Shown here: positions 1-64,000 of the stretch, piece after piece | Layout of the letters: each line of letters opens with the position of its first letter | Numbering within the stretch: position 1 is the first letter of the stretch | Assembly (NCBI GenBank): GCA_001768325.1 | Contig: MENQ01000011.1 | Location: 186,001 to 250,000, forward strand | Length of the DNA: 64,000 nt | DNA from: Bacteroidetes bacterium GWC2_46_850 | GTDB lineage: Bacteria > Bacteroidota > Bacteroidia > Bacteroidales > Dysgonomonadaceae | Direction of reading: 5' to 3' | The notes under the pieces: model-generated | Seen by the model: only the letters and a program-made list of their open reading frames with translations | What the model was told of the DNA's origin: nothing | Database searches by the model: none | Position numbers and translations under genes: made by a program

Positions 1-2
1 AG

Positions 3-839
3 AAAATCAGTCAGTACAATGATATTCATGCGGAGATGGTCACCCTCCATCCCGACATCGACCGTTCTGATATCGACTATTACCTGGTGAAGCTCCGCAA
101 GGTGAAGGAGAGCCTCTCCATCCCTGTGATCGCCAGCCTCAACTGCGTGAACGAAACGAGTTGGATCAGATATGCAAAAATGATCGAGGAGACCGGTGTG
201 GATGGTATTGAACTAAACCTCTACCAGATTCCAGTGAATTTTGATCTTGACGCAACTGCCATTGAGCAGCATCAGGCAGATATTGTTGCAGCCGTCAAAC
301 AGCAGCTTTCTATTCCTGTGAGCGTGAAACTGAGTTCAGGTTATACCAACATCCTTCATTTTGCCAAACGGCTTGATGAAAAGGGTATTGACGGCATGGT
401 GCTCTTCAATGCTTTTTTTCAGCCCGATGTGGATATCTGGCATGAGAATCACCGAAAAGCCTTCAACCTTACCCACAAAGGTGAGTACAAGGAGTCGTTA
501 CGCTATGCAGGAATGCTCTATGGTCGTGTAAAAGCGGACATTTGCAGTAGTCGTGGCATTCAGGACGGTGCCGATGTAATCAAGGTGCTTCTATCCGGCG
601 CCTCCTGTGTACAAGTTGTGAGTGCTGCTTACCGACACGGCATGGAACGTATCGGTGAAATAAACCGTGAGATAGACGACTGGATGCAGCGCAAAGGTTA
701 CAATCATATCGATCAGTTCAAGGGTAAGCTCTCCGATAGCGTACTCAACAAAAACAATACCCTGCTTATCTACAAAAGAGCACAATATATCGACATGTTG
801 CTGCACTCCGACAAGTTGATGGAAGACCTGGAGTGGTGA
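3..839 (+). CDS. Dihydroorotate dehydrogenase-like protein, 5' end cut by the window
   Basis: This is a flavin-type TIM-barrel protein of the dihydroorotate dehydrogenase superfamily. The frame is open from base 3 and continues off the left edge, so the ATG at 36 is internal and not a start. The visible part aligns along its length with the full protein encoded at 52278-53252: both have the IPVIASLNC / VPIVASINC strand, the GxDGxELNL segment, the IPVSVKLS / IPLIIKM strand, GxDGMVLFN and a C-terminal SGASCVQVVSA phosphate-binding region. By that alignment roughly 60-75 N-terminal residues are missing. The true substrate is unknown, because these DHOD-like proteins of Bacteroidota are distinct from PyrD. 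The next gene is convergent. Family is clear, the exact role is not. Confidence 0.85.
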   Translation, partial: KISQYNDIHAEMVTLHPDIDRSDIDYYLVKLRKVKESLSIPVIASLNCVNETSWIRYAKMIEETGVDGIELNLYQIPVNFDLDATAIEQHQADIVAAVKQQLSIPVSVKLSSGYTNILHFAKRLDEKGIDGMVLFNAFFQPDVDIWHENHRKAFNLTHKGEYKESLRYAGMLYGRVKADICSSRGIQDGADVIKVLLSGASCVQVVSAAYRHGMERIGEINREIDDWMQRKGYNHIDQFKGKLSDSVLNKNNTLLIYKRAQYIDMLLHSDKLMEDLEW

Positions 840-903
840 TTCGTAACAGAAGGATGACTATGATGCAACGACCCGGATATATTTGGAGAATATTTGGACT
901 ATA

Positions 904-2154
904 TTAGGAGAGATAGGATAAAGAGGCTACGTGTCGCTTCAACCATATAATCACGATGGCGTTGATCAGCAGCAACGCGGCAATTAGCACGAACACCTTC
1001 GATTCCATGCTCCCGTAGAGCGATCTTCCCGTTAACAACAGACTACTGGCTAGAGCCAGCACAGCGTAGTATATTCCCTGGAAGAGGCCTTTGTACTTCG
1101 CGGGGGAGCTCCTGTAAACGGTATAGAGAAAGATAGATGTAAGTATTGACTCTGCAATGAGCAGGAAGGAGTAGGCTGGATAAATGATGAACTTTTCTCC
1201 GATGAACTCCTTCAACGGTATGAAGCCGGCAAAGGCCAGATAACCGACGATGGCAAAAGCCAAACCTAGAAGCATTAGCTGAAAGATTCTGCCCCAGTGC
1301 ATCGATTTGATGTGCATGACCCATCCAAAAAACAGGAGCATAAGGAGCGGTAGAAGATACCCTTCCATTGGAGTTAGTATCGAGGACAACTCAGTGGCCC
1401 ACCCCGTAAAATCTTTTAGTGCCAATACCAGCGTCGTACCCCTGAGCTGCAGTGAAAAACTTATCATCAGTGCCGTGATCAGAACAGACAAAAGGATAAC
1501 CCTGTGCTGTTTTCTCATGAGAACGGAGGGCTGGTCGGGTTGCTGCGCTGCTGCTGGGTTGGTCAGGCGGTATGTGCGGGTGAAGTGCATGAAAAGGAGC
1601 AATGCGACCAGACCGCAGGCCCCTGCCAGTAGGAAGATGGGGGTGAAACCCCATCGTGTTTTCAGAAAACTTGTGCTCAGCGGTGCCAGCAACCCTCCCA
1701 ACTCGGCCATGAAGGTATAGAGGATAAATCCGGAGAGCCCGCGGATCTCGTTGTCTTTCTCACTGTAGAGGTTACCCAGCAGCACCACCATATTGGGTAG
1801 TGTGAGACCCACACCGGCACCCATCAGTACGAAAGCGGTTATCAGCAGGAAGATCACTCCCGACAGGAAGGGAACTGCCAGGTACATTGTAGTCAGGAGT
1901 ACAAAGCCGGTAATCACAACTTTGTTTCGGTTGCGCTTATCACCCAATAGTCCTGCAAAAAAAGTGGTGATTATCAACGCAACCATGAAAAAGCTGTAAT
2001 AGAAGCCCACATTTTTCATTCCGGGTTGCACTATCTCCATCAGAAAGTTTGCCAGGATGGATAGCACCAGATAGAAGGCAGATCTTTCAAATAGTCTTGT
2101 CAGGAGCAATAAACCAATGCTCTCTTGCGCTGTTTTGTTCAGTCTGTTTTTCAT
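904..2154 (-). CDS. MFS transporter, peptide/POT-like
   Basis: A 416-residue integral inner-membrane protein with about twelve hydrophobic segments. Near the N-terminus it carries LFERSAFYLV, which resembles the ExxERFxYYG motif of proton-coupled oligopeptide transporters. A loop GLLGDKRNRNK follows, and then GxGLTLPNMVVLLGNLY, close to the POT segment GxGxxKPNxxxxxGxxY. It is shorter than typical POT carriers (450-500 residues). It lies downstream of the SusD/SusC pair on the same strand, but with its own -7 box at 2221-2228 and after a terminator, so it is probably a separate transcript. A peptide or other small solute is the likely cargo; MFS membership is secure and POT membership is an inference. 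Confidence 0.75.
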   Translation of the reverse strand: MKNRLNKTAQESIGLLLLTRLFERSAFYLVLSILANFLMEIVQPGMKNVGFYYSFFMVALIITTFFAGLLGDKRNRNKVVITGFVLLTTMYLAVPFLSGVIFLLITAFVLMGAGVGLTLPNMVVLLGNLYSEKDNEIRGLSGFILYTFMAELGGLLAPLSTSFLKTRWGFTPIFLLAGACGLVALLLFMHFTRTYRLTNPAAAQQPDQPSVLMRKQHRVILLSVLITALMISFSLQLRGTTLVLALKDFTGWATELSSILTPMEGYLLPLLMLLFFGWVMHIKSMHWGRIFQLMLLGLAFAIVGYLAFAGFIPLKEFIGEKFIIYPAYSFLLIAESILTSIFLYTVYRSSPAKYKGLFQGIYYAVLALASSLLLTGRSLYGSMESKVFVLIAALLLINAIVIIWLKRHVASLSYLS

Positions 2155-2220
2155 TGCTATTTATTTTTGTGAAAGGAAATGAAAGAGATAAAGAATAGCG
2201 TCGGCGATTTTTATTGAATT

Positions 2221-2228
2221 CAAAGATA
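2221..2228 (-). promoter_or_regulatory. Candidate -7 box for the POT-like MFS gene
   Basis: The minus strand reads TATCTTTG, an exact match to the Bacteroidota -7 consensus TAnnTTTG, about 65 bases upstream of the ATG at 2154. No clear -33 TTTG was found at the expected distance. Confidence 0.5.
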
Positions 2229-2290
2229 ATAAAAGAAATTAAAGGAATGAAGCTCAAATTATTATAGTTTCAATAAATAATGGAAAAAGC

Positions 2291-2316
2291 AGCCACCCCA
2301 ATTTGTTGAGGCGGCT
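2291..2316 (-). terminator. Rho-independent terminator after the SusD gene
   Basis: On the minus-strand RNA AGCCGCCTC pairs with GGGGTGGCT over nine positions (two G-U pairs) around an 8-base loop, followed by GCTTTTTCC. It lies 36 bases past the susD-like stop and separates that operon from the MFS gene. Confidence 0.75.
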
Positions 2317-2351
2317 GAAAATTGTGATATCGATTTAACCGTGAGTATTTG

Positions 2352-4241
2352 TTACTTTGGTCCCTGTCCAAACTGTGGCGCATTTTTGTCCTGCCATACC
2401 CTTTCTGAGTTAAGCAGTGTACCATCCTGATTGGATCCAGGTGTGAATTCCTGTGCACTGTAGGCATCAAGCAGGATTTGGTACATCAAGTCAGTGGGAG
2501 AAGGTGCACCCACTTCAAAGCGACGTGGAATGGCATTATTGGGCACTGTGGGAGCAAAATTCTCCCAGGCTATCAGTGTTGAATTTTCCTTCGGAATCCC
2601 TGACCGACGCACTGTCACAAACTGTTCGTTGGGATAAAGGACGAAATGCAGCAGCTGCTGGATGTAAACTTTCTCCAGGTCGAGTGTGGTATTTCCGGTA
2701 AGTTGATAATCGGTGTTGGCCATCATGGCATCAATCTCACCAGCTTTCAAGTCGATCGCTGCCTCATGCTCGTCATATTCATAAGTCTTTCCATAATAGG
2801 GGATCTTGTTGATCGCTGCCAGTCGGTTGTATTCTTCCACCGAAGCCCGGAGTGCCTTGTTGAAATACTGTTGCGCGGTTCCTGGCAGGGATGCCCCCAG
2901 CAACTTGAATTCGGCCAGGTAGAGGTTCACCTCGGAGGTAGACATATACATGCCGTACCAGGGTCGGTCGTCCAGATCCTGGATTACCGGTCCTCCCGGA
3001 AGAGTAGGAAGTGTGAAATCGTAACGACCAATGATCATCTCCTGGTTGTATCCGGAGAAGGGAACAAAAGTCTTCTCTGCATCGCCAATCTTCAGTTTCG
3101 AGCGGTTGCCGTAATCGAAATAATCGGCATTCTCGGCTGTGTTCTGAGCTGCGTCCATCTCCACCGGCAGACCATAGTAACGAACCCACGGTTCGCCCAT
3201 TCCCTTCCACGAAACGAATTTCTTCTTGCCATTTTCTTCGGTGTAGTTTATATTCTCCATGATAAAGGATGGGATATTTTTTCCCTGATCGAAGAACCCT
3301 TGTACGATGGTTGAGTTCCACCCATTCTTGCGGTAGAAGAAGCGTACACGGGGATCTTTGTTCTTGAGCATAAAATCAATCACGCGGCGGCTGGAGGCGG
3401 TGGATTCCATGAATCCCTGGTTCCAGTGGTATACCTTGTCGCCATCATCCTTGGTGATGGAGGTAGCCTTGTTAAAAAGGAAGTCGTAATCGGCACCGTC
3501 GATCAGTCCAGCTATGTTGGATGCTGCCTCGGAGGCAATGGAGAGTGCCTGTGCTTTATCCTGCGACAACAGGCGTACAGCAATCTTCAACTTCAACGAG
3601 TTGGCGAGTCGGGCCCACTTGGCGGCATCACCGCGGTACACCACATCCTGGTTTGGCGGGAAGGTCTGGTCGGTTGATGTGGTGAGTGTGGTGGTGGCAT
3701 CATCGAGTGTTTGTAGCCAGATATCATAAAGTGCTTCTATCCTGTCATATTTCGGAGTGAGCGTGCCGCCATAGCGAGCCATGGCCGCTTCGGTAAAGGG
3801 ACGATCCCCGTACATGTCACTGTCGAATATACCTAGGTATACGGTCAGTACATCCACACAGGCAGCGATGTTGGCATACTTGGCCGCATCTTCTGCTGAC
3901 ATGGTAGATCTTAATTGTGCAATATCCCTTGCATATTTCAGCACGTTGATATATTGGCTTCCCTGGTCTCCTGTGGCGGTGGTTTGTGTATAGGTAGAAG
4001 TAAATCCGCCAGTGGGAACAGCCATCTGTCCCCAGCGTGTGGTCATGGGTGCATTGTAGTACCAGAGCAGGTATCCTGCCGGTTCAAAGTTGATTACCGA
4101 CTGTGCAAAAAGATAGGATATATTTGCTTCTGTTACCTGTGAAGGATTGGAATTAAGCTTCGCCATTTCGTCGCGGCAGCCGCTCAATAGTAACATCAAT
4201 CCACTGAGAAATAGGATGGTTGTATAAGTAATTTTTTTCAT
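2352..4241 (-). CDS. SusD/RagB-family outer-membrane lipoprotein (SusD-like_2 type)
   Basis: A 629-residue surface lipoprotein that would form the lid of the TonB-dependent importer encoded just upstream. The signal peptide ends at the lipobox LLLSGC and is followed by RDEMAKLNSNPSQV, the start typical of the SusD-like_2 group (xxxNTNPN). The N-terminal half has the helical TPR-like character of the family, e.g. the alanine-rich stretch around residues 110-130 and the WARLANSLKLKIAVRL helix. The gene starts 26 bases after the SusC stop and ends in a terminator at 2291-2316. No glycan-degrading enzyme is linked to the pair. RagA/RagB-type pairs are known to import oligopeptides, and the neighbouring POT-like carrier points the same way. 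Confidence 0.9.
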   Translation of the reverse strand: MKKITYTTILFLSGLMLLLSGCRDEMAKLNSNPSQVTEANISYLFAQSVINFEPAGYLLWYYNAPMTTRWGQMAVPTGGFTSTYTQTTATGDQGSQYINVLKYARDIAQLRSTMSAEDAAKYANIAACVDVLTVYLGIFDSDMYGDRPFTEAAMARYGGTLTPKYDRIEALYDIWLQTLDDATTTLTTSTDQTFPPNQDVVYRGDAAKWARLANSLKLKIAVRLLSQDKAQALSIASEAASNIAGLIDGADYDFLFNKATSITKDDGDKVYHWNQGFMESTASSRRVIDFMLKNKDPRVRFFYRKNGWNSTIVQGFFDQGKNIPSFIMENINYTEENGKKKFVSWKGMGEPWVRYYGLPVEMDAAQNTAENADYFDYGNRSKLKIGDAEKTFVPFSGYNQEMIIGRYDFTLPTLPGGPVIQDLDDRPWYGMYMSTSEVNLYLAEFKLLGASLPGTAQQYFNKALRASVEEYNRLAAINKIPYYGKTYEYDEHEAAIDLKAGEIDAMMANTDYQLTGNTTLDLEKVYIQQLLHFVLYPNEQFVTVRRSGIPKENSTLIAWENFAPTVPNNAIPRRFEVGAPSPTDLMYQILLDAYSAQEFTPGSNQDGTLLNSERVWQDKNAPQFGQGPK

Positions 4242-4267
4242 TGTTTTCTTTTTTTATCGTTCAACCA

Positions 4268-7200
4268 TTAAAAACCAATGTTCACGGTAAACATGTAATT
4301 AGCTGTGAAAGGCGAAAAGGTACGCACGCGAAATTCAGATACTGAAGTACCACGCACTGATTCAGGGTTTTCACCGTTTGGCATGTTGTTGAGCAGGTAG
4401 CCCAGATTACGTCCTGTGAGGGAGAGGTTCAGGTGTGTGGCGCCCATCCGTCGTGCTATTTCCTGGGGCACCATGTAGCTGAGGGTTATCTCGCGCAGAG
4501 CAATGTAGTTGAGTTCCGATACCCAGTTGTCATTTATCACACCTTGTCCCCAGCTATTGGTGAAGTAGTGCCATGCCGAAGCGTGAGTAGGTTCCACGAT
4601 CCCTTTTTCATATAGCGACTGGTAGGTCTCCCCCCCTGCTGCTACAGTGTAGGTGGTTCCGTTGGGTTGTTTGATGGCTGTTCCCGCGGTGATGACACCT
4701 TCCGGAATTAAGCCGTCACTGTAGGTGATGTTGTCATATTTGGAAGTCCAGGTGATACCTCCATATTCGGGAGCGGTATATTTCAGGGAAGCTTCGGTGT
4801 ATCCGTAAGCTGTTCCATAACGGGAACCGTATGAGGCGATGGTTCCGCCGAAACGCATATCGAGTAATGCGCGTAGGTTCCAGTTTTTATAGCGTAGGCC
4901 GGTAGCTACTGATCCCAGAAAATCGGGAATCATTGATCCTACAATCTCGGCCTTACCGCTGCGTCGGTAGTAGGCAAAGCGGCGTGTGTCAGACCATGCA
5001 AGCATGGGAAGCCCCGTTTTCTCATCGATTGCTCTTTTTGAGTCGGACATCAAAACACCATATGATTCTCCCACCTTTGCCACCGAACCAATGCGGTAAT
5101 TACCATAGTCCACCGATCCGTCGAGCAGGATGTAGTTGGCTACGTTCTCGTGCAGTGAGATGATTTTGTTCTCGCTCTTCGTGTAGGTGAAGTCGACGGT
5201 CCATTCCAGGTCATTACTGGTATACGGTACCGTGCTTAGAGCAATCTCAATCCCCTGGTTCTGGATATTACCCGCATTGACCAACTGGTTGCTGATGCCT
5301 GAAACATAGGGAACAGCGATCGACATGATCTGGTTGTAGGTGTTCTCCTTGTAATAGGCAATGTCCAGGTTGATCCGGTTACTCAGGAATCGCCAGTCGA
5401 GACCTGCCTCCCAGGCGTTCTTGCGTTCAGGTTTCAGATTGGCATCATAAACCGTATTCGGCAACTCCAGCGAGTAGGTCTTACCATTTGCTGTGGTAGA
5501 GGTGGCCATGGAGTAGGCAGTATTGATGACGTAGGCACCGGTGTCATTACCAACCTGCGCCCATGAACCACGGAGTTTCATGAACGATATCCAGTCCGGA
5601 AGGTCCAGTGTGTTGTGCATCAGCCATGATCCGGAAACTGAGGGATAGAAGTAGGAATAGGTCCCGTGTCCGTCGGAGTATACCAAAGAGGAGGACCAGT
5701 CGTTACGGCCAGTAACATCCACGAATACCTGGTCGTTCCAGCTGGCACTGATCTGTGAAGCGATAGAGTACATCCGTTTCTGTCCGCCAATATAACCGTC
5801 GTAACCTACATTTTCTTTTGAGTTGTTGATGAAGAACTGGCCCGGTACAATCAGTCCCCCGTTGGTCCAGAGACGATTGTATTGCTCCTTGTTGTTGTAA
5901 TACTCACCGCGGAGAAAACCGCCCAGGGTCCAGTCGCTCATGTTATACATCGCATTCAGCGTGGTATTGAGGTTGGTCTGTTCCTTGGTAAACTGTGACA
6001 TGGAGTAATAACCTCCCTCATTGGCATAGCCACTGCCCAGTTCTTTGCTTTCATCGTGTGTGTAGTAGTAGTTGTAGTTTCCTTCGGTAATCCAGTCTAG
6101 CCAGTCGGTTAGCTCTACGTTGAGGATCAAGCCTGGTCGGACAGACGTTTCCTTGCGACGGTAATCATTTTCATAAATACTCCACCAGATACCTCTGCCG
6201 GGAATAGATCCGTACTCATCTCCGTAGGAAGTGCTGGCCAATCCGCCATGAGATCCCTTATATTTCTTTTTCAATAAATCAGGGTCATATGCCCGGGGCC
6301 AGGTACCATCGGTGTATCTTTCCCCAATGTTGGGCTGTGCGTTGCGTGGCATGGAATTGGCAAATGAAAGGGTCGCTTCCAGCTTCACCTTGTCGGTGAT
6401 GGCGTGTGATGCCTTTGTCAGCAAAGAGAGACGTTTGAATTCGTTGTTAGGTAGCGTACCCTGGTTGTGCAGAAAACCCAGTGAGGTGTAGAAGGTGGTC
6501 CGGTCATTGCCACCGCTGATTGCCACATTGGTGTTGGAGTTGAACCCCAGGTCGTAGGTATTCTTGAAGTTATTTTCCACCGCTTCGTAGGGACGATAGG
6601 TGCGGTCATAATATTCAATCTGTGATCCGTCGAATTTGGGACCAAAGCCCGTACCTTGCCAACCACCCATATGGGTTGGCTTATCTTCTGCATTCAGCAT
6701 AAACTGACGTTGGTTGTCGAACCTGTAGTATCCTCCACCCGGTGCTTCTTCGCCGTAATCCACATATCCGGAGATAGCACCATCACCGTACACATTCTGG
6801 AGATCGGGCTGTTTGTAAACATAGTCTGTACCGAATGTCTGTGACACCTGGATACCCAGACCCCGACGTGCCTCACCGCTTTTGGTCGTAATAACCACGG
6901 CACCGTTGAGACCCCGGGATCCGTAAAGAGCAGTTGCAGCTGCACCTTTCAACACCGATACCGTTGCAAAGTCCTGCGGGTTGAGGTTCTTCAATTCGTT
7001 GCCATAGTCATTGGCAGCATCGTTCCAGTCCGCATCGCCCGAGCTGGAGATGGCATTGTCGAGGATCACGCCATCTACCACATAGATGGGCTGGTTGTTT
7101 TTGCCCAGTGTGGAGGCACCCCGGATCAGGATTTTGGTGGAACCGAACATGCCGCCGTCGGACTGGGCAATCTCCACACCGGCCACCTTGCCTTGTAATG

Positions 7201-7639
7201 CTGCTACCGGATTGATGATGTTGGAGATTAGTTCTTCGCCCTTTAATTCTTTCATGGCATAGCCCAGTGCTTTTTGATTGCGTTTCATACCGAGTGCCGT
7301 CACTACCACCTCATCCAGCAATTCTGTATCCGGAAGCAGTACCACATTGATGCTGCTGCGTCCCTGCACGGGTACAGTCTGTTGCGTCATTCCTACATAG
7401 CTGAAACGGATGCTCCCGTCTGCCGGTACATTGCTCAGTGTATAATTTCCATCGATGTCGGTCACCGTGCCACGGGTAGTTTCGTTTACTACGATTATGG
7501 TGGCCCCGATTACCGGCATGCCGGTATCATCGGTCACTGTACCACTCACGGTAATTCTCTGAGCAAATAAGGAAAAGGTCATCAAGGTCATCAGGGATAG
7601 CATGATGACTCTAAAGCTGAGAAGTTTTGTTCTTTTCAT
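4268..7639 (-). CDS. SusC/RagA-family TonB-linked outer-membrane protein
   Basis: A large TonB-dependent transporter of 1123 residues. The start at 7639 is chosen because it gives a clean signal peptide (MKRTKLLSFRVIML...FAQ); an upstream in-frame extension adds only unlikely residues. After the signal comes a carboxypeptidase-regulatory-like domain (ITVSGTVTDDTGMPVIGA to about residue 90), a TonB-box/plug region with LLDEVVVTALGMKRN, the IRGASTLGKNNQPIYVVDG plug signature and VLKGAAATALYGSRG, then a beta-barrel ending in a terminal aromatic residue (VNIGF). It would import the ligand captured by the SusD partner. The 594-base leader region upstream is unusually long. Ligand unknown; peptides are suggested by context. 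Confidence 0.93.
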   Translation of the reverse strand: MKRTKLLSFRVIMLSLMTLMTFSLFAQRITVSGTVTDDTGMPVIGATIIVVNETTRGTVTDIDGNYTLSNVPADGSIRFSYVGMTQQTVPVQGRSSINVVLLPDTELLDEVVVTALGMKRNQKALGYAMKELKGEELISNIINPVAALQGKVAGVEIAQSDGGMFGSTKILIRGASTLGKNNQPIYVVDGVILDNAISSSGDADWNDAANDYGNELKNLNPQDFATVSVLKGAAATALYGSRGLNGAVVITTKSGEARRGLGIQVSQTFGTDYVYKQPDLQNVYGDGAISGYVDYGEEAPGGGYYRFDNQRQFMLNAEDKPTHMGGWQGTGFGPKFDGSQIEYYDRTYRPYEAVENNFKNTYDLGFNSNTNVAISGGNDRTTFYTSLGFLHNQGTLPNNEFKRLSLLTKASHAITDKVKLEATLSFANSMPRNAQPNIGERYTDGTWPRAYDPDLLKKKYKGSHGGLASTSYGDEYGSIPGRGIWWSIYENDYRRKETSVRPGLILNVELTDWLDWITEGNYNYYYTHDESKELGSGYANEGGYYSMSQFTKEQTNLNTTLNAMYNMSDWTLGGFLRGEYYNNKEQYNRLWTNGGLIVPGQFFINNSKENVGYDGYIGGQKRMYSIASQISASWNDQVFVDVTGRNDWSSSLVYSDGHGTYSYFYPSVSGSWLMHNTLDLPDWISFMKLRGSWAQVGNDTGAYVINTAYSMATSTTANGKTYSLELPNTVYDANLKPERKNAWEAGLDWRFLSNRINLDIAYYKENTYNQIMSIAVPYVSGISNQLVNAGNIQNQGIEIALSTVPYTSNDLEWTVDFTYTKSENKIISLHENVANYILLDGSVDYGNYRIGSVAKVGESYGVLMSDSKRAIDEKTGLPMLAWSDTRRFAYYRRSGKAEIVGSMIPDFLGSVATGLRYKNWNLRALLDMRFGGTIASYGSRYGTAYGYTEASLKYTAPEYGGITWTSKYDNITYSDGLIPEGVITAGTAIKQPNGTTYTVAAGGETYQSLYEKGIVEPTHASAWHYFTNSWGQGVINDNWVSELNYIALREITLSYMVPQEIARRMGATHLNLSLTGRNLGYLLNNMPNGENPESVRGTSVSEFRVRTFSPFTANYMFTVNIGF

Positions 7640-8233
7640 CTGCTGGGTTTTTAAATAGAAGTTAAATAAATTTTGAGAATTGACATTGCCAGGAGCCTTT
7701 ATTGCCAATAACATTACCAATCTCCGATCAATCTAATATTGCACAGTTTACGGTGTGCATCCGTTTTTTAACTCTGATCGAAGACGATATACAACATCTC
7801 CAGTTCCGGGTCGGTGGTTTTTTTTTAAACAATCTTTTGCTGCAAAATCACTGCGAGAATATTGATAATATTTTAGAATTAAAACAATGTTTAACGTAAA
7901 TAGTTCATGAATAAGGAAAATGAACTGAAAGATGTTTCTGCTGTAAAAGGTCGGAAAATAGAAGATGTTGTTCAACTCGAATATCACACAGAGAAATGGG
8001 AAATGTTGAGAGGCTTGAACTGATAAACAAAAGATTGATCACCAAATTTACCCACCGTCAAACTGTAAGGTATAAGGTAGTACAACAAACTATTAGCAGG
8101 GTGTCTTGATTTGTGGTTGCCTTGCCTTCCTAAAAATAATTTGAACAATTTGGGATTTGAGTTGTCTTTTTATCAGAGACAAACTGAAAATAGCAGATAC
8201 TGGAAGAGGTATTGCTGACAAATTATTATATGA
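7640..8233. other. Long divergent intergenic region between susC-like gene and GNAT gene
   Basis: 594 A+T-rich bases without a convincing gene. An open frame on the minus strand (7748-7987) has no recognisable domain and unusual composition, so it is not called. The minus strand has one TAAATTTG (-7 type) at 8043-8050, but it is 400 bases from the susC-like start. The region should hold the promoters of both flanking genes; no operator was recognised. Confidence 0.5.
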
Positions 8234-8686
8234 ATGGTGCACACAATCATCTTTGATGAAGAGAACAAACCTGACGAACAGGAAAAAAAGATGCTGGTAG
8301 ACTTTCTGCATGACCAGCTGGAACAGTATGGAGACCCGAAAAATCAGATCGAGAGAGCCATTGACTACTCCTTGAGGGAGTTCGACTCCTTTGGTGGCTT
8401 TGTGATGCTGCTCAAACAGAAGGAGAGGATTCGGGCAGCGGTAGTGATCAACCGCACAGGCATGGATGGTTATATTCCGGAAAATATACTGGTTTACATC
8501 GCGGTGGATCGCAGCAGTCGTGGTGAAGGACTTGGCCGGAAACTGATGACGCAGGCCATCGCACATGCCGAAGGTGATATCGCGCTTCATGTGGAGGCGA
8601 ATAACCCGGCCACGAAATTATATGAGAAACTGGGATTCACCAATCCTTATTTAGAGATGAGGCTTAAAAAAGGACGTAATGGCTGA
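8234..8686 (+). CDS. GNAT-family N-acetyltransferase
   Basis: A 150-residue cytoplasmic acetyltransferase of the GNAT fold. The acetyl-CoA pyrophosphate loop is visible as RGEGLGRKLM (R/QxxGxG/A motif A, about residues 96-105), preceded by the beta-4 strand ENILVYIAVD and followed by the C-terminal ALHVEANNPATKLYEKLGF, the standard motif B region. The last 8 bases overlap the start of the PLP-enzyme gene in another frame, so the two are translationally coupled and probably serve one pathway, for example acting on an amino acid or its D-isomer. Substrate cannot be read from sequence. The ATG at 8234 is preceded by a second in-register-shifted ATG at 8230 that does not give this frame. Confidence 0.85.
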   Translation: MVHTIIFDEENKPDEQEKKMLVDFLHDQLEQYGDPKNQIERAIDYSLREFDSFGGFVMLLKQKERIRAAVVINRTGMDGYIPENILVYIAVDRSSRGEGLGRKLMTQAIAHAEGDIALHVEANNPATKLYEKLGFTNPYLEMRLKKGRNG

Positions 8687-9776
8687 GCTGATCATACAAG
8701 CGGAGAAGATAAAAAGCAATATCAAATATCTGAGTGATTATTTTGATAGTCATGGTATTCATTGGAGCCTGATCACCAAAGTTTTTTCCGGAGATAAGGA
8801 ATTCCTCAGGAACATACTCACCAGTGATGTGATCGATAAGATCAACTCGGTGGGTGACTCACGGCTGACCAGTTTGAAGAACCTGAAAGCTGTGAACCCC
8901 GATATGCGCACCATCTATATCAAACCACCGGCAGAGACCTACGCTGATGATGTGGTGAAATATGCGGATATCTCCCTCAACAGCTCCTTTAGCACAATAC
9001 AGTCGTTGAATGAGGCAGCCGGGAGAGCCGGTAAGATCCATCAGATCATCATCATGATTGAACTGGGTGAACTGCGTGAGGGAGTGAACCGAGATGATGT
9101 GATGACGTTCTACGAGAAGGTGTTCAACCTCCCTTATATCGATGTGATCGGTATTGGCTCCAACCTGGGTTGTATGTACGGGATTGAGCCAACCTACGAC
9201 AAGCTCCTGCAGCTCTCCATATATAAGGAGCTGATCTCAGAAAAATTCAGGAAGAAGCTGAAATATGTTTCGGGAGGCACCTCCATCACGCTGCCTTTGA
9301 TTGAGCAGGGGAGCATGCCTAAGGATATCAACCATTTCAGGATTGGGGAGGCGGCATTCTTCGGTGTCAGTCCCCTCTACAACAAACAGTTTAAAGAGCT
9401 GAACACGGACACTTTTGAATTTGAGGCCAACATCATTGAGCTGGAAAAGAAGAAGATTGTGCCGGAAGGGGTGTTAAGTGATGCCAATATCGGGCATACA
9501 GCCGATTTTGATGAACATGACGTGGATGAAACAACCGTAAAGGCAATCCTTGACTTTGGCATGCTGGATGTGGATAAGGATGACCTGGTGGCGATGGATC
9601 CTGAGGTGAACTTCGTGGGGATCACCTCCGACATGATGGTGGTGGATATTGGGTTGAACAAGACCAGTGAGGGGCTTAAAAAATACAGGGTTGGCGATAA
9701 GATAAATTTCAAACCCAACTACATGGCAGTAGCGCGGCTACTGAACTCCAAATTCATCGATAAGCGGTTTGTCTGA
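8679..9776 (+). CDS. Alanine/ornithine racemase-family PLP-dependent enzyme
   Basis: A 365-residue PLP enzyme of the alanine-racemase N-terminal (fold type III) family, closest in character to ornithine-racemase/YhfX-like proteins. The Schiff-base lysine is K34 in WSLITKVFSG. The second barrel strand YIKPPAE, the GSNLGCMYG segment and the phosphate-binding YVSGGTSITLPL with the later FRIGEAAFFG are typical of this branch. It lacks the classical alanine-racemase C-terminal catalytic tyrosine motif, and a separate C-terminal region of about 130 residues (from EFEANI) forms the second domain. It overlaps the upstream GNAT gene by 8 bases. Racemisation of a small amino acid is the likely reaction; which one is unknown. 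Confidence 0.82.
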   Translation: MAELIIQAEKIKSNIKYLSDYFDSHGIHWSLITKVFSGDKEFLRNILTSDVIDKINSVGDSRLTSLKNLKAVNPDMRTIYIKPPAETYADDVVKYADISLNSSFSTIQSLNEAAGRAGKIHQIIIMIELGELREGVNRDDVMTFYEKVFNLPYIDVIGIGSNLGCMYGIEPTYDKLLQLSIYKELISEKFRKKLKYVSGGTSITLPLIEQGSMPKDINHFRIGEAAFFGVSPLYNKQFKELNTDTFEFEANIIELEKKKIVPEGVLSDANIGHTADFDEHDVDETTVKAILDFGMLDVDKDDLVAMDPEVNFVGITSDMMVVDIGLNKTSEGLKKYRVGDKINFKPNYMAVARLLNSKFIDKRFV

Positions 9777-9824
9777 ATCTGTTAAAAAACTATTCTTTCA
9801 TGCATTTTAGATTGAAAGTTGATT

Positions 9825-9832
9825 TACCTTTG
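9825..9832 (+). promoter_or_regulatory. Candidate -7 box upstream of the 134-residue membrane protein
   Basis: TACCTTTG matches the TAnnTTTG consensus exactly and sits 31 bases before the ATG at 9864. No matching -33 element is obvious. Confidence 0.5.
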
Positions 9833-9863
9833 ATCGTTGACTGAAAGCTGTCAATATTGAATT

Positions 9864-10268
9864 ATGAAAAAAATTAAAAACTATTTCTATTTGATCGTGG
9901 GTATTTTATCTGTACTGTTCGCTTTTACCCACGCGATGAACGGACATTTAACCCTGTTGACGGAAATTGATAAGACCTCGCTCGACCAGGCTACAAAAAC
10001 CATCATTCGATATGTTTGGCATATCATCACTGCTGAAAACCTGATCTTCGGCGTGGCATTGATCTTCATGGCTTTTTACAGAGAGAGGGAGAAGGTACGG
10101 ATTGTGGCATGGCTGATTGCTGTTGTCCTGCTCACCCGCTGGTTTGTCATATTGATATTTACCTTGATGCATGACAGCGCTTCACTTACTGCAGTAGTTA
10201 CAGATACAATCGCAATCATTCTGCTGGTAGTGTTGCTCTTGTTAGGTGCCAGGGTGAAGGACAAATGA
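9864..10268 (+). CDS. Small four-helix membrane protein, function unknown
   Basis: A 134-residue protein with four predicted membrane helices: about residues 7-26 (YFYLIVGILSVLFAF), 48-70 (HIITAENLIFGVALIFMAF), 80-100 (VRIVAWLIAVVLL) and 108-130 (AVVTDTIAIILLVVLLLL). The start is supported by the -7 box 31 bases upstream. The gene is monocistronic, with an own promoter and a hairpin just after the stop. No catalytic motif was found and the family was not recognised. Confidence 0.75.
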   Translation: MKKIKNYFYLIVGILSVLFAFTHAMNGHLTLLTEIDKTSLDQATKTIIRYVWHIITAENLIFGVALIFMAFYREREKVRIVAWLIAVVLLTRWFVILIFTLMHDSASLTAVVTDTIAIILLVVLLLLGARVKDK

Positions 10269-10291
10269 AGGAAGTTTTTGAGAAGCTTTAA

Positions 10292-10319
10292 ACCACCTGC
10301 CGGATATCCGACAGGTGGT
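10292..10319 (+). terminator. Hairpin after the small membrane-protein gene
   Basis: ACCACCTG pairs perfectly with CAGGTGGT, enclosing a second self-complementary core (CCGGATATCCG). A downstream ATTTTTTG tract starts about 11 bases after the stem, so it is a plausible but imperfect intrinsic terminator. Confidence 0.6.
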
Positions 10320-10328
10320 AAATAACAC

Positions 10329-10495
10329 CTATTTTTTGATATAACCCTGCAGCACTTTCACGTATGCATCGAAGGCATCACACCTGTTTTCTCACGCAGA
10401 AAGACGAAGTCAGCCTCTTCCACCGACGACAGTAAAAGAGACATGACAGCCAGTCGTAGTTGTGAATGAAGCAGTGGATCAAGCTCTTTAAACAT
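10329..10495 (-). pseudogene. Remnant of a winged-helix (HTH_34-type) transcriptional regulator
   Basis: From the ATG at 10495 the minus strand reads a short N-terminus beginning MFKELDPLLHSQLRLAVM and continuing LLLSSVEEADFVFLREKTG, the start of a small MarR-like regulator (PF13601 type). After the glycine-valine it stops at MPSMHT. The natural C-terminus DAFDAYVKVLQGYIKK then follows immediately in another frame, ending at 10329. The recognition helix and wing, about 40 codons, are missing. The simplest reading is an internal deletion with frame change near 10385, joining N- and C-terminal ends. The start overlaps the stop of an equally truncated membrane-protein relic upstream. Family recognition is from the two ends only. 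Confidence 0.72.
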
Positions 10496-10613
10496 TACCA
10501 CGTTCTTTTCCTTTGTGATTGAGATAATGTCCGGGAAGAATGTTTCCGACCAGCATCACCAGTGCCATCAATAACGGATAGTATGAAAAAGGCACGTAAT
10601 TGTACAACAACAG
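10488..10613 (-). pseudogene. Remnant C-terminus of a membrane protein
   Basis: A 41-codon minus-strand frame with no start codon at its head, closed upstream by an in-frame TAA at 10614-10616. It encodes one membrane helix (PLLMALVMLVGNILPGHYL) and a basic tail NHKGKERGNV, and ends at TAA overlapping the ATG of the regulator remnant. The overlap and the preceding AAAGGAAAAG show that the two were once a translationally coupled operon. Only the 3' end survives. Confidence 0.62.
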
Positions 10614-10833
10614 TTACATACTACACATATCGCTACCGAGATATACATCCATCTGATTTTTTAGAGGAAATTAAAAAATAGAAGAGGGCTGAAGTTTGCA
10701 CTTCAACCCTTTCTGTTTATCCTGCCTGGAGCAGTGACGACTGCTTTCAGCCGGTAGTCTGCTTACCGGTTTATCACGTCCGGTAAAGAAACTGCTACGC
10801 AAGATGGTTTTTTAATTACACATAAAGGGTAGA
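10614..10833. other. Intergenic region with two hairpins, no gene
   Basis: About 220 bases between the relics and ahpC. AGGGCTGAAGT (10685-10695) pairs with ACTTCAACCCT (10700-10710) with one mismatch, and CCGGTA (10751-10756) with TACCGG (10764-10769). On the plus strand the first is followed by TTTCTGTTTATC. They may be terminators left from the decayed genes or serve the convergent transcripts. Nothing coding was recognised. Confidence 0.5.
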
Positions 10834-11466
10834 TTATTTTTCTGACAGGTAATCGGCAATCCCTTCCTGCGTGGCTGAAAGTCCTTGATCTCCCTTGTGC
10901 CAGTCGGCAGGACATACCTCGCCATATTCTTCGGTAAACTGCAGGGCATCGATTACGCGTAGAATCTCATCCACGCTCCTTCCCAGAGGCATATCATTTA
11001 CAACCTGGTGGCGTACGATTCCATCCTTGTCAATCAGGAACAATCCGCGATAAGCTTCCGGAGAACCTTCGAAAAGAGGGTTGCCCGCATCATCGGTCGT
11101 ATATTCTCCGGCCAATACGTCGTATGCCATGGAGATAGTCAATGAATGATCCGCCACGATGGGATAAGTAACCCCCTGGATGCCGCCATCGTTTTTGGGA
11201 GTCTGCAGCCATTTCCAATGTGAAACAGCCGAATCGGTAGACGCTGCAACCACAACTGTATCTCTATCTTCAAATTCTTTTAACTTCTGCTGGAAAGCGT
11301 GAAGTTCCGTGGGGCATACAAAAGTAAAATCCGCGGGATAAAAGAAGAATACCACATATTTTTTTCCCAGATAATCATCCAGTGAAAAATTTTCTACAAT
11401 TTCTGATCCGTTAATAACGGCTGGCGCCCAAAATACAGGTGCCCTTTTTCCAACTAATACTGACAT
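10834..11466 (-). CDS. ahpC: Peroxiredoxin, AhpC/TSA family (typical 2-Cys)
   Basis: A 210-residue cytoplasmic thiol peroxidase that reduces hydrogen peroxide and organic hydroperoxides. The peroxidatic cysteine is C51 in FTFVCPTE and the resolving cysteine C185 in EVCPADW, so it works as a 2-Cys dimer. Other family marks are FFFYPADFTF, ASTDSAVSHWKW and the RGLFLIDKDG strand. The sequence FWAPAVINGSE at the N-terminus is in the AhpC/Prx1 style. No ahpF is adjacent. It is divergent from guaB, with a -7 box TATCTTTG at 11501-11508. Peroxide control by the OxyR encoded at 53257 is plausible but no operator was identified. Confidence 0.95.
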   Translation of the reverse strand: MSVLVGKRAPVFWAPAVINGSEIVENFSLDDYLGKKYVVFFFYPADFTFVCPTELHAFQQKLKEFEDRDTVVVAASTDSAVSHWKWLQTPKNDGGIQGVTYPIVADHSLTISMAYDVLAGEYTTDDAGNPLFEGSPEAYRGLFLIDKDGIVRHQVVNDMPLGRSVDEILRVIDALQFTEEYGEVCPADWHKGDQGLSATQEGIADYLSEK

Positions 11467-11500
11467 AATATTTAAATGATTAATGTAATCTTATCGGAAC

Positions 11501-11508
11501 CAAAGATA
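11501..11508 (-). promoter_or_regulatory. Candidate -7 box of ahpC
   Basis: The minus strand reads TATCTTTG, an exact TAnnTTTG match, about 34 bases upstream of the ATG at 11466. Confidence 0.5.
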
Positions 11509-11653
11509 CGTCTTTTGACGTTGGAAAGAAAATTAACAGTCAGCAATGATGCATAGAAAGTTTTTATCATTCTCCTGATCTAAAGAGAAATGTTATACCC
11601 CTCAAAATAAAAAAATTAACATTCCTTGCTGTGTATAATCGGCAAAAAATATG

Positions 11654-11661
11654 TACTTTTG
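11654..11661 (+). promoter_or_regulatory. Candidate -7 box of guaB
   Basis: TACTTTTG followed by CACGC, an exact match to TAnnTTTG, 29 bases before the guaB ATG at 11691. A -33 TTG at 11626-11628 is about 5 bases too far away to be convincing. Confidence 0.55.
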
Positions 11662-11678
11662 CACGCAATAAAAAATAA

Positions 11679-13169
<1,491 letters not shown>

Positions 13170-13198
13170 TCCGGCTTCGGACTGAACTGAATAAGATG

Positions 13199-13231
13199 AG
13201 CAACCGGATTCACCTCGTGATTCCGGTTGCT
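13199..13231 (+). terminator. Rho-independent terminator of guaB
   Basis: AGCAACCGGATTCAC pairs with GTGATTCCGGTTGCT (one mismatch, 3-base loop), followed by GTTTT. Confidence 0.88.
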
Positions 13232-13261
13232 GTTTTAAATAAAGAATTATTACCCATCAGC

Positions 13262-13288
13262 TGCAACGTTTTCACTCTTCCGAACGTC
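13262..13288 (+). promoter_or_regulatory. ECF-type promoter of the sigma-factor operon
   Basis: TGCAAC at 13262-13267 and CGTC at 13285-13288 are separated by exactly 17 bases. This matches the general ECF sigma-factor promoter layout (AAC-type -35, CGTC -10) and not the housekeeping TAnnTTTG type. It lies 24 bases before the ATG of the ECF sigma gene, so the operon is probably autoregulated. Confidence 0.65.
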
Positions 13289-13311
13289 TTTAAGGTAAAC
13301 AGGGGAATGTT

Positions 13312-13884
13312 ATGTCGGAACATCATTTAATACTTGCTTGCAAGCAGGGTAAATTGTGGGCGAGAAAGGAAGTGTATGAACAGTACGCTCCCACGATGAT
13401 GGCTCTGTGCAGGCGTTATGTTTCCGATGTTGAAGATGCAAAGGATATACTGCAAGAAGGATTTCTAAAAGTTTTTACCGAAATCGGACAATATTCGGGC
13501 AAAGGATCTTTTGGTGGGTGGATAAGGAAAATCTTTGTCAACACCTCACTCGATTACATACGAAAAAAGAACCGTTTAAAGCAAAAAGAGATTTTGACAG
13601 ATATTGAATCGGAGAGTTACGAAGAAGCGCCTTATCTGAAAGATATTACCGCAGAGGAGTTGATGGAGTGCATAACGGAGCTTCCGGAGACATATCGGAC
13701 AATTTTTAATCTGTACGCCATTGAGGGATATAGCCACCGTGAGATTGCAACTTTATTGCGTATGTCCGAGAGCACCTCACGTTCGTTCTTTTTTAGGGCA
13801 AGGCAATTGTTACAAAAGAGGGTTATTCAGTTATGTGGTTCAAATAATGGGAAGCAAAGATGCATTCAGGTAATAGAGACATAG
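13312..13884 (+). CDS. ECF-type RNA polymerase sigma-70 factor
   Basis: A 190-residue alternative sigma factor. Region 2 is seen at about residues 15-85: YEQYAPTMMALCRRYV, then DAKDILQEGFLKVFTEI and the WIRKIFVNTSLDYIRKK promoter-melting segment. Region 4 follows at about 115-170 with LPETYRTIFNLYAIEGYSHREIA and the helix-turn-helix RMSESTSRSFFFRARQLL. Its 3' end overlaps the next gene by 25 bases. The ECF-type promoter immediately upstream suggests self-activation. The downstream membrane protein is the likely partner that holds or senses, since its N-terminal 45 residues are cytoplasmic and precede a single membrane helix, as in anti-sigma factors. Confidence 0.93.
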   Translation: MSEHHLILACKQGKLWARKEVYEQYAPTMMALCRRYVSDVEDAKDILQEGFLKVFTEIGQYSGKGSFGGWIRKIFVNTSLDYIRKKNRLKQKEILTDIESESYEEAPYLKDITAEELMECITELPETYRTIFNLYAIEGYSHREIATLLRMSESTSRSFFFRARQLLQKRVIQLCGSNNGKQRCIQVIET

Positions 13885-15095
13885 AGAAGGTGGATGATTT
13901 TTCACGTGAAGTCGGAGAGAAGTTACGGGAATACCGTATGCCTGTCGATGCTGATGTGTGGAATTCACTGGTGGAAAGTCTTTCTGCACCCAGAAAAAAA
14001 ATTCCGGTGTACTGGATATGGTCGGTGGCCGGTGTGGCAGCCTTATTACTGGGATTTTTCTTCTTTCTGAATCCTTTGTCAGATGAACGTGCCGTTGAAA
14101 TGGTACGGGAGAATCCTGAAAATATGGGGAAGCAACCCGATATACCTGTCAGTGAGCCTGTCTTCACACTAAAGGAAGAGGCATCGACACAGACCCTATT
14201 CGCGAAAGAGACGCAACTTCAAAAAAGCGGAATGAAAAAATCGGCTGTGCCTGAGGATATTACTACGCAGGCTGCGTTTCTGGAACCGGATATGCCGGAA
14301 GTATCATCGGCAGAGTCAACGCCAGCAGAGCAGGATGTAAATCCGGTAGAATTGTTTTTGGCAGCAGATAGTCTCTCTCTTCCCGTTCAGGCACAAGATT
14401 CGCAAAAACAGCATTCATTCCTGTTAGCTTTGGGTAGTGGCAACAGCCTGCCGGATATCACCTTTGGGGGATACGACGGAAATGAATCTTTTTATTACGA
14501 CAACCCTGTTTCGGGTGGAGGGTTTCCCAATGATTCAGAAACCAGCCAGGGTGAAAAATATAACCTGTTAACACCTGGTGATTATACTGAAATCGTGCAT
14601 CACCTTCCGGTTACTGTTAGTGTGACTACCGACTTTCCCGTCGGGAACAATGTTAGCCTGGAAACCGGATTATCCTATACCTATCTGTTTTCCCGTTTCC
14701 GGCGGAACGATCAGCTGACCTATCGGGGCACGCTGCAGCAGCATTATATCGGGATACCGGTAAACCTGAGATACCAGGTGTGGCAGAACGACTCCTGGAG
14801 CCTTTATCTATTGGGTGGTGCTACCGTAGAAAAAGGGATACGCTCCATTTATAAACAGGAAATTGAACAGCAGGGCGATGTGGTGCATCACACTGAGGTA
14901 TATAATCGCATAGCCGGTCTTCAGTTTTCTGCCCAGGGCGGTGCCGGATTTAGCTACCGGTTACAAAATAATTTGCATCTGTTTGGTGAACCACGTCTGC
15001 TCTATTATTTCAAGAACAATCAGCCGCTGAGCGCCCGCACCGAGAACCCGCTTATATTCGGACTTCATGTTGGTTTAAGAGTACAATTCAAATAA
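13860..15095 (+). CDS. Membrane-anchored protein with anti-sigma-like N-terminus and C-terminal beta-barrel-like domain
   Basis: A 411-residue protein of unusual build. Residues 1-48 are charged and soluble (DFSREVGEKLREY, DADVWNSLVESL). A single hydrophobic helix covers about 49-70 (IPVYWIWSVAGVAALLLG). An acidic, Ser/Pro/Glu-rich linker runs to about 210. The last 190 residues are alternating hydrophobic strands (VTVSVTTDFPVGNNVSLETGLSYTY; GIPVNLRYQVW; GLHVGLRVQFK-COOH) typical of Bacteroidota outer-membrane beta-barrel proteins (OMP_b-brl). The start lies inside the sigma gene, giving tight coupling. The helix would place the N-terminus in the cytoplasm to bind the sigma factor while the C-terminal part crosses to the outer membrane. 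No cleavable signal peptide is present. Confidence 0.8.
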   Translation: MHSGNRDIEKVDDFSREVGEKLREYRMPVDADVWNSLVESLSAPRKKIPVYWIWSVAGVAALLLGFFFFLNPLSDERAVEMVRENPENMGKQPDIPVSEPVFTLKEEASTQTLFAKETQLQKSGMKKSAVPEDITTQAAFLEPDMPEVSSAESTPAEQDVNPVELFLAADSLSLPVQAQDSQKQHSFLLALGSGNSLPDITFGGYDGNESFYYDNPVSGGGFPNDSETSQGEKYNLLTPGDYTEIVHHLPVTVSVTTDFPVGNNVSLETGLSYTYLFSRFRRNDQLTYRGTLQQHYIGIPVNLRYQVWQNDSWSLYLLGGATVEKGIRSIYKQEIEQQGDVVHHTEVYNRIAGLQFSAQGGAGFSYRLQNNLHLFGEPRLLYYFKNNQPLSARTENPLIFGLHVGLRVQFK

Positions 15096-15110
15096 CTAAT
15101 TTATATCGCT

Positions 15111-16385
15111 ATGCAAAAGTTGACTTATTTATTTTTTATTGCCGGATTGTTACTCTTTGCCGGATGTAAAGATTATGTGGAAGAGTACGTTTCCTACACC
15201 ATCAATGAGCCGGTTTTCATGCCTGCAAGCGAGTTCAGAAGCATGGTCGATGTTGAGATGCCCCAACCCATTGAAAAACAGGGGAAGATTTTGTTTTTTA
15301 ATGGCTATCTCTACATTTCTCAGCCGGAGAAAGGAATTCATGTGATCGATAACAGGAATCCATCGAGCCCCCGCAATGTGGCGTTTATTGAATTGTTGGG
15401 AAATGCCGATATGCAAGTTCGAAACAACATCCTCTATGCCGATTCGTATGTAGACCTGGTTTGGTTCGACATCACCGATCCTGCTAAACCTGTTTATAAA
15501 GGTAGAAAAGAAGAGGTATTCCCATTGGCTTTCCCTCCGACGGAGAATGGATTCAGCATTGACTACGAAAAATCGATGGACAGGAAGAATGGCATTGTAG
15601 TCGGCTGGAAGAAAGTGGAGAAAAGGGAGCTGGTACGATATTATAAGCCACGCTGGTGGGGATGGGACGGTATGCAAGAGGATGCAATGTATGCTTCGGT
15701 GGGTGACGGAGCTGGTGCAGGTGTCGGCATTGCCGGCTCCATGTCTCGATTCACCATTTATAAGGACAACCTCTATACCGTGATGAATAATATGCTTGGT
15801 ATCTTCAACCTCACCGGTGATGTACCCGTGAAAGCAGGGAATGATACCTATATTGGCTTCAATGTGGAGACCATCTTCAGCTACAAGGAGTGCATGTTTA
15901 TGGGCACTCCCACGGGCATGATCATATATTCCATGGAAGACCCTTTAAAACCGGAACGCCAGTCGATGATCAGCCACGTGTTTGGTTGCGATCCGGTGGT
16001 GGTGGAAGACGATATAGCCTATGTGACGGTTCGCTCGGGTACATTCTGCGGACAGGATGCCAATGAACTGATTGTGGTGGATGTGAGCGACGTGAAAAAG
16101 CCCAAACATATGGTTACTTACAATATGAAAAGCCCGAAAGGGTTGGGTATAGATGGGGAGACGCTGTTTGTCTGCGACGATGGCCTTCGTATCTTTAATA
16201 CAAAAGATCCGCTGACCATCATGCATCCCGATAATGTACTTGCCCACTTCAAAGAGATGGACGGTTTTGATGTGATCCCCTTCAACAATGTGCTGATGAT
16301 GATAGCCGCCGATGGAATTTATCAATATGATTATACCGATCTGCAGCATATCAAACAATTGAGCCGTTTGCCCATCGGCAAATAA
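15111..16385 (+). CDS. LVIVD-repeat beta-propeller lipoprotein
   Basis: A 424-residue lipoprotein with the lipobox LLFAGC after a short signal peptide. The body consists of repeats of the type xGYLYISQPEKGIHVIDNRNPSSPRNV, VDLVWFDITDPAKPVYKG, MGTPTGMIIYSMEDPLKPE and NELIVVDVSDVKKPKHM, the LVIVD repeat pattern that folds as a beta-propeller. It follows the sigma/anti-sigma-like pair by 15 bases and ends before an intrinsic terminator, so it is the third gene of that operon. A role as the exported sensor or effector of the sigma pathway is an inference; no enzyme motif was seen. Confidence 0.85.
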   Translation: MQKLTYLFFIAGLLLFAGCKDYVEEYVSYTINEPVFMPASEFRSMVDVEMPQPIEKQGKILFFNGYLYISQPEKGIHVIDNRNPSSPRNVAFIELLGNADMQVRNNILYADSYVDLVWFDITDPAKPVYKGRKEEVFPLAFPPTENGFSIDYEKSMDRKNGIVVGWKKVEKRELVRYYKPRWWGWDGMQEDAMYASVGDGAGAGVGIAGSMSRFTIYKDNLYTVMNNMLGIFNLTGDVPVKAGNDTYIGFNVETIFSYKECMFMGTPTGMIIYSMEDPLKPERQSMISHVFGCDPVVVEDDIAYVTVRSGTFCGQDANELIVVDVSDVKKPKHMVTYNMKSPKGLGIDGETLFVCDDGLRIFNTKDPLTIMHPDNVLAHFKEMDGFDVIPFNNVLMMIAADGIYQYDYTDLQHIKQLSRLPIGK

Positions 16386-16410
16386 AAATTCCCTGTTGGT
16401 TCAATTGTCC

Positions 16411-16445
16411 GCTGCCGCTGAATTTATTTGGCGGCAGCTTTGTTT
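16411..16445 (+). terminator. Terminator of the sigma-factor operon
   Basis: GCTGCCGC (16411-16418) pairs with GCGGCAGC (16431-16438), 12-base loop, followed by TTTGTTT. Confidence 0.85.
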
Positions 16446-16472
16446 AACTGATATGAGTCGTTGATGCGGTGT

Positions 16473-17246
16473 TTACTCTTCAGTACCTTTCTGCATGGGT
16501 ACAAAGATAAAGTCTCCATGCGTGGTTTGGTTGTATCTTTCCTCACCCGTGCGCCTGACCACGGTCATCTTCTGCCCCTGCCGTCCCCCCAGTGGGAGGA
16601 CCATCCACCCGCCGATGCGGAGCTGCTTCTTTAGTTTCTCCGGTATCTCTTCCGGTGCCGCCGTGATCAGGATCTTGTCGAAAGGTGCTTCTTCAGGCAG
16701 CCCTTCATAACCGTCACCAAAAAAGAGATGGGGATAGTATCCCAGTTTGTGGAGCGTCTCTTTTGCGGTGAGATACAATACTTCATATCTTTCAATGCTG
16801 TACACCTTTGCACCCATCTCACAGAGCACGGCTGCCTGATAGCCGCTGCCGGTCCCGATCTCAAGCACCTTCTCGTCCGGCTTCAGCTGCAAGAGCTCCG
16901 TCTGGAAGGCAACGGTGTAGGGCTGGGAGATGGTCTGCCCCTCTTCGATGGGCAGGGGCCGGTCGAGATAGGCATATTCGGCCATGCTCTTATCCACGAA
17001 TTGTTCCCGGGGTATTTTTGCAATCGCCGCCAGCACGCGTTCATCCCTGATCCCTTTTCTTTTCAGATCTTTGGCGAGTTCCTCCGCTTTTACGTTTTTG
17101 TTTCGAGCGCTATCAGCCATGGTAGTATCCGTTTTTTCTTTCTGTTTGTTCACTGTCTGTGGTATGCAGGTTACAGTCAGGGCGCCGTAAAACATCACAA
17201 AGAACAGTAACAGGATTTCTCTTCTACTTGTTCTCATCGTTGCCAT
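16473..17246 (-). CDS. pcm: Protein-L-isoaspartate O-methyltransferase, exported form
   Basis: A 257-residue SAM-dependent repair enzyme that methylates isoaspartyl residues in damaged proteins. The family start DERVLAAIAKIPREQFV, the SAM loop VLEIGTGSGYQAAVL (motif I), the acidic IERYE, and LPLGGRQGQKM near the end are diagnostic. Unlike the cytoplasmic enzyme, it begins with a hydrophobic signal segment (MRTSRREILLLFFVMFYGALTVTC) and a spacer of about 40 residues, so it is probably exported or membrane-anchored; the TVTC is a weak lipobox. ATG at 17246 or 17237 are both possible. A -7 box TATGTTTG is at 17264-17271. It converges on the sigma operon. Confidence 0.92.
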   Translation of the reverse strand: MATMRTSRREILLLFFVMFYGALTVTCIPQTVNKQKEKTDTTMADSARNKNVKAEELAKDLKRKGIRDERVLAAIAKIPREQFVDKSMAEYAYLDRPLPIEEGQTISQPYTVAFQTELLQLKPDEKVLEIGTGSGYQAAVLCEMGAKVYSIERYEVLYLTAKETLHKLGYYPHLFFGDGYEGLPEEAPFDKILITAAPEEIPEKLKKQLRIGGWMVLPLGGRQGQKMTVVRRTGEERYNQTTHGDFIFVPMQKGTEE

Positions 17247-17263
17247 TCATTGATTTACCGGGA

Positions 17264-17271
17264 CAAACATA
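17264..17271 (-). promoter_or_regulatory. Candidate -7 box of pcm
   Basis: The minus strand reads TATGTTTG, an exact TAnnTTTG match, 17 bases before the ATG at 17246. Confidence 0.45.
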
Positions 17272-17443
17272 GATAAAAAATAGGAGATTTCACTACAATA
17301 ATACGGTTTTATCCTCACCCCTTAATCAGAACACAAAATCAAAGGTAAGGGGCAATAACCACTGGAGATTCATTGAATGATTGTGAGCGGTGTTCAAATA
17401 AAAATTGTATATTTCGCCCAAATTTAAACAACGGACAGAAAGC

Positions 17444-18640
17444 ATGGGAAAAGCAGCAGGCATCATTTTCTTATGGATCTTTTCAACGTTATATGGTATG
17501 GCCCAGAACATTGATATACAACAGATAATCGCAGGAATACAGGGAAGGTATGCGCCGGACGGCCGCGTGGAGTTGTTTCAAATAACAGCTTCCCAAAAGA
17601 ATGACACACTGGTGCTGCGTGGCGAAACAACCAGCAGGGAGGCATATGAGGAACTTCTCGTGCAGGCACGGCAAACATCGGTAACGCTGAGAGATCATAT
17701 CCGGCTGTTGCCCGACAAGGCGCTCGGTGAAGAGATATGGGGTATCATCTACAATTCTTCGGGAACGCTCCGTGCCGAACCCCGCTACGGTGCCGAGCTG
17801 GTGTCGCAGGCGCTGCTCGGGATGCCGGTGCGGATCCTGGAAGAGAGAGGTGGCTGGCACCGGGTGCAGACACCCGACCGGTATATCGGCTGGATGAACG
17901 GATCGGTGGAGCCCATGACGGATGCACAGCGGCAGCAGTACCTGAAGCTGCCGAAGGCGATCGTCACCTCCCTGCATGCCCGTTCTTTTACCGATACCGA
18001 CAAGGAAGCGCTACCCGTCACCGACCTGGTGGCAGGCGATATGCTGGTGGTTCAATCGGCAAAAGGAGGGTTTTATCAGGTGCAATACCCCGACGGACGG
18101 GAGGCATTCGTGAAAAAAAGCGATGCGATGAAGGTGCCCGACTGGCTGAGAAAGAACCGGCTGACGGGGGAGAGCATTGTGAATACTGCGAAACAGCTGC
18201 TGGGTGTGCCCTACCTCTGGGGAGGCACCTCCACCAAGGGGATGGACTGCAGCGGTTTCACGAAGCAGGTCTATTGGATGCACGGCATTGTCCTTGCCCG
18301 CGACGCTTCGCAGCAAGTACGCTATGGTAGGCTGATCGATGAGACCGGTGACTTCGGTGACGCCTTGCCGGGGGACCTGGTGTTCTTCGGGACGAAAGCA
18401 ACCCCGGAGAGCCCGAAGGAACGGGTGGTGCATGTCGGTATTTATATCGGTCAGAAACGTTTTATTCATGCATCGGATTATATCCGCATCAATAGTTTTG
18501 ATCCTGCCGACCCGTTGTACGACGAATTCAATACCCGTCGTTATCTCCGTACCAAACGAGTTATTGGCGAGGTAAACAGCGAAGGAATTGAGGAGATTTT
18601 TGAGAACAGTTTCTATCATCTTACAGGCAATAAAAAATGA
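17444..18640 (+). CDS. NlpC/P60-family murein peptidase with SH3-type domains
   Basis: A 398-residue secreted cell-wall peptidase. The ATG at 17444 is preferred because it begins the signal peptide MGKAAGIIFLWIFSTLYGMAQ; the upstream alternative adds 13 residues. An N-terminal region of about 85 residues is followed by SH3-like segments (GTLRAEPRYGAELVSQ; ARSFTDTDKEALPVTDLVAGD) and the C-terminal NlpC/P60 core with catalytic C269 (GMDCSGF), H330 (VVHVGIYIG) and H342 (FIHASDY). The architecture matches YkfC-type gamma-D-glutamyl-L-diamino acid endopeptidases, which release L-Ala-D-Glu from murein peptides. The stop codon overlaps the ATG of the dipeptide epimerase gene (ATGA), as expected for a murein-peptide recycling operon. 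Confidence 0.93.
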   Translation: MGKAAGIIFLWIFSTLYGMAQNIDIQQIIAGIQGRYAPDGRVELFQITASQKNDTLVLRGETTSREAYEELLVQARQTSVTLRDHIRLLPDKALGEEIWGIIYNSSGTLRAEPRYGAELVSQALLGMPVRILEERGGWHRVQTPDRYIGWMNGSVEPMTDAQRQQYLKLPKAIVTSLHARSFTDTDKEALPVTDLVAGDMLVVQSAKGGFYQVQYPDGREAFVKKSDAMKVPDWLRKNRLTGESIVNTAKQLLGVPYLWGGTSTKGMDCSGFTKQVYWMHGIVLARDASQQVRYGRLIDETGDFGDALPGDLVFFGTKATPESPKERVVHVGIYIGQKRFIHASDYIRINSFDPADPLYDEFNTRRYLRTKRVIGEVNSEGIEEIFENSFYHLTGNKK

Positions 18641-19788
18641 AACAAGATCGTCGCCAGTTTCTAAAAAGATTAGTCGTTGCGGCTGCCGCATTGACAGCTC
18701 CTTCACTTATTATGCACGCTGCTTCCCATAAATCCACAAGATCATCTAAAATGAAATTATCCTGGACTCCCTACGATTTGCAATTGAGACATACCTTTAC
18801 CATTTCCGGTTTCTCCCGGAAAACCACACCTGTGGTGCTTACCAGACTTGAATATGACGGCCTTACCGGTTACGGTGAAGCATCGTTGCCGCCTTATCTG
18901 GGCGAAACGCAGGCTTCGGTGATTGAATTCCTGAAAAAGGTGGACCTGTCAGGCTTCTCAGATCCCACACAGTTGGAGGAGATTTTAATGTATGTCGACT
19001 CGATTGCTCCCGCCAACACCGCGGCCAAAGCATCGGTCGACATTGCTTTGCATGACCTGGCTGGAAAAATCATGGGCAACCCCTGGCATAAAATACAAGG
19101 ACTGGATAAAACGGATGTACCAGATACAACCTTCACCATCGGGATTGATCGTGATGAGGTGGTACAGGAAAAGACCCGCGAAGCAATAGGACGTTTCAAC
19201 ATTTTAAAGATAAAGGTGGGTGGACCCGACGACAAAAGGATGATTGAAGCCATCCGGTCGGTCACCGATCTGCCCCTGGCGGTAGATGCCAATCAGGGGT
19301 GGAAAAACCGTGATGAGGCTCTGGAGATGATCTTCTGGTTGAAAGAGAAAGGGGTGGTGATGGTGGAGCAGCCCATGCCGAAGTATGATCTGGACAATAT
19401 CGCCCGACTGACGGCGGAGAGTCCGCTTCCCGTCTTTGCCGATGAATCGGTGCAGCGACTTGGTGACGTGGAGCGACTGAAAGGCGTTTTTTCGGGAATC
19501 AATATCAAACTGATGAAATGTACCGGAATGCACGAAGCATGGAAGATGCGCCAGCTCGCAAAATCGCTGGGGATGAAGGTGATGATGGGCTGCATGACCG
19601 AAACCTCCTGCGCCATCTCGGCCGCCGCACAACTCTATGCGGGCATGGATTTTGCCGATCTCGACGGGGCACTGCTCATTGCGAACGACTGTTTTATGGG
19701 AGCCACGCTGGAAAACGGCAAAATTATCGCCTCCGACAAACCGGGCATCGGCGTGGAGCCAAGCAAAGAACTTACTTTTGGTCGATGA
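18637..19788 (+). CDS. Dipeptide (L-Ala-D/L-Glu) epimerase, exported by Tat
   Basis: A 383-residue enolase-superfamily enzyme of the muconate-lactonising group. The catalytic KxK is K191-I-K193 (LKIKVG), the metal ligands are D217 (VDANQGW), E244 (VEQPMP) and D269 (FADES), and the opposite base is K291 (NIKLMK). The set is complete, so the protein should be active. It likely epimerises L-Ala-D-Glu from peptidoglycan to L-Ala-L-Glu. The N-terminus MKQDRRQFLKRLVVAAAAL is a twin-arginine signal, which places the enzyme in the periplasm, unlike E. coli YcjG. It is translationally coupled to the NlpC/P60 gene that makes its substrate. Confidence 0.93.
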   Translation: MKQDRRQFLKRLVVAAAALTAPSLIMHAASHKSTRSSKMKLSWTPYDLQLRHTFTISGFSRKTTPVVLTRLEYDGLTGYGEASLPPYLGETQASVIEFLKKVDLSGFSDPTQLEEILMYVDSIAPANTAAKASVDIALHDLAGKIMGNPWHKIQGLDKTDVPDTTFTIGIDRDEVVQEKTREAIGRFNILKIKVGGPDDKRMIEAIRSVTDLPLAVDANQGWKNRDEALEMIFWLKEKGVVMVEQPMPKYDLDNIARLTAESPLPVFADESVQRLGDVERLKGVFSGINIKLMKCTGMHEAWKMRQLAKSLGMKVMMGCMTETSCAISAAAQLYAGMDFADLDGALLIANDCFMGATLENGKIIASDKPGIGVEPSKELTFGR

Positions 19789-19798
19789 ACAACCCTGA

Positions 19799-20182
19799 TT
19801 AAATGACCAGCTCCTGAAACAGCCGGTCGAAGGTTTTATCCAGATCGGCGGTCTTTCCGGCATGCACCGGCGATGTCTGGATGATGGAACTGCGGGTGGC
19901 AGTAAGCCATCTGAAACGCTCGGGGATATCCAGCAGGGCAATGGGACCGCAATCCTTGTTTCCTTCGGCAATCTGTTTGAGTGTCTCCAGGTTATTCATC
20001 ACATCCTCATAATCCGTTTCTGCCTGCATCAGCCGGTATTTCTCAGGGCACACATGTGTGGCCAGCCGGATATATTTCGCTTCCTTCGAAAAAAGAATCA
20101 GCCCGATATTGAAGAACTCCTCCCGTTCCACTTTCGGCACCATGCGGATCACCGCGTAATGATATAATTTATCCTCTTGCAT
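19799..20182 (-). CDS. DUF3037-family protein
   Basis: A 127-residue soluble protein. The ATG at 20182 is chosen; an in-frame GTG nine bases upstream is less likely. The sequence LYHYAVIRMVPKVEREEFFNIGLILFS is the signature start of DUF3037. A central EKYRLMQAETDYEDV and GPIALLDIPERFRWLTATRSSIIQTSPVHAG follow the family pattern. The start overlaps the end of the HipA-like kinase gene by 14 bases. DUF3037 and small HipA-like kinases frequently occur together; the biochemical role is unknown, and no toxin motif is visible. It converges with the epimerase gene, leaving only 10 bases between them. Confidence 0.88.
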   Translation of the reverse strand: MQEDKLYHYAVIRMVPKVEREEFFNIGLILFSKEAKYIRLATHVCPEKYRLMQAETDYEDVMNNLETLKQIAEGNKDCGPIALLDIPERFRWLTATRSSIIQTSPVHAGKTADLDKTFDRLFQELVI

Positions 20183-20951
20183 CGCGGGCACTGTTTAGAA
20201 AGAGGTGAGAATTCTGCAGTCGCGTTTTCATAAAACGGAAATAGACCTCCCTGATTGCATCGGGTGTCTCGGTCGTGTGTGGCCACCGAAGCCATTCGTC
20301 CGGTATCAATGCGGAGATCTGTTGCAACAGTGTGTCGGTCAACAACTCTTTTCCCAGTCGGTCGGCCTCTTCGAGCATTGTCGCCTGCGGTAACAGCACA
20401 TGATCCTTAACATGCGGGAAAGGATTGAGCGCCTGTTTGTCAAAATCTTTCCACCCGTGATGAAAATAAAAAGAAGCGCCATTGTCGATGACCCACAGTT
20501 CGCGGTGCCACCACAACAGGTTCGTGTTGTTGAAGGTGCGGTCGATATTGGTGGTGAAAGCATCAAGCCAGACGATCTTCGATGCCGTGAGCGGGTCGAT
20601 TGTCATGGTGTGATCAAAGGCGATTGCACCCGACAGGAAGTGCATCCCCAGGTTGAGTCCTTTGCTCCCCTTCAGCAGATCCTGTATTTCCTCATCTCCT
20701 TCGGTGCGGCCAAAATCCTCGTCGAGGGTGGCAAAGACCAGCTCAGGAATGTGTAATCCCAATGCAGATGCAATTTTTCCGCCCAACAGTTCGGAAATAA
20801 GCATTTTGGTGCCATGTCCTGCACCACGGAACTTCAGTACATACTTAAAGCCGTCGTCCGCTTCAGCCAGTGCAGGCAAAGAACCCCCTTCACGAAGGGG
20901 CACAATGTAACGCATCACCCGGACGGTACGCAGAGAAAGATCTTTTTCCAT
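20169..20951 (-). CDS. HipA-like kinase-fold protein (HipA_2 type)
   Basis: A 260-residue cytoplasmic protein related to HipA-type Ser/Thr kinases. FKYVLKFRGAGHGTKMLISELLGGKIASALGL is the nucleotide-binding strand and following helix, with the lysine of VLKF. IVWLDAFTTNIDRTFNNTNLLWW is the catalytic-loop equivalent (DxxxxNxDR), and LWVIDNGASFYFHH the metal-binding D segment. The ATG at 20951 is supported by a -7 box TATATTTG at 20956-20963 just four bases upstream; the upstream in-frame codon is a TTG inside the promoter. The mRNA would then be nearly leaderless. It pairs with DUF3037. It is shorter than HipA (about 440 residues) and lacks a HipB neighbour, so a toxin-antitoxin role is not supported. 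Confidence 0.85.
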   Translation of the reverse strand: MEKDLSLRTVRVMRYIVPLREGGSLPALAEADDGFKYVLKFRGAGHGTKMLISELLGGKIASALGLHIPELVFATLDEDFGRTEGDEEIQDLLKGSKGLNLGMHFLSGAIAFDHTMTIDPLTASKIVWLDAFTTNIDRTFNNTNLLWWHRELWVIDNGASFYFHHGWKDFDKQALNPFPHVKDHVLLPQATMLEEADRLGKELLTDTLLQQISALIPDEWLRWPHTTETPDAIREVYFRFMKTRLQNSHLFLNSARDARG

Positions 20952-20955
20952 TCGG

Positions 20956-20963
20956 CAAATATA
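20956..20963 (-). promoter_or_regulatory. -7 box giving a near-leaderless HipA-like/DUF3037 transcript
   Basis: The minus strand reads TATATTTG-CCGA-ATG. The box is an exact TAnnTTTG match placed four bases before the start codon at 20951. Confidence 0.55.
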
Positions 20964-21014
20964 AGACAAAACGCCAATTCCCGGGAAGAATTAACCCTGA
21001 AAGTGGGAAGAATT

Positions 21015-21557
21015 TTAAATCTCCTCAGATTCTACTAAGACGCAACCTGCGGCATACATCTCATTCAATGCTCGGCGATCGTCTCCGGGTTGAGCATTGA
21101 CGGCGGCGATGGCATCGGTAATTACATAGGTATGGAATCCCTGTTTCACCGCATCAAGGGCGGTCTGCTTTACGCAGTAGTCGGTCGTCAGCCCGCAAAC
21201 ATAGATTGTTGTCACTTCGTGATCGCGGAGATACTTGGCAAGTGCTATGTTAGTCGCTTCAAAAGCAGAATAGCCATCGTCCCGGTTATCCGTTCCTTTC
21301 CTGAGTTTCAGGTCGATTTTATCACTGAGTAAATCCGGGTGAAAGTCTGCTCCGTGCGTTCCGGCCACACAATGCACCGGCCATTTTTCAAAATGTACCG
21401 AATCGGTCGGATGCCAGTCTTGTGATGTGATCACCAGGGCGAACTGTTCCATCAGTTTGTTGATTACGGGAACCACTTTGTCTCCCTCTTTTACTCCCAG
21501 GGTACCCCCGGGACAGAAATCGTTCTGCACGTCGACAATCAGCAATGCTTTTTTCAT
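21015..21557 (-). CDS. pncA: Nicotinamidase (isochorismatase family)
   Basis: A 180-residue amidase that converts nicotinamide to nicotinate for NAD salvage. The triad is complete: D9 in VDVQNDF, K87 in LRKGTD and nucleophile C128 in GLTTDYCVK. The metal ligands of the SQDWHP segment (D47, H49) and the cis-peptide-bearing VCGLTTDYCVKQTA are also present. CPGGTLGV after the aspartate is standard for bacterial PncA. The length is normal. It is separated from the HipA-like gene by 63 bases and is probably monocistronic. Confidence 0.95.
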   Translation of the reverse strand: MKKALLIVDVQNDFCPGGTLGVKEGDKVVPVINKLMEQFALVITSQDWHPTDSVHFEKWPVHCVAGTHGADFHPDLLSDKIDLKLRKGTDNRDDGYSAFEATNIALAKYLRDHEVTTIYVCGLTTDYCVKQTALDAVKQGFHTYVITDAIAAVNAQPGDDRRALNEMYAAGCVLVESEEI

Positions 21558-21695
21558 TTTTTCTTTTTCTCTTTATAACAACCAGTTCGGGAAGGTGTTC
21601 AGATTCACCGCAGCTCATGGTACGTTCTGGAATTTACGACACGAAATAATCGGATGAATATACCCATCCGGAGAATAATCTTGATGGAAATATTG

Positions 21696-21703
21696 TATTT
21701 TTG
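21696..21703 (+). promoter_or_regulatory. Candidate -7 box of the DUF486 gene
   Basis: TATTTTTG followed by CGC, an exact match to TAnnTTTG, 15 bases before the ATG at 21719. Confidence 0.5.
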
Positions 21704-21718
21704 CGCAATTTTTACTAA

Positions 21719-22087
21719 ATGATGAACTATTTACTTACTATCGGACTGTTGGTTGTCTCCAACATTTTCATGACCCTGGCCTGGTATGGCCATTTGAAGC
21801 TGGCTGAATTCAGCTGGTTTAGTAAATTACCCTTGATGGGCATTATTGTGATCAGTTGGCTGATTGCCTTTTTTGAATATTGTTTTCAGGTACCTGCCAA
21901 CCGTATCGGTTTTCAAGGCAATGGCGGTAGCTTTTCATTGCTACAGCTGAAGGTAATACAGGAGGTAATCACCCTGATGGTATTTGTAATCTTCTCTTCA
22001 GTAGCTTTTCAGACCCAGATCAGATTGAATCATTTGGTTGGTTTCTTGTTTCTTGTGCTGGCTGTATATTTTATTTTTAAACCGTAA
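21719..22087 (+). CDS. DUF486 (DMT-superfamily) membrane protein
   Basis: A 122-residue inner-membrane protein with four hydrophobic helices: LLTIGLLVVSNIFMTLAWYGHLK, LPLMGIIVISWLIAFFEYCFQ, VITLMVFVIFSSVAFQ and LVGFLFLVLAVYFIF. The motif FEYCFQVPANRIGFQGNGG before helix 3 is characteristic of DUF486 in the drug/metabolite transporter superfamily. Substrate unknown. ATG at 21719 or 21722. The promoter box lies immediately upstream. It is followed on the same strand by the isomerase gene after 131 bases that contain a palindromic operator. Confidence 0.9.
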   Translation: MMNYLLTIGLLVVSNIFMTLAWYGHLKLAEFSWFSKLPLMGIIVISWLIAFFEYCFQVPANRIGFQGNGGSFSLLQLKVIQEVITLMVFVIFSSVAFQTQIRLNHLVGFLFLVLAVYFIFKP

Positions 22088-22100
22088 TATGAAAGAAAAA

Positions 22101-22123
22101 ATCACTAACTTTGGTGATTGACA
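22101..22123 (+). promoter_or_regulatory. Palindromic operator candidate, copy A
   Basis: The core ATCACTAACTTTGGTGAT (22101-22118) is an inverted repeat ATCAC/GTGAT followed by TGACA. Over 23 positions it differs from the site at 46253-46275 in only three bases. It lies 96 bases before the isomerase ATG at 22219 and 13 bases after the DUF486 stop. Two near-identical palindromes ahead of genes flanking the same locus suggest one regulator. Confidence 0.65.
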
Positions 22124-22218
22124 GCAATAAAATTTTGTTGTTTTTTCGTGTTGATATTTTTGATTCCATTGAGGATACCAGATTTGTCCAGAATAAACCT
22201 GTTTAATTAAGATCAAGT

Positions 22219-23082
22219 ATGAGCAGTAAAATCCTTTCGTTTTTTTTATTGATATCGTTTTTTGTTTGCAGCAGTTCTTCCTCAGCAAAGCAAGTAGTCA
22301 ATGCGGATGATGCAGCGTGGAAACTCTCCATGCAATCGTACACGCTTCATCTGTTTTCTGTGGTGGAGTCTTTGGAAAAAACGGCGCAGTTGGGGTTAAA
22401 GTACATCGAAATCTATCCCGGCCAGAAAATGGGGGGTAACTTCGGTGATGCCCTCTTTGGATATCAACTTAGTGAGGATGATCAGAAAAAACTGAAAGCC
22501 ATTGCTGCCTCAAAAGGAATTACGATAGTTTCTTCGGGGGTATGGACTGCAAAAAGGGATGAATGGGAAAAGGTCTTCTCTTTTGCCAAAAACATGCAAC
22601 AGGAATTTATCAGTGCTGAACCGGCCAGGGATGACTGGGACCTGGTAGAAGAACTCGCCAAACGTTATCAGATAAAGGTGGCTGTTCACAATCATCCGAG
22701 TGCATCATCTTACTGGAAGCCTGAGATCTTATTGGAATCGATTAAGGGTCGTTCCGAGTTAATCGGCTCATCGGCAGATGTGGGACATTACAAACGAATG
22801 GGATTGGATCCGTTGGAATGCATTAGAAAACTTCAAGGGAAAATCATCTCCTTTCATTTCAAGGATATAGCGCCGGTAGGAAGCGAAGCTACTCTGGAAG
22901 ATGTTGTCTGGGGTACCGGCGTTCTGCAGGTTGAAGAAATGCTGAAAGAACTCAAACGCCAGCATTTCAAGGGCTACTTCACCATTGAATATGAAGCAAA
23001 TTGGGAAAACAATCTGCCTGAAATAAAAGCATCAATCGATTATTTCAAGCAGATTGCGAATCAAATTTCCGACGCAAAATGA
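22219..23082 (+). CDS. Exported sugar isomerase/epimerase-like TIM-barrel protein
   Basis: A 287-residue protein of the xylose-isomerase-like TIM-barrel superfamily (AP_endonuc_2), with an N-terminal signal peptide (ILSFFLLISFFVCSSSSSA). Family marks are LSMQSYTLHLFSVVESLEKTAQLGLKYIEIYPG at the start and the metal-ligand strands VAVHNHPSASSYW, SSADVGHYKRMG, IISFHFKDI and FTIEYEANWENN. The acidic/histidine metal set looks intact. Related exported proteins in Bacteroidota act in keto-sugar pathways, but the reaction here is not known. It is preceded by the palindromic operator and converges directly with the SGNH gene that ends the large locus; their stop codons touch. Confidence 0.82.
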   Translation: MSSKILSFFLLISFFVCSSSSSAKQVVNADDAAWKLSMQSYTLHLFSVVESLEKTAQLGLKYIEIYPGQKMGGNFGDALFGYQLSEDDQKKLKAIAASKGITIVSSGVWTAKRDEWEKVFSFAKNMQQEFISAEPARDDWDLVEELAKRYQIKVAVHNHPSASSYWKPEILLESIKGRSELIGSSADVGHYKRMGLDPLECIRKLQGKIISFHFKDIAPVGSEATLEDVVWGTGVLQVEEMLKELKRQHFKGYFTIEYEANWENNLPEIKASIDYFKQIANQISDAK

Positions 23083-24171
23083 TCAGGGGTTGATCTCTTC
23101 AATCTTTTTGTAGAGCTCTTCTGCCATTCGAACGAATCCAAGATCTGTAAGATGAATCCCGTCGACGGTTGTCTCGCCGTCGTGTCCGATCAGTTCTGTT
23201 GCCGCAAGATAGTGGATGTTTGAATGTCCTGCTTTCTTCAATTTTTCATACTCTTCCCTTAGCGCTTTATTCTTTGCCTGCACGATTTCAAAGATGTTCC
23301 TGTCGTAGAAGGAGTGGGGGAAGATGATCGACTCCACAAAGAGTACAGGTATATCCTTGTTTTCTTTACGGAGTATCTCCACAAACCGGGCCGTCTTCTC
23401 CCTGATCTGTTCCAGATTGACATTGGGAATGAAATCGAGCACGTAGAGTCCTGCATCCGTGCGGGCACTCATGATTTGGGCAATCTCATAATCGAGTTGA
23501 CCGTTGCCGCTGAAGCCCAGGTTGATTACTTCTCCGTTTATCATTCTACCCAATATATTGCTGTATGACATACCCGCACGCGTGGCACATCCGCCCTGCG
23601 TAATGCTCGTGCCATAACATATCATCGGCTTCTTTCTGGAAGGAATATCCAGGACAGGGGGAGTGATCGTGGCCAGAGAATCCACACCGATGGAGATGGC
23701 TGTGACACCATCGTAGAGTGGCAGGTAAAGCATGTACTCTCTCTCGAGGGGAGTCATTCCGGAGATAATCACTTGCTCATTTTTTTTTGCCGTGGGACGT
23801 CCACTGTTGACAAATTGCCATCGCCGGCCGTTCCAGGCATAGAGGTCAAGCCCCTTGATGCCGGTGTCGGTCATATGATTCATGCTTACATCTTCAAGCA
23901 GCTCCCATCTGGCAGAGATATGCGTGCTGTTGCTGCGAAAACGGAGAGCCAGGCCGGATGTGTTCTTTCCCAGGTGCCATACCGGAGGGCGGCTTACCTC
24001 TTTGAGAGATACCGGGAGGCGTTCGTAGCGTGTTTCGGTCTGTTCGGATGTTTTGCCGATTAGCGGGAAGAGGGTCCCGTCATACCAGCTAGTCTGTGCA
24101 TAGGTGGAAATTGCTGTGCCGATCAGCAGCAGGATGACTGAGGTTAGTTGTTTGTAAGAGATATTCATCAT
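23083..24171 (-). CDS. SGNH/GDSL hydrolase with N-terminal GxDLY domain
   Basis: A secreted esterase of about 363 residues. The start at 24171 (or 24168) gives a signal peptide ending ISTYAQ. The N-terminal beta-sandwich carries GIKGLDLYAW, the GxDLY motif of SGNH N-terminal domains, and the C-terminal domain has the serine in YGTSITQGG, the oxyanion glycine/asparagine in LGFSGNG, and the DxxH pair in VDGIHLTDLG. It probably removes ester groups from glycans. It is the last gene of the large minus-strand locus, 11 bases after the FAD oxidoreductase stop, and abuts the convergent TIM-barrel gene. Confidence 0.88.
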   Translation of the reverse strand: MMNISYKQLTSVILLLIGTAISTYAQTSWYDGTLFPLIGKTSEQTETRYERLPVSLKEVSRPPVWHLGKNTSGLALRFRSNSTHISARWELLEDVSMNHMTDTGIKGLDLYAWNGRRWQFVNSGRPTAKKNEQVIISGMTPLEREYMLYLPLYDGVTAISIGVDSLATITPPVLDIPSRKKPMICYGTSITQGGCATRAGMSYSNILGRMINGEVINLGFSGNGQLDYEIAQIMSARTDAGLYVLDFIPNVNLEQIREKTARFVEILRKENKDIPVLFVESIIFPHSFYDRNIFEIVQAKNKALREEYEKLKKAGHSNIHYLAATELIGHDGETTVDGIHLTDLGFVRMAEELYKKIEEINP

Positions 24172-24182
24172 GTTATATTTTT

Positions 24183-25895
24183 TTATCGGGGCCATTTCGT
24201 TTCGATACCCTGTCGTTCGATTTCACGCTGGAAGTCCTGAAGCAGGGTCTTATCCTCGCGCACAGCCCGGAAAGGCACTTTCTTCCTGCCTGCAAAGGCA
24301 ATCAGACATCCCACAGCCTCGCCAATGCTCCATTCCACGGGGTGTAGCCTGTAACATCCGTTGGTGATATGGGTTGTTCCGATGTTTTTATTGGCCGGCA
24401 ACAGGTTGTTCATGCGTTGTGGAAGCAGTGCTCCCAGTGGTATCTCAAAGGGTAGAGAGGGGAAATCGATGTAGTTGTTACCCCGTGAACTGGGATGCAG
24501 GTCGATATGGTAATATCCGACACCCACGCTGTCAAAGAAGTCTGCAGCTCGTTTGCCTGCTTCCTCTCCAGCGACCAATTTGCGGTTTTCGGCACCTACA
24601 TGTTCTTCCAGTACGGTAAATTCTGCCTTGATTCTTCTGGCTTCACGGATATAGGGATATTTTGCCATGCCATCTTCGGTACCCATTATATCACCCCGTA
24701 GTCTCAGCCCGCGCCATCCTATTCCACCATCCTCACGGGGCGCTTCTGTCTGCAGCCAGTAGAAGAGCGAATGGCTCAGCTGTTTGCCACGCTCGAAGGT
24801 ATCCTGAAACTCTTTTTCCGGAACATCGATCAGGTTTCCAGGGAAGAAGTCGTTCTGTGGCCAGTTCACGATGGTGATGTCACCGGCGTAACTTTCTTTG
24901 GTGAACATCTTGCGGTCGATGATACGCCGGTAGTTCCAGAGGTTGAGCACATCGTCCAGTTCTTTTCCTGTGGGATCAAATCCCAGTCTCTTGGGTTTCA
25001 ATGTGCGGGGGTCGGAGTAGGAGAGATCCAGCAGCCTACCAGACCATGCAGGAGTCATCTCCGGGATATAATTTTTCCAGAATGTGTAGTTTTTCGGCGG
25101 GTCCTGTACGTTGTCTATTCCAGGTTGATAATCCATGGCGAAGCATACCGTGAATGCCTGGTTGTTCATTGGATCCCCTTTCTCCGGAGCATGCAACTCA
25201 CGCGTTTCACTTTTTGATTCGGTCCCTGTGGTGTACTCCGTGCCGGTAAGGGGAAGCAGGTCGCCACACTCGGTGGCATCCACGAAAGTACTTCCGGAGA
25301 GCATCACCCTGTCACCCGTGCGCAGGTTCTGTACTTCCACTGCCCGTACATTGTCGCCCGACACCACCGCACTTGTAGCTTTGTGGTCGGTGAGCAAGAG
25401 CAGCTTGCCAGTACTCATATAAGGTGCAAGCATGTCGCTCATCACAGCCACCGTGACTCTCGGTTCGTGGCAGAGACGGGAAACGCTACCGTTTCCAGGG
25501 TTCAGGTTGGGATCTTGTCGTGCTTTCTCAGTCAGGGGGTAATTGCGACGGTAATAGTCGCGTACCCTATTTCTGTACTCTCTGTAGGAGGGTGGTGCGC
25601 CATGTGTCTCGATCCAGGGATGTTCATCGGGGGGTACACCCTGTTGTGACACCTGGCCGCCAATCCAGTCGGTCTCTTCGGTCATGATTACGCTCAGTCC
25701 GTTGCGGCAGCAGGCCAGTGCTGTCGCAACGCCCCCCATTCCTCCGCCGAGTATAATCACATCGGCGTTCATTTCACGGGATTGGTTGTTTTTTGTATGG
25801 TTGTTCTTGTTCGTGGTGGTGAAAGCAGAGCAACCTTTTATTGCAGCGCTACCTCCAAGAATTGAAGCGTATGTGATAAAACTTCTTCTGTCCAT
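24183..25895 (-). CDS. FAD-dependent oxidoreductase (PF12831 type), exported
   Basis: A flavoprotein of about 570 residues. The ATG at 25895 starts a Tat-like signal MDRRSFITYASILGGSAA followed by GCSAF; an upstream extension is rejected. The Rossmann FAD loop is VIILGGGMGGVATALAC, with TEETDWIGGQVSQQGVPPDEHPWIE as the conserved second block, and TFVDATECGDLLPLTG and RLHPVEWSIGEAVGCLIAFA near the C-terminus. The FAD_oxidored family is frequent in Bacteroidota sugar-utilisation loci but its substrates are mostly unknown. Oxidation of a sugar hydroxyl is plausible. It lies between the acyltransferase and SGNH genes in a tight operon (29 and 11 bases). Confidence 0.88.
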   Translation of the reverse strand: MDRRSFITYASILGGSAAIKGCSAFTTTNKNNHTKNNQSREMNADVIILGGGMGGVATALACCRNGLSVIMTEETDWIGGQVSQQGVPPDEHPWIETHGAPPSYREYRNRVRDYYRRNYPLTEKARQDPNLNPGNGSVSRLCHEPRVTVAVMSDMLAPYMSTGKLLLLTDHKATSAVVSGDNVRAVEVQNLRTGDRVMLSGSTFVDATECGDLLPLTGTEYTTGTESKSETRELHAPEKGDPMNNQAFTVCFAMDYQPGIDNVQDPPKNYTFWKNYIPEMTPAWSGRLLDLSYSDPRTLKPKRLGFDPTGKELDDVLNLWNYRRIIDRKMFTKESYAGDITIVNWPQNDFFPGNLIDVPEKEFQDTFERGKQLSHSLFYWLQTEAPREDGGIGWRGLRLRGDIMGTEDGMAKYPYIREARRIKAEFTVLEEHVGAENRKLVAGEEAGKRAADFFDSVGVGYYHIDLHPSSRGNNYIDFPSLPFEIPLGALLPQRMNNLLPANKNIGTTHITNGCYRLHPVEWSIGEAVGCLIAFAGRKKVPFRAVREDKTLLQDFQREIERQGIETKWPR

Positions 25896-25924
25896 ATCAG
25901 TATGATTTATTTTGATGTGAAAAA

Positions 25925-27337
25925 TTAGACCTTCATGAAAAACTTCTTTCTCGCAGCGATGGCACTGACCCACGCTACCAGGAGGGTGACCAGCACAGCC
26001 TGGATGGTCTGGAGCTCAGTTTGGCAACACGCATGCTGGAAGCAGCGAGTGATACCGGAGAGATGCAGCAGGGGAAGAATGAGATTGCTACCTGCAATGT
26101 ATGCCAACATGGCATTTTTGCCGGACCCGCTGAGCAGAAACATTCCTTTCCTGCAATTCAACTGATCAATGAGTATGATGAAGGCGTACAGTGCGAAGAG
26201 AGCCAACCCCGAAGTAAGCAGCAGGTAGCTGAGTGTGGCTGAATCTTTCTTGATGCCCCCGTTGAGTGGTTCGCTCAGATATCCTGCGATCAGTAAAGCA
26301 AGGGTCATGGGCAGTAGCGTCACGAAAACCTTTTTCCAGGGGTGTTCCCACCTTCTGAGTCCTATCAGGAAAAGAGCAATCAACACCAGCGTGAGTAGGA
26401 ACGTGTGATTCATCTCCCGCTGATAGAGACCCACAACCGATGTCACTATCAGTGCGATTGAAGAGAACAGCAACAGCCAGCTGCCTCCTTTCTTGGTGGT
26501 AATGGTCCCGGTAAAAGAACCCGAGAGGACGGCATCGCGTACGACGATACCGGTATGGATACCTGGAATGATGACGAGCAGGTATTTGAGATAATTCCAG
26601 GAAAGGAGCCAGGGAAGAGGGGAGTATTGATAAATTTGTGCGATCCAGTTGTCGCCAGCACGGCCGGAGAGGAAAAAAGCAGCCATCAGTGCAAATGATA
26701 CCCAGAGTGTCTGCTTGTACTTGCGTTGCAGCAGGTAGAGGAGGGATCCTGCCAGTGCGTTGTTGGCGAGTACCATGATGATGATGTCGAAACGTTGCAA
26801 ACGGAAGGTGACCTTGTCGAAATAGTGCAACGTGCCGAAGAGTCCCACCAAAATGAGAATACCAGCTGTTGCCATCAGGGAACGGTGCCGGCTCCACCAA
26901 CCGGAAGAGGGGGAAGCGAAAAGCAGTACCATCCCGGCCATGGCGAGGAGCGCCAGTGGCCATTGGGCACCTTCACCCGCATTCATGACCCAGGGACGTG
27001 CGTGTTGAGAGAGGATGGCAAAGAGTGCGAGGCCTGTAAAACGGAAGATCAGGTCGCGTCCCATCTGCCAGTGTTTGATCCCTTTGTCGACTTTTCCTCC
27101 CAACGAGAAGGGAATGGCGGCCCCCATGCAGAACAGGAAAAATGGAAAGACCAGGTCGACCCAGGTGATGCCGGGCAAATCGGCCTGGAATTGATGAAGG
27201 GGTGGTGGTACTTGGGCATGGTACATCCATCCCGGTAATGCACCACCGAAGGGAATGTTGGCGGAGAAGACCATCATCAGGATAGCCAGGCCACGCAAAG
27301 CGTCGAGTGCTTCAAAACGGTATTTTTTCTCTTTCAT
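25925..27337 (-). CDS. DUF5009/HGSNAT-like membrane acyltransferase
   Basis: A polytopic membrane protein of 470 residues. The ATG at 27337 is preferred over a TTG six codons upstream. It opens with RFEALDALRGLAILMMVFS, the signature of the heparan-alpha-glucosaminide acetyltransferase-like group, then has PGITWVDLVFPFFLFCMGAAIPF and about ten further hydrophobic helices. Lysosomal HGSNAT transfers an acetyl group across the membrane onto terminal glucosamine; the bacterial DUF5009/DUF1624 relatives have not been assigned substrates. In a locus with an AGE epimerase, transmembrane acetylation of a sugar is a reasonable but untested guess. Tight spacing to both neighbours indicates cotranscription. 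Confidence 0.86.
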   Translation of the reverse strand: MKEKKYRFEALDALRGLAILMMVFSANIPFGGALPGWMYHAQVPPPLHQFQADLPGITWVDLVFPFFLFCMGAAIPFSLGGKVDKGIKHWQMGRDLIFRFTGLALFAILSQHARPWVMNAGEGAQWPLALLAMAGMVLLFASPSSGWWSRHRSLMATAGILILVGLFGTLHYFDKVTFRLQRFDIIIMVLANNALAGSLLYLLQRKYKQTLWVSFALMAAFFLSGRAGDNWIAQIYQYSPLPWLLSWNYLKYLLVIIPGIHTGIVVRDAVLSGSFTGTITTKKGGSWLLLFSSIALIVTSVVGLYQREMNHTFLLTLVLIALFLIGLRRWEHPWKKVFVTLLPMTLALLIAGYLSEPLNGGIKKDSATLSYLLLTSGLALFALYAFIILIDQLNCRKGMFLLSGSGKNAMLAYIAGSNLILPLLHLSGITRCFQHACCQTELQTIQAVLVTLLVAWVSAIAARKKFFMKV

Positions 27338-27359
27338 GCTATTTTGTGCTTCCAAACTG

Positions 27360-28475
27360 TCATGGATAAATCTCGTCGGTACGGAAGTCCCATTTCATCA
27401 CCGTGGCAAGGGGACCCAGTAGCTGTGCCGCAATCTTCAGCTGCCCCCGGTATGAAGGATGCCAGTCGGAGCCAAGGTCATCCTCCTGGTTGAGCAAGTT
27501 ATCGGGAAGACCTGCAAAATAAACGTGTTCATCCTTGAGTTGATTCTTGTAGTATTGTGTAAGTTCCTTCACGTAGGAGAAACAGGGCTCGTTAATCATC
27601 GGACCCACTACGCAAAAGATCGGCACATCGCCATGTGCGCTTCTTACCTTAGATATCAACTCCTTGTAGGCTTTCAGGAAGGAATCCCTGTCCGGGTGTG
27701 GAGAGGTGGAGAAATCGTTCGTGCCCAGGTTGATTACGACACAGTCTGTTTTCCATTGATCAAAGTCCCACAATTGCGAGGGGTCATTGTCGAGTGTGCG
27801 ATCGTAACGGCCAGGCATGGTTTCCTTTGGGTCTGACACAGGTTTCTCATCGCCATAATTTCGTACTACTCCTTTTCCGGAGTGAGCAATGAAATGGGCT
27901 TCGGCGTTGAAAGCCCTTGCCAGGATGGCGGCATAGCTCTTGTAGTTGTTTTCGGTTTCGGGCTTAAAACGTTCGTCCCGGTTGCTCCCCTCGGTACCGT
28001 AACCACAAGTGATGGAGTTGCCGATGAACTCGATCCGCCTGTCTGTTTTCCGGCTGGAGGGAAAAACTTCTCCTTTGTCGTCGAGGATGAATCCCATGAA
28101 GCGTGCCTTGCCCATGTCGGCTTCGGTGCGCTTGGTCAGCAGCAGCTCGTGATATGCCGCATCGGCTGTCGGCCGGAAATAGAGTGTGGTGTCATGTGGA
28201 GCACTGAAGACCGATACCAACTCGCCGTCCAAGAACAGGTTGAAGTAGTCTCTCTCTCCTCCCTCGATTCTCAGTCCGATCTGTTGACTTTTGAAACGGC
28301 ATCCGATGGATACTCCCGGCCAGTCGAAAAGAACCGCATGGGGGTTGCTTTTGTCCACACGGCCCATGTAATTGATCGCCGGATGGGTGGGAGGAATCAG
28401 GTTTTGAGCGTGGCCGTTGCCGAAAGACAACAGAAGTGCCAGGAGCAACCATGATTGTATCGTTTTCTTTTTCAT
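27360..28475 (-). CDS. CE2-like carbohydrate esterase (SGNH hydrolase)
   Basis: A 371-residue secreted esterase with signal peptide MKKKTIQSWLLLALLLSFGNGHAQ. The N-terminal jelly-roll (about residues 30-140, INYMGRVD, GVSIGCRFK, DYFNLFLDG) and the C-terminal SGNH domain match carbohydrate esterase family 2. The catalytic serine lies in IEFIGNSITCGYG, the oxyanion residues in VINLGTNDFS, and the D/H pair in GSDWHPSYRGQ. CE2 enzymes remove O-acetyl groups from xylan, glucomannan or peptidoglycan-like glycans. It is 6 bases after the MFS gene and 22 bases before the acyltransferase gene. Confidence 0.88.
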   Translation of the reverse strand: MKKKTIQSWLLLALLLSFGNGHAQNLIPPTHPAINYMGRVDKSNPHAVLFDWPGVSIGCRFKSQQIGLRIEGGERDYFNLFLDGELVSVFSAPHDTTLYFRPTADAAYHELLLTKRTEADMGKARFMGFILDDKGEVFPSSRKTDRRIEFIGNSITCGYGTEGSNRDERFKPETENNYKSYAAILARAFNAEAHFIAHSGKGVVRNYGDEKPVSDPKETMPGRYDRTLDNDPSQLWDFDQWKTDCVVINLGTNDFSTSPHPDRDSFLKAYKELISKVRSAHGDVPIFCVVGPMINEPCFSYVKELTQYYKNQLKDEHVYFAGLPDNLLNQEDDLGSDWHPSYRGQLKIAAQLLGPLATVMKWDFRTDEIYP

Positions 28476-28481
28476 GGGTTC

Positions 28482-29885
28482 TTATCTCTTTTTTAACCAG
28501 AAGCGTTCAATCTCTTCAAGTGATTTTCCTGCAGTCTCCGGCATCATCTTCCAGACGATCAGCATGTAAGGAATACACATGAGAGCAAAGAGGAAGAAAG
28601 TTCCTGCAGGTGTAGCGTTCTCCAGCAGCCAGGGGGTAAGTTGTCCGATCAGGTAGGTGCCAATCCAAAGCGAGAGTCCTGCGATGGACATGGCCAGTCC
28701 ACGAATCTTTGTGGGATACATTTCGGAGAGGAATACAAAGATAACGGCACTGATGGAGCCGGCGGTGAAGAAGATGTATGCCAGAAAGCAGCCTAGCAGG
28801 AAGAGGCTGGTCATCCCCCAGGCCTCTCCCTTGAGAAAGTAGAGCCCGATTAGGATGAGGGAGAGAATCATGCCGGTTACGCCGATGTATACCAGCTTCT
28901 TGCGTCCCACCTTGTCGATAATGAGCAGCGCCAGCACCGTGGTACCCATGTTCACCACACCAATGAGGGACTGGTAGAAGAGAGAATCATCGCTGGATAG
29001 ACCACTGGTTTCAAAGATGGAAGGACCATAGTAGAGGACGGCGTTCACTCCCATGAATTGTCCCAGGATAGCGATGGCGGATCCGATCAGTACGGCACGG
29101 AAGATGCCGGGCGAGAACAGCAGCTTGCGGTCAGATTTTCCTTCCGAATTGAGCATTGCCCGCGTATCGTTGATCTGGCTCTCCACCACTGTGCTATCTC
29201 CGTAAATCTTCGAAAAGATAAGGGCCGCATGCTCTTCCCTTCTTTTGACAATGAGCCAGCGTGGACTTTCGGGAATGAAGAAAATTATGAGGAAGAAAAG
29301 TAGTGCGGGCAATGTCTCTGCACCCAGCATGCCTCTCCATATCTCCGTCCCAAAGATCTTCGTCAGCAAGGGGTTGGATGAGATAAAGCCAGCAGACTGT
29401 TCCAGCAGATAGTAGTTCATCAGGTAGGCACCTAGGAAGCCGACGGTGACTGCCAACTGATAGAGGGATACCATCCGTCCACGGTGGGAGGCTGGTGATA
29501 CCTCAGAGATGTAAAGAGGGCAGACGATGGAAACGATGCCAATGCCGATACCACCGACGATGCGAAAGATGACCAGCTGATCGAGGTTGGCCGAAATGGC
29601 ACAGCCCGCAGCAGATACCGTAAAGAGAATGGCTGAGAGGATCATGGTCCATTTCCTTCCAAAGCGGTCGCTCAGCGCCCCGGCGAAGATCACCCCGGAG
29701 ATGGAACCTACCAGGGCACATCCCACGTACCAACCGCTTTGGAGGGTGGTGAGCTGGAACTGTGAAGACACTTGTGAGACGGTGCCTGAGATGACCGCCG
29801 TGTCGTAGCCGAAAAGAAAACCTCCCAGGGCGGCTACAACTGACAGGAAAGAGACGTAGAGGATGTTGTTTTTTTTCTGCATCAT
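28482..29885 (-). CDS. Sugar porter-family MFS transporter
   Basis: A 467-residue inner-membrane symporter with twelve helices. Sugar-porter motifs are complete: GGFLFGYDTAVISG in helix 1, DRFGRKW in loop 2-3, PLYISEVSPASHRGRMV after helix 4, PESPRWLIVKRREEHA in the central loop, GxNAVLYYGPSIFE in helix 7, and PETAGKSLEEIERFW at the end. It resembles bacterial XylE/GlcP-type carriers for a monosaccharide. It would bring the sugar released by the locus into the cytoplasm. It begins 10 bases after the DUF4434 stop. Specificity cannot be read from sequence. Confidence 0.93.
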   Translation of the reverse strand: MMQKKNNILYVSFLSVVAALGGFLFGYDTAVISGTVSQVSSQFQLTTLQSGWYVGCALVGSISGVIFAGALSDRFGRKWTMILSAILFTVSAAGCAISANLDQLVIFRIVGGIGIGIVSIVCPLYISEVSPASHRGRMVSLYQLAVTVGFLGAYLMNYYLLEQSAGFISSNPLLTKIFGTEIWRGMLGAETLPALLFFLIIFFIPESPRWLIVKRREEHAALIFSKIYGDSTVVESQINDTRAMLNSEGKSDRKLLFSPGIFRAVLIGSAIAILGQFMGVNAVLYYGPSIFETSGLSSDDSLFYQSLIGVVNMGTTVLALLIIDKVGRKKLVYIGVTGMILSLILIGLYFLKGEAWGMTSLFLLGCFLAYIFFTAGSISAVIFVFLSEMYPTKIRGLAMSIAGLSLWIGTYLIGQLTPWLLENATPAGTFFLFALMCIPYMLIVWKMMPETAGKSLEEIERFWLKKR

Positions 29886-29894
29886 ACTGCTTGC

Positions 29895-31016
29895 TTAAAG
29901 GTTGAAATATTCCCTGTATCGGTTGTAGAGATGCCCAGCCTGAATATAGGCCGACTGGGGACTCATAAAGTGAGAGAACTCGAAGGTGATCGCCTTGACG
30001 TAGTTGGCCCGCTTGGCAGCCTCCAGCTTAAGGCGTAGCTTATCGAACTTGATGGGGAGGAACTTGATTGGCATGTCCCGGTCAAATGTCTCGGCATTGG
30101 TCCAGCATTCCATGCCATAGCGGTCTGCCAGCTTCTTATTCACTTCGAAGAAGGCATCCAGTTCGTTGTAGTCGATGTGTCCATCCTGGAAGGCGACGGC
30201 ATCTACCACCTCGTGGATGCCGGCAAAGATTTCGTCCCATTCCTTCTCGTGCTGCTGTACCGATACCGCCTCCTCTTTCGAGAGAGTGGAACCGCTTGCT
30301 GCGACAGCTTTCTTGCCGTCGATCCAGGGAGAGATAAAAGTGGGAAGACCTCCTGATACATCTTTGCATTGCTTACCCATGGCATGAAAGGCTCCGATAG
30401 CACCTTTGGTGGCACGACTGATCTCACCGCTGACATACCATCCGCCGAAGCTTTTGTACTTCTCACCGTAGTTTTTCCACACCTCATCGATCACATATCG
30501 GTTGTCCTCGATCTCATGGCTCATATCACCTGTAGCCCAATAGTGACCGGAATCGTACAGACCAAAATAAAACTTCATGCCATGCTTCTCGGCCAGACGT
30601 AAGAAGAGATCTACCAGATCCACAGAAGGCATGTAGCAGCCCTTGTCCAGCAGATATTTTGAAGGATAGGTGATAAATTTCTTGTAACCCGACCGGATCA
30701 TGATTACCGTATCGATGCCGATAGCTTTCATGTATTGAAAATCAAGATCCCATTCTGCTTCTCCCCAGTTTTGGTGGGGAATGTCATGAGAGATCTCATC
30801 GAGGAAGGCCCCGGTGATCTGCAGACCGTTATTTTTGGGTACGATCAGCGTGCTCTTTAGTGACTCATCTTTCCGCACTGAGCCCGGTGAGTTGGTGGTA
30901 GCACCCTGACGGTTGTTGCCAGTACAGGCAGCCAAACTAGATGTGACGGCAATAGATGCGCCCGCGAGTGCTGTTTTTTTGATAAAATCGCGACGGTTGT
31001 TCTTTTCTGTATGCAT
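29895..31016 (-). CDS. DUF4434 protein, Tat lipoprotein (paralogue A)
   Basis: A 373-residue protein of the DUF4434 family, a TIM-barrel group with similarity to glycoside hydrolases. The N-terminus NNRRDFIKKTALAGAS...SLAAC combines a twin-arginine signal with a lipobox, so it is exported folded and lipid-anchored. The conserved core FLDEISHDIPHQNWGEAEW, VIMIRSGYKKF, FYFGLYDSGHYW, GGWYVSGEISR, VSVQQHEKEWDEI and CWTNAETFDRDMPI is shared with the paralogue at 43710-44798. Two acidic positions, E of SGEISR and E of NAETFDRD, are retained in both and are candidate catalytic residues. No natural substrate is known for the family. Confidence 0.87.
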   Translation of the reverse strand: MHTEKNNRRDFIKKTALAGASIAVTSSLAACTGNNRQGATTNSPGSVRKDESLKSTLIVPKNNGLQITGAFLDEISHDIPHQNWGEAEWDLDFQYMKAIGIDTVIMIRSGYKKFITYPSKYLLDKGCYMPSVDLVDLFLRLAEKHGMKFYFGLYDSGHYWATGDMSHEIEDNRYVIDEVWKNYGEKYKSFGGWYVSGEISRATKGAIGAFHAMGKQCKDVSGGLPTFISPWIDGKKAVAASGSTLSKEEAVSVQQHEKEWDEIFAGIHEVVDAVAFQDGHIDYNELDAFFEVNKKLADRYGMECWTNAETFDRDMPIKFLPIKFDKLRLKLEAAKRANYVKAITFEFSHFMSPQSAYIQAGHLYNRYREYFNL

Positions 31017-31069
31017 TTCGGTCGATGTTATGATATTTTTTTTGTTGTACTACCTTTTTTTTAATAAAC

Positions 31070-32542
31070 TCAGCGTTTGATGGTCTCCCTGTAAACGTTG
31101 CCAAAAGGATCTTTAGCAACGATGGTTATATCGGAATTACTCTTCAAGGGAGTAGCCCGAAAGAGATGATCGGTCTTCTCGGGTGCTATCCAGCTGAATT
31201 CGAGCTTTTCTTTGTCGCTATATGCTTTCTCCACTTCCGGATCGAGTCCCTCGAAACGGTTCATTGCACCCATGTCGACGCCATCTTCTTGCCATTGCAC
31301 CTGCCAGTTTTTGTCCCAGTTCCAGATATTAACCACCACATCGTTACCGTAGTTGACGGTTGTGCCGGGGGCATAAATCCGCATCTGATGATCGCGTGGT
31401 TTCCCCACGCTCTTGAAGTACCAGCTCACTTCTGTACCGTCGATCTCGTAGACACCGTATCCCACGGGAGTGCCATCCAGACAGTAGTCGCCTTGCCACC
31501 AGGCACCCGATACGGCACCTGTGTTGTGTTCATAGAGCTTATCCGCGTGGATGATGTTGCGGTTGTAGTGCATATGCCCTGTGAAAAGATGCACATTATA
31601 GGGTTTAAGCATCTCGAAAAGGGAAGAGATGTTGATGGTTTGTGCACTAATCTCACGTGAATTGTAACGGAAGGGTTGAACCTCCTCATCGAGACGAGCG
31701 GGGATATGCATAGAAAGCATGATGGTGGATCCTTCCGGCACCTGTGCCAGGTCCTGTTCAAGCCACGCAAAAGTCTTTTCATCGATATATCCTATATAGA
31801 AATAATCCCTGCCCACATAGAAAACATTGTTCAGTACCACATAGTGTATCTTCCCCCTATTGAAGGAATAATGGTCGGGTCCAAAGTTCTTCTCGTAGCG
31901 TTTTGTTGAGGTTTCGGTGCTGCGCCCGCCATACTGAAGATCATGATTACCCGGCAGGCGGTAGAAGGGAATACCGGCGCGACTTACTTGCTCGACATAA
32001 AGGGGATAGAGCTCTGGCTTGTCGCCCACCAGGTCGCCGCAGTCGATACCCAGGATATCCCTGTCAGGGTACGTTTCTTTTAACTGCAGCATGTCATCCA
32101 CAACCCCTGAATAACGCAAAAAGTTCTCTTTTTTGTGGAATTGAGGGTCCGCGGTCACCAGCAGCAGCTGACGGGTGTCGTCCTGGGGGTTTTTCCTTAA
32201 AGGAAAATCATAGTGTGCTCTTCCTTTTTCTAACAGAATGTAAAAGAGGGGTACTTGCATCTCCTCTGCCGGCAGGTAACCTGCCGGCGTGGAGATGTAG
32301 ATAAACTTCGCATCCTGGTGAGGAGTCAACCTGTAGTGACCGTCGCTATCGGTTGTGACACATTGGTAACCGTCGGTCACCACAACGTTTGGCAATCCCA
32401 CCTCTTGGAATTTCACCTTCCCTTCCACCGCGGCCGCAGCAACATTACCAGGGAGGCCACACAAAAGGAGGAGCAGCAACGAAGCAATGAGGGTGAGAAG
32501 GCTGCGGCTGTATATCGTTTTGTCTAAAGAGGTGTGATTCAT
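31070..32542 (-). CDS. Exported metallophosphoesterase (calcineurin-like, with N and C Ig-like domains)
   Basis: A 490-residue exported phosphoesterase. The ATG at 32542 is chosen; the in-frame upstream codon is GTG. After a signal peptide (LLTLIASLLLLLLCGLPGNVAAA) comes a small CarboxypepD-like domain (VEGKVKFQEVGLPNVVVTD, residues 45-110). The catalytic domain has the five calcineurin blocks: TADPQFH, GIDCGDLVGD, LPGNHDLQY, MLSMHIPAR and FTGHMHYN. A C-terminal domain from about residue 360 follows, as in MetallophosN/MetallophosC proteins of Bacteroidota. The metal ligands are complete. A phosphate ester on a glycan is the likely substrate. It starts 4 bases after the GHL10 stop. Confidence 0.9.
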   Translation of the reverse strand: MNHTSLDKTIYSRSLLTLIASLLLLLLCGLPGNVAAAAVEGKVKFQEVGLPNVVVTDGYQCVTTDSDGHYRLTPHQDAKFIYISTPAGYLPAEEMQVPLFYILLEKGRAHYDFPLRKNPQDDTRQLLLVTADPQFHKKENFLRYSGVVDDMLQLKETYPDRDILGIDCGDLVGDKPELYPLYVEQVSRAGIPFYRLPGNHDLQYGGRSTETSTKRYEKNFGPDHYSFNRGKIHYVVLNNVFYVGRDYFYIGYIDEKTFAWLEQDLAQVPEGSTIMLSMHIPARLDEEVQPFRYNSREISAQTINISSLFEMLKPYNVHLFTGHMHYNRNIIHADKLYEHNTGAVSGAWWQGDYCLDGTPVGYGVYEIDGTEVSWYFKSVGKPRDHQMRIYAPGTTVNYGNDVVVNIWNWDKNWQVQWQEDGVDMGAMNRFEGLDPEVEKAYSDKEKLEFSWIAPEKTDHLFRATPLKSNSDITIVAKDPFGNVYRETIKR

Positions 32543-32546
32543 CGTC

Positions 32547-33890
32547 TTATTCACTTATGGCACCACCTTCACGCATTCCTTTCTCCACATAGTCCCACAT
32601 GTTCTTTTCGATGATGTGTACGATGTCGAAGATCATTAGCCCGTCGGAGGTGGCCAGGTTCATCTTGATCGACTCGGTAAGACCGGCCGGATTGTCATAG
32701 AACTGATCGGCCAGGATGCCACCGTAAAACTTGTTGCCATCGAGAATCGTTTTCAGGTTCTGATTCGATCCCTCCACGCAATACCAGATGCTCTTCTGAC
32801 CCCACATGTCGGTTTCGTTCTTCACCTCAGGGTTCTCTTTCTGATATTCTTCGATGGTAATGGTGGTGTAGTAGTTGCCTACCGTGAACAGGTCGAGTAG
32901 CTCTGCATAGCCCTGTTCCTTATAATTGGGGCTGGCCCAGTCGTAATCGGCTGAAGGATCGTAGTTTTTGCTGGCGAAGTTGACTCCCACTTCGAAGTAA
33001 GAGGGATACCATGCTCCGGTGTAGGTGCCGAAGGAAATCTCCGGATTTACCTCTTTGACCACCTTCTTGGCCTTTGCCATGAAGTTGTAAATGACGGAGG
33101 CTCGCCACTCAAACCATTGTAGAAAGTATTTTCCTCTTTCGGGATAGAAGTTGCCCTGCTCATCCTTCTTCCAGCGATAGATGTCGTCAGGAAACAGATC
33201 CAGTTCTTTACCGAGGTAGGTTTCAAATTTTCTGCGTGACAGGTCTGAAAAATCGGCTGTGAATCCGTCGTAGCGTACTCTGTCGAGGATGATGCCATCC
33301 AGTTCGGGATATTTTTCCACAATTTCGCGGAAGATATTCAGAATGTATTCCTGGTACTCTTCATTGATGGGATTTACCATTGCCGAATACTTGTTTTTCT
33401 CCTCTGTGATAGAGATGAACTTCACCTCTTCGTTCGGTGGATAGACAATTGTGGCCCATTCGGCCTTGCCTCCCTCATAAATAGGCCCTTCGTCCATGTA
33501 ATTGTGACCTGCCACGAAGGTATTGAGGGATGCCTGCACTTTTAAGCCTAGCTTGTGTGCCTTTTCGATGTAATATCCCAGGTAGTCGAAGGTATACTGG
33601 ACTTCTTTACCCTTCCACTCGGTAAGCAACGGAGCATATTCGCTCTGGTATAGCAGATGGCCCGAGATGGGGCGGACATCTACTACAATATCGGTGAATC
33701 CCAGGTCCTTCAGCTTTTCCAGATAATAGTCAATGGTGTCCTTGTTGTTAAAACGTTCGATGTTGGCTGTGGCATCTATCCACATCAGTTTGGGTGCAAC
33801 ATTTGTTATTTCTTTCTTGCTGTCGTTGTTGCAGGAGAAGAAGCTCACAATGATTAAGAAGGATAAAAGTAAATTGGTGATATTATTCAT
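32547..33890 (-). CDS. GHL10-family glycosylhydrolase-like lipoprotein (copy A)
   Basis: A 447-residue lipoprotein (lipobox SFFSC) of the glycosylhydrolase-like 10 (DUF187, PF02638) family. It has the TIM-barrel marks WIDATANIERF, DLGFTDIVVDVRPISGH, GLKVQASLNTF, ELDGIILDRVRYDGF and FGTYTGAWYPSYFEVGVNFAS. The DRVRYDG block with the later acidic residues is the likely active-site region. It shares most motifs with the next gene upstream (33953-35347), so the two arose by tandem duplication and then diverged considerably. Family members occur in many polysaccharide loci, but activity is rarely proven. Confidence 0.85.
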   Translation of the reverse strand: MNNITNLLLSFLIIVSFFSCNNDSKKEITNVAPKLMWIDATANIERFNNKDTIDYYLEKLKDLGFTDIVVDVRPISGHLLYQSEYAPLLTEWKGKEVQYTFDYLGYYIEKAHKLGLKVQASLNTFVAGHNYMDEGPIYEGGKAEWATIVYPPNEEVKFISITEEKNKYSAMVNPINEEYQEYILNIFREIVEKYPELDGIILDRVRYDGFTADFSDLSRRKFETYLGKELDLFPDDIYRWKKDEQGNFYPERGKYFLQWFEWRASVIYNFMAKAKKVVKEVNPEISFGTYTGAWYPSYFEVGVNFASKNYDPSADYDWASPNYKEQGYAELLDLFTVGNYYTTITIEEYQKENPEVKNETDMWGQKSIWYCVEGSNQNLKTILDGNKFYGGILADQFYDNPAGLTESIKMNLATSDGLMIFDIVHIIEKNMWDYVEKGMREGGAISE

Positions 33891-33952
33891 TTTTCTAAAA
33901 TTGTCTGTTTATAAATTCTCTATTTGTAAATCATATTTTGAAGGAGGAGGAA

Positions 33953-35347
33953 TTACTTGTTTCCGACAGCGAGGTCGATTCCCTGCTTGGCATATTGCCA
34001 CTGGTTGGCTATTTTCAGGTGGATCATGTCGAACAGGAAGTAGCCGTCGCACTCGTCCATACAGGCTTTTACCGATTCCACAATGGCCTGGTTTTCCTGC
34101 TGCTGGGAGGCTTGGTTGTTGCTGTCCCAGTTTCCCACATCGGGTCCAGCGACAACAATTGGTCCATCTTTGATCTTATCCTTGGCCAGCCTGGAGAAAC
34201 CCTGCATGCTCCATTCTGAAGTTCCATAGACCCGCAGAGGAGAAGCATAAGCACCGATCAGTATCTGGTCCATCAGTGCAGCATAACCGTAATCTTTGTA
34301 TTTGGGGGTTGCCCACTTGTAGGTCAGACTGGGGTTGTATCGATCGCTGGCCCAGTTGACACCGACTTCGTAGTAAGTAGAATACCAGCCACCCACATAG
34401 ACACCAAACAGGATGTCAGGGTTGACAGATTTTACCGCACTCTTTGCTTTTTCCATAAAGTCGTGGATTACCTTTGCCCTAAATTCAAGCCACTTGGTGA
34501 AATAGGGGGGATAAGTGGTCAGGGCCATGACTTGCTGCATGGTTGCCCCGGGGGGTACAATATCGCCCGGGAAACTGCTCAATTTCACATTACCGAGGTA
34601 GCTTTCGAATTTTCTTCGGCTCAGCTCAGAGAAATCCGACTGCATGCCGTCGAAGCGTCCCCTGTCTAGTATGATGCCATCGAGGTCGTACTTGGCCAGA
34701 TCCTTCAAAAGATCACACAGATAGGTTTGCACCTCCTCGTTGGTGGGGTTGAAAAACTTGGTACCTCCTCCCGCATCCATCGTGTTGGTGATGCCGATGG
34801 AAAGGTTCTCGGAGGTAGCCCAATCCTTTTTGGATGCATCGCGATAGAGGATACCCTGGCTTCCCAGTCCACTGCTGTGTCCACCCACCATGGTGTTGAA
34901 TCCGGCATGCACCTTTAAATCCAGTTTGTGTCCTTCCTCGATGAATGCCTGCAGATAATCCCAGGTCGCGGAGCGTTCTACTTTGGAATAGACTCCGTTT
35001 ACCCAAGCCCCCAGCCACTGTACCTTCGCCGAACCTGGTACAGAGGAATTGTAGAGGATGTCGCCCGAGGTGGGGCGTATATCCACGACAACATCTGTGA
35101 AACCTGCATCCTTAGCCAGCTTCAGATCACGCGTAATGTTCTCTCTGCTGTTCGCAAAGTCGGGAAAGTTCGCTGCCGCATCGATCCATATATAACGTGG
35201 TTTCTCTGCATTATCCTTGGGAGGATCCGGGAACTCGTATCCAGGATCCGGATTATCGTTGCCATTGCAGGCGACTGACAGGAAAAGCCAGCCGAAGAGC
35301 AGTGTAGATGCGATAACTGTATAAAAATGAGGTTTCTTTTTTGTCAT
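33953..35347 (-). CDS. GHL10-family glycosylhydrolase-like lipoprotein (copy B)
   Basis: A 464-residue lipoprotein (lipobox LSVACN). It carries the same TIM-barrel blocks as its downstream neighbour: YIWIDAAANFPDF, DAGFTDVVVDIRPTSGD, LKVHAGFNTMVGGH, LDGIILDRGRFDGMQSDFSELSRRKFESYLG and FGVYVGGWYSTYYEVGVNWAS. The DRGRFDG variant retains the aspartates and arginine of copy A. It is slightly longer because of an insertion between residues 240 and 270. Different substrate loops in two adjacent copies suggest successive cleavage of two linkages. It lies 47 bases after the ADP-ribosylglycohydrolase-family gene in the same direction. Confidence 0.85.
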   Translation of the reverse strand: MTKKKPHFYTVIASTLLFGWLFLSVACNGNDNPDPGYEFPDPPKDNAEKPRYIWIDAAANFPDFANSRENITRDLKLAKDAGFTDVVVDIRPTSGDILYNSSVPGSAKVQWLGAWVNGVYSKVERSATWDYLQAFIEEGHKLDLKVHAGFNTMVGGHSSGLGSQGILYRDASKKDWATSENLSIGITNTMDAGGGTKFFNPTNEEVQTYLCDLLKDLAKYDLDGIILDRGRFDGMQSDFSELSRRKFESYLGNVKLSSFPGDIVPPGATMQQVMALTTYPPYFTKWLEFRAKVIHDFMEKAKSAVKSVNPDILFGVYVGGWYSTYYEVGVNWASDRYNPSLTYKWATPKYKDYGYAALMDQILIGAYASPLRVYGTSEWSMQGFSRLAKDKIKDGPIVVAGPDVGNWDSNNQASQQQENQAIVESVKACMDECDGYFLFDMIHLKIANQWQYAKQGIDLAVGNK

Positions 35348-35394
35348 GTGATGTAATCTTTGTGATGATTGCTGAATTTCGACTTCTCATGCTT

Positions 35395-36996
35395 TTATTT
35401 AGAAGCTGATAAGGTCGTGTCTTTGTATACGATGACTCGCTCGATATATATTTTATGGCCGGTTGAGGCTTCTTCTTTCTTGTCTGAAACCACGATTCTC
35501 AGCGTGTGGTCTCCTTCGGCCAAGTCCATCTTGTGAATGATGTGTTGCCGGTTTCCGTTCCATTTCCCTGCTTCAGTCCGGTGGTAACAGTTGAACTCTC
35601 TGAAAGGTTCACCGTCGATGTAAGCCATGGCTGTTCCCCCGTCGATGTTGTAACTGCCCAGTACCGAGATGCCGGATCCACTGAACTCCACCTCGAAGAT
35701 GTCTCCTGGTGTGGTGGAAACCTTATATAGGTCGTTGTCGCCCTCACCATACCTGAAATCTTCCCAATTACCCTCAATCCGGTACAGGTCAGTGTCGCTC
35801 ATCTGGATGAAGTGAGACATCGACATGTTTGGGAACGCTTGTTCCAACTGACCTGAGAATAAGAGAGGTTGCAACTTCATCCGGTAGATGTCATCTTCCA
35901 GATTTCCTCCGTTTGTCAGGATATTTTCTTCTGCAAACGATTGTGTGAGCGATACTGCTTTGTTAAAAGAGATGTCTGTGTAAAGAAAAGGCTTATCGGC
36001 CATCTCTGGTATGTGAGACTTTAGTTCTTCGTCTATGGCCTCGTATCCTTGGATGATACCCAATACGGCTGCTGCATTGGCCGCGTTGCAATCGGTGTCC
36101 TGCCCGCAGCGAATGGCAATCTCAATGGTCTTCTCCATGTTGTTCTCTCCATAGAGTAGTCCCATAGCGATGTAGGCACCATTGATGGTGGCATCGATGT
36201 TGAAGGGGTGGTAGGGTACACAAAGGTCTGATTCCCCCCATCTGTCCTGCAATATTTGCCAGGTGCTTCTCCAATTTGACGGATCCTGCTCGTACCCATC
36301 TATCACTGTTTGAATCGCTTTAGCGTATTGGCTCTCCGATGGAATCGCTTGGAGTGCTTTTTTTACTACCACTTTTGCATCCTTCTCAAAGAAGGCCAGT
36401 GCGTGCATCGCCGAAACGAACATTCCCCCATAGAGCCCGTCGCCATAGGCCATAATCCGGCCCACGCTGTCAGCCATCAGTGTTGCGGCACGTGGCATGC
36501 CGGGGTTTATAAAGCCGATGTAGTCTGACTCGATTTGGAAATCGATGTCATTTGCATGCATGTTGTAAGCGGGAGCCCCTGAAAGCGGTGGCATGATACC
36601 ATCAAAAAAATTCTTTCTTGCCTGCAGGTTTGCGTGACACAAATTGAACTCCGCATTGGCGAAATCCTCGGCCAGTTTTGAAACCGGTGTTTGCAAGCCC
36701 TGGTTTCTCACCATCGAGCTCATGAAACTCAGTTGACCGTAAATGTCATCTTCGAGCAGAGCTCGTTCTATCATTTCGGGGTACCATATGATTGAGTCTT
36801 CATAGGTGACACTGGCTGCTTTGAATTCCATTCCGATTCCCTTCATCACGCCAATCATTTTCCCAGCCCAGGCTCCTTTTATTTTATCATTCAGTTCTGT
36901 TTTGGATATGACTGCAAAGGATTGCTTCTCTTTGGAGCAGGATAGCAGGCAAATCAATACCCATAGAAATGGTAAAACAATGATACCTCTTTTCAT
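35395..36996 (-). CDS. ADP-ribosylglycohydrolase-family lipoprotein with C-terminal beta-sandwich
   Basis: A 533-residue lipoprotein (lipobox ICLLSC). Residues 35-340 are a helical ADP-ribosylglycohydrolase-like domain: IKGAWAGKMIG, ALLEDDIYGQ, ANDIDFQIESDYIGFINPG and GQDTDCNAANAAAVLG, which keep the acidic metal-ligand positions. The C-terminal 140 residues (ISVLGSYNIDGGTAMAYIDG; HTLRIVVSDKK) form a carbohydrate-binding-like beta-sandwich. An extracytoplasmic location makes ADP-ribosyl-protein an unlikely substrate; a glycan or nucleoside-sugar bond is more plausible. It has its own -7 box 139 bases upstream, so the distal half of the locus may be transcribed independently. Confidence 0.85.
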   Translation of the reverse strand: MKRGIIVLPFLWVLICLLSCSKEKQSFAVISKTELNDKIKGAWAGKMIGVMKGIGMEFKAASVTYEDSIIWYPEMIERALLEDDIYGQLSFMSSMVRNQGLQTPVSKLAEDFANAEFNLCHANLQARKNFFDGIMPPLSGAPAYNMHANDIDFQIESDYIGFINPGMPRAATLMADSVGRIMAYGDGLYGGMFVSAMHALAFFEKDAKVVVKKALQAIPSESQYAKAIQTVIDGYEQDPSNWRSTWQILQDRWGESDLCVPYHPFNIDATINGAYIAMGLLYGENNMEKTIEIAIRCGQDTDCNAANAAAVLGIIQGYEAIDEELKSHIPEMADKPFLYTDISFNKAVSLTQSFAEENILTNGGNLEDDIYRMKLQPLLFSGQLEQAFPNMSMSHFIQMSDTDLYRIEGNWEDFRYGEGDNDLYKVSTTPGDIFEVEFSGSGISVLGSYNIDGGTAMAYIDGEPFREFNCYHRTEAGKWNGNRQHIIHKMDLAEGDHTLRIVVSDKKEEASTGHKIYIERVIVYKDTTLSASK

Positions 36997-37212
36997 TTTG
37001 TTTGCTGTTTACTTGTTGAGGCTTCTATCATGTGCGAATTGTTGGTAACTGTTTATCAACACCGTCTACCATGATATATGCTGGTTAAAAAAAAGTTGTC
37101 CAGGCTCTGTATGCAACTAAATCAAAGTTGGTACCAAAGGTAACACAAATCTTCTTTTTAATCAGGTACAAAACCCGGACAACTAACTCATTCATTAACT
37201 CCGAATCTCATT
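36997..37212. other. Internal regulatory gap within the locus
   Basis: 216 bases without a gene between the DUF5018 stop and the ADP-ribosylglycohydrolase-family start. It holds a -7 box at 37135-37142 and a distant 7-bp stem GGACAAC (37177-37183) / GTTGTCC (37095-37101). On the minus strand the inner arm is followed by eight T, a feature of intrinsic terminators, but the 75-base loop makes that uncertain. Confidence 0.55.
37135..37142 (-). promoter_or_regulatory. Candidate internal promoter (-7 box) of the distal locus
   Basis: The minus strand reads TACCTTTG, an exact TAnnTTTG match. The predicted leader is about 135 bases, ending at the ATG at 36996. No clear -33 element. Confidence 0.55.
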
Positions 37213-38880
37213 TTACATGTCGATACAGTCGAACTGTACGCAAACAACACATCCGTTGGTGAACATGAAATAGAGATACATATAATATCCGTCATTTGAA
37301 ACCTTCAGGATAGAATCACCCGTACCATTTGCATTGGTGCCGCCATTGTCCTTGCCTCCATAGGTACCGATAGGTGTTGCCCAGATCGGTTCGGTGAAGG
37401 TGGTCACCGCATTGGCATCGTGCAAATAAACCTTGTCGTCGCTACCCCATGTAAAGGAGTTGATCGACATGTTTACAGCGTAAGGATTGCCGTTGAAGAC
37501 AGTGTAGTCGGCCGAATTCTGAATCCAGTTGCCACTGATCTCGGGACCCTGGGCTTTGATGGTATTGGTTTTACCGTCTACCCATGCGAACTTCCTCGGT
37601 GTGGCATAGTAAGAAACGAAGTAGTCGGCTGTAAGATCGGTGGGATCGGTTGCAACAATGTCGGCATTGTTGTTCCAGGCACCTTCAATGCCATTGATGG
37701 CAATGATCTCGGGTACTTGTGAGAGCAACGCACCATCTTTCACCTGCCAGCGGGCGAAGCTTTTTCCCGCACCCATCAATGCTGCGGTGATAATTGCATC
37801 ACCATCCAAGTTCCCTTTCACCGAAAGTTTACGGCCAATGGCTGTGCTTCCGCTTGCTGACCAGTCGATGTAGAGCTCAGGAGCACTGTTGACCCCTTTA
37901 AATCTCCACACCTTGTAGGTACCGGCATTGGGAGCCAGGTTGCTTATGAGGATGTTGTCAGCATCGTCCGCAGTGGCGAAGAAGTTGGTGAGGCCGCCCT
38001 GGATCGATCCCATATTGGGCATTGTACCCACTTTTGCTCCTGTCTTTCGATCGAGCAACATGCCGGGTTCATTTCGGGTGTTTACTACCACGTAATCCTT
38101 TGTTACTGCCAAGCTGGTAGTGTTGTGTAGAGTTGTGATACCCAGGTCGGACTGCAGTTTCTTAGTCCAAAGGATCTTGGCGCTTCCGTTGCGCATACCC
38201 CTTTCTACTTTGTTGGGTACATCCTTGCGAACCGTATAAACTGTTTTGTCAATACCATTTTGAGCGGTAACGGTCAGGGTAACGTCTTCGTCATAATTGA
38301 GTGCTGTGTTTCGAGGATCGGGATTGATGGTGGCGCCGTGCGAGATACTCATCTCAGCCAGTACTTCACCGATTGGATCAATCGAGATGAGAGAGATCAA
38401 TTTATTCTCCTCGTCGATGATACCCGATATGCCTAGCGAATTCAGACTGAAGTCCGTGATGCGGGCTTCGGCGCTTTTGCGTATTTCAGCCACGACCTTA
38501 TAGTCCTTTTTCGTTTTGGTCTGGTCTGTTATTGTGATGAAGTTCTCTTTTGTCAGATCCATGTAGAGTAACGCTGGAGAAATCGTCACATTGTCATCCA
38601 AATTAGCCACAACCCTCACTTTCTTCAGTGCATCCATTGTCAGCACGTTGTTGGAGGTGCGAGGATAGTTATAGGGAAATACAAGTGTGATGGTGCTGTT
38701 CTCGTAATCAATTTCGCTAGAAAAATTGTTTTCTGAGCTTTCATCTCCGTAAAAGGAGGCACTGAGGCTGTTGATCCCATATCGCGAAAGCGAAGGCGTA
38801 AGATCTTCCACCTGCTGACATCCGCCAAGAATGATCATCAATGCAGTAAGTGTCGCCAGTATTGAATATATTTTTTTCAT
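37213..38880 (-). CDS. DUF5018 lipoprotein, likely surface glycan-binding
   Basis: A 555-residue lipoprotein (lipobox LGGCQQ). The N-terminal 210 residues are two Ig-like domains of DUF5018 type (ITDFSLNSLGISGIIDEENKLISL; DVTLTVTAQNGIDKTVYTV). The C-terminal 330 residues contain repeated strands (LLDRKTGAKVG, YKVWRFKGVNSAPELYIDW, FAWVDGKTNTIKAQG), suggestive of a propeller-like fold. It sits directly after SusD by 15 bases, the position of surface glycan-binding proteins (SusE/F) in polysaccharide loci. Binding of the substrate at the cell surface is the likely job; no catalytic motif was found. Confidence 0.83.
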   Translation of the reverse strand: MKKIYSILATLTALMIILGGCQQVEDLTPSLSRYGINSLSASFYGDESSENNFSSEIDYENSTITLVFPYNYPRTSNNVLTMDALKKVRVVANLDDNVTISPALLYMDLTKENFITITDQTKTKKDYKVVAEIRKSAEARITDFSLNSLGISGIIDEENKLISLISIDPIGEVLAEMSISHGATINPDPRNTALNYDEDVTLTVTAQNGIDKTVYTVRKDVPNKVERGMRNGSAKILWTKKLQSDLGITTLHNTTSLAVTKDYVVVNTRNEPGMLLDRKTGAKVGTMPNMGSIQGGLTNFFATADDADNILISNLAPNAGTYKVWRFKGVNSAPELYIDWSASGSTAIGRKLSVKGNLDGDAIITAALMGAGKSFARWQVKDGALLSQVPEIIAINGIEGAWNNNADIVATDPTDLTADYFVSYYATPRKFAWVDGKTNTIKAQGPEISGNWIQNSADYTVFNGNPYAVNMSINSFTWGSDDKVYLHDANAVTTFTEPIWATPIGTYGGKDNGGTNANGTGDSILKVSNDGYYMYLYFMFTNGCVVCVQFDCIDM

Positions 38881-38895
38881 GCGGTTCTATTTTTT

Positions 38896-40515
38896 TTATT
38901 TCCAACTGTCATATTGTTCAATCAGTGAGTTGTTTGCCAACTCTGCATCGGGGATTGGGAGGATATAGTTCTTCGCGGAGAACTTTCGGTCCTGATAATC
39001 CACATCGATGTATTCATAGTTGTCGCCAACAATCTTGAATCCGTGGGCACGGGTATTGTTGTATTCGATGTGTGCTAGCTCCCATCTTCTCATGTCCCAG
39101 AAGAGATGACCTTCATATGCCAATTCCACTTTCCGTTCGTTTCTGTAATCGTTGAACCATTCATTACCGGAGGAGTTCTTAGCTGGCAGGTTTACACGGG
39201 CGCGGACCTCATTCATCGCATCTCTTGCCTCACTCATCTTGTTGAGTCGGAAGGCAGCTTCCGCCTTGTTAAGCAATACTTCTGCGTAACGGATCTCCAC
39301 CCAGCTCTGGGTACTTGGTATACCTTTTACATCGATCAGCGATTCGTCCATTAGTTTTTTCAAGTAATAACCTGTGGTGGTAAGTCCGTAGCTGTAGGGT
39401 TGTTCCCTGTATGCCATGAAGGTACCATTGGTCCCGTTCACCGAGTTTTGCATCACCTTTCCTTTCCAGGTGCTCCCCGGATAGATTACAGTGGCTTTGA
39501 AACGCGGTTCCAGATCTTCGTAGGGAGGGCGGGTGGCGTTGGCGGTATAGTAGGGTGTCCAGTCCATTTTGGTTCCGTCGGCTTTTTCATAACTCTCCAC
39601 CATTTCCTGGGTGGGCGTTCCAAGTCCTCCGAACTCGTACCCATCGCTCAAGGGCACGTAATCCTTGTCGAAGGTGTGATTGGGTCCCAGAATGTTATAC
39701 TTGAACTCAAGGATTGTTTCCTTATTGCTTCCCTTCCAAGCTTGGGTATAGTCATCCACCAGTTCAAATTTCCCTGATTTCACCACTGCATCTGCAGCGT
39801 CATAGGCCGATTGCCAGCGTTCTGCAAATAGCATGGCTCTCGATTTGAATGCCAGAGCCGCATACTTGGTCACTCTTCCGTTGTCTTGTCCTGTCCACGA
39901 TTCAGGCAGGTTGGCGATGGCAAAATCGAGGTCGCTCTCGATAAGATCCCATGTTGCTTCGCTTGAACTGCGTGCTTTGTCCTTTTCCATCTCTTCAATG
40001 GAGGTATAAAGGATCACGCCGTCGTGACGCCTTGCCAGTTGGAAGTAGATGAAACTACGAAAGAAGAGCACTTGGGCTTTCCACTTTGTGTTCACTTCTT
40101 CGGGGAACTGACCGTATTGTTCCATGGAGTGAAGGAATTCATTCATCCTGCGTATCTTGTTGTAGGCATCGCTCCAAACACTGTAGAATCCCCCAGTAGC
40201 AGTGGTGATCAGGTTCGGGTCAAAAACATAGTTGTTGGGATGACCTGCTTTGTGTCCTGCCGCATAGGAACCATATTTAAAGGTGTTGGTGAAGCTCTCA
40301 GACAGGTTTCCACTGGCTTGTGCCGACCCGAACTGACCATACTGGTTCAGGTAAGTATAAAAACCATTTATATAGAGATCCACGCTCGACTCATCCTCCC
40401 AAATCACTTTGTCGGTCAGTTTATCAGTAGGAGTCAGGTCCAGCCAATCCGTGCAACTGCTGAAGATGATCACAGCAGTGGTCAGGTAGAGTAAAGTCCT
40501 TAATATTTTTTTCAT
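38896..40515 (-). CDS. SusD/RagB-family lipoprotein of the large locus
   Basis: A 539-residue surface lipoprotein (lipobox IFSSCT) with the SusD start DWLDLTPTDKLTDKVIWEDESSVDLYINGFY. The helical TPR region includes FFRSFIYFQLARRHDGV and ALAFKSRAMLFAE, and the C-terminus has WVEIRYAEVLLNKAEAAFRL and ARVNLPA...NDYRNERKVELAYEGHLFWDMRRW, both diagnostic for the RagB/SusD family. It forms the substrate-binding lid of the SusC transporter 20 bases upstream. The sequence is of the classical SusD_RagB type, unlike the SusD-like_2 protein at 2352. Confidence 0.95.
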   Translation of the reverse strand: MKKILRTLLYLTTAVIIFSSCTDWLDLTPTDKLTDKVIWEDESSVDLYINGFYTYLNQYGQFGSAQASGNLSESFTNTFKYGSYAAGHKAGHPNNYVFDPNLITTATGGFYSVWSDAYNKIRRMNEFLHSMEQYGQFPEEVNTKWKAQVLFFRSFIYFQLARRHDGVILYTSIEEMEKDKARSSSEATWDLIESDLDFAIANLPESWTGQDNGRVTKYAALAFKSRAMLFAERWQSAYDAADAVVKSGKFELVDDYTQAWKGSNKETILEFKYNILGPNHTFDKDYVPLSDGYEFGGLGTPTQEMVESYEKADGTKMDWTPYYTANATRPPYEDLEPRFKATVIYPGSTWKGKVMQNSVNGTNGTFMAYREQPYSYGLTTTGYYLKKLMDESLIDVKGIPSTQSWVEIRYAEVLLNKAEAAFRLNKMSEARDAMNEVRARVNLPAKNSSGNEWFNDYRNERKVELAYEGHLFWDMRRWELAHIEYNNTRAHGFKIVGDNYEYIDVDYQDRKFSAKNYILPIPDAELANNSLIEQYDSWK

Positions 40516-40535
40516 TTTCTGTCAGTTTAAAGTGA

Positions 40536-43500
40536 TTATAATGAGAAGTTAAGCCCGAAAGAAAGGGTTTTCTGCTGCGGGTAGTATCCGTTGTTCACTC
40601 CGGGTTGTTCCGGGTCGATGTTGTACTTTGTCAGTCCACTGAAAGTAAAGAGGTTGGAACCTTCCATAAAGAGCCTGATTTTATCTACACCCGCTTTGCG
40701 TGTGAGGGAATTTGGAATGGTATATCCCAGCTGGAATGATTTTACGCGGAGATAGTTCCCGTTTCTGTACCAGAAAGTCGATGAGTAGGCGTTGTTTGTG
40801 CTGACCGTCACGAGTGAAAGGCGAGGAAATTCCGCATTCTGATTGTCGGGTCGCCAGGAATTTTCGGGAACAAACACCGGAGTGTTGCCTCCGTGATAGA
40901 ACATCCGGGTAAATACGGTGTTATCCATCACACCCGAAGAGTAGACACCTGTCAGTGCAACAGTACGTCCCAAACCCGATTGCAGCAGGATATCGAAGTC
41001 GAATCCCTTCCAATCACCGTTCAGGTTAAGCGAAGTCTGAAATTTTGCATAGGGGCTTTTTCCCACGTATCCCATGTCTTGTGCATAGGTGATTTTGCCA
41101 TCTCCGTTCCGGTCTTTGTACTTGATGTAACCGGGCAATACCGGTGAACCTGGAATGGTTGCAGCATTATCGATTTCCTCCTGTGTCTGGAAGAGGCCTT
41201 CGGAAATGAATCCAAGCTGTGAGCCCACCTCTTTGCCAGTCAGTTTGAGATAATCGGGGGTGTTCTCCGAGTCGCCTGCATAGTAGAGCCACTTGCGGTT
41301 GGCCAGGGTTCCGATCCACTTCACACCATAACGGAAGTCTCCGATCTTGTTGTTGTGCGTGATGGTGAAGTCAAATCCCCTGTAGTCAATCTTGTTGACA
41401 TTGTCGGTGCTGAAATAATACCCACCCATGGATGGAGGATAAGAGCCGCCCACGCTGGCCAGCAAATCATACTGATACTTATAGAATACATCCAGTTCCA
41501 CACCGAGTAAGCCTCTCCAAGCCATGAACTCGACGCCGGCATTGTAGGTGATCGCTTTGGCCCAGGAGAGATAGGGATTGCCGAGCGTACCGGAATAGAT
41601 CATGCTTTGTGCCTGGTTGTTTAAAATCAGCGCGTTGGATGAGATGTTCATCAGGTTCAGATACTGAAAAGCACTCACGGCTGACGTGGCTGTTTTTCCG
41701 ATACCGCCTCTTAGCTTGAGGTTATCGATCCAGTCAGCCTGGAACCATTCCTCGTTGTTCATTCTCCATCCTGCAGAGACTGCAGGCAGGTTGACCCATT
41801 GTGAGCCGGCCATTCCACTAAAGAGATAACTACCGTCGCGGCGAAGAGATGCTTCCAGCAAATAACGGTTGTCATAATCGTAATTGAGCCTTCCCACGAA
41901 ACCGACCAGACGCGATTGGCCGCTGCCACCGGAGATGGAAGGAACTCTCTCTTCCCCGTTGCCTGTGGTGTTGGTGATCATGTCCAATTCATCCAGACTA
42001 AGGAAGTTCAGGCCATAGCCTGTGGCTCCCAGGGTATTGGAAAAAGCATTCCGAGTTTCGGCAAGACCGAAGAGATTGATTTTGTGCTTGTCGAACTGAC
42101 GGTCGTAGGTAAAGCTCGATTGTGTAACCACGTTGGTGGAACTGTGTGCACTTTCCGTCAGGGCCGTGTTCCCCGAGTTATTTTTGAAAGAGGTGTAGCT
42201 GATAGCCTCGGTGGTAGCCACTGGTAAAGCCCCCATCATCGTCTCGAAGGGTATCGTGAGCGATTTGTTGAACTGGAAGAACTTGTCATAGGCTCCCATG
42301 AATTTCAGGCTCAGCCCCTCCATCCAGGGGGCATCGTAGTTGAGCGAGAAGTTAGTCTGGATCGTGGTGTTCCTTGGCCTATTGTAACCCGACTGGTAGA
42401 TCGCTGCGAGCGGGCTTACAGGTGAAGAGGCGGTACGCGTGGAAGTGTAATACTCCTTTCCATCGTTACCCACAATCGTTTTGGGTATATAAGGGAGCGC
42501 TCTTACTGCCTGTTGGGGAATGTTGTGCCAGTCGTTGGGGTCAGCCGAATAGTTAGGGCGGTCATGTTCGTCTAGACGCCCAGCTACGTTCATTATCAGG
42601 CTGAGGTTGTCGGTGATCTTGGCATCGATGTTGGCCCTCATGTTGTAACGGGTATAATTGAAATTGTCCACGTTACCCTTCTGTTGAAAAGCACTCAATG
42701 AAGAGAAGAATTTCACCTTTTCGGTACCACCTGTGGCACTCACGTTGTGGTTCATGTTTCTTCCTATGCCGAATACTTCGTCGTACCAGTTGGTGTTGCC
42801 CCAGCCATCGACTCCAGCTTTCATCTTTTCTACTTGCGCCGAAGTGAATACAGGGTCATCACCATCCATCTCCCGGGCCATATTGTACCAGTAAGCATAT
42901 CCCGGACCGTCGAGCCACTTGATCTGGTTGGCGTTTTGGCTGATACCATAGTTGCCGTTGTAGGAAATACCCAGTGTTCCATCCTTACCCCGTTTGGTGG
43001 TGACAATGACCACGGAGGTGGCATTCAACCCGTATACGGAGGCAGAAGTAGCATCCTTGAGGATAGATATGGATTCGATCTCATTGGGATCAATCTCGTT
43101 GATGCTTCTGATTACACCATCCACGATATAGGTGGCACCTTCACCTCTTACGAGCAATGAGGCACCATCTTGTCCTGGTTGCCCCGACTGTTGCAGGGAG
43201 GTGACACCGGCTACCCTGGCTCCCAACACGTTGGTTACACCCACCACGGGAGCCTTGATAAGTTCTGTATCTGAGAGGGTCGAAACAGCGCCTGTTACAC
43301 TGGTCCTGCGTTGTGTGCCATAGCCCACTACAATGACCTCATCCAGTAGCTCGGTATCCGCTTGCATGGTTACATTGACAAAATTCCTCCCGTTAAGGGG
43401 AACTTCCAGTTCTTTGAAACCAACATAAGAAAAGAGCAGCGTGCTGCTTGTTGATGGTACTGATAAGTTGAATTCACCGTCAATGTCTGTAACGGTACCT

Positions 43501-43685
43501 TGACGAGTATTCTTGAGTACGACGTTTACGCCAATCAGAGTTTCCCCTGTCGCATCCACTACCTTTCCTCTCACATTGACCTGCGCATAAGTGATCAGTG
43601 TTGAGAGAATGAAGAGCGTAAGGAACAGTCCCCGTAAGGAGCTGTATCTCCATTTAATAGATCGGTTTTTGCTTTTCATTTGCAT
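40536..43685 (-). CDS. SusC/RagA-family TonB-linked transporter of the large locus
   Basis: A TonB-dependent outer-membrane importer of 1049 residues (1047 if the second ATG at 43679 is used). Order of parts: signal peptide to YAQ, CarboxypepD_reg-like domain VNVRGKVVDATGETLIGVNV (residues 36-115), TonB-box/plug with LLDEVIVVGYGTQRRTSVTGAVS, the plug ARVAGVTSLQQSGQPGQDGASLLVRG and SILKDATSASVYG, then a 22-strand barrel ending in LSFGLNFSL. It would pull oligosaccharide bound by the SusD partner into the periplasm. It starts 24 bases after the DUF4434 stop, so it belongs to the AGE-headed operon. Confidence 0.95.
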   Translation of the reverse strand: MQMKSKNRSIKWRYSSLRGLFLTLFILSTLITYAQVNVRGKVVDATGETLIGVNVVLKNTRQGTVTDIDGEFNLSVPSTSSTLLFSYVGFKELEVPLNGRNFVNVTMQADTELLDEVIVVGYGTQRRTSVTGAVSTLSDTELIKAPVVGVTNVLGARVAGVTSLQQSGQPGQDGASLLVRGEGATYIVDGVIRSINEIDPNEIESISILKDATSASVYGLNATSVVIVTTKRGKDGTLGISYNGNYGISQNANQIKWLDGPGYAYWYNMAREMDGDDPVFTSAQVEKMKAGVDGWGNTNWYDEVFGIGRNMNHNVSATGGTEKVKFFSSLSAFQQKGNVDNFNYTRYNMRANIDAKITDNLSLIMNVAGRLDEHDRPNYSADPNDWHNIPQQAVRALPYIPKTIVGNDGKEYYTSTRTASSPVSPLAAIYQSGYNRPRNTTIQTNFSLNYDAPWMEGLSLKFMGAYDKFFQFNKSLTIPFETMMGALPVATTEAISYTSFKNNSGNTALTESAHSSTNVVTQSSFTYDRQFDKHKINLFGLAETRNAFSNTLGATGYGLNFLSLDELDMITNTTGNGEERVPSISGGSGQSRLVGFVGRLNYDYDNRYLLEASLRRDGSYLFSGMAGSQWVNLPAVSAGWRMNNEEWFQADWIDNLKLRGGIGKTATSAVSAFQYLNLMNISSNALILNNQAQSMIYSGTLGNPYLSWAKAITYNAGVEFMAWRGLLGVELDVFYKYQYDLLASVGGSYPPSMGGYYFSTDNVNKIDYRGFDFTITHNNKIGDFRYGVKWIGTLANRKWLYYAGDSENTPDYLKLTGKEVGSQLGFISEGLFQTQEEIDNAATIPGSPVLPGYIKYKDRNGDGKITYAQDMGYVGKSPYAKFQTSLNLNGDWKGFDFDILLQSGLGRTVALTGVYSSGVMDNTVFTRMFYHGGNTPVFVPENSWRPDNQNAEFPRLSLVTVSTNNAYSSTFWYRNGNYLRVKSFQLGYTIPNSLTRKAGVDKIRLFMEGSNLFTFSGLTKYNIDPEQPGVNNGYYPQQKTLSFGLNFSL

Positions 43686-43709
43686 TTGTTTTTGTAATTA
43701 CTGTTATTT

Positions 43710-44798
43710 TTAGATGGTGAAATGTTCTCTGTATCTTTCATAAAGGAATTTCGCCTGTGGATAAGTTGAGTTAGGACTCATAAAATGTGAAAATTCGAAC
43801 GTAATGGCGTCTTCCATGCCGGCTAATCTTGCAGCTTCAAGTTTAAGCAACAGTTTTTCCCATTTGATTGGAAGAAAGCGGATGGGCATATCGCGGTCAA
43901 ATGATTCGATGTTTGTCCAACATCGCATTTGATGGGCATCTGCCAACTTTTTATTCACTTCCAGATAATCGGCCAGTTCATGATAATTGACCTGTCCGTC
44001 CTGAAATGCAAGAATGTCTATGGCGCCTTCCACATTTGTTAGAATCTCATCCCACTCTTTTTCGTGCTCCTGCACTGAGATTGCGCTGTCGCCGCTCATT
44101 ACCTGATCTGTTTTGACTCCATGGATATAGGGTGAGACCAAGGTGGTAAGATTACCCGACACTTTCTTTGCATGTTTCCCAACCTCTGCATATATTTTCG
44201 ACATGTTCTTTGTCCGCCTGCTGATCTCTTGTGAGAGGTACCATCCTTTAAAAGATGGATGATGGCCATACTTTGCCCAAACCTCATCGATCAGTCTCAA
44301 ATTGAGATCAATCTCTTTCTGGAATTGCCCCTCAATCCAATAGCGTCCTGAATCATACATGCCGAACATGAAGTTCATGTGGTGTTTATCGGCAAGTGTA
44401 AGAAACATTTCTGTCAGGTCAACGGGTGGATAGTAGACATCTTCCGTTTTTAGAATTGATTCAAAGGGAGAGGCGATCCACCAACCCAGTCCGGAACGAA
44501 TCATCACAACTGTGTTGATTCCGATCTCCTTCATCGATTGAAAATCCCGATCCCATTCCTTCACTCCCCAATTCTGATGTGGAATATCCCAGCTCACTTC
44601 ATCCAGAAATGTGGCATGTATGGGCATTCCTTTAAAAATACCGGGAGTTTCAAACCTTTTGTTCGAGAGGAGGTCATTTTTTTTAGCAAGCTCCACCCCT
44701 TTTTCTGTGGCATAGTTGCCACTGTGCAATGATTGTGCAGCGAGTACTCCAGCCGATCCCAAAACTGCACTTTTGATAAAATTTCTTCTGCTTTTCAT
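43710..44798 (-). CDS. DUF4434 protein, Tat-exported (paralogue B)
   Basis: A 362-residue protein of DUF4434 with a twin-arginine signal MKSRRNFIKSAVLGSAG and no lipobox, so it is probably soluble in the periplasm, in contrast to the lipid-anchored paralogue A. Shared blocks are FLDEVSWDIPHQNWGVKEWDRDF, VVMIRSGLGWW, FMFGMYDSGRYW, GWYLSQEISR, ISVQEHEKEWDEI and CWTNIESFDRDMPIRFLPI, nearly word-for-word. The candidate acidic residues at both sites are retained. Its start overlaps the AGE epimerase stop (ATGA), so the two are coupled. Different localisation of two paralogues in one locus suggests sequential action on the same type of linkage. Confidence 0.87.
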   Translation of the reverse strand: MKSRRNFIKSAVLGSAGVLAAQSLHSGNYATEKGVELAKKNDLLSNKRFETPGIFKGMPIHATFLDEVSWDIPHQNWGVKEWDRDFQSMKEIGINTVVMIRSGLGWWIASPFESILKTEDVYYPPVDLTEMFLTLADKHHMNFMFGMYDSGRYWIEGQFQKEIDLNLRLIDEVWAKYGHHPSFKGWYLSQEISRRTKNMSKIYAEVGKHAKKVSGNLTTLVSPYIHGVKTDQVMSGDSAISVQEHEKEWDEILTNVEGAIDILAFQDGQVNYHELADYLEVNKKLADAHQMRCWTNIESFDRDMPIRFLPIKWEKLLLKLEAARLAGMEDAITFEFSHFMSPNSTYPQAKFLYERYREHFTI

Positions 44799-46009
44799 CG
44801 AACGGTTGTCTTTGTTTTGAGAATCTGCTCATCCGTTAACTGATCGATTTTTTCCAAAAGAGTCCAACATTGATACAATCCTCTGGGCACGTGGAAGCAA
44901 CCCTTCCATTTTCCACCTTTCAGGTCGAGCAGTACTTCTCCCTGCCGGTTGAGGTAGCCCCACCATTCCGGGTATTCCGGATCTTTGAAATGCTCCCAGG
45001 TATAATTGTGAACCTTTTCAAACCATGAAAGACATTCCTGAGAGCCAGTAAGCTGATATCCTTTCAGCAAGGATATCAATGTTTCGATATGCACCCACCA
45101 TAATTTTTGATCCCACTCCAGCTGTTGAGGAGGAAATCCTTTCCGGTCCATGAAATAGAAAATGCCGCCATATTTTTTATCCCAACCATATTCCAGTGTT
45201 TTCAATGTGGTTTCCACTGCTTTGTTAATCAGTTCAGGACGATGTAGCCTTACACCGAGATCCATGATAAACCACATTGCCTCAATGGCATGGCCGGGAT
45301 TCATCAGCCTCCCATCGAAGGAGTCGGAGAGTGAGCCGTCGATGTTCAAGTTCTCCACAATCAGGCCACCCATCTCAGGATGGCGGAAGACCTCCATCAC
45401 TTCGTGAATGCATTTTTCCATGATCTGCACCAGGAAGTCCTCTTCCAGTAAGTGCTCGATTTCCAGGGCCAGGTTGCAGAGAATCATCGGCAGGGAGAAT
45501 CCTTTCAATGAGCGTCCCCCCGGCGACACCTTATTCCACTTACCTTTCGGGTTGTTCTGCTTGGAAAGAATGATGTCAAATGTTTTTTTTGCTATTTCCG
45601 CATATTCACTGTTCCCTGTCGCCAGACTCAACTGACCAAATGCCATGGTGGCGAATGTGTAGGAAAAGATATTATAGGGTTCAATTAACGGTTTTCCTTC
45701 CCGTGTAAGGGAAAAATACCAGTTATATTGCCCGTCATGCCCATTTTTTTTCAGGAATTCAGCCCCCTGTAAGGCACAATCAAGCCATTCCTGTCGTTTT
45801 TCAACCTTGTTGTAGAGCATCGAGAAAAGCCATACTTCCCTTGCCTGGAGCCAGATAAACTTGTCGGTGTCATACACGTTACCCTGTCGGTCGAGGCATG
45901 TAAAATAACCACCAAATTCTTTATCCTGGGAAAAGTTGAGCCAAAATGGTATTACATTGTCAAAAAGCTCACCTTTATATTGAGCAAGAAGAGTGTTTAG
46001 ATTTTTCAT
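44795..46009 (-). CDS. AGE-family N-acylglucosamine 2-epimerase-like enzyme
   Basis: A 404-residue cytoplasmic (alpha/alpha)6-barrel isomerase of the acylglucosamine 2-epimerase/RENBP family. The catalytic histidines are H240 (NPGHAIEAMW) and H373 (CFHVPRGLYQCW), with H307 (WWVHIET) as a third conserved position. The N-terminal IWLQAREVWLFSMLY is typical. Such enzymes interconvert GlcNAc and ManNAc or related 2-epimers such as mannose and glucose. It is the first gene of the large locus, and divergent from the TonB receptor whose operator lies in the shared 323-base region. The substrate sugar of the locus is probably an N-acetylated or 2-epimerisable hexose. Confidence 0.92.
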   Translation of the reverse strand: MKNLNTLLAQYKGELFDNVIPFWLNFSQDKEFGGYFTCLDRQGNVYDTDKFIWLQAREVWLFSMLYNKVEKRQEWLDCALQGAEFLKKNGHDGQYNWYFSLTREGKPLIEPYNIFSYTFATMAFGQLSLATGNSEYAEIAKKTFDIILSKQNNPKGKWNKVSPGGRSLKGFSLPMILCNLALEIEHLLEEDFLVQIMEKCIHEVMEVFRHPEMGGLIVENLNIDGSLSDSFDGRLMNPGHAIEAMWFIMDLGVRLHRPELINKAVETTLKTLEYGWDKKYGGIFYFMDRKGFPPQQLEWDQKLWWVHIETLISLLKGYQLTGSQECLSWFEKVHNYTWEHFKDPEYPEWWGYLNRQGEVLLDLKGGKWKGCFHVPRGLYQCWTLLEKIDQLTDEQILKTKTTVR

Positions 46010-46332
46010 AAATGATTATTAAATAATGAAGCTATTTAAGGGGTCAGATAATAAAATTATTTATTATTCGACAAATTAAGATCAATAATTTCAAATATGC
46101 AAGACATATAATAAAAATATTAAGTATTGAGTGAAGAAATAACAAAAATTAAGTATTAACCCTTAAAAAACAAATATTTTGCTGCATGGAGTAATGAGCG
46201 AATTCTCAATTTGTGGGATTAAAAAAGATGATTTAGAGTATTAATGAAAAATATCACTAATTGTAGTGATTGACACGAAAAAAAAATAGATGTTCCTTTG
46301 TTTTCAATTATGAATCCAATAAAAGGTACGAG
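46010..46332. other. Divergent control region of the large locus
   Basis: 323 A+T-rich bases between the AGE gene (minus) and the TonB receptor (plus), with the palindromic operator copy B at 46253-46275 and a probable plus-strand promoter. Two copies of a block containing ATTAAGTATT lie at about 46117 and 46149. No clear -7 box for the minus-strand operon was found. No gene is seen here. Confidence 0.6.
46253..46275 (+). promoter_or_regulatory. Palindromic operator candidate, copy B
   Basis: Core ATCACTAATTGTAGTGAT (46253-46270) is a perfect 7-bp inverted repeat with a 4-base centre, followed by TGACA. It matches copy A (22101-22123) at 20 of 23 positions. The right arm overlaps a TTG (46270-46272) that lies 20 bases before TTCCTTTG (46293-46300), i.e. 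the spacing of a Bacteroidota -33/-7 pair. A protein bound here would cover the -33 element. Confidence 0.68.
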
Positions 46333-48741
46333 ATGAAGCAATTAATGATAGCGTGTATTTTTCTGTTCAGCAATATATTTGTGACTTTTTCAATGGGAAA
46401 TACACCCGAAAAAGGGGTAAACCCTCAGGATACTTTAAAGGTGTATTATCTCGATGAGGTAGTTGTTCGCAGTTCCGTGAAGGAAACAAATGATCTGAAA
46501 AATCTGCCAACTGCCGTTTCCGTGATATCACCGCGGCAGCTTAAGGATAGTCAGATTGAATCGCTTCCGGCGTTGAGTTCATTTATTCCCAATTTCTTTA
46601 TTCCGCAGTATGGTTCCAAGGTTTCTACCCCCATCTATATCCGCGGCATCGGGGCCAGGTTGGGAGCCCAGACAGTCAGTTTGTATGTGGACAATGTTCC
46701 CAGTTTCAACCCTTCGGCATTCGATTTCGAGTTTCAGGATATTCAGCGGATAGAGGTGTTGCGTGGCGCACAAGGTACCCTCTATGGACGAAATGCCATT
46801 GGAGGAATTGTGAACATGTATACGCTGTCTCCGCTCACCTTTCAGGGAACACGACTGTCGCTGAGTGGCGGTAATTATGGACAGTTTTCGGTAAAGGGAT
46901 CCAACTACAGCAAGCTTTCCGATCACTTAGGTCTTTCGGTAGGAGCTTATTATAAGCGGGACGACGGTTATTTCACGAACAGTTACCGAAACGAGAAGGT
47001 GGATGGTTCTGAAAACGTGGGTGGCCGGGTGAAGCTTGAGTGGCAGGCAAAACCTGATTTTAAGGCCATGTTCTTTGCCAATTATGACTATTTGTCGGGT
47101 GGCGCTTTTCCCTATATGCATGTGGATTCCACAGCGTCCCGGTTTAACGAACCCTCCTCCTACGATCGTCACCTGTTCACGAATGGATTATCGCTCGACT
47201 GGATCAAAGACGGATATACCATTCACTCTACAACCGGATTCCAGTATCTGAAAGACGACATGAAGATGGATCAGGATTATACAGATAAATCAGTCTTTTC
47301 AATCAACCAGAAGCAGAAGCAGCACTCCGTTAGTCAGGAATTTACCTTGAAGTCCGATTCAGATAGGAAATACAGCTGGGTATGGGGAGTTTTCGGATTT
47401 TACGATCACAGGGAGATTGATACCCCTGTAGCAATTAAAGAGGATGGCATGGTCGCCATGCAAGGACATTTGGACGTGGCGATGCAGCGAATGGGAGCTC
47501 CGTTGAGAATTGTGTATGCCAACGACCGGATTGATCTCCCCGGTATTTATACAAAACCTTCCCGTGGGGCTGCACTCTTCCATCAGTCTACGCTGACCGA
47601 TCTTTTCGGATTGGAGGGTTTATCGGCAACGGCCGGTTTGCGGCTCGACTATGAACACACCGGTATTGATTTTTCTACCGAAAGCAATGGTGGCGATGTA
47701 AATCTGGTATTCAATATCCCAAACAGGCCCATGCCTCCCATGTTTGTTGAAGGAGACACTTTGCTGCAAGGGAACTACAGCAAGGATTTCTGGAAGGTAC
47801 TCCCTAAGTTTGCACTCAAGTATGCATTTTCACCCACTTCCACCATTTACCTCTCTGCATCGAAAGGGTATAAAACAGGAGGATACAACGAACAGGCTTT
47901 CTCAAAAATACTCCAAAGCGCACTCTCTGCATCGATCATGCTTAACGCGATGAGCGGCATGCCTCCCGGAATGTTCCCTGGGGGTGCGCCAGGCTCCGGT
48001 GGAAGTAATGGCTCCGAAACGGTCACACTTGAAGAACAGCTTTCCTACGATCCCGAAACCAGCTGGAGCTATGAACTGGGCGGGCGCTATGAAATGCTCG
48101 GTAACAAGCTGACACTTAACTACGCTTTGTTTTATTCCCGCGTCAACAACATTCAGATTATACAGTTGGAAGATCAGGGTACTTCCGGTCGTACGGTAAA
48201 GAATGCCGGTACATCAGATAGCAAAGGATTTGAGTTAAGTCTGAAATATAGCCCCGTAAGAAACTTTTCATTGTACGCCGATTACGGCTTTGCAGATGCA
48301 CGTTTTGTGGATTATGAGGCAGCAGAAGATGTGGATTACTCGGGAAATTATATTCCCTTTGCTCCAAGGCATACATTGAGTCTGGGAGCTGGCTATGTAC
48401 ATCAATTTGGCTACGGTTCCTTTGTCGATAGGCTTATTGCAAACATTCAATATGCGGGGGTCGGTAAAATTTATTGGACAGAGTCGAACAAAACAACGCC
48501 TGCGGCCAATGAAGAAGCGGTTGCACTTTATCAGCCTTTCTACGGACTGGTCAATGGGACCATCGCTGCCGAAAAGGGTGCTTTCTCACTGGAGTTCTGG
48601 GTTAAGAATCTATTTAACACCGATTATCATTCGTTCCTTTTTGAAGCATCAGACATGACCACCGGAAAGGTCAATCAATTTGTGCAGCGCGGTTATCCCA
48701 CCCGACTGGGAGCCACCTTGCGTTATACGATTGACAGATAA
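46333..48741 (+). CDS. TonB-dependent receptor without SusD partner
   Basis: An 802-residue TonB-dependent receptor of FecA/CirA type without a CarboxypepD domain. The ATG at 46333 begins the signal peptide MKQLMIACIFLFSNIFVTFS; a TTG further upstream falls inside the operator and is rejected. The TonB-box/plug region LDEVVVRSSVKETND...IYIRGIGARLGAQTVSLYVDNVP and IEVLRGAQGTLYGRNAIGG are complete, and the C-terminus ends in LGATLRYTIDR. An unusual Gly/Pro/Met-rich segment is present at about residues 538-562 (MPPGMFPGGAPGSGG). It is divergent from the large locus and shares its operator, so it may import a small molecule made or needed by that pathway. Confidence 0.9.
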   Translation: MKQLMIACIFLFSNIFVTFSMGNTPEKGVNPQDTLKVYYLDEVVVRSSVKETNDLKNLPTAVSVISPRQLKDSQIESLPALSSFIPNFFIPQYGSKVSTPIYIRGIGARLGAQTVSLYVDNVPSFNPSAFDFEFQDIQRIEVLRGAQGTLYGRNAIGGIVNMYTLSPLTFQGTRLSLSGGNYGQFSVKGSNYSKLSDHLGLSVGAYYKRDDGYFTNSYRNEKVDGSENVGGRVKLEWQAKPDFKAMFFANYDYLSGGAFPYMHVDSTASRFNEPSSYDRHLFTNGLSLDWIKDGYTIHSTTGFQYLKDDMKMDQDYTDKSVFSINQKQKQHSVSQEFTLKSDSDRKYSWVWGVFGFYDHREIDTPVAIKEDGMVAMQGHLDVAMQRMGAPLRIVYANDRIDLPGIYTKPSRGAALFHQSTLTDLFGLEGLSATAGLRLDYEHTGIDFSTESNGGDVNLVFNIPNRPMPPMFVEGDTLLQGNYSKDFWKVLPKFALKYAFSPTSTIYLSASKGYKTGGYNEQAFSKILQSALSASIMLNAMSGMPPGMFPGGAPGSGGSNGSETVTLEEQLSYDPETSWSYELGGRYEMLGNKLTLNYALFYSRVNNIQIIQLEDQGTSGRTVKNAGTSDSKGFELSLKYSPVRNFSLYADYGFADARFVDYEAAEDVDYSGNYIPFAPRHTLSLGAGYVHQFGYGSFVDRLIANIQYAGVGKIYWTESNKTTPAANEEAVALYQPFYGLVNGTIAAEKGAFSLEFWVKNLFNTDYHSFLFEASDMTTGKVNQFVQRGYPTRLGATLRYTIDR

Positions 48742-48771
48742 TGGGTAATCTTTCCGTCGGATTCGCGTGCG

Positions 48772-50193
48772 CTACGGATTAATCTTCCCACTCAGCATCA
48801 AGCTGGCAATAATGACCGATCCGATCAGTAAAATAATGATGACAGCCCATTCCCAGCGCTTGGGCTGTTTTTTTTGTTCCCTTTTTGCTCGGATGAACAA
48901 CAACGATCCAATGCCATAGAAGAGTATCGATAAGACAAGGTATCTGATGCCCACAGCGTAGATCACGTAGAGAGAATAAAGGGTGCCAAGCAACGCAATC
49001 ACAAGATGGTGGGGCGATTCTTTTTTTCTGAGACTCAGCGCAATCTTTACAGCATAGAGCGATGAAAGTAGGTAGGGGATGAGCACCAGCGTGGTGGCAA
49101 TGGTGATGGCGGCGAGGTAGGTCTCATTGAGCTGGGGTGAGAGGATGGAGAGTAGGAAGAGCTGCGTGAAGCACTGCGTGAGGAGCAGCGCATTCACCGG
49201 TGTGCCCTTCCGGTTTACCTTCCGGAAAGTGCGGGGCAGCACCCCATCCTGTGCAGCAGCATAAAGCGTTTCCACCGAAAGCAGGATCCAGGAGAGGCTG
49301 GCGCCCAGTACCGAGACCATGATTCCCAGCTTGATAATGATGCCCCCGGCAGCGCCGATGGCTGTGCGGGAGAGTACCGGTGCCAATGGTGTGTCGGAGG
49401 CTGCCAGCTCCTCAGCCGGAACTGAGGACATCGCGATAAAAGTGATCAGCATATAGACGGCCAGCACGATCAGTAGGGAAAGAATGATGGTCAGTCGCAC
49501 GGTCTTCTGGCTCTTTGCCCGTCCCGATAACACGGATGCCGCTTCCATACCGACAAAACACCAGAGGATAATCGCCATCGCTTCCTTCACCTGCAATAGG
49601 GGAGCCGTGGGTTCACCTGTAGAAGCTAGCCGGTTGTGCCAGTCGGCCGTGAAAAAGAGATCGCTTCGTACCAAAGAGATTCCCAGAATTATAATCAACA
49701 GAATGGGAATCAGCTTTGCTGTTGTCACAATAAAGTTGAGGATGGCTCCTTCGCGGATGCCGGCCATCAGAATGGCATAGAAGAACCAGAGCAGCGCCGA
49801 TCCGATCAGAAAAGCAGTGAAAGGAGAGAGCGCCCGTTCTCCCAGCAGGTCGTTCAATGTCTTGAAGAAGAGCGCCAGATAGCTGATGTTTCCGAGCCAG
49901 CCTACCGACCAGTAGCCCCAGGCCGAGTTGAAGCCCATGTAATCGCCAAAACCATCGCGGGCATAGGCATAGACCCCACTTTTTAAATCGGGCTTGCGTG
50001 CAGCAAGGTAGACAAACACCAACGCCAGCATCAACGCTCCCAGACCGCCTACTATCCAGGCAATGAGTGTGCCTTGTGGGTTGGCTACCTGAATCAAATC
50101 CTTGGGTGAGTTGAAAATGCCGGATCCAATCATGGAGCCAAGTGCCACAAAAACCAGTAGCCACAAACCCAATTTTTCCTCTTTTTTTGCCAT
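48772..50193 (-). CDS. APC-family amino-acid permease/antiporter
   Basis: A 473-residue inner-membrane transporter of the amino acid-polyamine-organocation family with twelve to fourteen helices. Helix 1 carries VALGSMIGSGIFNSPKDL, the substrate-carboxylate motif GSGIF, and GVYAYARDGFGDYMGFNSAWGYW is typical of basic amino-acid/polyamine antiporters (ArcD-like). ILWCFVGMEAASVLSGRAKSQK is the conserved helix 6 with the GMEA segment. The substrate may be arginine/ornithine. It lies 36 bases downstream of the DUF554 gene, same strand, so the two may be cotranscribed. It converges with the TonB receptor. Confidence 0.9.
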   Translation of the reverse strand: MAKKEEKLGLWLLVFVALGSMIGSGIFNSPKDLIQVANPQGTLIAWIVGGLGALMLALVFVYLAARKPDLKSGVYAYARDGFGDYMGFNSAWGYWSVGWLGNISYLALFFKTLNDLLGERALSPFTAFLIGSALLWFFYAILMAGIREGAILNFIVTTAKLIPILLIIILGISLVRSDLFFTADWHNRLASTGEPTAPLLQVKEAMAIILWCFVGMEAASVLSGRAKSQKTVRLTIILSLLIVLAVYMLITFIAMSSVPAEELAASDTPLAPVLSRTAIGAAGGIIIKLGIMVSVLGASLSWILLSVETLYAAAQDGVLPRTFRKVNRKGTPVNALLLTQCFTQLFLLSILSPQLNETYLAAITIATTLVLIPYLLSSLYAVKIALSLRKKESPHHLVIALLGTLYSLYVIYAVGIRYLVLSILFYGIGSLLFIRAKREQKKQPKRWEWAVIIILLIGSVIIASLMLSGKINP

Positions 50194-50229
50194 TTTCTAT
50201 GGAATAAATGCCAGCACCCAGTGTTGCTG

Positions 50230-50910
50230 TCAACCAAAAATCCAGATCAGCAGCACAACGATAACCAGGGATGGGAGCATATTCATGATGCGGAGCTTTT
50301 TGATTTCGAGAATATTGATTCCCAGACCGATCAACAGGATGCCACCCACGCTGGTGAGCCCGAGAATGATTTCATTGTTGAAGAAACTCCCTGCATAACC
50401 TGCCAAAAGCGTAAGAGATGCCTGAAATATAAACAGGGGTAGTGCAGAAAAAATTACCCCCACGCCAAAAGCAGATGCCAGCAGAATGGCAGAGAAGAAG
50501 TCCATCAACGATTTGGTGTAGAGCAGGTCGGGTGAACCTCCTGTGCCTTCCTGGATGGTACCCAGAATGGTCATCGACCCCACACAAAACAAGAGAAACG
50601 CTGTGATTAACCCTTCGGAGAACTTTTCACTGCCGATGCGAAAACGATGCTTCAGGCTGTCGCTCAGCTGTGCGGCGCCTTTTTCCAGGTTCCACCATTC
50701 TCCCAACAATGAGCCGATGGCAAGGCTGCTCACCACGATCAGGATTTTTTTCATCTCCACGGCCATGGAAGCGCCAATGGCCAGCGTGAAAAGGCCAATT
50801 GCCTGAAAATAAATGGAGGAGATACGTTCAGGCATCCGCTTTTTAAGCAGGAGCCCGATCACTCCGCCACCCAATACAGCTGCTGTATTTACAAGGGTTC
50901 CGATCATCAT
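50230..50910 (-). CDS. DUF554-family membrane protein
   Basis: A 226-residue inner-membrane protein with about seven helices. The conserved start MIGTLVNTAAVLGGGVIGLLLKKRMPER and the central GSLLGEWWNLE, FCVGSMTILGTIQEG and SLMDFFSAILLASAFGVGV are diagnostic of DUF554 (YdfK/YqgA type). No transport substrate is known. ATG at 50910 or 50907; a -7 box TATTTTTG is at 50927-50934. It precedes the APC permease gene. Confidence 0.92.
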   Translation of the reverse strand: MMIGTLVNTAAVLGGGVIGLLLKKRMPERISSIYFQAIGLFTLAIGASMAVEMKKILIVVSSLAIGSLLGEWWNLEKGAAQLSDSLKHRFRIGSEKFSEGLITAFLLFCVGSMTILGTIQEGTGGSPDLLYTKSLMDFFSAILLASAFGVGVIFSALPLFIFQASLTLLAGYAGSFFNNEIILGLTSVGGILLIGLGINILEIKKLRIMNMLPSLVIVVLLIWIFG

Positions 50911-50926
50911 TTATTGCAATAATCGG

Positions 50927-50934
50927 CAAAAATA
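50927..50934 (-). promoter_or_regulatory. Candidate -7 box of the DUF554 gene
   Basis: The minus strand reads TATTTTTG, an exact match to TAnnTTTG, 16 bases before the ATG at 50910. Confidence 0.5.
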
Positions 50935-51017
50935 CCCATTAATTGTGAGAAATAAACGCAGATAATACTGCAAAGATTTGTTCCAAGGAAAAAAGAACTG
51001 TTTTTGCACAAAATTCG

Positions 51018-51025
51018 TACCTTTG
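51018..51025 (+). promoter_or_regulatory. Candidate -7 box of the DUF4494-yggS operon
   Basis: TACCTTTG followed by TGACC, an exact TAnnTTTG match, 29 bases before the ATG at 51055. Confidence 0.55.
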
Positions 51026-51054
51026 TGACCCTTGAAAAATTATAATAACAGGAT

Positions 51055-51507
51055 ATGTACAATTGGTTTGAATGTAAAATACGATACGACAAGATGCTGG
51101 AGACCGGCATGCAGAAAACAGTGACCGAACCCTATCTGGTAGACGCACTGTCGTTCACCGAGGCGGAAGCAAGAATTATTGAAGAGATCAAGCCTTTTAT
51201 CTCCGGTGAGTTTACCGTTTCCGATATCAAGCGCGTAAAATATACCGAGTCTTTCTTCAACGAGACAGGCGATCGCTATTTCAAGGCCAAACTTTACTTC
51301 ATCACCCTCGATGAGAAAAGTGGCTCCGAAAAGAAAACAGCGATCAACATGCTGGTGCAGGCTACCGAATTGAAAGAGGCGGTAGAGATTGTGGAGGCGG
51401 AGATGAAGAAGACAATGATCGATTACACCTTTGCCGCCGTCAACGAAACACCCATCATGGATGTATTTCCTTATACGGGAGGAAAAGCTGCAGAAACTAC
51501 AACATGA
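51055..51507 (+). CDS. DUF4494-family protein
   Basis: A 150-residue soluble protein of DUF4494, a family restricted largely to Bacteroidota. The start WFECKIRYDKMLETGMQKTVTEPYLVDALSFTEAEARI is characteristic and is followed by ISGEFTVSDIKRVKY and AKLYFITLDEKSGSEKK. No catalytic site is recognisable. The stop overlaps the start of yggS (ATGA), so the two are coupled. The linkage of DUF4494 with the PLP-homeostasis protein is the only functional hint. Confidence 0.9.
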   Translation: MYNWFECKIRYDKMLETGMQKTVTEPYLVDALSFTEAEARIIEEIKPFISGEFTVSDIKRVKYTESFFNETGDRYFKAKLYFITLDEKSGSEKKTAINMLVQATELKEAVEIVEAEMKKTMIDYTFAAVNETPIMDVFPYTGGKAAETTT

Positions 51508-52166
51508 CCATTCAGGCACATATAGCGGCATTGCAGGAGAGCATTCCAAAAGATGTAACCGTTGTAGCGGTCTCCAAGTTTCATCCCTCAGCGATGATCC
51601 GGGAAGCGTATGACAGCGGGCAACGTATCTTTGGCGAGAGCCGCGTGCAGGAGCTGGTAACCAAGCAGCAGGAGTTGCCTGGAGATATTCAGTGGCATTT
51701 TATCGGCAGCTTGCAGCGTAACAAAGTGAAACAGATCGCACCCTTTATCTCGCTGATCCACAGCCTCGACAGTGAAAAGATCATGCAGGAGATCGACAAG
51801 CAGGGTGCCGCTCACCAACGGGTTATCCCTTGCCTGCTGCAACTTCACATAGCCGAGGAGGAAACCAAATCGGGATTCTCTCCCGATGAGTGCCGAAGTT
51901 TTCTGGCAAAAGGGACTTGGCGGGAGTGTTCTCATGTACAAATTGCCGGCGTGATGGGAATGGCTACGTTCACCGAAAATAAAACACAACTTAGCGCTGA
52001 ATTTAGACTTTTGAAATCTCTTTTCGAGGAATTTAAAGCAGCCTATTTTACCGAAGAACCGGCCTTTAAAGAAATATCGATGGGCATGTCGGGCGATTAC
52101 CCCGTTGCCATAGATGAAGGCAGTACCATGGTGCGACTGGGGACTGTTATTTTCGGTGAACGATAG
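51504..52166 (+). CDS. yggS: YggS-family PLP-binding protein (PLPBP)
   Basis: A 220-residue PLP-homeostasis protein of the single-domain fold-type III group. The PLP lysine is K25 in VVAVSKFHP. GQRIFGESRVQEL, DIQWHFIGSLQRNKVK, CLLQLHIAEEETKSGF, VMGMATF and the C-terminal phosphate-binding ISMGMSGDYPVAIDEGSTMVRLGTVIFG are all conserved. It has no catalytic racemase domain. It buffers PLP and affects amino-acid and vitamin B6 balance. It is coupled to DUF4494 upstream. Confidence 0.96.
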   Translation: MTIQAHIAALQESIPKDVTVVAVSKFHPSAMIREAYDSGQRIFGESRVQELVTKQQELPGDIQWHFIGSLQRNKVKQIAPFISLIHSLDSEKIMQEIDKQGAAHQRVIPCLLQLHIAEEETKSGFSPDECRSFLAKGTWRECSHVQIAGVMGMATFTENKTQLSAEFRLLKSLFEEFKAAYFTEEPAFKEISMGMSGDYPVAIDEGSTMVRLGTVIFGER

Positions 52167-52212
52167 TTCCTGGAGTTACGCTGCTCCCTCCGGTTTATTT
52201 TACCGATAAGGT

Positions 52213-52227
52213 ATCGATTTTATCGAT
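52213..52227. promoter_or_regulatory. Tandem ATCGAT element upstream of the DHOD-like/oxyR operon
   Basis: Two ATCGAT hexamers separated by TTT (start-to-start spacing of 9 bases) lie just upstream of the -7 box TATTTTTG at 52237-52244, where the -33 region should be. A regulator site is possible; the pattern is not the classical OxyR consensus. Confidence 0.35.
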
Positions 52228-52236
52228 TAAATTGTT

Positions 52237-52244
52237 TATTTTTG
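52237..52244 (+). promoter_or_regulatory. Candidate -7 box of the DHOD-like/oxyR operon
   Basis: TATTTTTG matches TAnnTTTG exactly, 34 bases before the ATG at 52278. Confidence 0.5.
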
Positions 52245-52277
52245 TTGATCCATAAATTGAAAAACAGTTGTTGGCAC

Positions 52278-53252
52278 ATGATTAATTTAGAAACATCCTT
52301 TGCAGGTTTAAAACTGAAGAACCCACTTATTGCAGGAAGCAGTGGACTGACCAATTCAATTCAAAAGATCCGGGAGCTGGAAGAAGCCGGAATTGGTGCC
52401 ATTGTTTTGAAATCGCTCTTTGAAGAGCAGATTGAGAATCATTCCGAGAAACTATCGCAGCTGACCGACTACCCTGAAGCAGCCGATTACATCAACACCT
52501 ACATCGAGATGAATCATGTGGAGAAGTATCTCGATCTGATTCGTGCTGCAAAGGAAGTCTGTTCGGTACCCATTGTGGCCAGCATCAATTGTTATAAATC
52601 AGCCCGGTGGGTAGATTTCGCCAAAACGATACAGGATGCCGGTGCCGATGCGCTGGAGCTCAATCTCTTCGTGCTGAACGCCGGTGAATTCCACGATTCC
52701 TATCTGGAGGATACCTACGTGAATGTAGTCAGGGAACTGAAGAAGACCATCCGCATTCCATTGATCATCAAGATGGCAAAGAACATCAGCAACTTACCCG
52801 GTCTGGTAGGTAAACTAAAAGCACTGGGTGCCGATGGCGTGGTGCTCTTCAACCGTTTTTATCAGCTCGATATCGACATAAAAAAGATGGAAATCACCTC
52901 GGGCCCGGTATTTAGCAATCCGGCCGATTTCAGCGATACCCTGCGGTGGACTGCCATCGTTGCGGGTCGCGTGCCCGATTTCGATGTAGCCTGTTCTTAC
53001 GGAGTGCACACTTGGGAAGATGTGATCAAAGGGATACTTGCCGGTGCCGGCGGAATCCAGCTCTGCAGTGTGCTTTATGAACAGGGAACGGAGGTGATTG
53101 GAGATATCCTTACCTTGATGGAGGAGTGGATGCAACAAAGCAATTACGATCGAATTGAAGAATTCAGGGGTAAACTTAGCTACGCAAATATCGAAAGTCC
53201 CGCGTTGTATGAAAGGGTGCAGTTCATGAAATATTTTTCCAATTACAAATAA
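52278..53252 (+). CDS. Dihydroorotate dehydrogenase-like protein
   Basis: A 324-residue flavin-dependent TIM-barrel protein. The ATG at 52278 (MINLETSFAGLKLKNPLIAGSSGLTN) is the family's start; a TTG 12 codons upstream is rejected. The KNPLIAGSSGLT opening, VPIVASINCYKS, GADALELNLF, IPLIIKMAKNISNL, ADGVVLFNRFY and GAGGIQLCSVLYEQG phosphate-binding end fit the DHOD superfamily. It is not PyrD: the usual catalytic cysteine/serine loop of type 1A/2 enzymes is not apparent. It is a paralogue of the truncated gene at the left edge. OxyR follows after 4 bases, which suggests a redox-linked role. Confidence 0.88.
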   Translation: MINLETSFAGLKLKNPLIAGSSGLTNSIQKIRELEEAGIGAIVLKSLFEEQIENHSEKLSQLTDYPEAADYINTYIEMNHVEKYLDLIRAAKEVCSVPIVASINCYKSARWVDFAKTIQDAGADALELNLFVLNAGEFHDSYLEDTYVNVVRELKKTIRIPLIIKMAKNISNLPGLVGKLKALGADGVVLFNRFYQLDIDIKKMEITSGPVFSNPADFSDTLRWTAIVAGRVPDFDVACSYGVHTWEDVIKGILAGAGGIQLCSVLYEQGTEVIGDILTLMEEWMQQSNYDRIEEFRGKLSYANIESPALYERVQFMKYFSNYK

Positions 53253-53256
53253 GATT

Positions 53257-54204
53257 ATGAACATCCAACAGCTCGAGTATATTATTGCGGTAGATAATTA
53301 CCGCCATTTTTCAAAGGCTGCCGAAGCATCCTTTGTTACCCAGCCCACGTTGAGCATGATGATTCAGAAGCTGGAAGAGGAACTGGGCGTGAAGATCTTC
53401 GACCGTTCACAACTGCCCGTACATCCCACAGAAATAGGGAAGCGGATCATTGATCAGGCCCGGGTGGCTGTGGCCCAGGTAAATCAGATCAAAGAAGTGG
53501 TGCAGGAGGAGAAAGGCATCATAAAGGGTGTTTTCCGGCTGGGAATCATTCCAACCATATCTCCCTATCTCCTTCCCCGCTTGATGCAGGTACACAGTGA
53601 AAATAAATACGATATCCGCATCGTAATTTCCGAACTGACCACCGACCATATATTGAAGGGGTTGTCGAACGATTCACTGGATGGCGGTATTCTGGCCACG
53701 CCCCTTAGGGAACCATCTATCAGAGAAAATCCCATTTACTATGAGCGTTTTTATGCCTATGTTTCACCCCAGGAGAGGGCGCTCTTTGCAAAGACATCAC
53801 TCGATGAGAGTGACCTTACCGCTGCCCGACTGTGGCTGCTCGATGAGGTACATTGTTTCAGAACACAGATTTTACATCTCTGTAATCTCAGAAAAAAGAA
53901 AGGCGGTAACCAGCAATCTATCTTTTCCTATGAAGCAGGAAGCATCGATACACTGATTAACATTGTAGACAAGAACGACGGTCTGACGGTTATTCCCGAG
54001 ATGGCGCTGGCAAACCTGAGTGAAGCCCAGATGAAAAATGTACGTCCTTTTAAAAATAGTACCCCAGTGCGGGAAGTGAGTCTGGTGACGCGGAAGGAAT
54101 TTTATCGGGAGAGGCTGCTCAACATCATTCTCGATGAAGTGAAGACAGCCGTCCCGGGTTCAATGCAGGACGAGGCAATGAAAAAATATGTAGTTCCCTT
54201 ATAA
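53257..54204 (+). CDS. oxyR: LysR-type peroxide regulator OxyR
   Basis: A 315-residue LysR-family regulator. The winged-helix N-terminus NIQQLEYIIAVDNYRHFSKAAEASFVTQPTLSMMIQKLEEELGVKIFDRS is complete. In the sensor domain the redox cysteines are C200 (LLDEVHCF) and C209 (LHLC), nine residues apart as in E. coli OxyR (C199/C208), so it should sense hydrogen peroxide by disulfide formation. Likely targets include ahpC at 10834. It is in an operon with the DHOD-like gene. Its last 6 bases overlap the end of the convergent TonB-receptor gene. Confidence 0.95.
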   Translation: MNIQQLEYIIAVDNYRHFSKAAEASFVTQPTLSMMIQKLEEELGVKIFDRSQLPVHPTEIGKRIIDQARVAVAQVNQIKEVVQEEKGIIKGVFRLGIIPTISPYLLPRLMQVHSENKYDIRIVISELTTDHILKGLSNDSLDGGILATPLREPSIRENPIYYERFYAYVSPQERALFAKTSLDESDLTAARLWLLDEVHCFRTQILHLCNLRKKKGGNQQSIFSYEAGSIDTLINIVDKNDGLTVIPEMALANLSEAQMKNVRPFKNSTPVREVSLVTRKEFYRERLLNIILDEVKTAVPGSMQDEAMKKYVVPL

Positions 54205-56625
54205 CATCAGTTTCAGTCCTGCAAAAAAGGTTCTGGGCATTCCCGGACCGTATACGTAGCCTGAAGCTCTCCCTGCTCCGGTATCAAAATCCCGCTGATA
54301 TGCATTGAAGATATTCTGAATTCCTACATTGAGCTCCAGTTGCGTATCGTAATAGAGATCGATCAGATAGGCAACCTTCGTATTCAACTCCAGGAAGGAG
54401 GGTGACTTTTCCGTGATATTTATCGGCGAGAACCGATCCTTCCCCTCCACGCCGAATCCAGCCTCATGAGGCACCGGCATGCTTCCAGTATAATTCCCAG
54501 AAATTGAAGCAGTAATCCTGTCTGTGGGGGTGATTGTTGCTACGGAATAGGCATAGCTGTTGGGGGTGCGCATCATTCTTCTGGTGGGCGTCACCTTATC
54601 GAGTAATTCCTCCTGCGGAGTGGCAGGTTCCCACCACTTCCTTTCTACATCATACAAACTTCGCTGGATAGTCGCTCCCGCTTGCAGATCGAGAAAGCTC
54701 CCAAACACGGCTCGTCCCTCCAGATTTATCCCATATACCTTTGCTCCATAGCTGGCATTTTCGATGATGATCTCATTGCCTGTTTTGACCTCGGTGAAAG
54801 GGTTCTCAAGCTGTGTGTAGAATCCTTCTATCAAGAGATTGAACAGGGCTGTCCCCGTCGAATGATAGAGATCGACAGAGCCGCTCAAACTTTTTGAACG
54901 CTCCTCTGTCAGTTTGTCCGACAATATCCTGATTACCTGGTTTCCTCCCGCGATGTCCACATGCAGGTTTTCATCAAACACCTGGGGTGCACGAAACCCT
55001 TCGCTGTAGGTGAGCCGGATATTGATGTTTTCAGTGGGGTTATACCGGAAATTGAATCGTGGACTAAAGATGGCATGATTCACTAGGTTGTGGTTGTCTA
55101 GACGCCCCCCGATGAGGAAACTCCACATCGCTGTTTTCCATTCGTTTTGCAGGAATGTGCTTGCTGTGTGCGTGTTCTGTGCAATATTGTCTGTCCGGTA
55201 CCCGCTCACATCTTGCAATTCGCTGCCCGTATATTCCAGACCGGCTGTCAGGTCGGCCGGCATAAACCACAAATTATCGAAAGAGCGAATATAATTTCCT
55301 CCCAGCTGATAGGTGAGCTCCGACGTATTTCCGAATGAATTCATACGAAGTAGGTTGTTCGATATGGCTTTATTGATTGCATCCAGCTCCTGTTGATTCA
55401 TGTCCGGCCCAACGGCCGGAATATTTTTATCAAAGGGCTCGCCGGCCCCATAGTAACTGTCCCGGTCGGTATGACTGGCCGCTGCATAGAGGCTTAACTT
55501 GTGCTTCTGGTTCGAAGAATATCTGTCGAAGCTGAGTGATCCGCTATTGATATAATGCTCCACCTGTTCCGTGATATAGCTCTCAAACGGTTGTCGGTTG
55601 AGTCTATCGCCCCCTCGTCTGAATTCATGTAGATTCCTGTATTCGAGTGTCATCCTGGAGTAAACACCTGTCTTCAGGAAAGAGCGAAATCCCAGTGAGC
55701 GGTTTTTAAGCAACGGCAACTCAGTAAAACCATCGTCATCCATGTCCACTCCGTCGCGGAGCCTGTGTTGTCCGTAAACCATGATTCCTGCGTTCCTCGA
55801 ATCGTTTACCAGCGAGGCATTGAATGTGGTATTGTTTTCTAAAGCTCCTGTATTGTATATGGAAGAAACAGTGTGGGCAAACTCACCCGTATTGCGGATA
55901 GGTTCCCGTGTGATGATGTTGATGGTGCCGCCGATGGCATTGGCACCAAACAGAGCCGATCCACCACCACGCACCACCTCAATCCGTTCGATCATGTTGG
56001 CAGGTATCTGCTCCAGACCGTATACCCCTGCCAGTGCGCCAATCATCGGCCGGGAGTCAATTAATATCTGGGAGTAGGAACCCTCCATCCCGTTGATGCG
56101 TACCTGTGTGGTACCGCAGTTCTGGCAGTTGTTTTCCACCCGCAGTCCCGGTTGAAACCTGAGTCCTTCGGACAAGGTTTTGGCGTTGGTGACATTGAGT
56201 GTCTTCATGTCCAGTACGCTCACCAGAGAAGAGGCCATGCGGCGTGTGGTTTCATTTCTGTTTGCCGAGACCACTACCGCTTCGAGAGACACTTGCTCCT
56301 CTTCCAGTTCAAAATCAATCTCCAGTGTTCTGTCTGGCTGAATTGCTACTTCTCTGATCGCCGTTTTATACCCGATCATGGAGACTTCCATCCTGAAATT
56401 GCCCGCGGGCAGGTTACGCAAGAAATAGTGACCCGAGGCATCGGTGGTGATACCGATGGTGGTGCTATGCAGTTTGATGGTCACATAGGGCAGGTGCTCT
56501 CTTGTTTTTTTATCCAGCACGTGACCGAATATGTTTGCGTCTGTTTGGACGGGATTGTTTCCCTCCGCCTGTCCATAGACCGACAGGGTTGATATATAAA
56601 GAATGATGAAAATGATATTTTTCAT
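54199..56625 (-). CDS. TonB-dependent receptor with N-terminal carboxypeptidase-like domain
   Basis: An 808-residue TonB-dependent outer-membrane receptor. A signal peptide (FIILYISTLSVYGQ) precedes a CarboxypepD_reg-like domain (ANIFGHVLDKKTREHLPYVTIKLHSTTIGITTDASGHYFLR, residues 30-110), the plug with LEAVVVSANRNETTRRMASSLVSVLDMKTLNV, and IRINGMEGSYSQILIDSRPMIGALAGVYG, IEVVRGGGSALFGANAIGGTINI. The barrel ends in AGLKLML. No SusD partner is present. Such receptors transport siderophore-like metal complexes, haem or cofactors. The small His-rich protein upstream (56764-57114) is likely its operon partner. Confidence 0.9.
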   Translation of the reverse strand: MKNIIFIILYISTLSVYGQAEGNNPVQTDANIFGHVLDKKTREHLPYVTIKLHSTTIGITTDASGHYFLRNLPAGNFRMEVSMIGYKTAIREVAIQPDRTLEIDFELEEEQVSLEAVVVSANRNETTRRMASSLVSVLDMKTLNVTNAKTLSEGLRFQPGLRVENNCQNCGTTQVRINGMEGSYSQILIDSRPMIGALAGVYGLEQIPANMIERIEVVRGGGSALFGANAIGGTINIITREPIRNTGEFAHTVSSIYNTGALENNTTFNASLVNDSRNAGIMVYGQHRLRDGVDMDDDGFTELPLLKNRSLGFRSFLKTGVYSRMTLEYRNLHEFRRGGDRLNRQPFESYITEQVEHYINSGSLSFDRYSSNQKHKLSLYAAASHTDRDSYYGAGEPFDKNIPAVGPDMNQQELDAINKAISNNLLRMNSFGNTSELTYQLGGNYIRSFDNLWFMPADLTAGLEYTGSELQDVSGYRTDNIAQNTHTASTFLQNEWKTAMWSFLIGGRLDNHNLVNHAIFSPRFNFRYNPTENINIRLTYSEGFRAPQVFDENLHVDIAGGNQVIRILSDKLTEERSKSLSGSVDLYHSTGTALFNLLIEGFYTQLENPFTEVKTGNEIIIENASYGAKVYGINLEGRAVFGSFLDLQAGATIQRSLYDVERKWWEPATPQEELLDKVTPTRRMMRTPNSYAYSVATITPTDRITASISGNYTGSMPVPHEAGFGVEGKDRFSPINITEKSPSFLELNTKVAYLIDLYYDTQLELNVGIQNIFNAYQRDFDTGAGRASGYVYGPGMPRTFFAGLKLML

Positions 56626-56763
56626 TTCAACTTATTTTTTTGATGTAAATATATGTATGGTTGTAAAGTATCCGCACATGTATATCCAGGCAAACAGTTT
56701 CCTGTGCTTAGATTCAAATAAGGATACTTGTTGTCCGTGTTGCGGAGTAGAGTGGTGACGGTA

Positions 56764-57114
56764 TCAGACCGCAGAAGGGGGAGCTCTCAGCTGCAGGGGA
56801 GTGGCCAGTGTTAACAGGTGGTCCGGTTGGTATAAGTAGGGATAGTAAACCGGCAGTGATAGGAGTATGCCGGCCACCTCAACTGTAGGTATTATATCCG
56901 GCGTGAGGTTGGTCTTAAAGATCTGATCGAGCAGTTGTAACTCTTTTTCGGTATGGTCGTGGTTTGGCTGATCCCCCAATTTAAAGGGGTGAGAATGGAT
57001 ATAGATGGTCTTGTTGATGATGTGACTATGGGTGAAAAGTGACATCCCGCCTGCATACAGTACAAAGAGTGTCAGGCAGAACCATCTTAACGGTGTATAT
57101 TTCTTCCAGTGCAT
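56764..57114 (-). CDS. Small histidine-rich membrane-anchored protein
   Basis: A 116-residue protein with ATG at 57114, seven bases after the -7 box. A single hydrophobic anchor (about residues 9-25, RWFCLTLFVLYAGGMSLF) is followed by an exported stretch rich in histidine: FTHSHIINK, YIHSHPFK and PNHDHTEKE, i.e. seven histidines in about 35 residues. No cysteine motif. The His clusters suggest metal binding. The next downstream gene is a TonB-dependent receptor (138 bases), and no separate promoter was found between them, so a metal or haem uptake pair is plausible. The family was not recognised. Confidence 0.65.
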   Translation of the reverse strand: MHWKKYTPLRWFCLTLFVLYAGGMSLFTHSHIINKTIYIHSHPFKLGDQPNHDHTEKELQLLDQIFKTNLTPDIIPTVEVAGILLSLPVYYPYLYQPDHLLTLATPLQLRAPPSAV

Positions 57115-57121
57115 ACGGTTG

Positions 57122-57129
57122 CAAATATA
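57122..57129 (-). promoter_or_regulatory. -7 box of the His-rich/TonB-receptor operon
   Basis: The minus strand reads TATATTTG-CAACCGT-ATG, an exact TAnnTTTG match only seven bases from the start codon, so the transcript should have almost no leader. Confidence 0.55.
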
Positions 57130-57152
57130 TGGCAATTTCTCAGAATTTATAC

Positions 57153-57160
57153 TATTTTTG
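57153..57160 (+). promoter_or_regulatory. -7 box of the HD-domain gene
   Basis: TATTTTTG matches TAnnTTTG exactly, 19 bases before the ATG at 57180. It is divergent from and only about 23 bases apart from the -7 box of the His-rich gene. Confidence 0.55.
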
Positions 57161-57179
57161 TAGCTGGAAAGTTGTTTTT

Positions 57180-57716
57180 ATGGATCCACTGACGATCATT
57201 CGGAAATACTATAAGGAAGGAACTAAATTGTATGATATTTATCTGTCGCATGTGACACATGTGACGGGTAAGGCGCTTTCCATAGCCCGCAATCATCCGG
57301 AGCTGGCAGTGGATGTCCGGTTTATTGAAGAGGCTGGCATGCTTCATGATATCGGTATATTTCTGACGAATGCGTCCCATATTGCCTGTGAAGGTACTTT
57401 TCCCTATATCTGTCATGGTTATCTGGGGCGGGAGTTGCTGACGGCTGAAGGGTATCCAAAACATGGGCTGGTCAGTGAACGGCATACCGGTACGGGACTG
57501 AGCCTGGAGACAATTATCAACCGCAAACTACCCATACCCCACCGTGACATGCGGCCGGTAAGCCTCGAGGAGAAGATTATCTGCTTTGCTGATAAATTTT
57601 ATTCCAAATCACAGTTGGATAAAGAGAAACCGGTTAAAAAGATAAGACAGAATCTGAACAAGCACGGATGGCATCAGGTAGAAATATTTGATGAATGGTG
57701 CGAAATATTCCTGTAG
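57180..57716 (+). CDS. HD-domain phosphohydrolase
   Basis: A 178-residue HD-superfamily protein. The ATG at 57180 is chosen from the -7 box 19 bases upstream; an open frame reaches back to 57039 but runs through the promoter. The metal-binding set is H24/H27 (LSHVTHVTG), H56-D57 (GMLHDIGIF), and later H and D residues in EKIICFADKFYSK. Such proteins act on nucleotides or phosphate esters; substrate unknown. It ends in an intrinsic terminator that isolates it from grpE. Confidence 0.86.
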   Translation: MDPLTIIRKYYKEGTKLYDIYLSHVTHVTGKALSIARNHPELAVDVRFIEEAGMLHDIGIFLTNASHIACEGTFPYICHGYLGRELLTAEGYPKHGLVSERHTGTGLSLETIINRKLPIPHRDMRPVSLEEKIICFADKFYSKSQLDKEKPVKKIRQNLNKHGWHQVEIFDEWCEIFL

Positions 57717-57748
57717 CCGGCCGGTTTTACAGGATGATCTTTTTTTTT
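57710..57748 (+). terminator. Terminator after the HD-domain gene
   Basis: CCTGTA (57710-57715, overlapping the stop codon) pairs with TACAGG (57728-57733) around a self-complementary GCCGGCCGG core; a run of nine T (57740-57748) follows. Confidence 0.7.
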
Positions 57749-57792
57749 GGCAAACTATTTGCTGTGTCCATAATTGGTAAATTCAAATAAAT

Positions 57793-58380
57793 ATGATACA
57801 AAACGATAATCAGCATACAGGATCCCGGGAAAGGGACACGGAGTTGAATAAAGAAGCGATGCATGAGGAAGATCTGGCTGCACGTGAAGAGAATGTAGAC
57901 AATTTGACAGACGCAGCTGCAGAAGGTCAGGAAGCGCAGGAAGATTTACAGCAGAAATTTGATGATCTCAACAACAGCTATCTACGCTTGCATGCTGAGT
58001 TTGATAATTTTCGCAAGCGTACCCTGAAAGAAAAAGCCGATCTGATTAAAAGCGGCGGTGAAAGGGTATTACTCGATATCATCTCCCTGGTGGATGATTT
58101 TGAACGGGCACTTGCTATTCTGCATGATGCCGAAGACAAGGATGCCATGTTAGAGGGAATGGATCTTATTTACGGGAAATTTACAAATTTCCTGAAACAA
58201 CATGGGGTAACAGAGATTGAAGCCATTGGTCAGCCTTTCGATGCCGACCGTTTTGAGGCGGTGACAACGATACCGGTACAGGAGGAGTCGCAGAAGGGGT
58301 TGGTTGTCGATTGCATCATGAAAGGATATGCCCTGAATGAGAAGATCATTCGTTTCCCAAAAGTAATAGTAGGAGAATAA
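57793..58380 (+). CDS. grpE: GrpE nucleotide-exchange factor
   Basis: A 195-residue co-chaperone of DnaK. The N-terminal 45 residues are acidic and disordered ([19 protein letters not shown]), followed by a long coiled coil ([33 protein letters not shown]) and the C-terminal wing [30 protein letters not shown]...[25 protein letters not shown], typical of GrpE. It is in an operon with dnaJ, 1 base apart; dnaK is not in the window. Confidence 0.96.
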
Positions 58381-58381
58381 G

Positions 58382-59539
58382 ATGTCAGCAAAAAGAGATT
58401 ATTACGAAATACTGGAGGTCCCCAAAGTTGCTACGGCCGAAGAGATAAAAAAAGCTTACCGCAAGAAAGCCATTCAGTTTCATCCGGACAAGAACCCGGG
58501 CAACAAGGAGGCCGAAGAGAAATTCAAGGAAGCGGCAGAGGCTTATGAGGTGTTGAGCGACGAGAACAAACGCGCCCGCTATGACCAGTTTGGTCATGCA
58601 GGAGTGGGTGGCGCTGCATCGGGCGGCGGTTTTGGCGGTGGCATGTCGATGGACGATATTTTTTCCCAGTTTGGCGACATCTTTGGCGGCCATTTTGGCG
58701 GCTTCGGCGGTTTCGGCGGCTTTGGCGGTTCGCAGCGTGGCAGGAGGGTGAACAGAGGTTCCGACCTGCGTGTGAAGGTGAAACTAAACCTGAAGGAGAT
58801 TCTCAATGGTGTGGAGAAGAAGATCAAAGTAAAAAAATATGTATCCTGTACACATTGCGACGGAAATGGTTCAGAGAACGGAACATCCCTTTCAACCTGT
58901 TCCACCTGCAATGGCTCGGGTGTGGTGACACGGGTGGCAAACACCATCCTGGGACAGATGCAGACCTCCTCTACCTGTCCCACCTGCAACGGTGAAGGAA
59001 AATCCATCTCCAAAAAATGTGTCCATTGCAACGGTGAAGGGATTCTTCGGGAAGAAGAGGTGATCCCAATCAGGATACCTGCCGGTGTGGGCGAAGGAAT
59101 GCAACTCTCCATGTCGGGTAAAGGAAATGCAGCCCGCAGGGGTGGGATCAACGGCGATTTGTTGATCGTGATCGAAGAAGAGGAAGATCCCAATCTGATT
59201 CGCGATGAGAACGATGTGATCTACAATCTGTTCCTTAGTTTCCCTATGGCTACTTTGGGCGGTAGCGTAGAAGTACCAACCATTGACGGTGTAGCCAAGG
59301 TGAAGATTGAACCGGGCACGCAGCCTGGCAAGGTGCTCCGGTTGCGCAACAAGGGACTGCCATCGGTGAACTCCTACGGCAAAGGTGATGAGTTGATCAA
59401 CGTAAATGTCTATGTCCCGGAAACATTGAGTGAAAAAGAACGAAAGTTGATGGAGGAGTTGAACAAGTCGGAAAACTTTGTCCCTTCCTCTACTGCGAAA
59501 AAGAACGTGTTTAACAAGTTCAAGAAAATGTTCGACTGA
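58382..59539 (+). CDS. dnaJ: Chaperone DnaJ (Hsp40)
   Basis: A 385-residue J-protein. Order: J-domain at 1-70 with the HPD triad in FHPDKNPGN; Gly/Phe-rich region at about 78-120 (FGGFGGFGG repeats); cysteine-rich zinc domain with four CxxCxGxG motifs ([32 protein letters not shown]); and the C-terminal substrate-binding domains to residue 385. All features of type I DnaJ are present. It stimulates DnaK ATPase and delivers unfolded proteins. It is coupled to grpE and followed by a terminator at 59594. Confidence 0.98.
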
Positions 59540-59593
59540 TAGATACAGTTGTTATTCGTAAATAACAGCATTCAACACAATCTTTATAAAACA

Positions 59594-59616
59594 GGTCGGT
59601 TCAGTATGAGCCGGCC
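59594..59616 (+). terminator. Terminator of grpE-dnaJ
   Basis: GGTCGGTTCA pairs with TGAGCCGGCC (3-base loop, two G-U pairs), followed by TTATATTTTG. Confidence 0.7.
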
Positions 59617-59760
59617 TTATATTTTGTCTTTGAACGTTAAATAAGAACTCTAATTTTTAAAATAAAAATTAAAATGACCGAAAAATAGCGGAAATAACGT
59701 CGGATATAAACAAAAGTCCTCTTTTTTTTATTTATTTGTAGCTTTTAAATCCAGCTTGCT

Positions 59761-61668
59761 ATGAGTAATTATTCAATCAATTCCTTGGAACAATATTTCA
59801 AGGTCTACCGTCGTTCCATCAATAAACCCAAAAAGTTTTGGGGTAAAATAGCCGAAAATAATTTTACCTGGTATCAGAAATGGGACAAAGTGGTGGAGTT
59901 CGACATGGAGAAAGCTGAGTTCACCTGGTTTAAAAATGCCAGACTGAATATCACCAAAAACTGTATCGATCGTCATCTGGCCAACAAGGGTGATAAGCAT
60001 GCCATCATCTTTGAACCGAACAATCCAGAGGAACCTTCCAGGTATTATACTTACAGCGAACTATATACCGAGGTATCCAGAATGGCCAACGTGCTGCTTG
60101 GGCAGGGGGTTCAAAAGGGAGACAGAGTCTGTATCTATCTCCCCATGATCCCTGAGCTGGTATTTAGCGTGCTGGCATGTGCACGCATCGGCGCAATCCA
60201 CTCGGTCGTCTTTGCCGGCTTCTCGGCAAATGCACTCTCCACACGAATCAATGACTCCACCTGTAAATTACTTATTACCGCAGACGGTGGTTTCCGGGGT
60301 GCCAAAACAATTGACCTTAAGCGTATCGCCGATGAGGCGCTTATGCGGTCTCCCGGTATTGAGAAAGTCCTGGTAGTGAAACGTACCCACCAGGATATTC
60401 CGATGACGGCTGGAAGGGATATGTGGCTGCAACCGCTGCTGGATGAGGCGGATGTAACCAGCAAAGCGGCGGTGATGGATGCGGAAGATCCGCTTTTTAT
60501 CCTCTATACTTCGGGATCTACGGGAAAACCAAAAGGAATGGTGCACACTACGGCCGGCTACATGGTATTTACTGCCTATACTTTCAAAAATATATTCAAT
60601 TACCAACCGGACGATATCTATTGGTGTACTGCCGATATCGGATGGATCACAGGCCATTCCTATACTATTTACGGGCCATTGCTGAATGGGGCGACAACCG
60701 TTCTCTTTGAAGGAATTCCCTCATACCCCACCCACAGCAGGTTCTGGGAAGTGATACAAAAACATGGGGTAAATCAGTTTTATACGGCACCCACAGCTAT
60801 CCGATCCTTGGCAAAAGAAAAGATTGAATTTATACAAAACTTCCGGTTGGAATCGCTCAAAGTGATCGGTTCCGTGGGAGAGCCCATCAATGAGGAAGCC
60901 TGGCACTGGTATAATGATCACGTGGGCAACAAACGCTGTCCTTTGGTGGATACCTGGTGGCAAACCGAGACAGGTGGGATTGTGATTTCTGCCATCCCTT
61001 TTGTGACTCCTACCAAGCCGACCTATGCGTCTCTCCCGTTTCCCGGGATCAAGCCGGTGCTGATGGACGAGTTGAGAAATGAGATTGTGAAGAATCAGCA
61101 AATAGGGAACCTCTGTATTGAGTATCCCTGGCCAGGCATTGCCAGAACCATCTGGGGTGATCATCAACGTTACATAGATACCTATTTTACAAAATTTCCG
61201 GGAAAGTATTTCTCGGGTGACGGGGCTTTGCGCGACGAAGTGGGTTATTACCGCATTACCGGGAGAGTGGATGATGTCATCATTGTATCGGGACATAACC
61301 TGGGCACGGCACCCATTGAGGATGCCATCAACGAACACCAGACGGTGGCCGAGAGTGCCGTGGTGGGATTTCCACACGACATCAAGGGAAATGCCCTGTA
61401 TGGTTTTGTGGTATTGAAGGAGACCGGGTTGTGGCGTGATCGAAATAACCTGGTAAAAGAGATCAACCAGTTAATCTCGGATCAGATTGGCGCCATTGCC
61501 CGGCTGGATAAGGTGCAATTTGTGAGTGGTTTGCCCAAGACCCGTTCGGGGAAGATCATGCGGCGCATCCTTCGGAACATTGCCAGCGGAGAGCTGACTG
61601 ATTTTGGGGACATCACCACACTTGTGAACCCGGAGATCGTGGAAGAGATCAAAGAGGGCAGGCTTTAA
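59761..61668 (+). CDS. acs: Acetyl-CoA synthetase (acyl-CoA ligase)
   Basis: A 635-residue AMP-forming acyl-CoA synthetase. The N-terminal NFTWYQKWDKV and ARLNITKNCIDRHL, the ATP-binding P-loop YTSGSTGKPKGMVHTTAGY, WCTADIGWITGHSY, VDTWWQTETGG and the hinge GRVDDVIIVSGHNLGTAPIE match Acs. The conserved C-terminal lysine that is acetylated in regulation lies in TRSGKIMRR. It activates acetate (or propionate). It is monocistronic, ended by a strong hairpin shared with the convergent lyase gene. Confidence 0.92.
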   Translation: MSNYSINSLEQYFKVYRRSINKPKKFWGKIAENNFTWYQKWDKVVEFDMEKAEFTWFKNARLNITKNCIDRHLANKGDKHAIIFEPNNPEEPSRYYTYSELYTEVSRMANVLLGQGVQKGDRVCIYLPMIPELVFSVLACARIGAIHSVVFAGFSANALSTRINDSTCKLLITADGGFRGAKTIDLKRIADEALMRSPGIEKVLVVKRTHQDIPMTAGRDMWLQPLLDEADVTSKAAVMDAEDPLFILYTSGSTGKPKGMVHTTAGYMVFTAYTFKNIFNYQPDDIYWCTADIGWITGHSYTIYGPLLNGATTVLFEGIPSYPTHSRFWEVIQKHGVNQFYTAPTAIRSLAKEKIEFIQNFRLESLKVIGSVGEPINEEAWHWYNDHVGNKRCPLVDTWWQTETGGIVISAIPFVTPTKPTYASLPFPGIKPVLMDELRNEIVKNQQIGNLCIEYPWPGIARTIWGDHQRYIDTYFTKFPGKYFSGDGALRDEVGYYRITGRVDDVIIVSGHNLGTAPIEDAINEHQTVAESAVVGFPHDIKGNALYGFVVLKETGLWRDRNNLVKEINQLISDQIGAIARLDKVQFVSGLPKTRSGKIMRRILRNIASGELTDFGDITTLVNPEIVEEIKEGRL

Positions 61669-61695
61669 ACAAGGCGGTACAACAAATAACAGAAA

Positions 61696-61728
61696 GCCGG
61701 ATCAAAACACACCTGTGGTAGATCCGGC
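61696..61728 (+). terminator. Bidirectional terminator between acs and the lyase gene
   Basis: GCCGGATC (61696-61703) pairs perfectly with GATCCGGC (61721-61728) across a 17-base loop, between two convergent genes. Confidence 0.8.
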
Positions 61729-61753
61729 CTCCTGGTTTATATGCTCCCAAGAA

Positions 61754-62680
61754 TCAGATCTTGTTGCATCTTTCAAAAAAGCTGATGGCTTCGAGTTCCC
61801 TTTTGATGATCGATTCCTCCTCATTCGACACGTTCTGAAAAGGGGTGCGGTTGATGCCCAGGTCAATCCCGATCAGTTTCATGATCCGCTTTCCGGCCAC
61901 GATGTTGCCTCTGTAGCGAGCAATCACGTTAATTACCTCCTGTGCGAAGTTCTGATGATTGATTGCTGCCTCGAGATTGCCGTTGTTGTATTCCTCAATC
62001 ACCCTCACCAGCGAGTTGCCAATGTAACTTCCAGTGCCGCTGATGCCTCCCTGTGCACCGCCCATCACCAAAGCCGGGAGAATGGTTTCATCCTGGCCGT
62101 GCAGCATATCGAACTTGCCATTTTCATACAACATGCATTGGTTATACTCATAGAGGCTTTCGTAGGTATATTTGATACCTGCCAGGTTGGGTATGCGGCC
62201 GTCCGCCGCTTTCAGGAAGGGCAGCATCGGCAGGAAAACACCATTCAATGCGGGGATATGATAGAAATAAAAGGGCAGATCGGGCGCACCGCAGGCGATC
62301 TCCTCGCAATACTTCACGAGCTCTTCCACACGTCCCGCCTTGGGAAACGGTGAAGCCATGGCGCCGATGCCGAAGGCGCCGATAGCCTGTGCATGTTGTG
62401 CCATCCTGAAACTGTCCTTGATACAGGTAGCACCCACATGCACAATCACCTTGAACCCTTCCGGTGCGACAGAAATCCATTTCTCTGCCAGCTGTAAACG
62501 TTCTTCCACTGTCAGCATATAGCCTTCGCCCGATGAGCCGTTGATGAAAACACCGATGAGCCCGTTTTTCTGCAACATGGCAGCATAGTCCCCGATGGGA
62601 CCAAAATCTACTTCGCCTTTTTTGTCAAACGGCGTGAAAGGCGCCACGATTAATCCTTTAATTTTTTCAAACTGTTTCAT
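61754..62680 (-). CDS. N-acetylneuraminate lyase-like aldolase (DapA superfamily)
   Basis: A 308-residue class I aldolase of the dihydrodipicolinate synthase family. The Schiff-base lysine is K170 (NLAGIKYTYES), the catalytic tyrosine Y140 (FYFYHIPALNG), and the carboxylate loop GSSGEGYMLTVEER. The GxGEG and YHIPxxxG forms favour N-acetylneuraminate lyase over DapA, as does the linked MFS carrier. It would split sialic acid into ManNAc and pyruvate. It follows the MFS gene by 9 bases on the minus strand. An AGE-type epimerase is encoded at 44795 but is 16 kb away in another operon. Substrate is inferred. Confidence 0.85.
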   Translation of the reverse strand: MKQFEKIKGLIVAPFTPFDKKGEVDFGPIGDYAAMLQKNGLIGVFINGSSGEGYMLTVEERLQLAEKWISVAPEGFKVIVHVGATCIKDSFRMAQHAQAIGAFGIGAMASPFPKAGRVEELVKYCEEIACGAPDLPFYFYHIPALNGVFLPMLPFLKAADGRIPNLAGIKYTYESLYEYNQCMLYENGKFDMLHGQDETILPALVMGGAQGGISGTGSYIGNSLVRVIEEYNNGNLEAAINHQNFAQEVINVIARYRGNIVAGKRIMKLIGIDLGINRTPFQNVSNEEESIIKRELEAISFFERCNKI

Positions 62681-62689
62681 ACGATTTAT

Positions 62690-63967
62690 TTATTTGGTTG
62701 TTATTTTATCTTCTTCCGGGTAGGTAAGATCCCGCTTTGGTTTCACGAAAATAAGCATCAGCACGATGGCGGCCAGCACCACGACGGAGAGCTTGCTGAA
62801 ATCGGCACCCAGGTTACCCGCATCGGTGGAGCTGCCCAGCATCAGGGTGACTGCGTATCCTGCAAAGACACCCATCATATTCATGATGCCGTAGGCGGTA
62901 GCCCGCTGTTTTTGCGGGATGATCTGACAAAGAATTGGCATGTTGTTCGTATCGAACATTCCGTAGCCGATGCCGAAGAGCAATGCGGCACCAATCAACC
63001 CGGCATAGGTGTGACCGTAGCCCAGCAATATGAGCGAGGGTAGCGTCAGCGTGAGTCCGATGACACTCGTATAGATCCTGCCACGAATATTTTTCTGTAC
63101 CCACCGGTCGGACAGTGGCCCGCCAATCAGTACTCCGATAAACGATGCGATCGCAATGGAGATGGTGGCCATGGGCCCTGCTTTCGCCATCTCAATCCCC
63201 AGGTTTTCGGAAAACAGGGTAGGGAGCCAGTTCTTCGTCGCCCATCCCGGGAAGCTGGGAGCCATGAAATAGAACAACATGATCCAGAACGAGAGGGTGC
63301 CGAGGATGAGTCCGAGTGACTGAAAGACTGATTCCCTTTTGACAGGTGGCCTTTGCGGATCGGTCTGCAGTCTGGCAGTTTTTGTACCGGCATGACCCTC
63401 CTTGTCGTACAGCATAAACACCAGCACCACGGCATAGATGATGCCTACAATTCCAAACCAGTGAAATACAGTCTGCCAGGAGTAGTTTGCCGCGATGGTG
63501 GCGCCAAATCCACCAAGTGCCTGGCCGGTATAAAGGCCCGACATATGTACGCCGATGGCGAGCGATCTGGTTTTGGAGCTGTGAAAATCGGCAATCATGG
63601 CCAGACCGGTAGGCAGATACAAAGCTTCACTCACTCCCATCAGCGCCCGTAGCCAGTAAACCTGTTGAAATGTCTGGGCATAACCCATGCCGTAGGTCAC
63701 CGCCGACCATACAAATAGACTTCCGATAATGAGCCATTTGCGGTTTACTCTGTCCGCGATGATACCTGCCATGGGGCTCATCAACCCGTAGATGAGCAGG
63801 AAGATACCCATGATCCTGCCAAAGTTTTCGGCGATGGCCAACTCCTGTATATCGATCTGCATGGATGATTGCATGGTGGAGAGCATCTGCCTGTCGAGGT
63901 AATTGAGTAGGGCCACAAACCAAAGTAGGCCGACCACGACCCAGGGATAATATTTACTGTTTCTCAT
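62690..63967 (-). CDS. MFS transporter, sialate/hexuronate-type (ACS family)
   Basis: A 425-residue inner-membrane MFS carrier with twelve helices. NYLDRQMLS in helix 1, the D-R-N motif ADRVNRKWLI between helices 2 and 3, ALMGVSEALYLPTGLAMIADF in helix 4 and GPLSDRWVQKNIRGR in the mirror loop of the second half match the anion:cation symporter group that transports hexuronates, sialate and related organic anions. It lies directly upstream of the lyase gene and may import its substrate. The gene begins at 63967, 33 bases from the window edge; the rest of the operon, if any, lies outside. Confidence 0.85.
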   Translation of the reverse strand: MRNSKYYPWVVVGLLWFVALLNYLDRQMLSTMQSSMQIDIQELAIAENFGRIMGIFLLIYGLMSPMAGIIADRVNRKWLIIGSLFVWSAVTYGMGYAQTFQQVYWLRALMGVSEALYLPTGLAMIADFHSSKTRSLAIGVHMSGLYTGQALGGFGATIAANYSWQTVFHWFGIVGIIYAVVLVFMLYDKEGHAGTKTARLQTDPQRPPVKRESVFQSLGLILGTLSFWIMLFYFMAPSFPGWATKNWLPTLFSENLGIEMAKAGPMATISIAIASFIGVLIGGPLSDRWVQKNIRGRIYTSVIGLTLTLPSLILLGYGHTYAGLIGAALLFGIGYGMFDTNNMPILCQIIPQKQRATAYGIMNMMGVFAGYAVTLMLGSSTDAGNLGADFSKLSVVVLAAIVLMLIFVKPKRDLTYPEEDKITTK

Positions 63968-64000
63968 ATCACTTCTTTTATTGTTTAGATTTTATTTTTA

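Follow-up and report, generated by a model that had tools for sequence, protein, structure and literature searches.

The window, by which is meant the whole stretch of 64,000 nucleotides analysed, carries between 23083 and 46009 fifteen consecutive minus-strand genes that make up a SusC/SusD PUL, as defined by the open reading frame list and profile searches. An earlier, sequence-only reading had described this run of genes with its SusC/D pair, and the description holds: every reading frame was recovered in its place, and the pair is recognised by TIGR04056 and the SusD profiles. The genome itself is Proteiniphilum-like. The 14 intergenic gaps range from -49 to 62 bases, with a single exception of 216 bases before the ADP-ribosylglycohydrolase-like gene. 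Rfam at gathering score gave no match in the window, and no tRNA was found there. Neither the 15 genes nor the five flanking ones that were scanned gave a Pfam match to a linked regulator; ROK or FecR genes adjoin the loci of some relatives.

The uppermost gene encodes an N-acyl-D-glucosamine 2-epimerase without an export signal (AGE, 44795..46009; Pfam GlcNAc_2-epim), and beside it lies that for DUF4434 protein a (43710..44798; PF14488, 235 bits), which has a Tat-type signal, with RRNF close to the N-terminus. These are followed by the SusC-type TonB-dependent importer (40536..43685; SusC-type plug and CarbopepD_reg_2, TIGR04056 828 bits, cut-off 368), the SusD-type surface lipoprotein (38896..40515; PF07980, PF14322), a DUF5018 lipoprotein presumed to be a surface glycan-binding protein (37213..38880; PF16410, 374 bits), and an accessory lipoprotein of the ADP-ribosylglycohydrolase family (ADPRG, 35395..36996; ADP_ribosyl_GH, PF03747, 112 bits). 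Two lipoproteins combining GHL10 and DUF4985 domains come next, GHL10a (33953..35347; PF16373, 118 bits) and GHL10b (32547..33890; PF16373, 108 bits), together with a calcineurin-like metallophosphoesterase (MPE, 31070..32554) in which the catalytic part (Metallophos, PF00149) is flanked by MetallophosN (PF16371) and MetallophosC (PF16370). The remainder comprises DUF4434 protein b, a Tat lipoprotein (29895..31016; PF14488, 284 bits), an MFS sugar porter as the inner-membrane importer (28482..29885; Sugar_tr, TIGR00879 355 bits, cut-off 238), a CE2-like SGNH esterase (27360..28475; PF17996 CE2_N and GDSL, PF13472), a DUF5009 membrane protein that is distantly NagX-like (25925..27355; PF16401, 216 bits), an FAD-dependent oxidoreductase (FADox, 24183..25973; FAD_oxidored, PF12831, 317 bits) and, as the last gene, a GxDLY-type SGNH esterase (23083..24195; GxDLY and GDSL, PF14606, PF14607).

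None of the 15 proteins was assigned to an established GH or PL family by Pfam at E <=0.01, nor was any by NCBIfam, as had been expected from the letters alone; one esterase is CE2-like, and CE2 is an established CAZy esterase family. The picture of a PUL built from poorly characterised enzymes is likewise borne out by the Pfam matches (two DUF4434, two GHL10, DUF5018 and others).

Recurrence of the locus and its known counterparts

Fetching through GHL10a alone yielded 80 Bacteroidota loci, one of which (L103) is a near-identical copy of the window locus. The order SusC-SusD-DUF5018-GHL10a is kept within 10 kb in 67 of these 80; the comparison of gene order that the sequence-only reading had proposed thus shows the locus to be more than a chance arrangement. 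Because the script used to call reading frames in these loci was crude and sometimes favours long antisense frames, tblastn tallies were relied upon instead: DUF5018 was found in 77/80, MPE in 56/80 and a SASA esterase in 11/80, while the 80/80 obtained for GHL10b is uninformative because that query cross-matches GHL10a. Fusions of GHL10 with MPE, MPE with FADox and FADox with GHL10 occur among the relatives. A Pfam scan of 126 accessory open reading frames gave SASA in 10, GH20 in 7 and ROK in 7; the alignment of such frames (A2), used for one family scan only, held 126 of 129, three of 1175-1186 residues being omitted for their length. A PIG-L-type de-N-acetylase adjoins the locus of one close relative.

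This is a known kind of PUL. By annotation only, BT0446-BT0454 of B. thetaiotaomicron comprises a DUF5009 protein, two family-10 glycosylhydrolases, a calcineurin-like phosphoesterase, SusD, a TonB receptor and a sugar-porter MFS protein, and published work reports in vivo induction of the BT0453-BT0449 operon, with its substrate given as unknown. The notion of an isolated, undescribed system was accordingly rejected, since the same locus type recurs in Bacteroidota relatives. By sequence, the B. faecis locus (L171) shares SusC, SusD, DUF5018, GHL10, MPE, DUF4434, DUF5009 and GxDLY with the window locus. Five Bacteroides loci (L121-L123, L169, L171) differ from the window locus in having GHL10 fused to MPE and in the addition of SASA and NAGPA, and their fetched stretches showed no AGE, FADox or ADPRG.

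The epimerase, DUF4434 and the importer

The AGE scored 718 bits against the equivalog NF052547, for which the cut-off is 600, and has 2gz6 and 6f04 as PDB relatives. Residues R57, H240 and H373, which we take to be catalytic, are invariant in 18 aligned sequences, the window one included. The Bacteroidota sialic-acid (nan) PUL resembles the window locus in its SusC/D, MFS importer, AGE and SGNH esterases, whereas the 15 window genes include no lyase, mutarotase, sialidase or GH20; by Pfam there is no DHDPS-family gene among them that could be an N-acetylneuraminate lyase. A separate nan-type locus with a second AGE lies in the same genome, from position 61754 of the window onward, and because this locus has its own AGE, a part for the first AGE in sialic-acid catabolism was rejected. 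The nanA model gave four matches, none over cut-off, and also matches in all 14 control genomes.

The gene for DUF4434 protein a overlaps the AGE gene by 4 bases, at the AGE stop. Protein b matches the solved 4h41 with an E of 1e-192 over 323 residues; 4h41 is a close member of the DUF4434 family, and its name, 'putative alpha-L-fucosidase', is the depositors' label only. Acidic residues invariant in 32 sequences include D73, E74, D155, E198, D278 and E309. Across loci the family takes two forms, Tat-exported or leaderless, with 5 of the 47 reading frames kept after filtering for strand, length and 50% identity matching neither, and the leaderless form stands directly upstream of AGE in 19/23. 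Where only the exported form is present an MFS porter occurs in 10 of 15 loci and an SSF symporter in none, whereas loci with only the leaderless form have an SSF symporter in 13 of 22 and an MFS porter in none, leaving aside five loci whose form is unclear and one that carries both. On a tree for which 2 of the 43 loci gave no usable GHL10a row, this association reduces to only 2 independent pairs, both concordant (p 0.5).

Seventeen DUF4434 loci outside such PULs were also read, two of them (L235, L236) over less than 20 kb. AGE is present in the fetched stretch of nine, and an MFS_1 protein, of general and not sugar-porter type, lies near DUF4434 in two (L225, L231). GH38 was found in six of the 17 (by Pfam in two and by tblastn in the remainder) and GH92 in two, against 0/80 and 1/80 of the PUL-type loci. 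Three AGE copies from GH38 loci scored 384-410 bits with NF052547, under its cut-off of 600, and four from other loci pass. The adjacency to AGE, the importer pattern and the AGE genes of the distant loci suggest that DUF4434 may supply the substrate of AGE. Taken further, DUF4434 would be a putative new glycosidase family freeing N-acetylmannosamine or a like HexNAc, whose last step shifts between periplasm and cytoplasm as the importer is swapped (MFS sugar porter or SSF), in a PUL that feeds on phosphodiester-linked wall polymers of other bacteria; as a whole this proposal is rather unlikely. No mention of DUF4434 was found in the open-licence papers searched.

Backbone, phosphate and ester chemistry and the candidate substrates

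Both GHL10 proteins pass the cut-off of PF02638 (27.9 bits), GHL10a with 58.0 and GHL10b with 66.8 bits, and both also match two hypothetical families, DUF4015 and, below its cut-off, GHL6. A profile search with GHL10a against solved structures placed Cwp19 first (3e-7); an Anoxybacillus alpha-amylase, a weak single-sequence PDB match (6e-5 over 126 residues), was set aside on this ranking. DigH, which we take to be a GHL10 protein, is reported to hydrolyse denuded peptidoglycan glycans. Cwp19, placed in GHL10 by profile like the window proteins, is described in part of one source as a peptidoglycan lytic transglycosylase (PMC6016235), and a passage of another holds its Asp196 to be likely catalytic (PMC5765458). 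In the alignment the equivalent of Asp196 is missing, being Arg229 in GHL10a, with the same DR motif in GHL10b: Cwp19 reads DGVHFDDYFYP where the window proteins read DGIILDRxR(F/Y)D. The window proteins further differ from Cwp19 in their extra DUF4985 domain and in being lipoproteins within a PUL. With Cwp19 a lytic transglycosylase, DigH a hydrolase, and the epimerase and metallophosphoesterase from ordinary families, the earlier expectation of non-standard chemistry was not upheld.

The MPE has GNHD and GHMH motifs; the usual first D-x-H motif was not found in its catalytic part. NAGPA, a phosphodiester glycosidase, was found in 28/80 relatives by tblastn and in 21/126 accessory open reading frames by its Pfam model, where about 0.1 would be expected in the 1.465 Mb of the loci (a figure derived from the 49 matches counted across 198 Bacteroidales genomes, each taken as 3.7 Mb); one of the four tblastn queries, derived from L120, lacks Pfam confirmation. 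The Bacteroides NAGPA of such a locus is only distantly like 3ohg (1e-13), presumably the structure of the B. ovatus DUF2233 (NAGPA) protein. According to passages of one paper, calcineurin-like phosphoesterases occur fused to NAGPA, and PhoD, one of their kind, cuts teichoic-acid phosphodiesters (PMC11188070). Both of the predicted SGNH esterases are present, one of them belonging more precisely with the CE2-like proteins (CE2_N 72.7 bits, cut-off 27.9; 131 bits with the AxeC2 model, below the 500 it requires). The earlier suggestion of a substrate with acyl and phosphate groups is thus strengthened by the MPE, NAGPA and SASA genes of the relatives.

From sequence, we infer the activities of all locus proteins as follows. 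SusD, DUF5018 and SusC would bind oligosaccharides and carry them in, the pair of GHL10 lipoproteins would cleave the backbone, the SGNH and CE2-like esterases would remove acyl groups, and the metallophosphoesterase, with NAGPA in relatives, would open phosphodiesters. Exported DUF4434 would then free a HexNAc for import by the MFS porter, and AGE would convert ManNAc to GlcNAc, feeding central metabolism. The substrate would be an N-acetylhexosamine-rich glycan in which phosphodiesters and O-acyl esters interrupt or decorate the chain, with a probability of roughly one half. Within this class a bacterial wall polymer, namely peptidoglycan glycan strands with teichoic-acid-type linkage units, is the favoured candidate, though less likely than not. 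The proposal is supported by an AGE that exceeds its equivalog cut-off in a genome whose separate sialic-acid-type locus has a second one, by the enrichment of NAGPA, by the SASA, GH20, ROK and PIG-L-type partners, by the GHL10, MPE and FADox fusions, by the DUF4434 findings above (adjacency to AGE, importer pattern, AGE in distant loci) and by the activities of Cwp19 and PhoD; it is weakened by the absence of NAGPA from the window's genome, the Asp196 to Arg change, the missing D-x-H motif, the two independent pairs behind the importer pattern, MFS_1 in L225 and L231, the low-scoring AGEs of GH38 loci, and the lack of a muramic-acid enzyme among the 15 genes by Pfam. Judged by titles and the start of abstracts, the open-licence papers searched included none on point about teichoic acid or ManNAc in connection with PULs.

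GH38 and GH92 are alpha-mannosidase families, and their presence in distant DUF4434 loci points away from a wall polymer and towards a mannose-type glycan. This would be a phosphorylated mannose-rich glycan (of the GlcNAc-1-P-6-Man or Man-P-Man type that certain eukaryotic glycoproteins carry), with NAGPA as an uncovering enzyme, consistent with the resemblance of a Bacteroides NAGPA from this locus type to the human-type enzyme in the PDB (6pki, 6pkg; E about 5e-6), and DUF4434 as a mannosidase-like hydrolase. It is nevertheless unlikely, as the two families are nearly absent from PUL-type loci, Pfam assigns none of the 15 genes to a mannosidase family, and the window AGE exceeds an N-acylglucosamine epimerase cut-off. 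Alternatively, the set of NAGPA, MPE, esterase and AGE would fit a capsule or exopolysaccharide of O-acylated HexNAc-1-phosphate repeats; this is quite unlikely, since by itself it does not account for the pair of GHL10 proteins, given that their relative Cwp19 is active on peptidoglycan. An accessory locus for host sialoglycans or N-glycans, in which AGE would process sialic-acid-derived ManNAc and the SASA/SGNH esterases would take O-acetyls off sialate, is very unlikely despite SASA in 11/80 loci and a neuraminidase-associated domain in 2/126 accessory reading frames, given the missing lyase and sialidase families, the separate nan-type locus and the occurrence of the locus in Labilibaculum, Maribellus and Echinicola, which are marine or otherwise not host-bound. 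Passages of two papers that would favour it name BT0451-BT0461 as an N-glycan PUL (PMC7531118) and report that the neighbouring SusC BT0439 was detected on galactooligosaccharides and human milk oligosaccharides (PMC5238430).

Were the phosphodiester- and ester-bearing HexNAc glycan correct, several families without an assigned function (DUF4434, GHL10-DUF4985, DUF5018 and MetallophosN/C proteins) would share one pathway, and an in-vivo-induced gut operon would open to direct tests in a commensal that is easy to work with. If the substrate is bacterial wall polymer, the PUL would illustrate one route by which Bacteroidota could recycle dead bacteria.

Three members, FADox, DUF5009 and ADPRG, are unexplained, having no place in the proposed pathway. 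The DUF5009 protein had been listed as an exported, HGSNAT-like acyltransferase; it looks like a membrane protein and not a secreted enzyme, and scores 45 bits with the NagX model, far under the cut-off of 480. FADox, whose probable start at 25895 would give a Tat lipoprotein signal (MDRRSF..KGC), has no close solved relative (best 4e-4) and is the part of the locus most likely to signal unusual chemistry. ADPRG was rejected as a defining part of the locus because it occurs in only 3/80 GHL10a loci. Sequence search gave it no solved relative, and no report of it in a PUL context was found in the open-licence papers searched. Its relatives occur in 32/101 family genomes, and among 20 stretches read around them the window-type locus appears only in L033 and L034. 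In 26 aligned sequences D83, D84, D152, E156, D158, D300 and D302 are invariant, of which D83, D84, D152, D300 and D302 are the candidate metal-binding acidic residues.

Composition and recurrence of the locus

The 15 minus-strand ORFs between 46009 and 23083 are real and contiguous, as the sequence-only reading had claimed of 15 consecutive genes; the gaps between them run from -49 to 62 bases, with a single gap of 216 bases. In order of transcription they encode an N-acyl-D-glucosamine 2-epimerase (AGE), DUF4434-a, SusC, SusD, a DUF5018 lipoprotein, an ADP-ribosylglycohydrolase-family lipoprotein (ADPRG), two GHL10-DUF4985 lipoproteins (GHL10a and GHL10b), a calcineurin-like metallophosphoesterase (MPE), DUF4434-b, an MFS sugar porter, a CE2-like esterase, DUF5009, an FAD-dependent oxidoreductase (FADox) and a GxDLY esterase. 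When the N-termini were read, a lipobox, Sec-like or Tat-like signal was seen on the locus enzymes except AGE and the membrane protein DUF5009; automated flags overlook the FADox signal owing to the start of its ORF. The FADox start is probably 25895.

Named species genomes were scanned once with eight GHL10a orthologues; this found 244 relatives, and the 80 best of them form the locus set. Genes were tallied by tblastn at 1e-8; 56/80 loci are at least 18 kb, and short loci give lower counts. Among these best 80 of 244 the tallies were DUF5018 77, SusD 73, SusC 69, MPE 56, DUF4434 54, FADox 44, AGE 43, DUF5009 35, CE2 28, NAGPA (phosphodiester glycosidase) 28, GxDLY 17, SSF symporter 16, MFS porter 13, SASA esterase 11, ROK 11, GH20 8 and ADPRG 3, and the order SusC-SusD-DUF5018-GHL10a is found inside 10 kb in 67. 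The hosts include Proteiniphilum, Tannerella forsythia, Bacteroides pyogenes, Bacteroides faecis, Hoylesella, Alistipes, Labilibaculum, Maribellus and Echinicola; the GHL10a of Proteiniphilum sp. UBA5267, from a genus of Dysgonomonadaceae, is identical to that of the window. The distribution is patchy: counting the window's own genome, 17/393 genomes sampled from the order have a GHL10a match, and 3/101 genomes of the family have ADPRG at 86% or more. What recurs is an unusual enzyme set in a system of an ordinary kind, a polysaccharide utilisation locus (PUL).

Convergent with the locus lies an exported xylose-isomerase-like TIM barrel protein (22219-23082, plus strand), whose relatives occur in 4 of the best 80 of 244 loci, directly before SusC in L106, L112 and L113. 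A PIG-L-type de-N-acetylase (L106:18530-19426) also adjoins a close relative of the locus. Other recurring family loci (L037-L052) carry ADPRG lipoproteins, at times two, often with SusC/D, and proteins of about 300-340 aa unmatched to window proteins.

The GHL10 pair and phosphodiester chemistry

When the GHL10 profile was searched against solved chains, Cwp19 ranked first (3e-7); DigH is presumably also a GHL10 protein. Reported activities are lytic transglycosylation of peptidoglycan for Cwp19 (PMC6016235) and hydrolysis specific for denuded glycans for DigH (PMC12288456). Asp195 of Cwp19 is retained in the window GHL10a as Asp228, whereas Asp196, described as likely catalytic or intermediate-stabilising (PMC5765458), aligns with Arg229. 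Both window paralogues share the motif DGIILDRxR(F/Y)D. The pair is a divergent branch, to which the activity of Cwp19 should not be transferred.

Besides MPE, the 28 NAGPA-bearing relatives point to phosphodiesters. By Pfam model, NAGPA accounts for 21/126 accessory ORFs taken from 73 operon runs; over 198 genomes of the order the model gave 49 matches in 42 genomes, a rate from which about 0.1 would be expected in 1.465 Mb of loci, assuming 3.7 Mb per genome (the genome carrying the window is 3.75 Mb). Kinship between loci inflates the NAGPA count; the loci concerned are spread over the names Proteiniphilum, Porphyromonadaceae, Bacteroides, Hoylesella, Alistipes and Maribellus. NAGPA was not found in the window's own genome. 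Calcineurin-like surface phosphoesterases fused to NAGPA have been described (PMC11188070), and PhoD, of the same superfamily, cuts teichoic-acid phosphodiesters, as cited there.

Three Pfam-confirmed fusions, each one polypeptide, join GHL10 to MPE in B. pyogenes (L122:12814-15489), MPE to FADox in Bacteroidales bacterium CF (L179:14238-17474) and FADox to GHL10 in an uncultured Bacteroidales (L153:14664-17795), and tie FADox to the glycan-cutting and phosphoester-cutting steps.

DUF4434 form and importer

The best 80 of 244 loci hold 47 DUF4434 ORFs, of which 23 are leaderless, starting right at the domain, 19 have a Tat-type RR motif and 5 fit neither form. AGE directly follows 19/23 leaderless forms; for the 19 Tat forms it follows none and precedes 4. 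Loci with the Tat form only (n=15) have an MFS sugar porter in 10 and SSF in none, and those with the leaderless form only (n=22) have the porter in none and SSF in 13 (MFS porter against form, Fisher p 9e-6, uncorrected for kinship). Mapped on a GHL10a tree of 41 loci, the form switches no fewer than 3 times and the transporter twice; both independent form/transporter pairs agree, two pairs being too few to reach significance. We infer that the DUF4434 hydrolysis step may move together with the importer: an exported DUF4434 would hydrolyse outside, followed by a monosaccharide porter, and a leaderless one would hydrolyse inside, once a larger piece has been imported.

Candidate substrates

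The locus AGE, at 718 bits, passes the N-acylglucosamine 2-epimerase cut-off of 600. In sialic-acid loci of Bacteroidota, AGE converts lyase-made ManNAc to GlcNAc. No lyase is found among the 15 genes, and a separate sialic-acid-type locus of the same genome starts within the window at 61754 and extends through L198 as far as the contig end. It comprises a lyase-like DHDPS gene (61754-62680; 118 bits, below the lyase cut-off of 281), an MFS gene (62690-63967) and, beyond the window, a cyclically permuted mutarotase (NANM; TIGR03548, 284 bits against a cut-off of 243), GH20, a GDSL/SASA esterase, a GDSL esterase, a NanU-like SusD (273 bits, below the cut-off of 425), SusC and a second AGE divided over two contig ends. 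Therefore, the locus AGE most likely serves a source of ManNAc or GlcNAc other than sialic acid.

Close DUF4434 proteins occur in 20/395 genomes of the phylum, the window's own counted. In 17 distant loci outside the 80-locus set DUF4434 is clearly leaderless in 15 and has an unclear start in 2; the 17 loci hold AGE in 9, SSF in 6, DUF5009 in 6, NAGPA in 5, GH38 in 6 and GH92 in 2, and in L225 and L231 a general MFS_1 gene lies near DUF4434. Two extra weak NAGPA matches (L233, L234) are probably a sorting tail. Of all the evidence, the GH38 and GH92 alpha-mannosidase genes speak most strongly for a mannose-type substrate. Six loci outside GHL10-type PULs (L231-L234, L237, L239) combine DUF4434, AGE and GH38, three of them with NAGPA.

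In B. thetaiotaomicron, the products of BT0446-BT0449 and BT0451-BT0454 match the locus, and these genes are jointly lowered in an iron-starvation comparison (PMC10434189). BT0451-BT0461 are labelled an N-glycan PUL (PMC7531118), and BT0438, near by number, is described as a GH89 alpha-N-acetylglucosaminidase (PMC8225759). Apart from the N-glycan label, the portions of the open-access literature searched assign no substrate to this gene set. A predicted substrate class of HexNAc, phosphodiester and ester is moderately supported; a bacterial wall polymer would be the favoured guess, held tentatively at roughly three chances in ten.

Elsewhere in the window, minus-strand genes at 904-7720 encode another SusC/D pair (SusD-like_2) and, downstream of it, an MFS protein, and a HipA_2-type kinase (PF20613; 20169-20969, minus strand) overlaps a small ORF at 19799-20191, with which it possibly forms a toxin-antitoxin-like pair.
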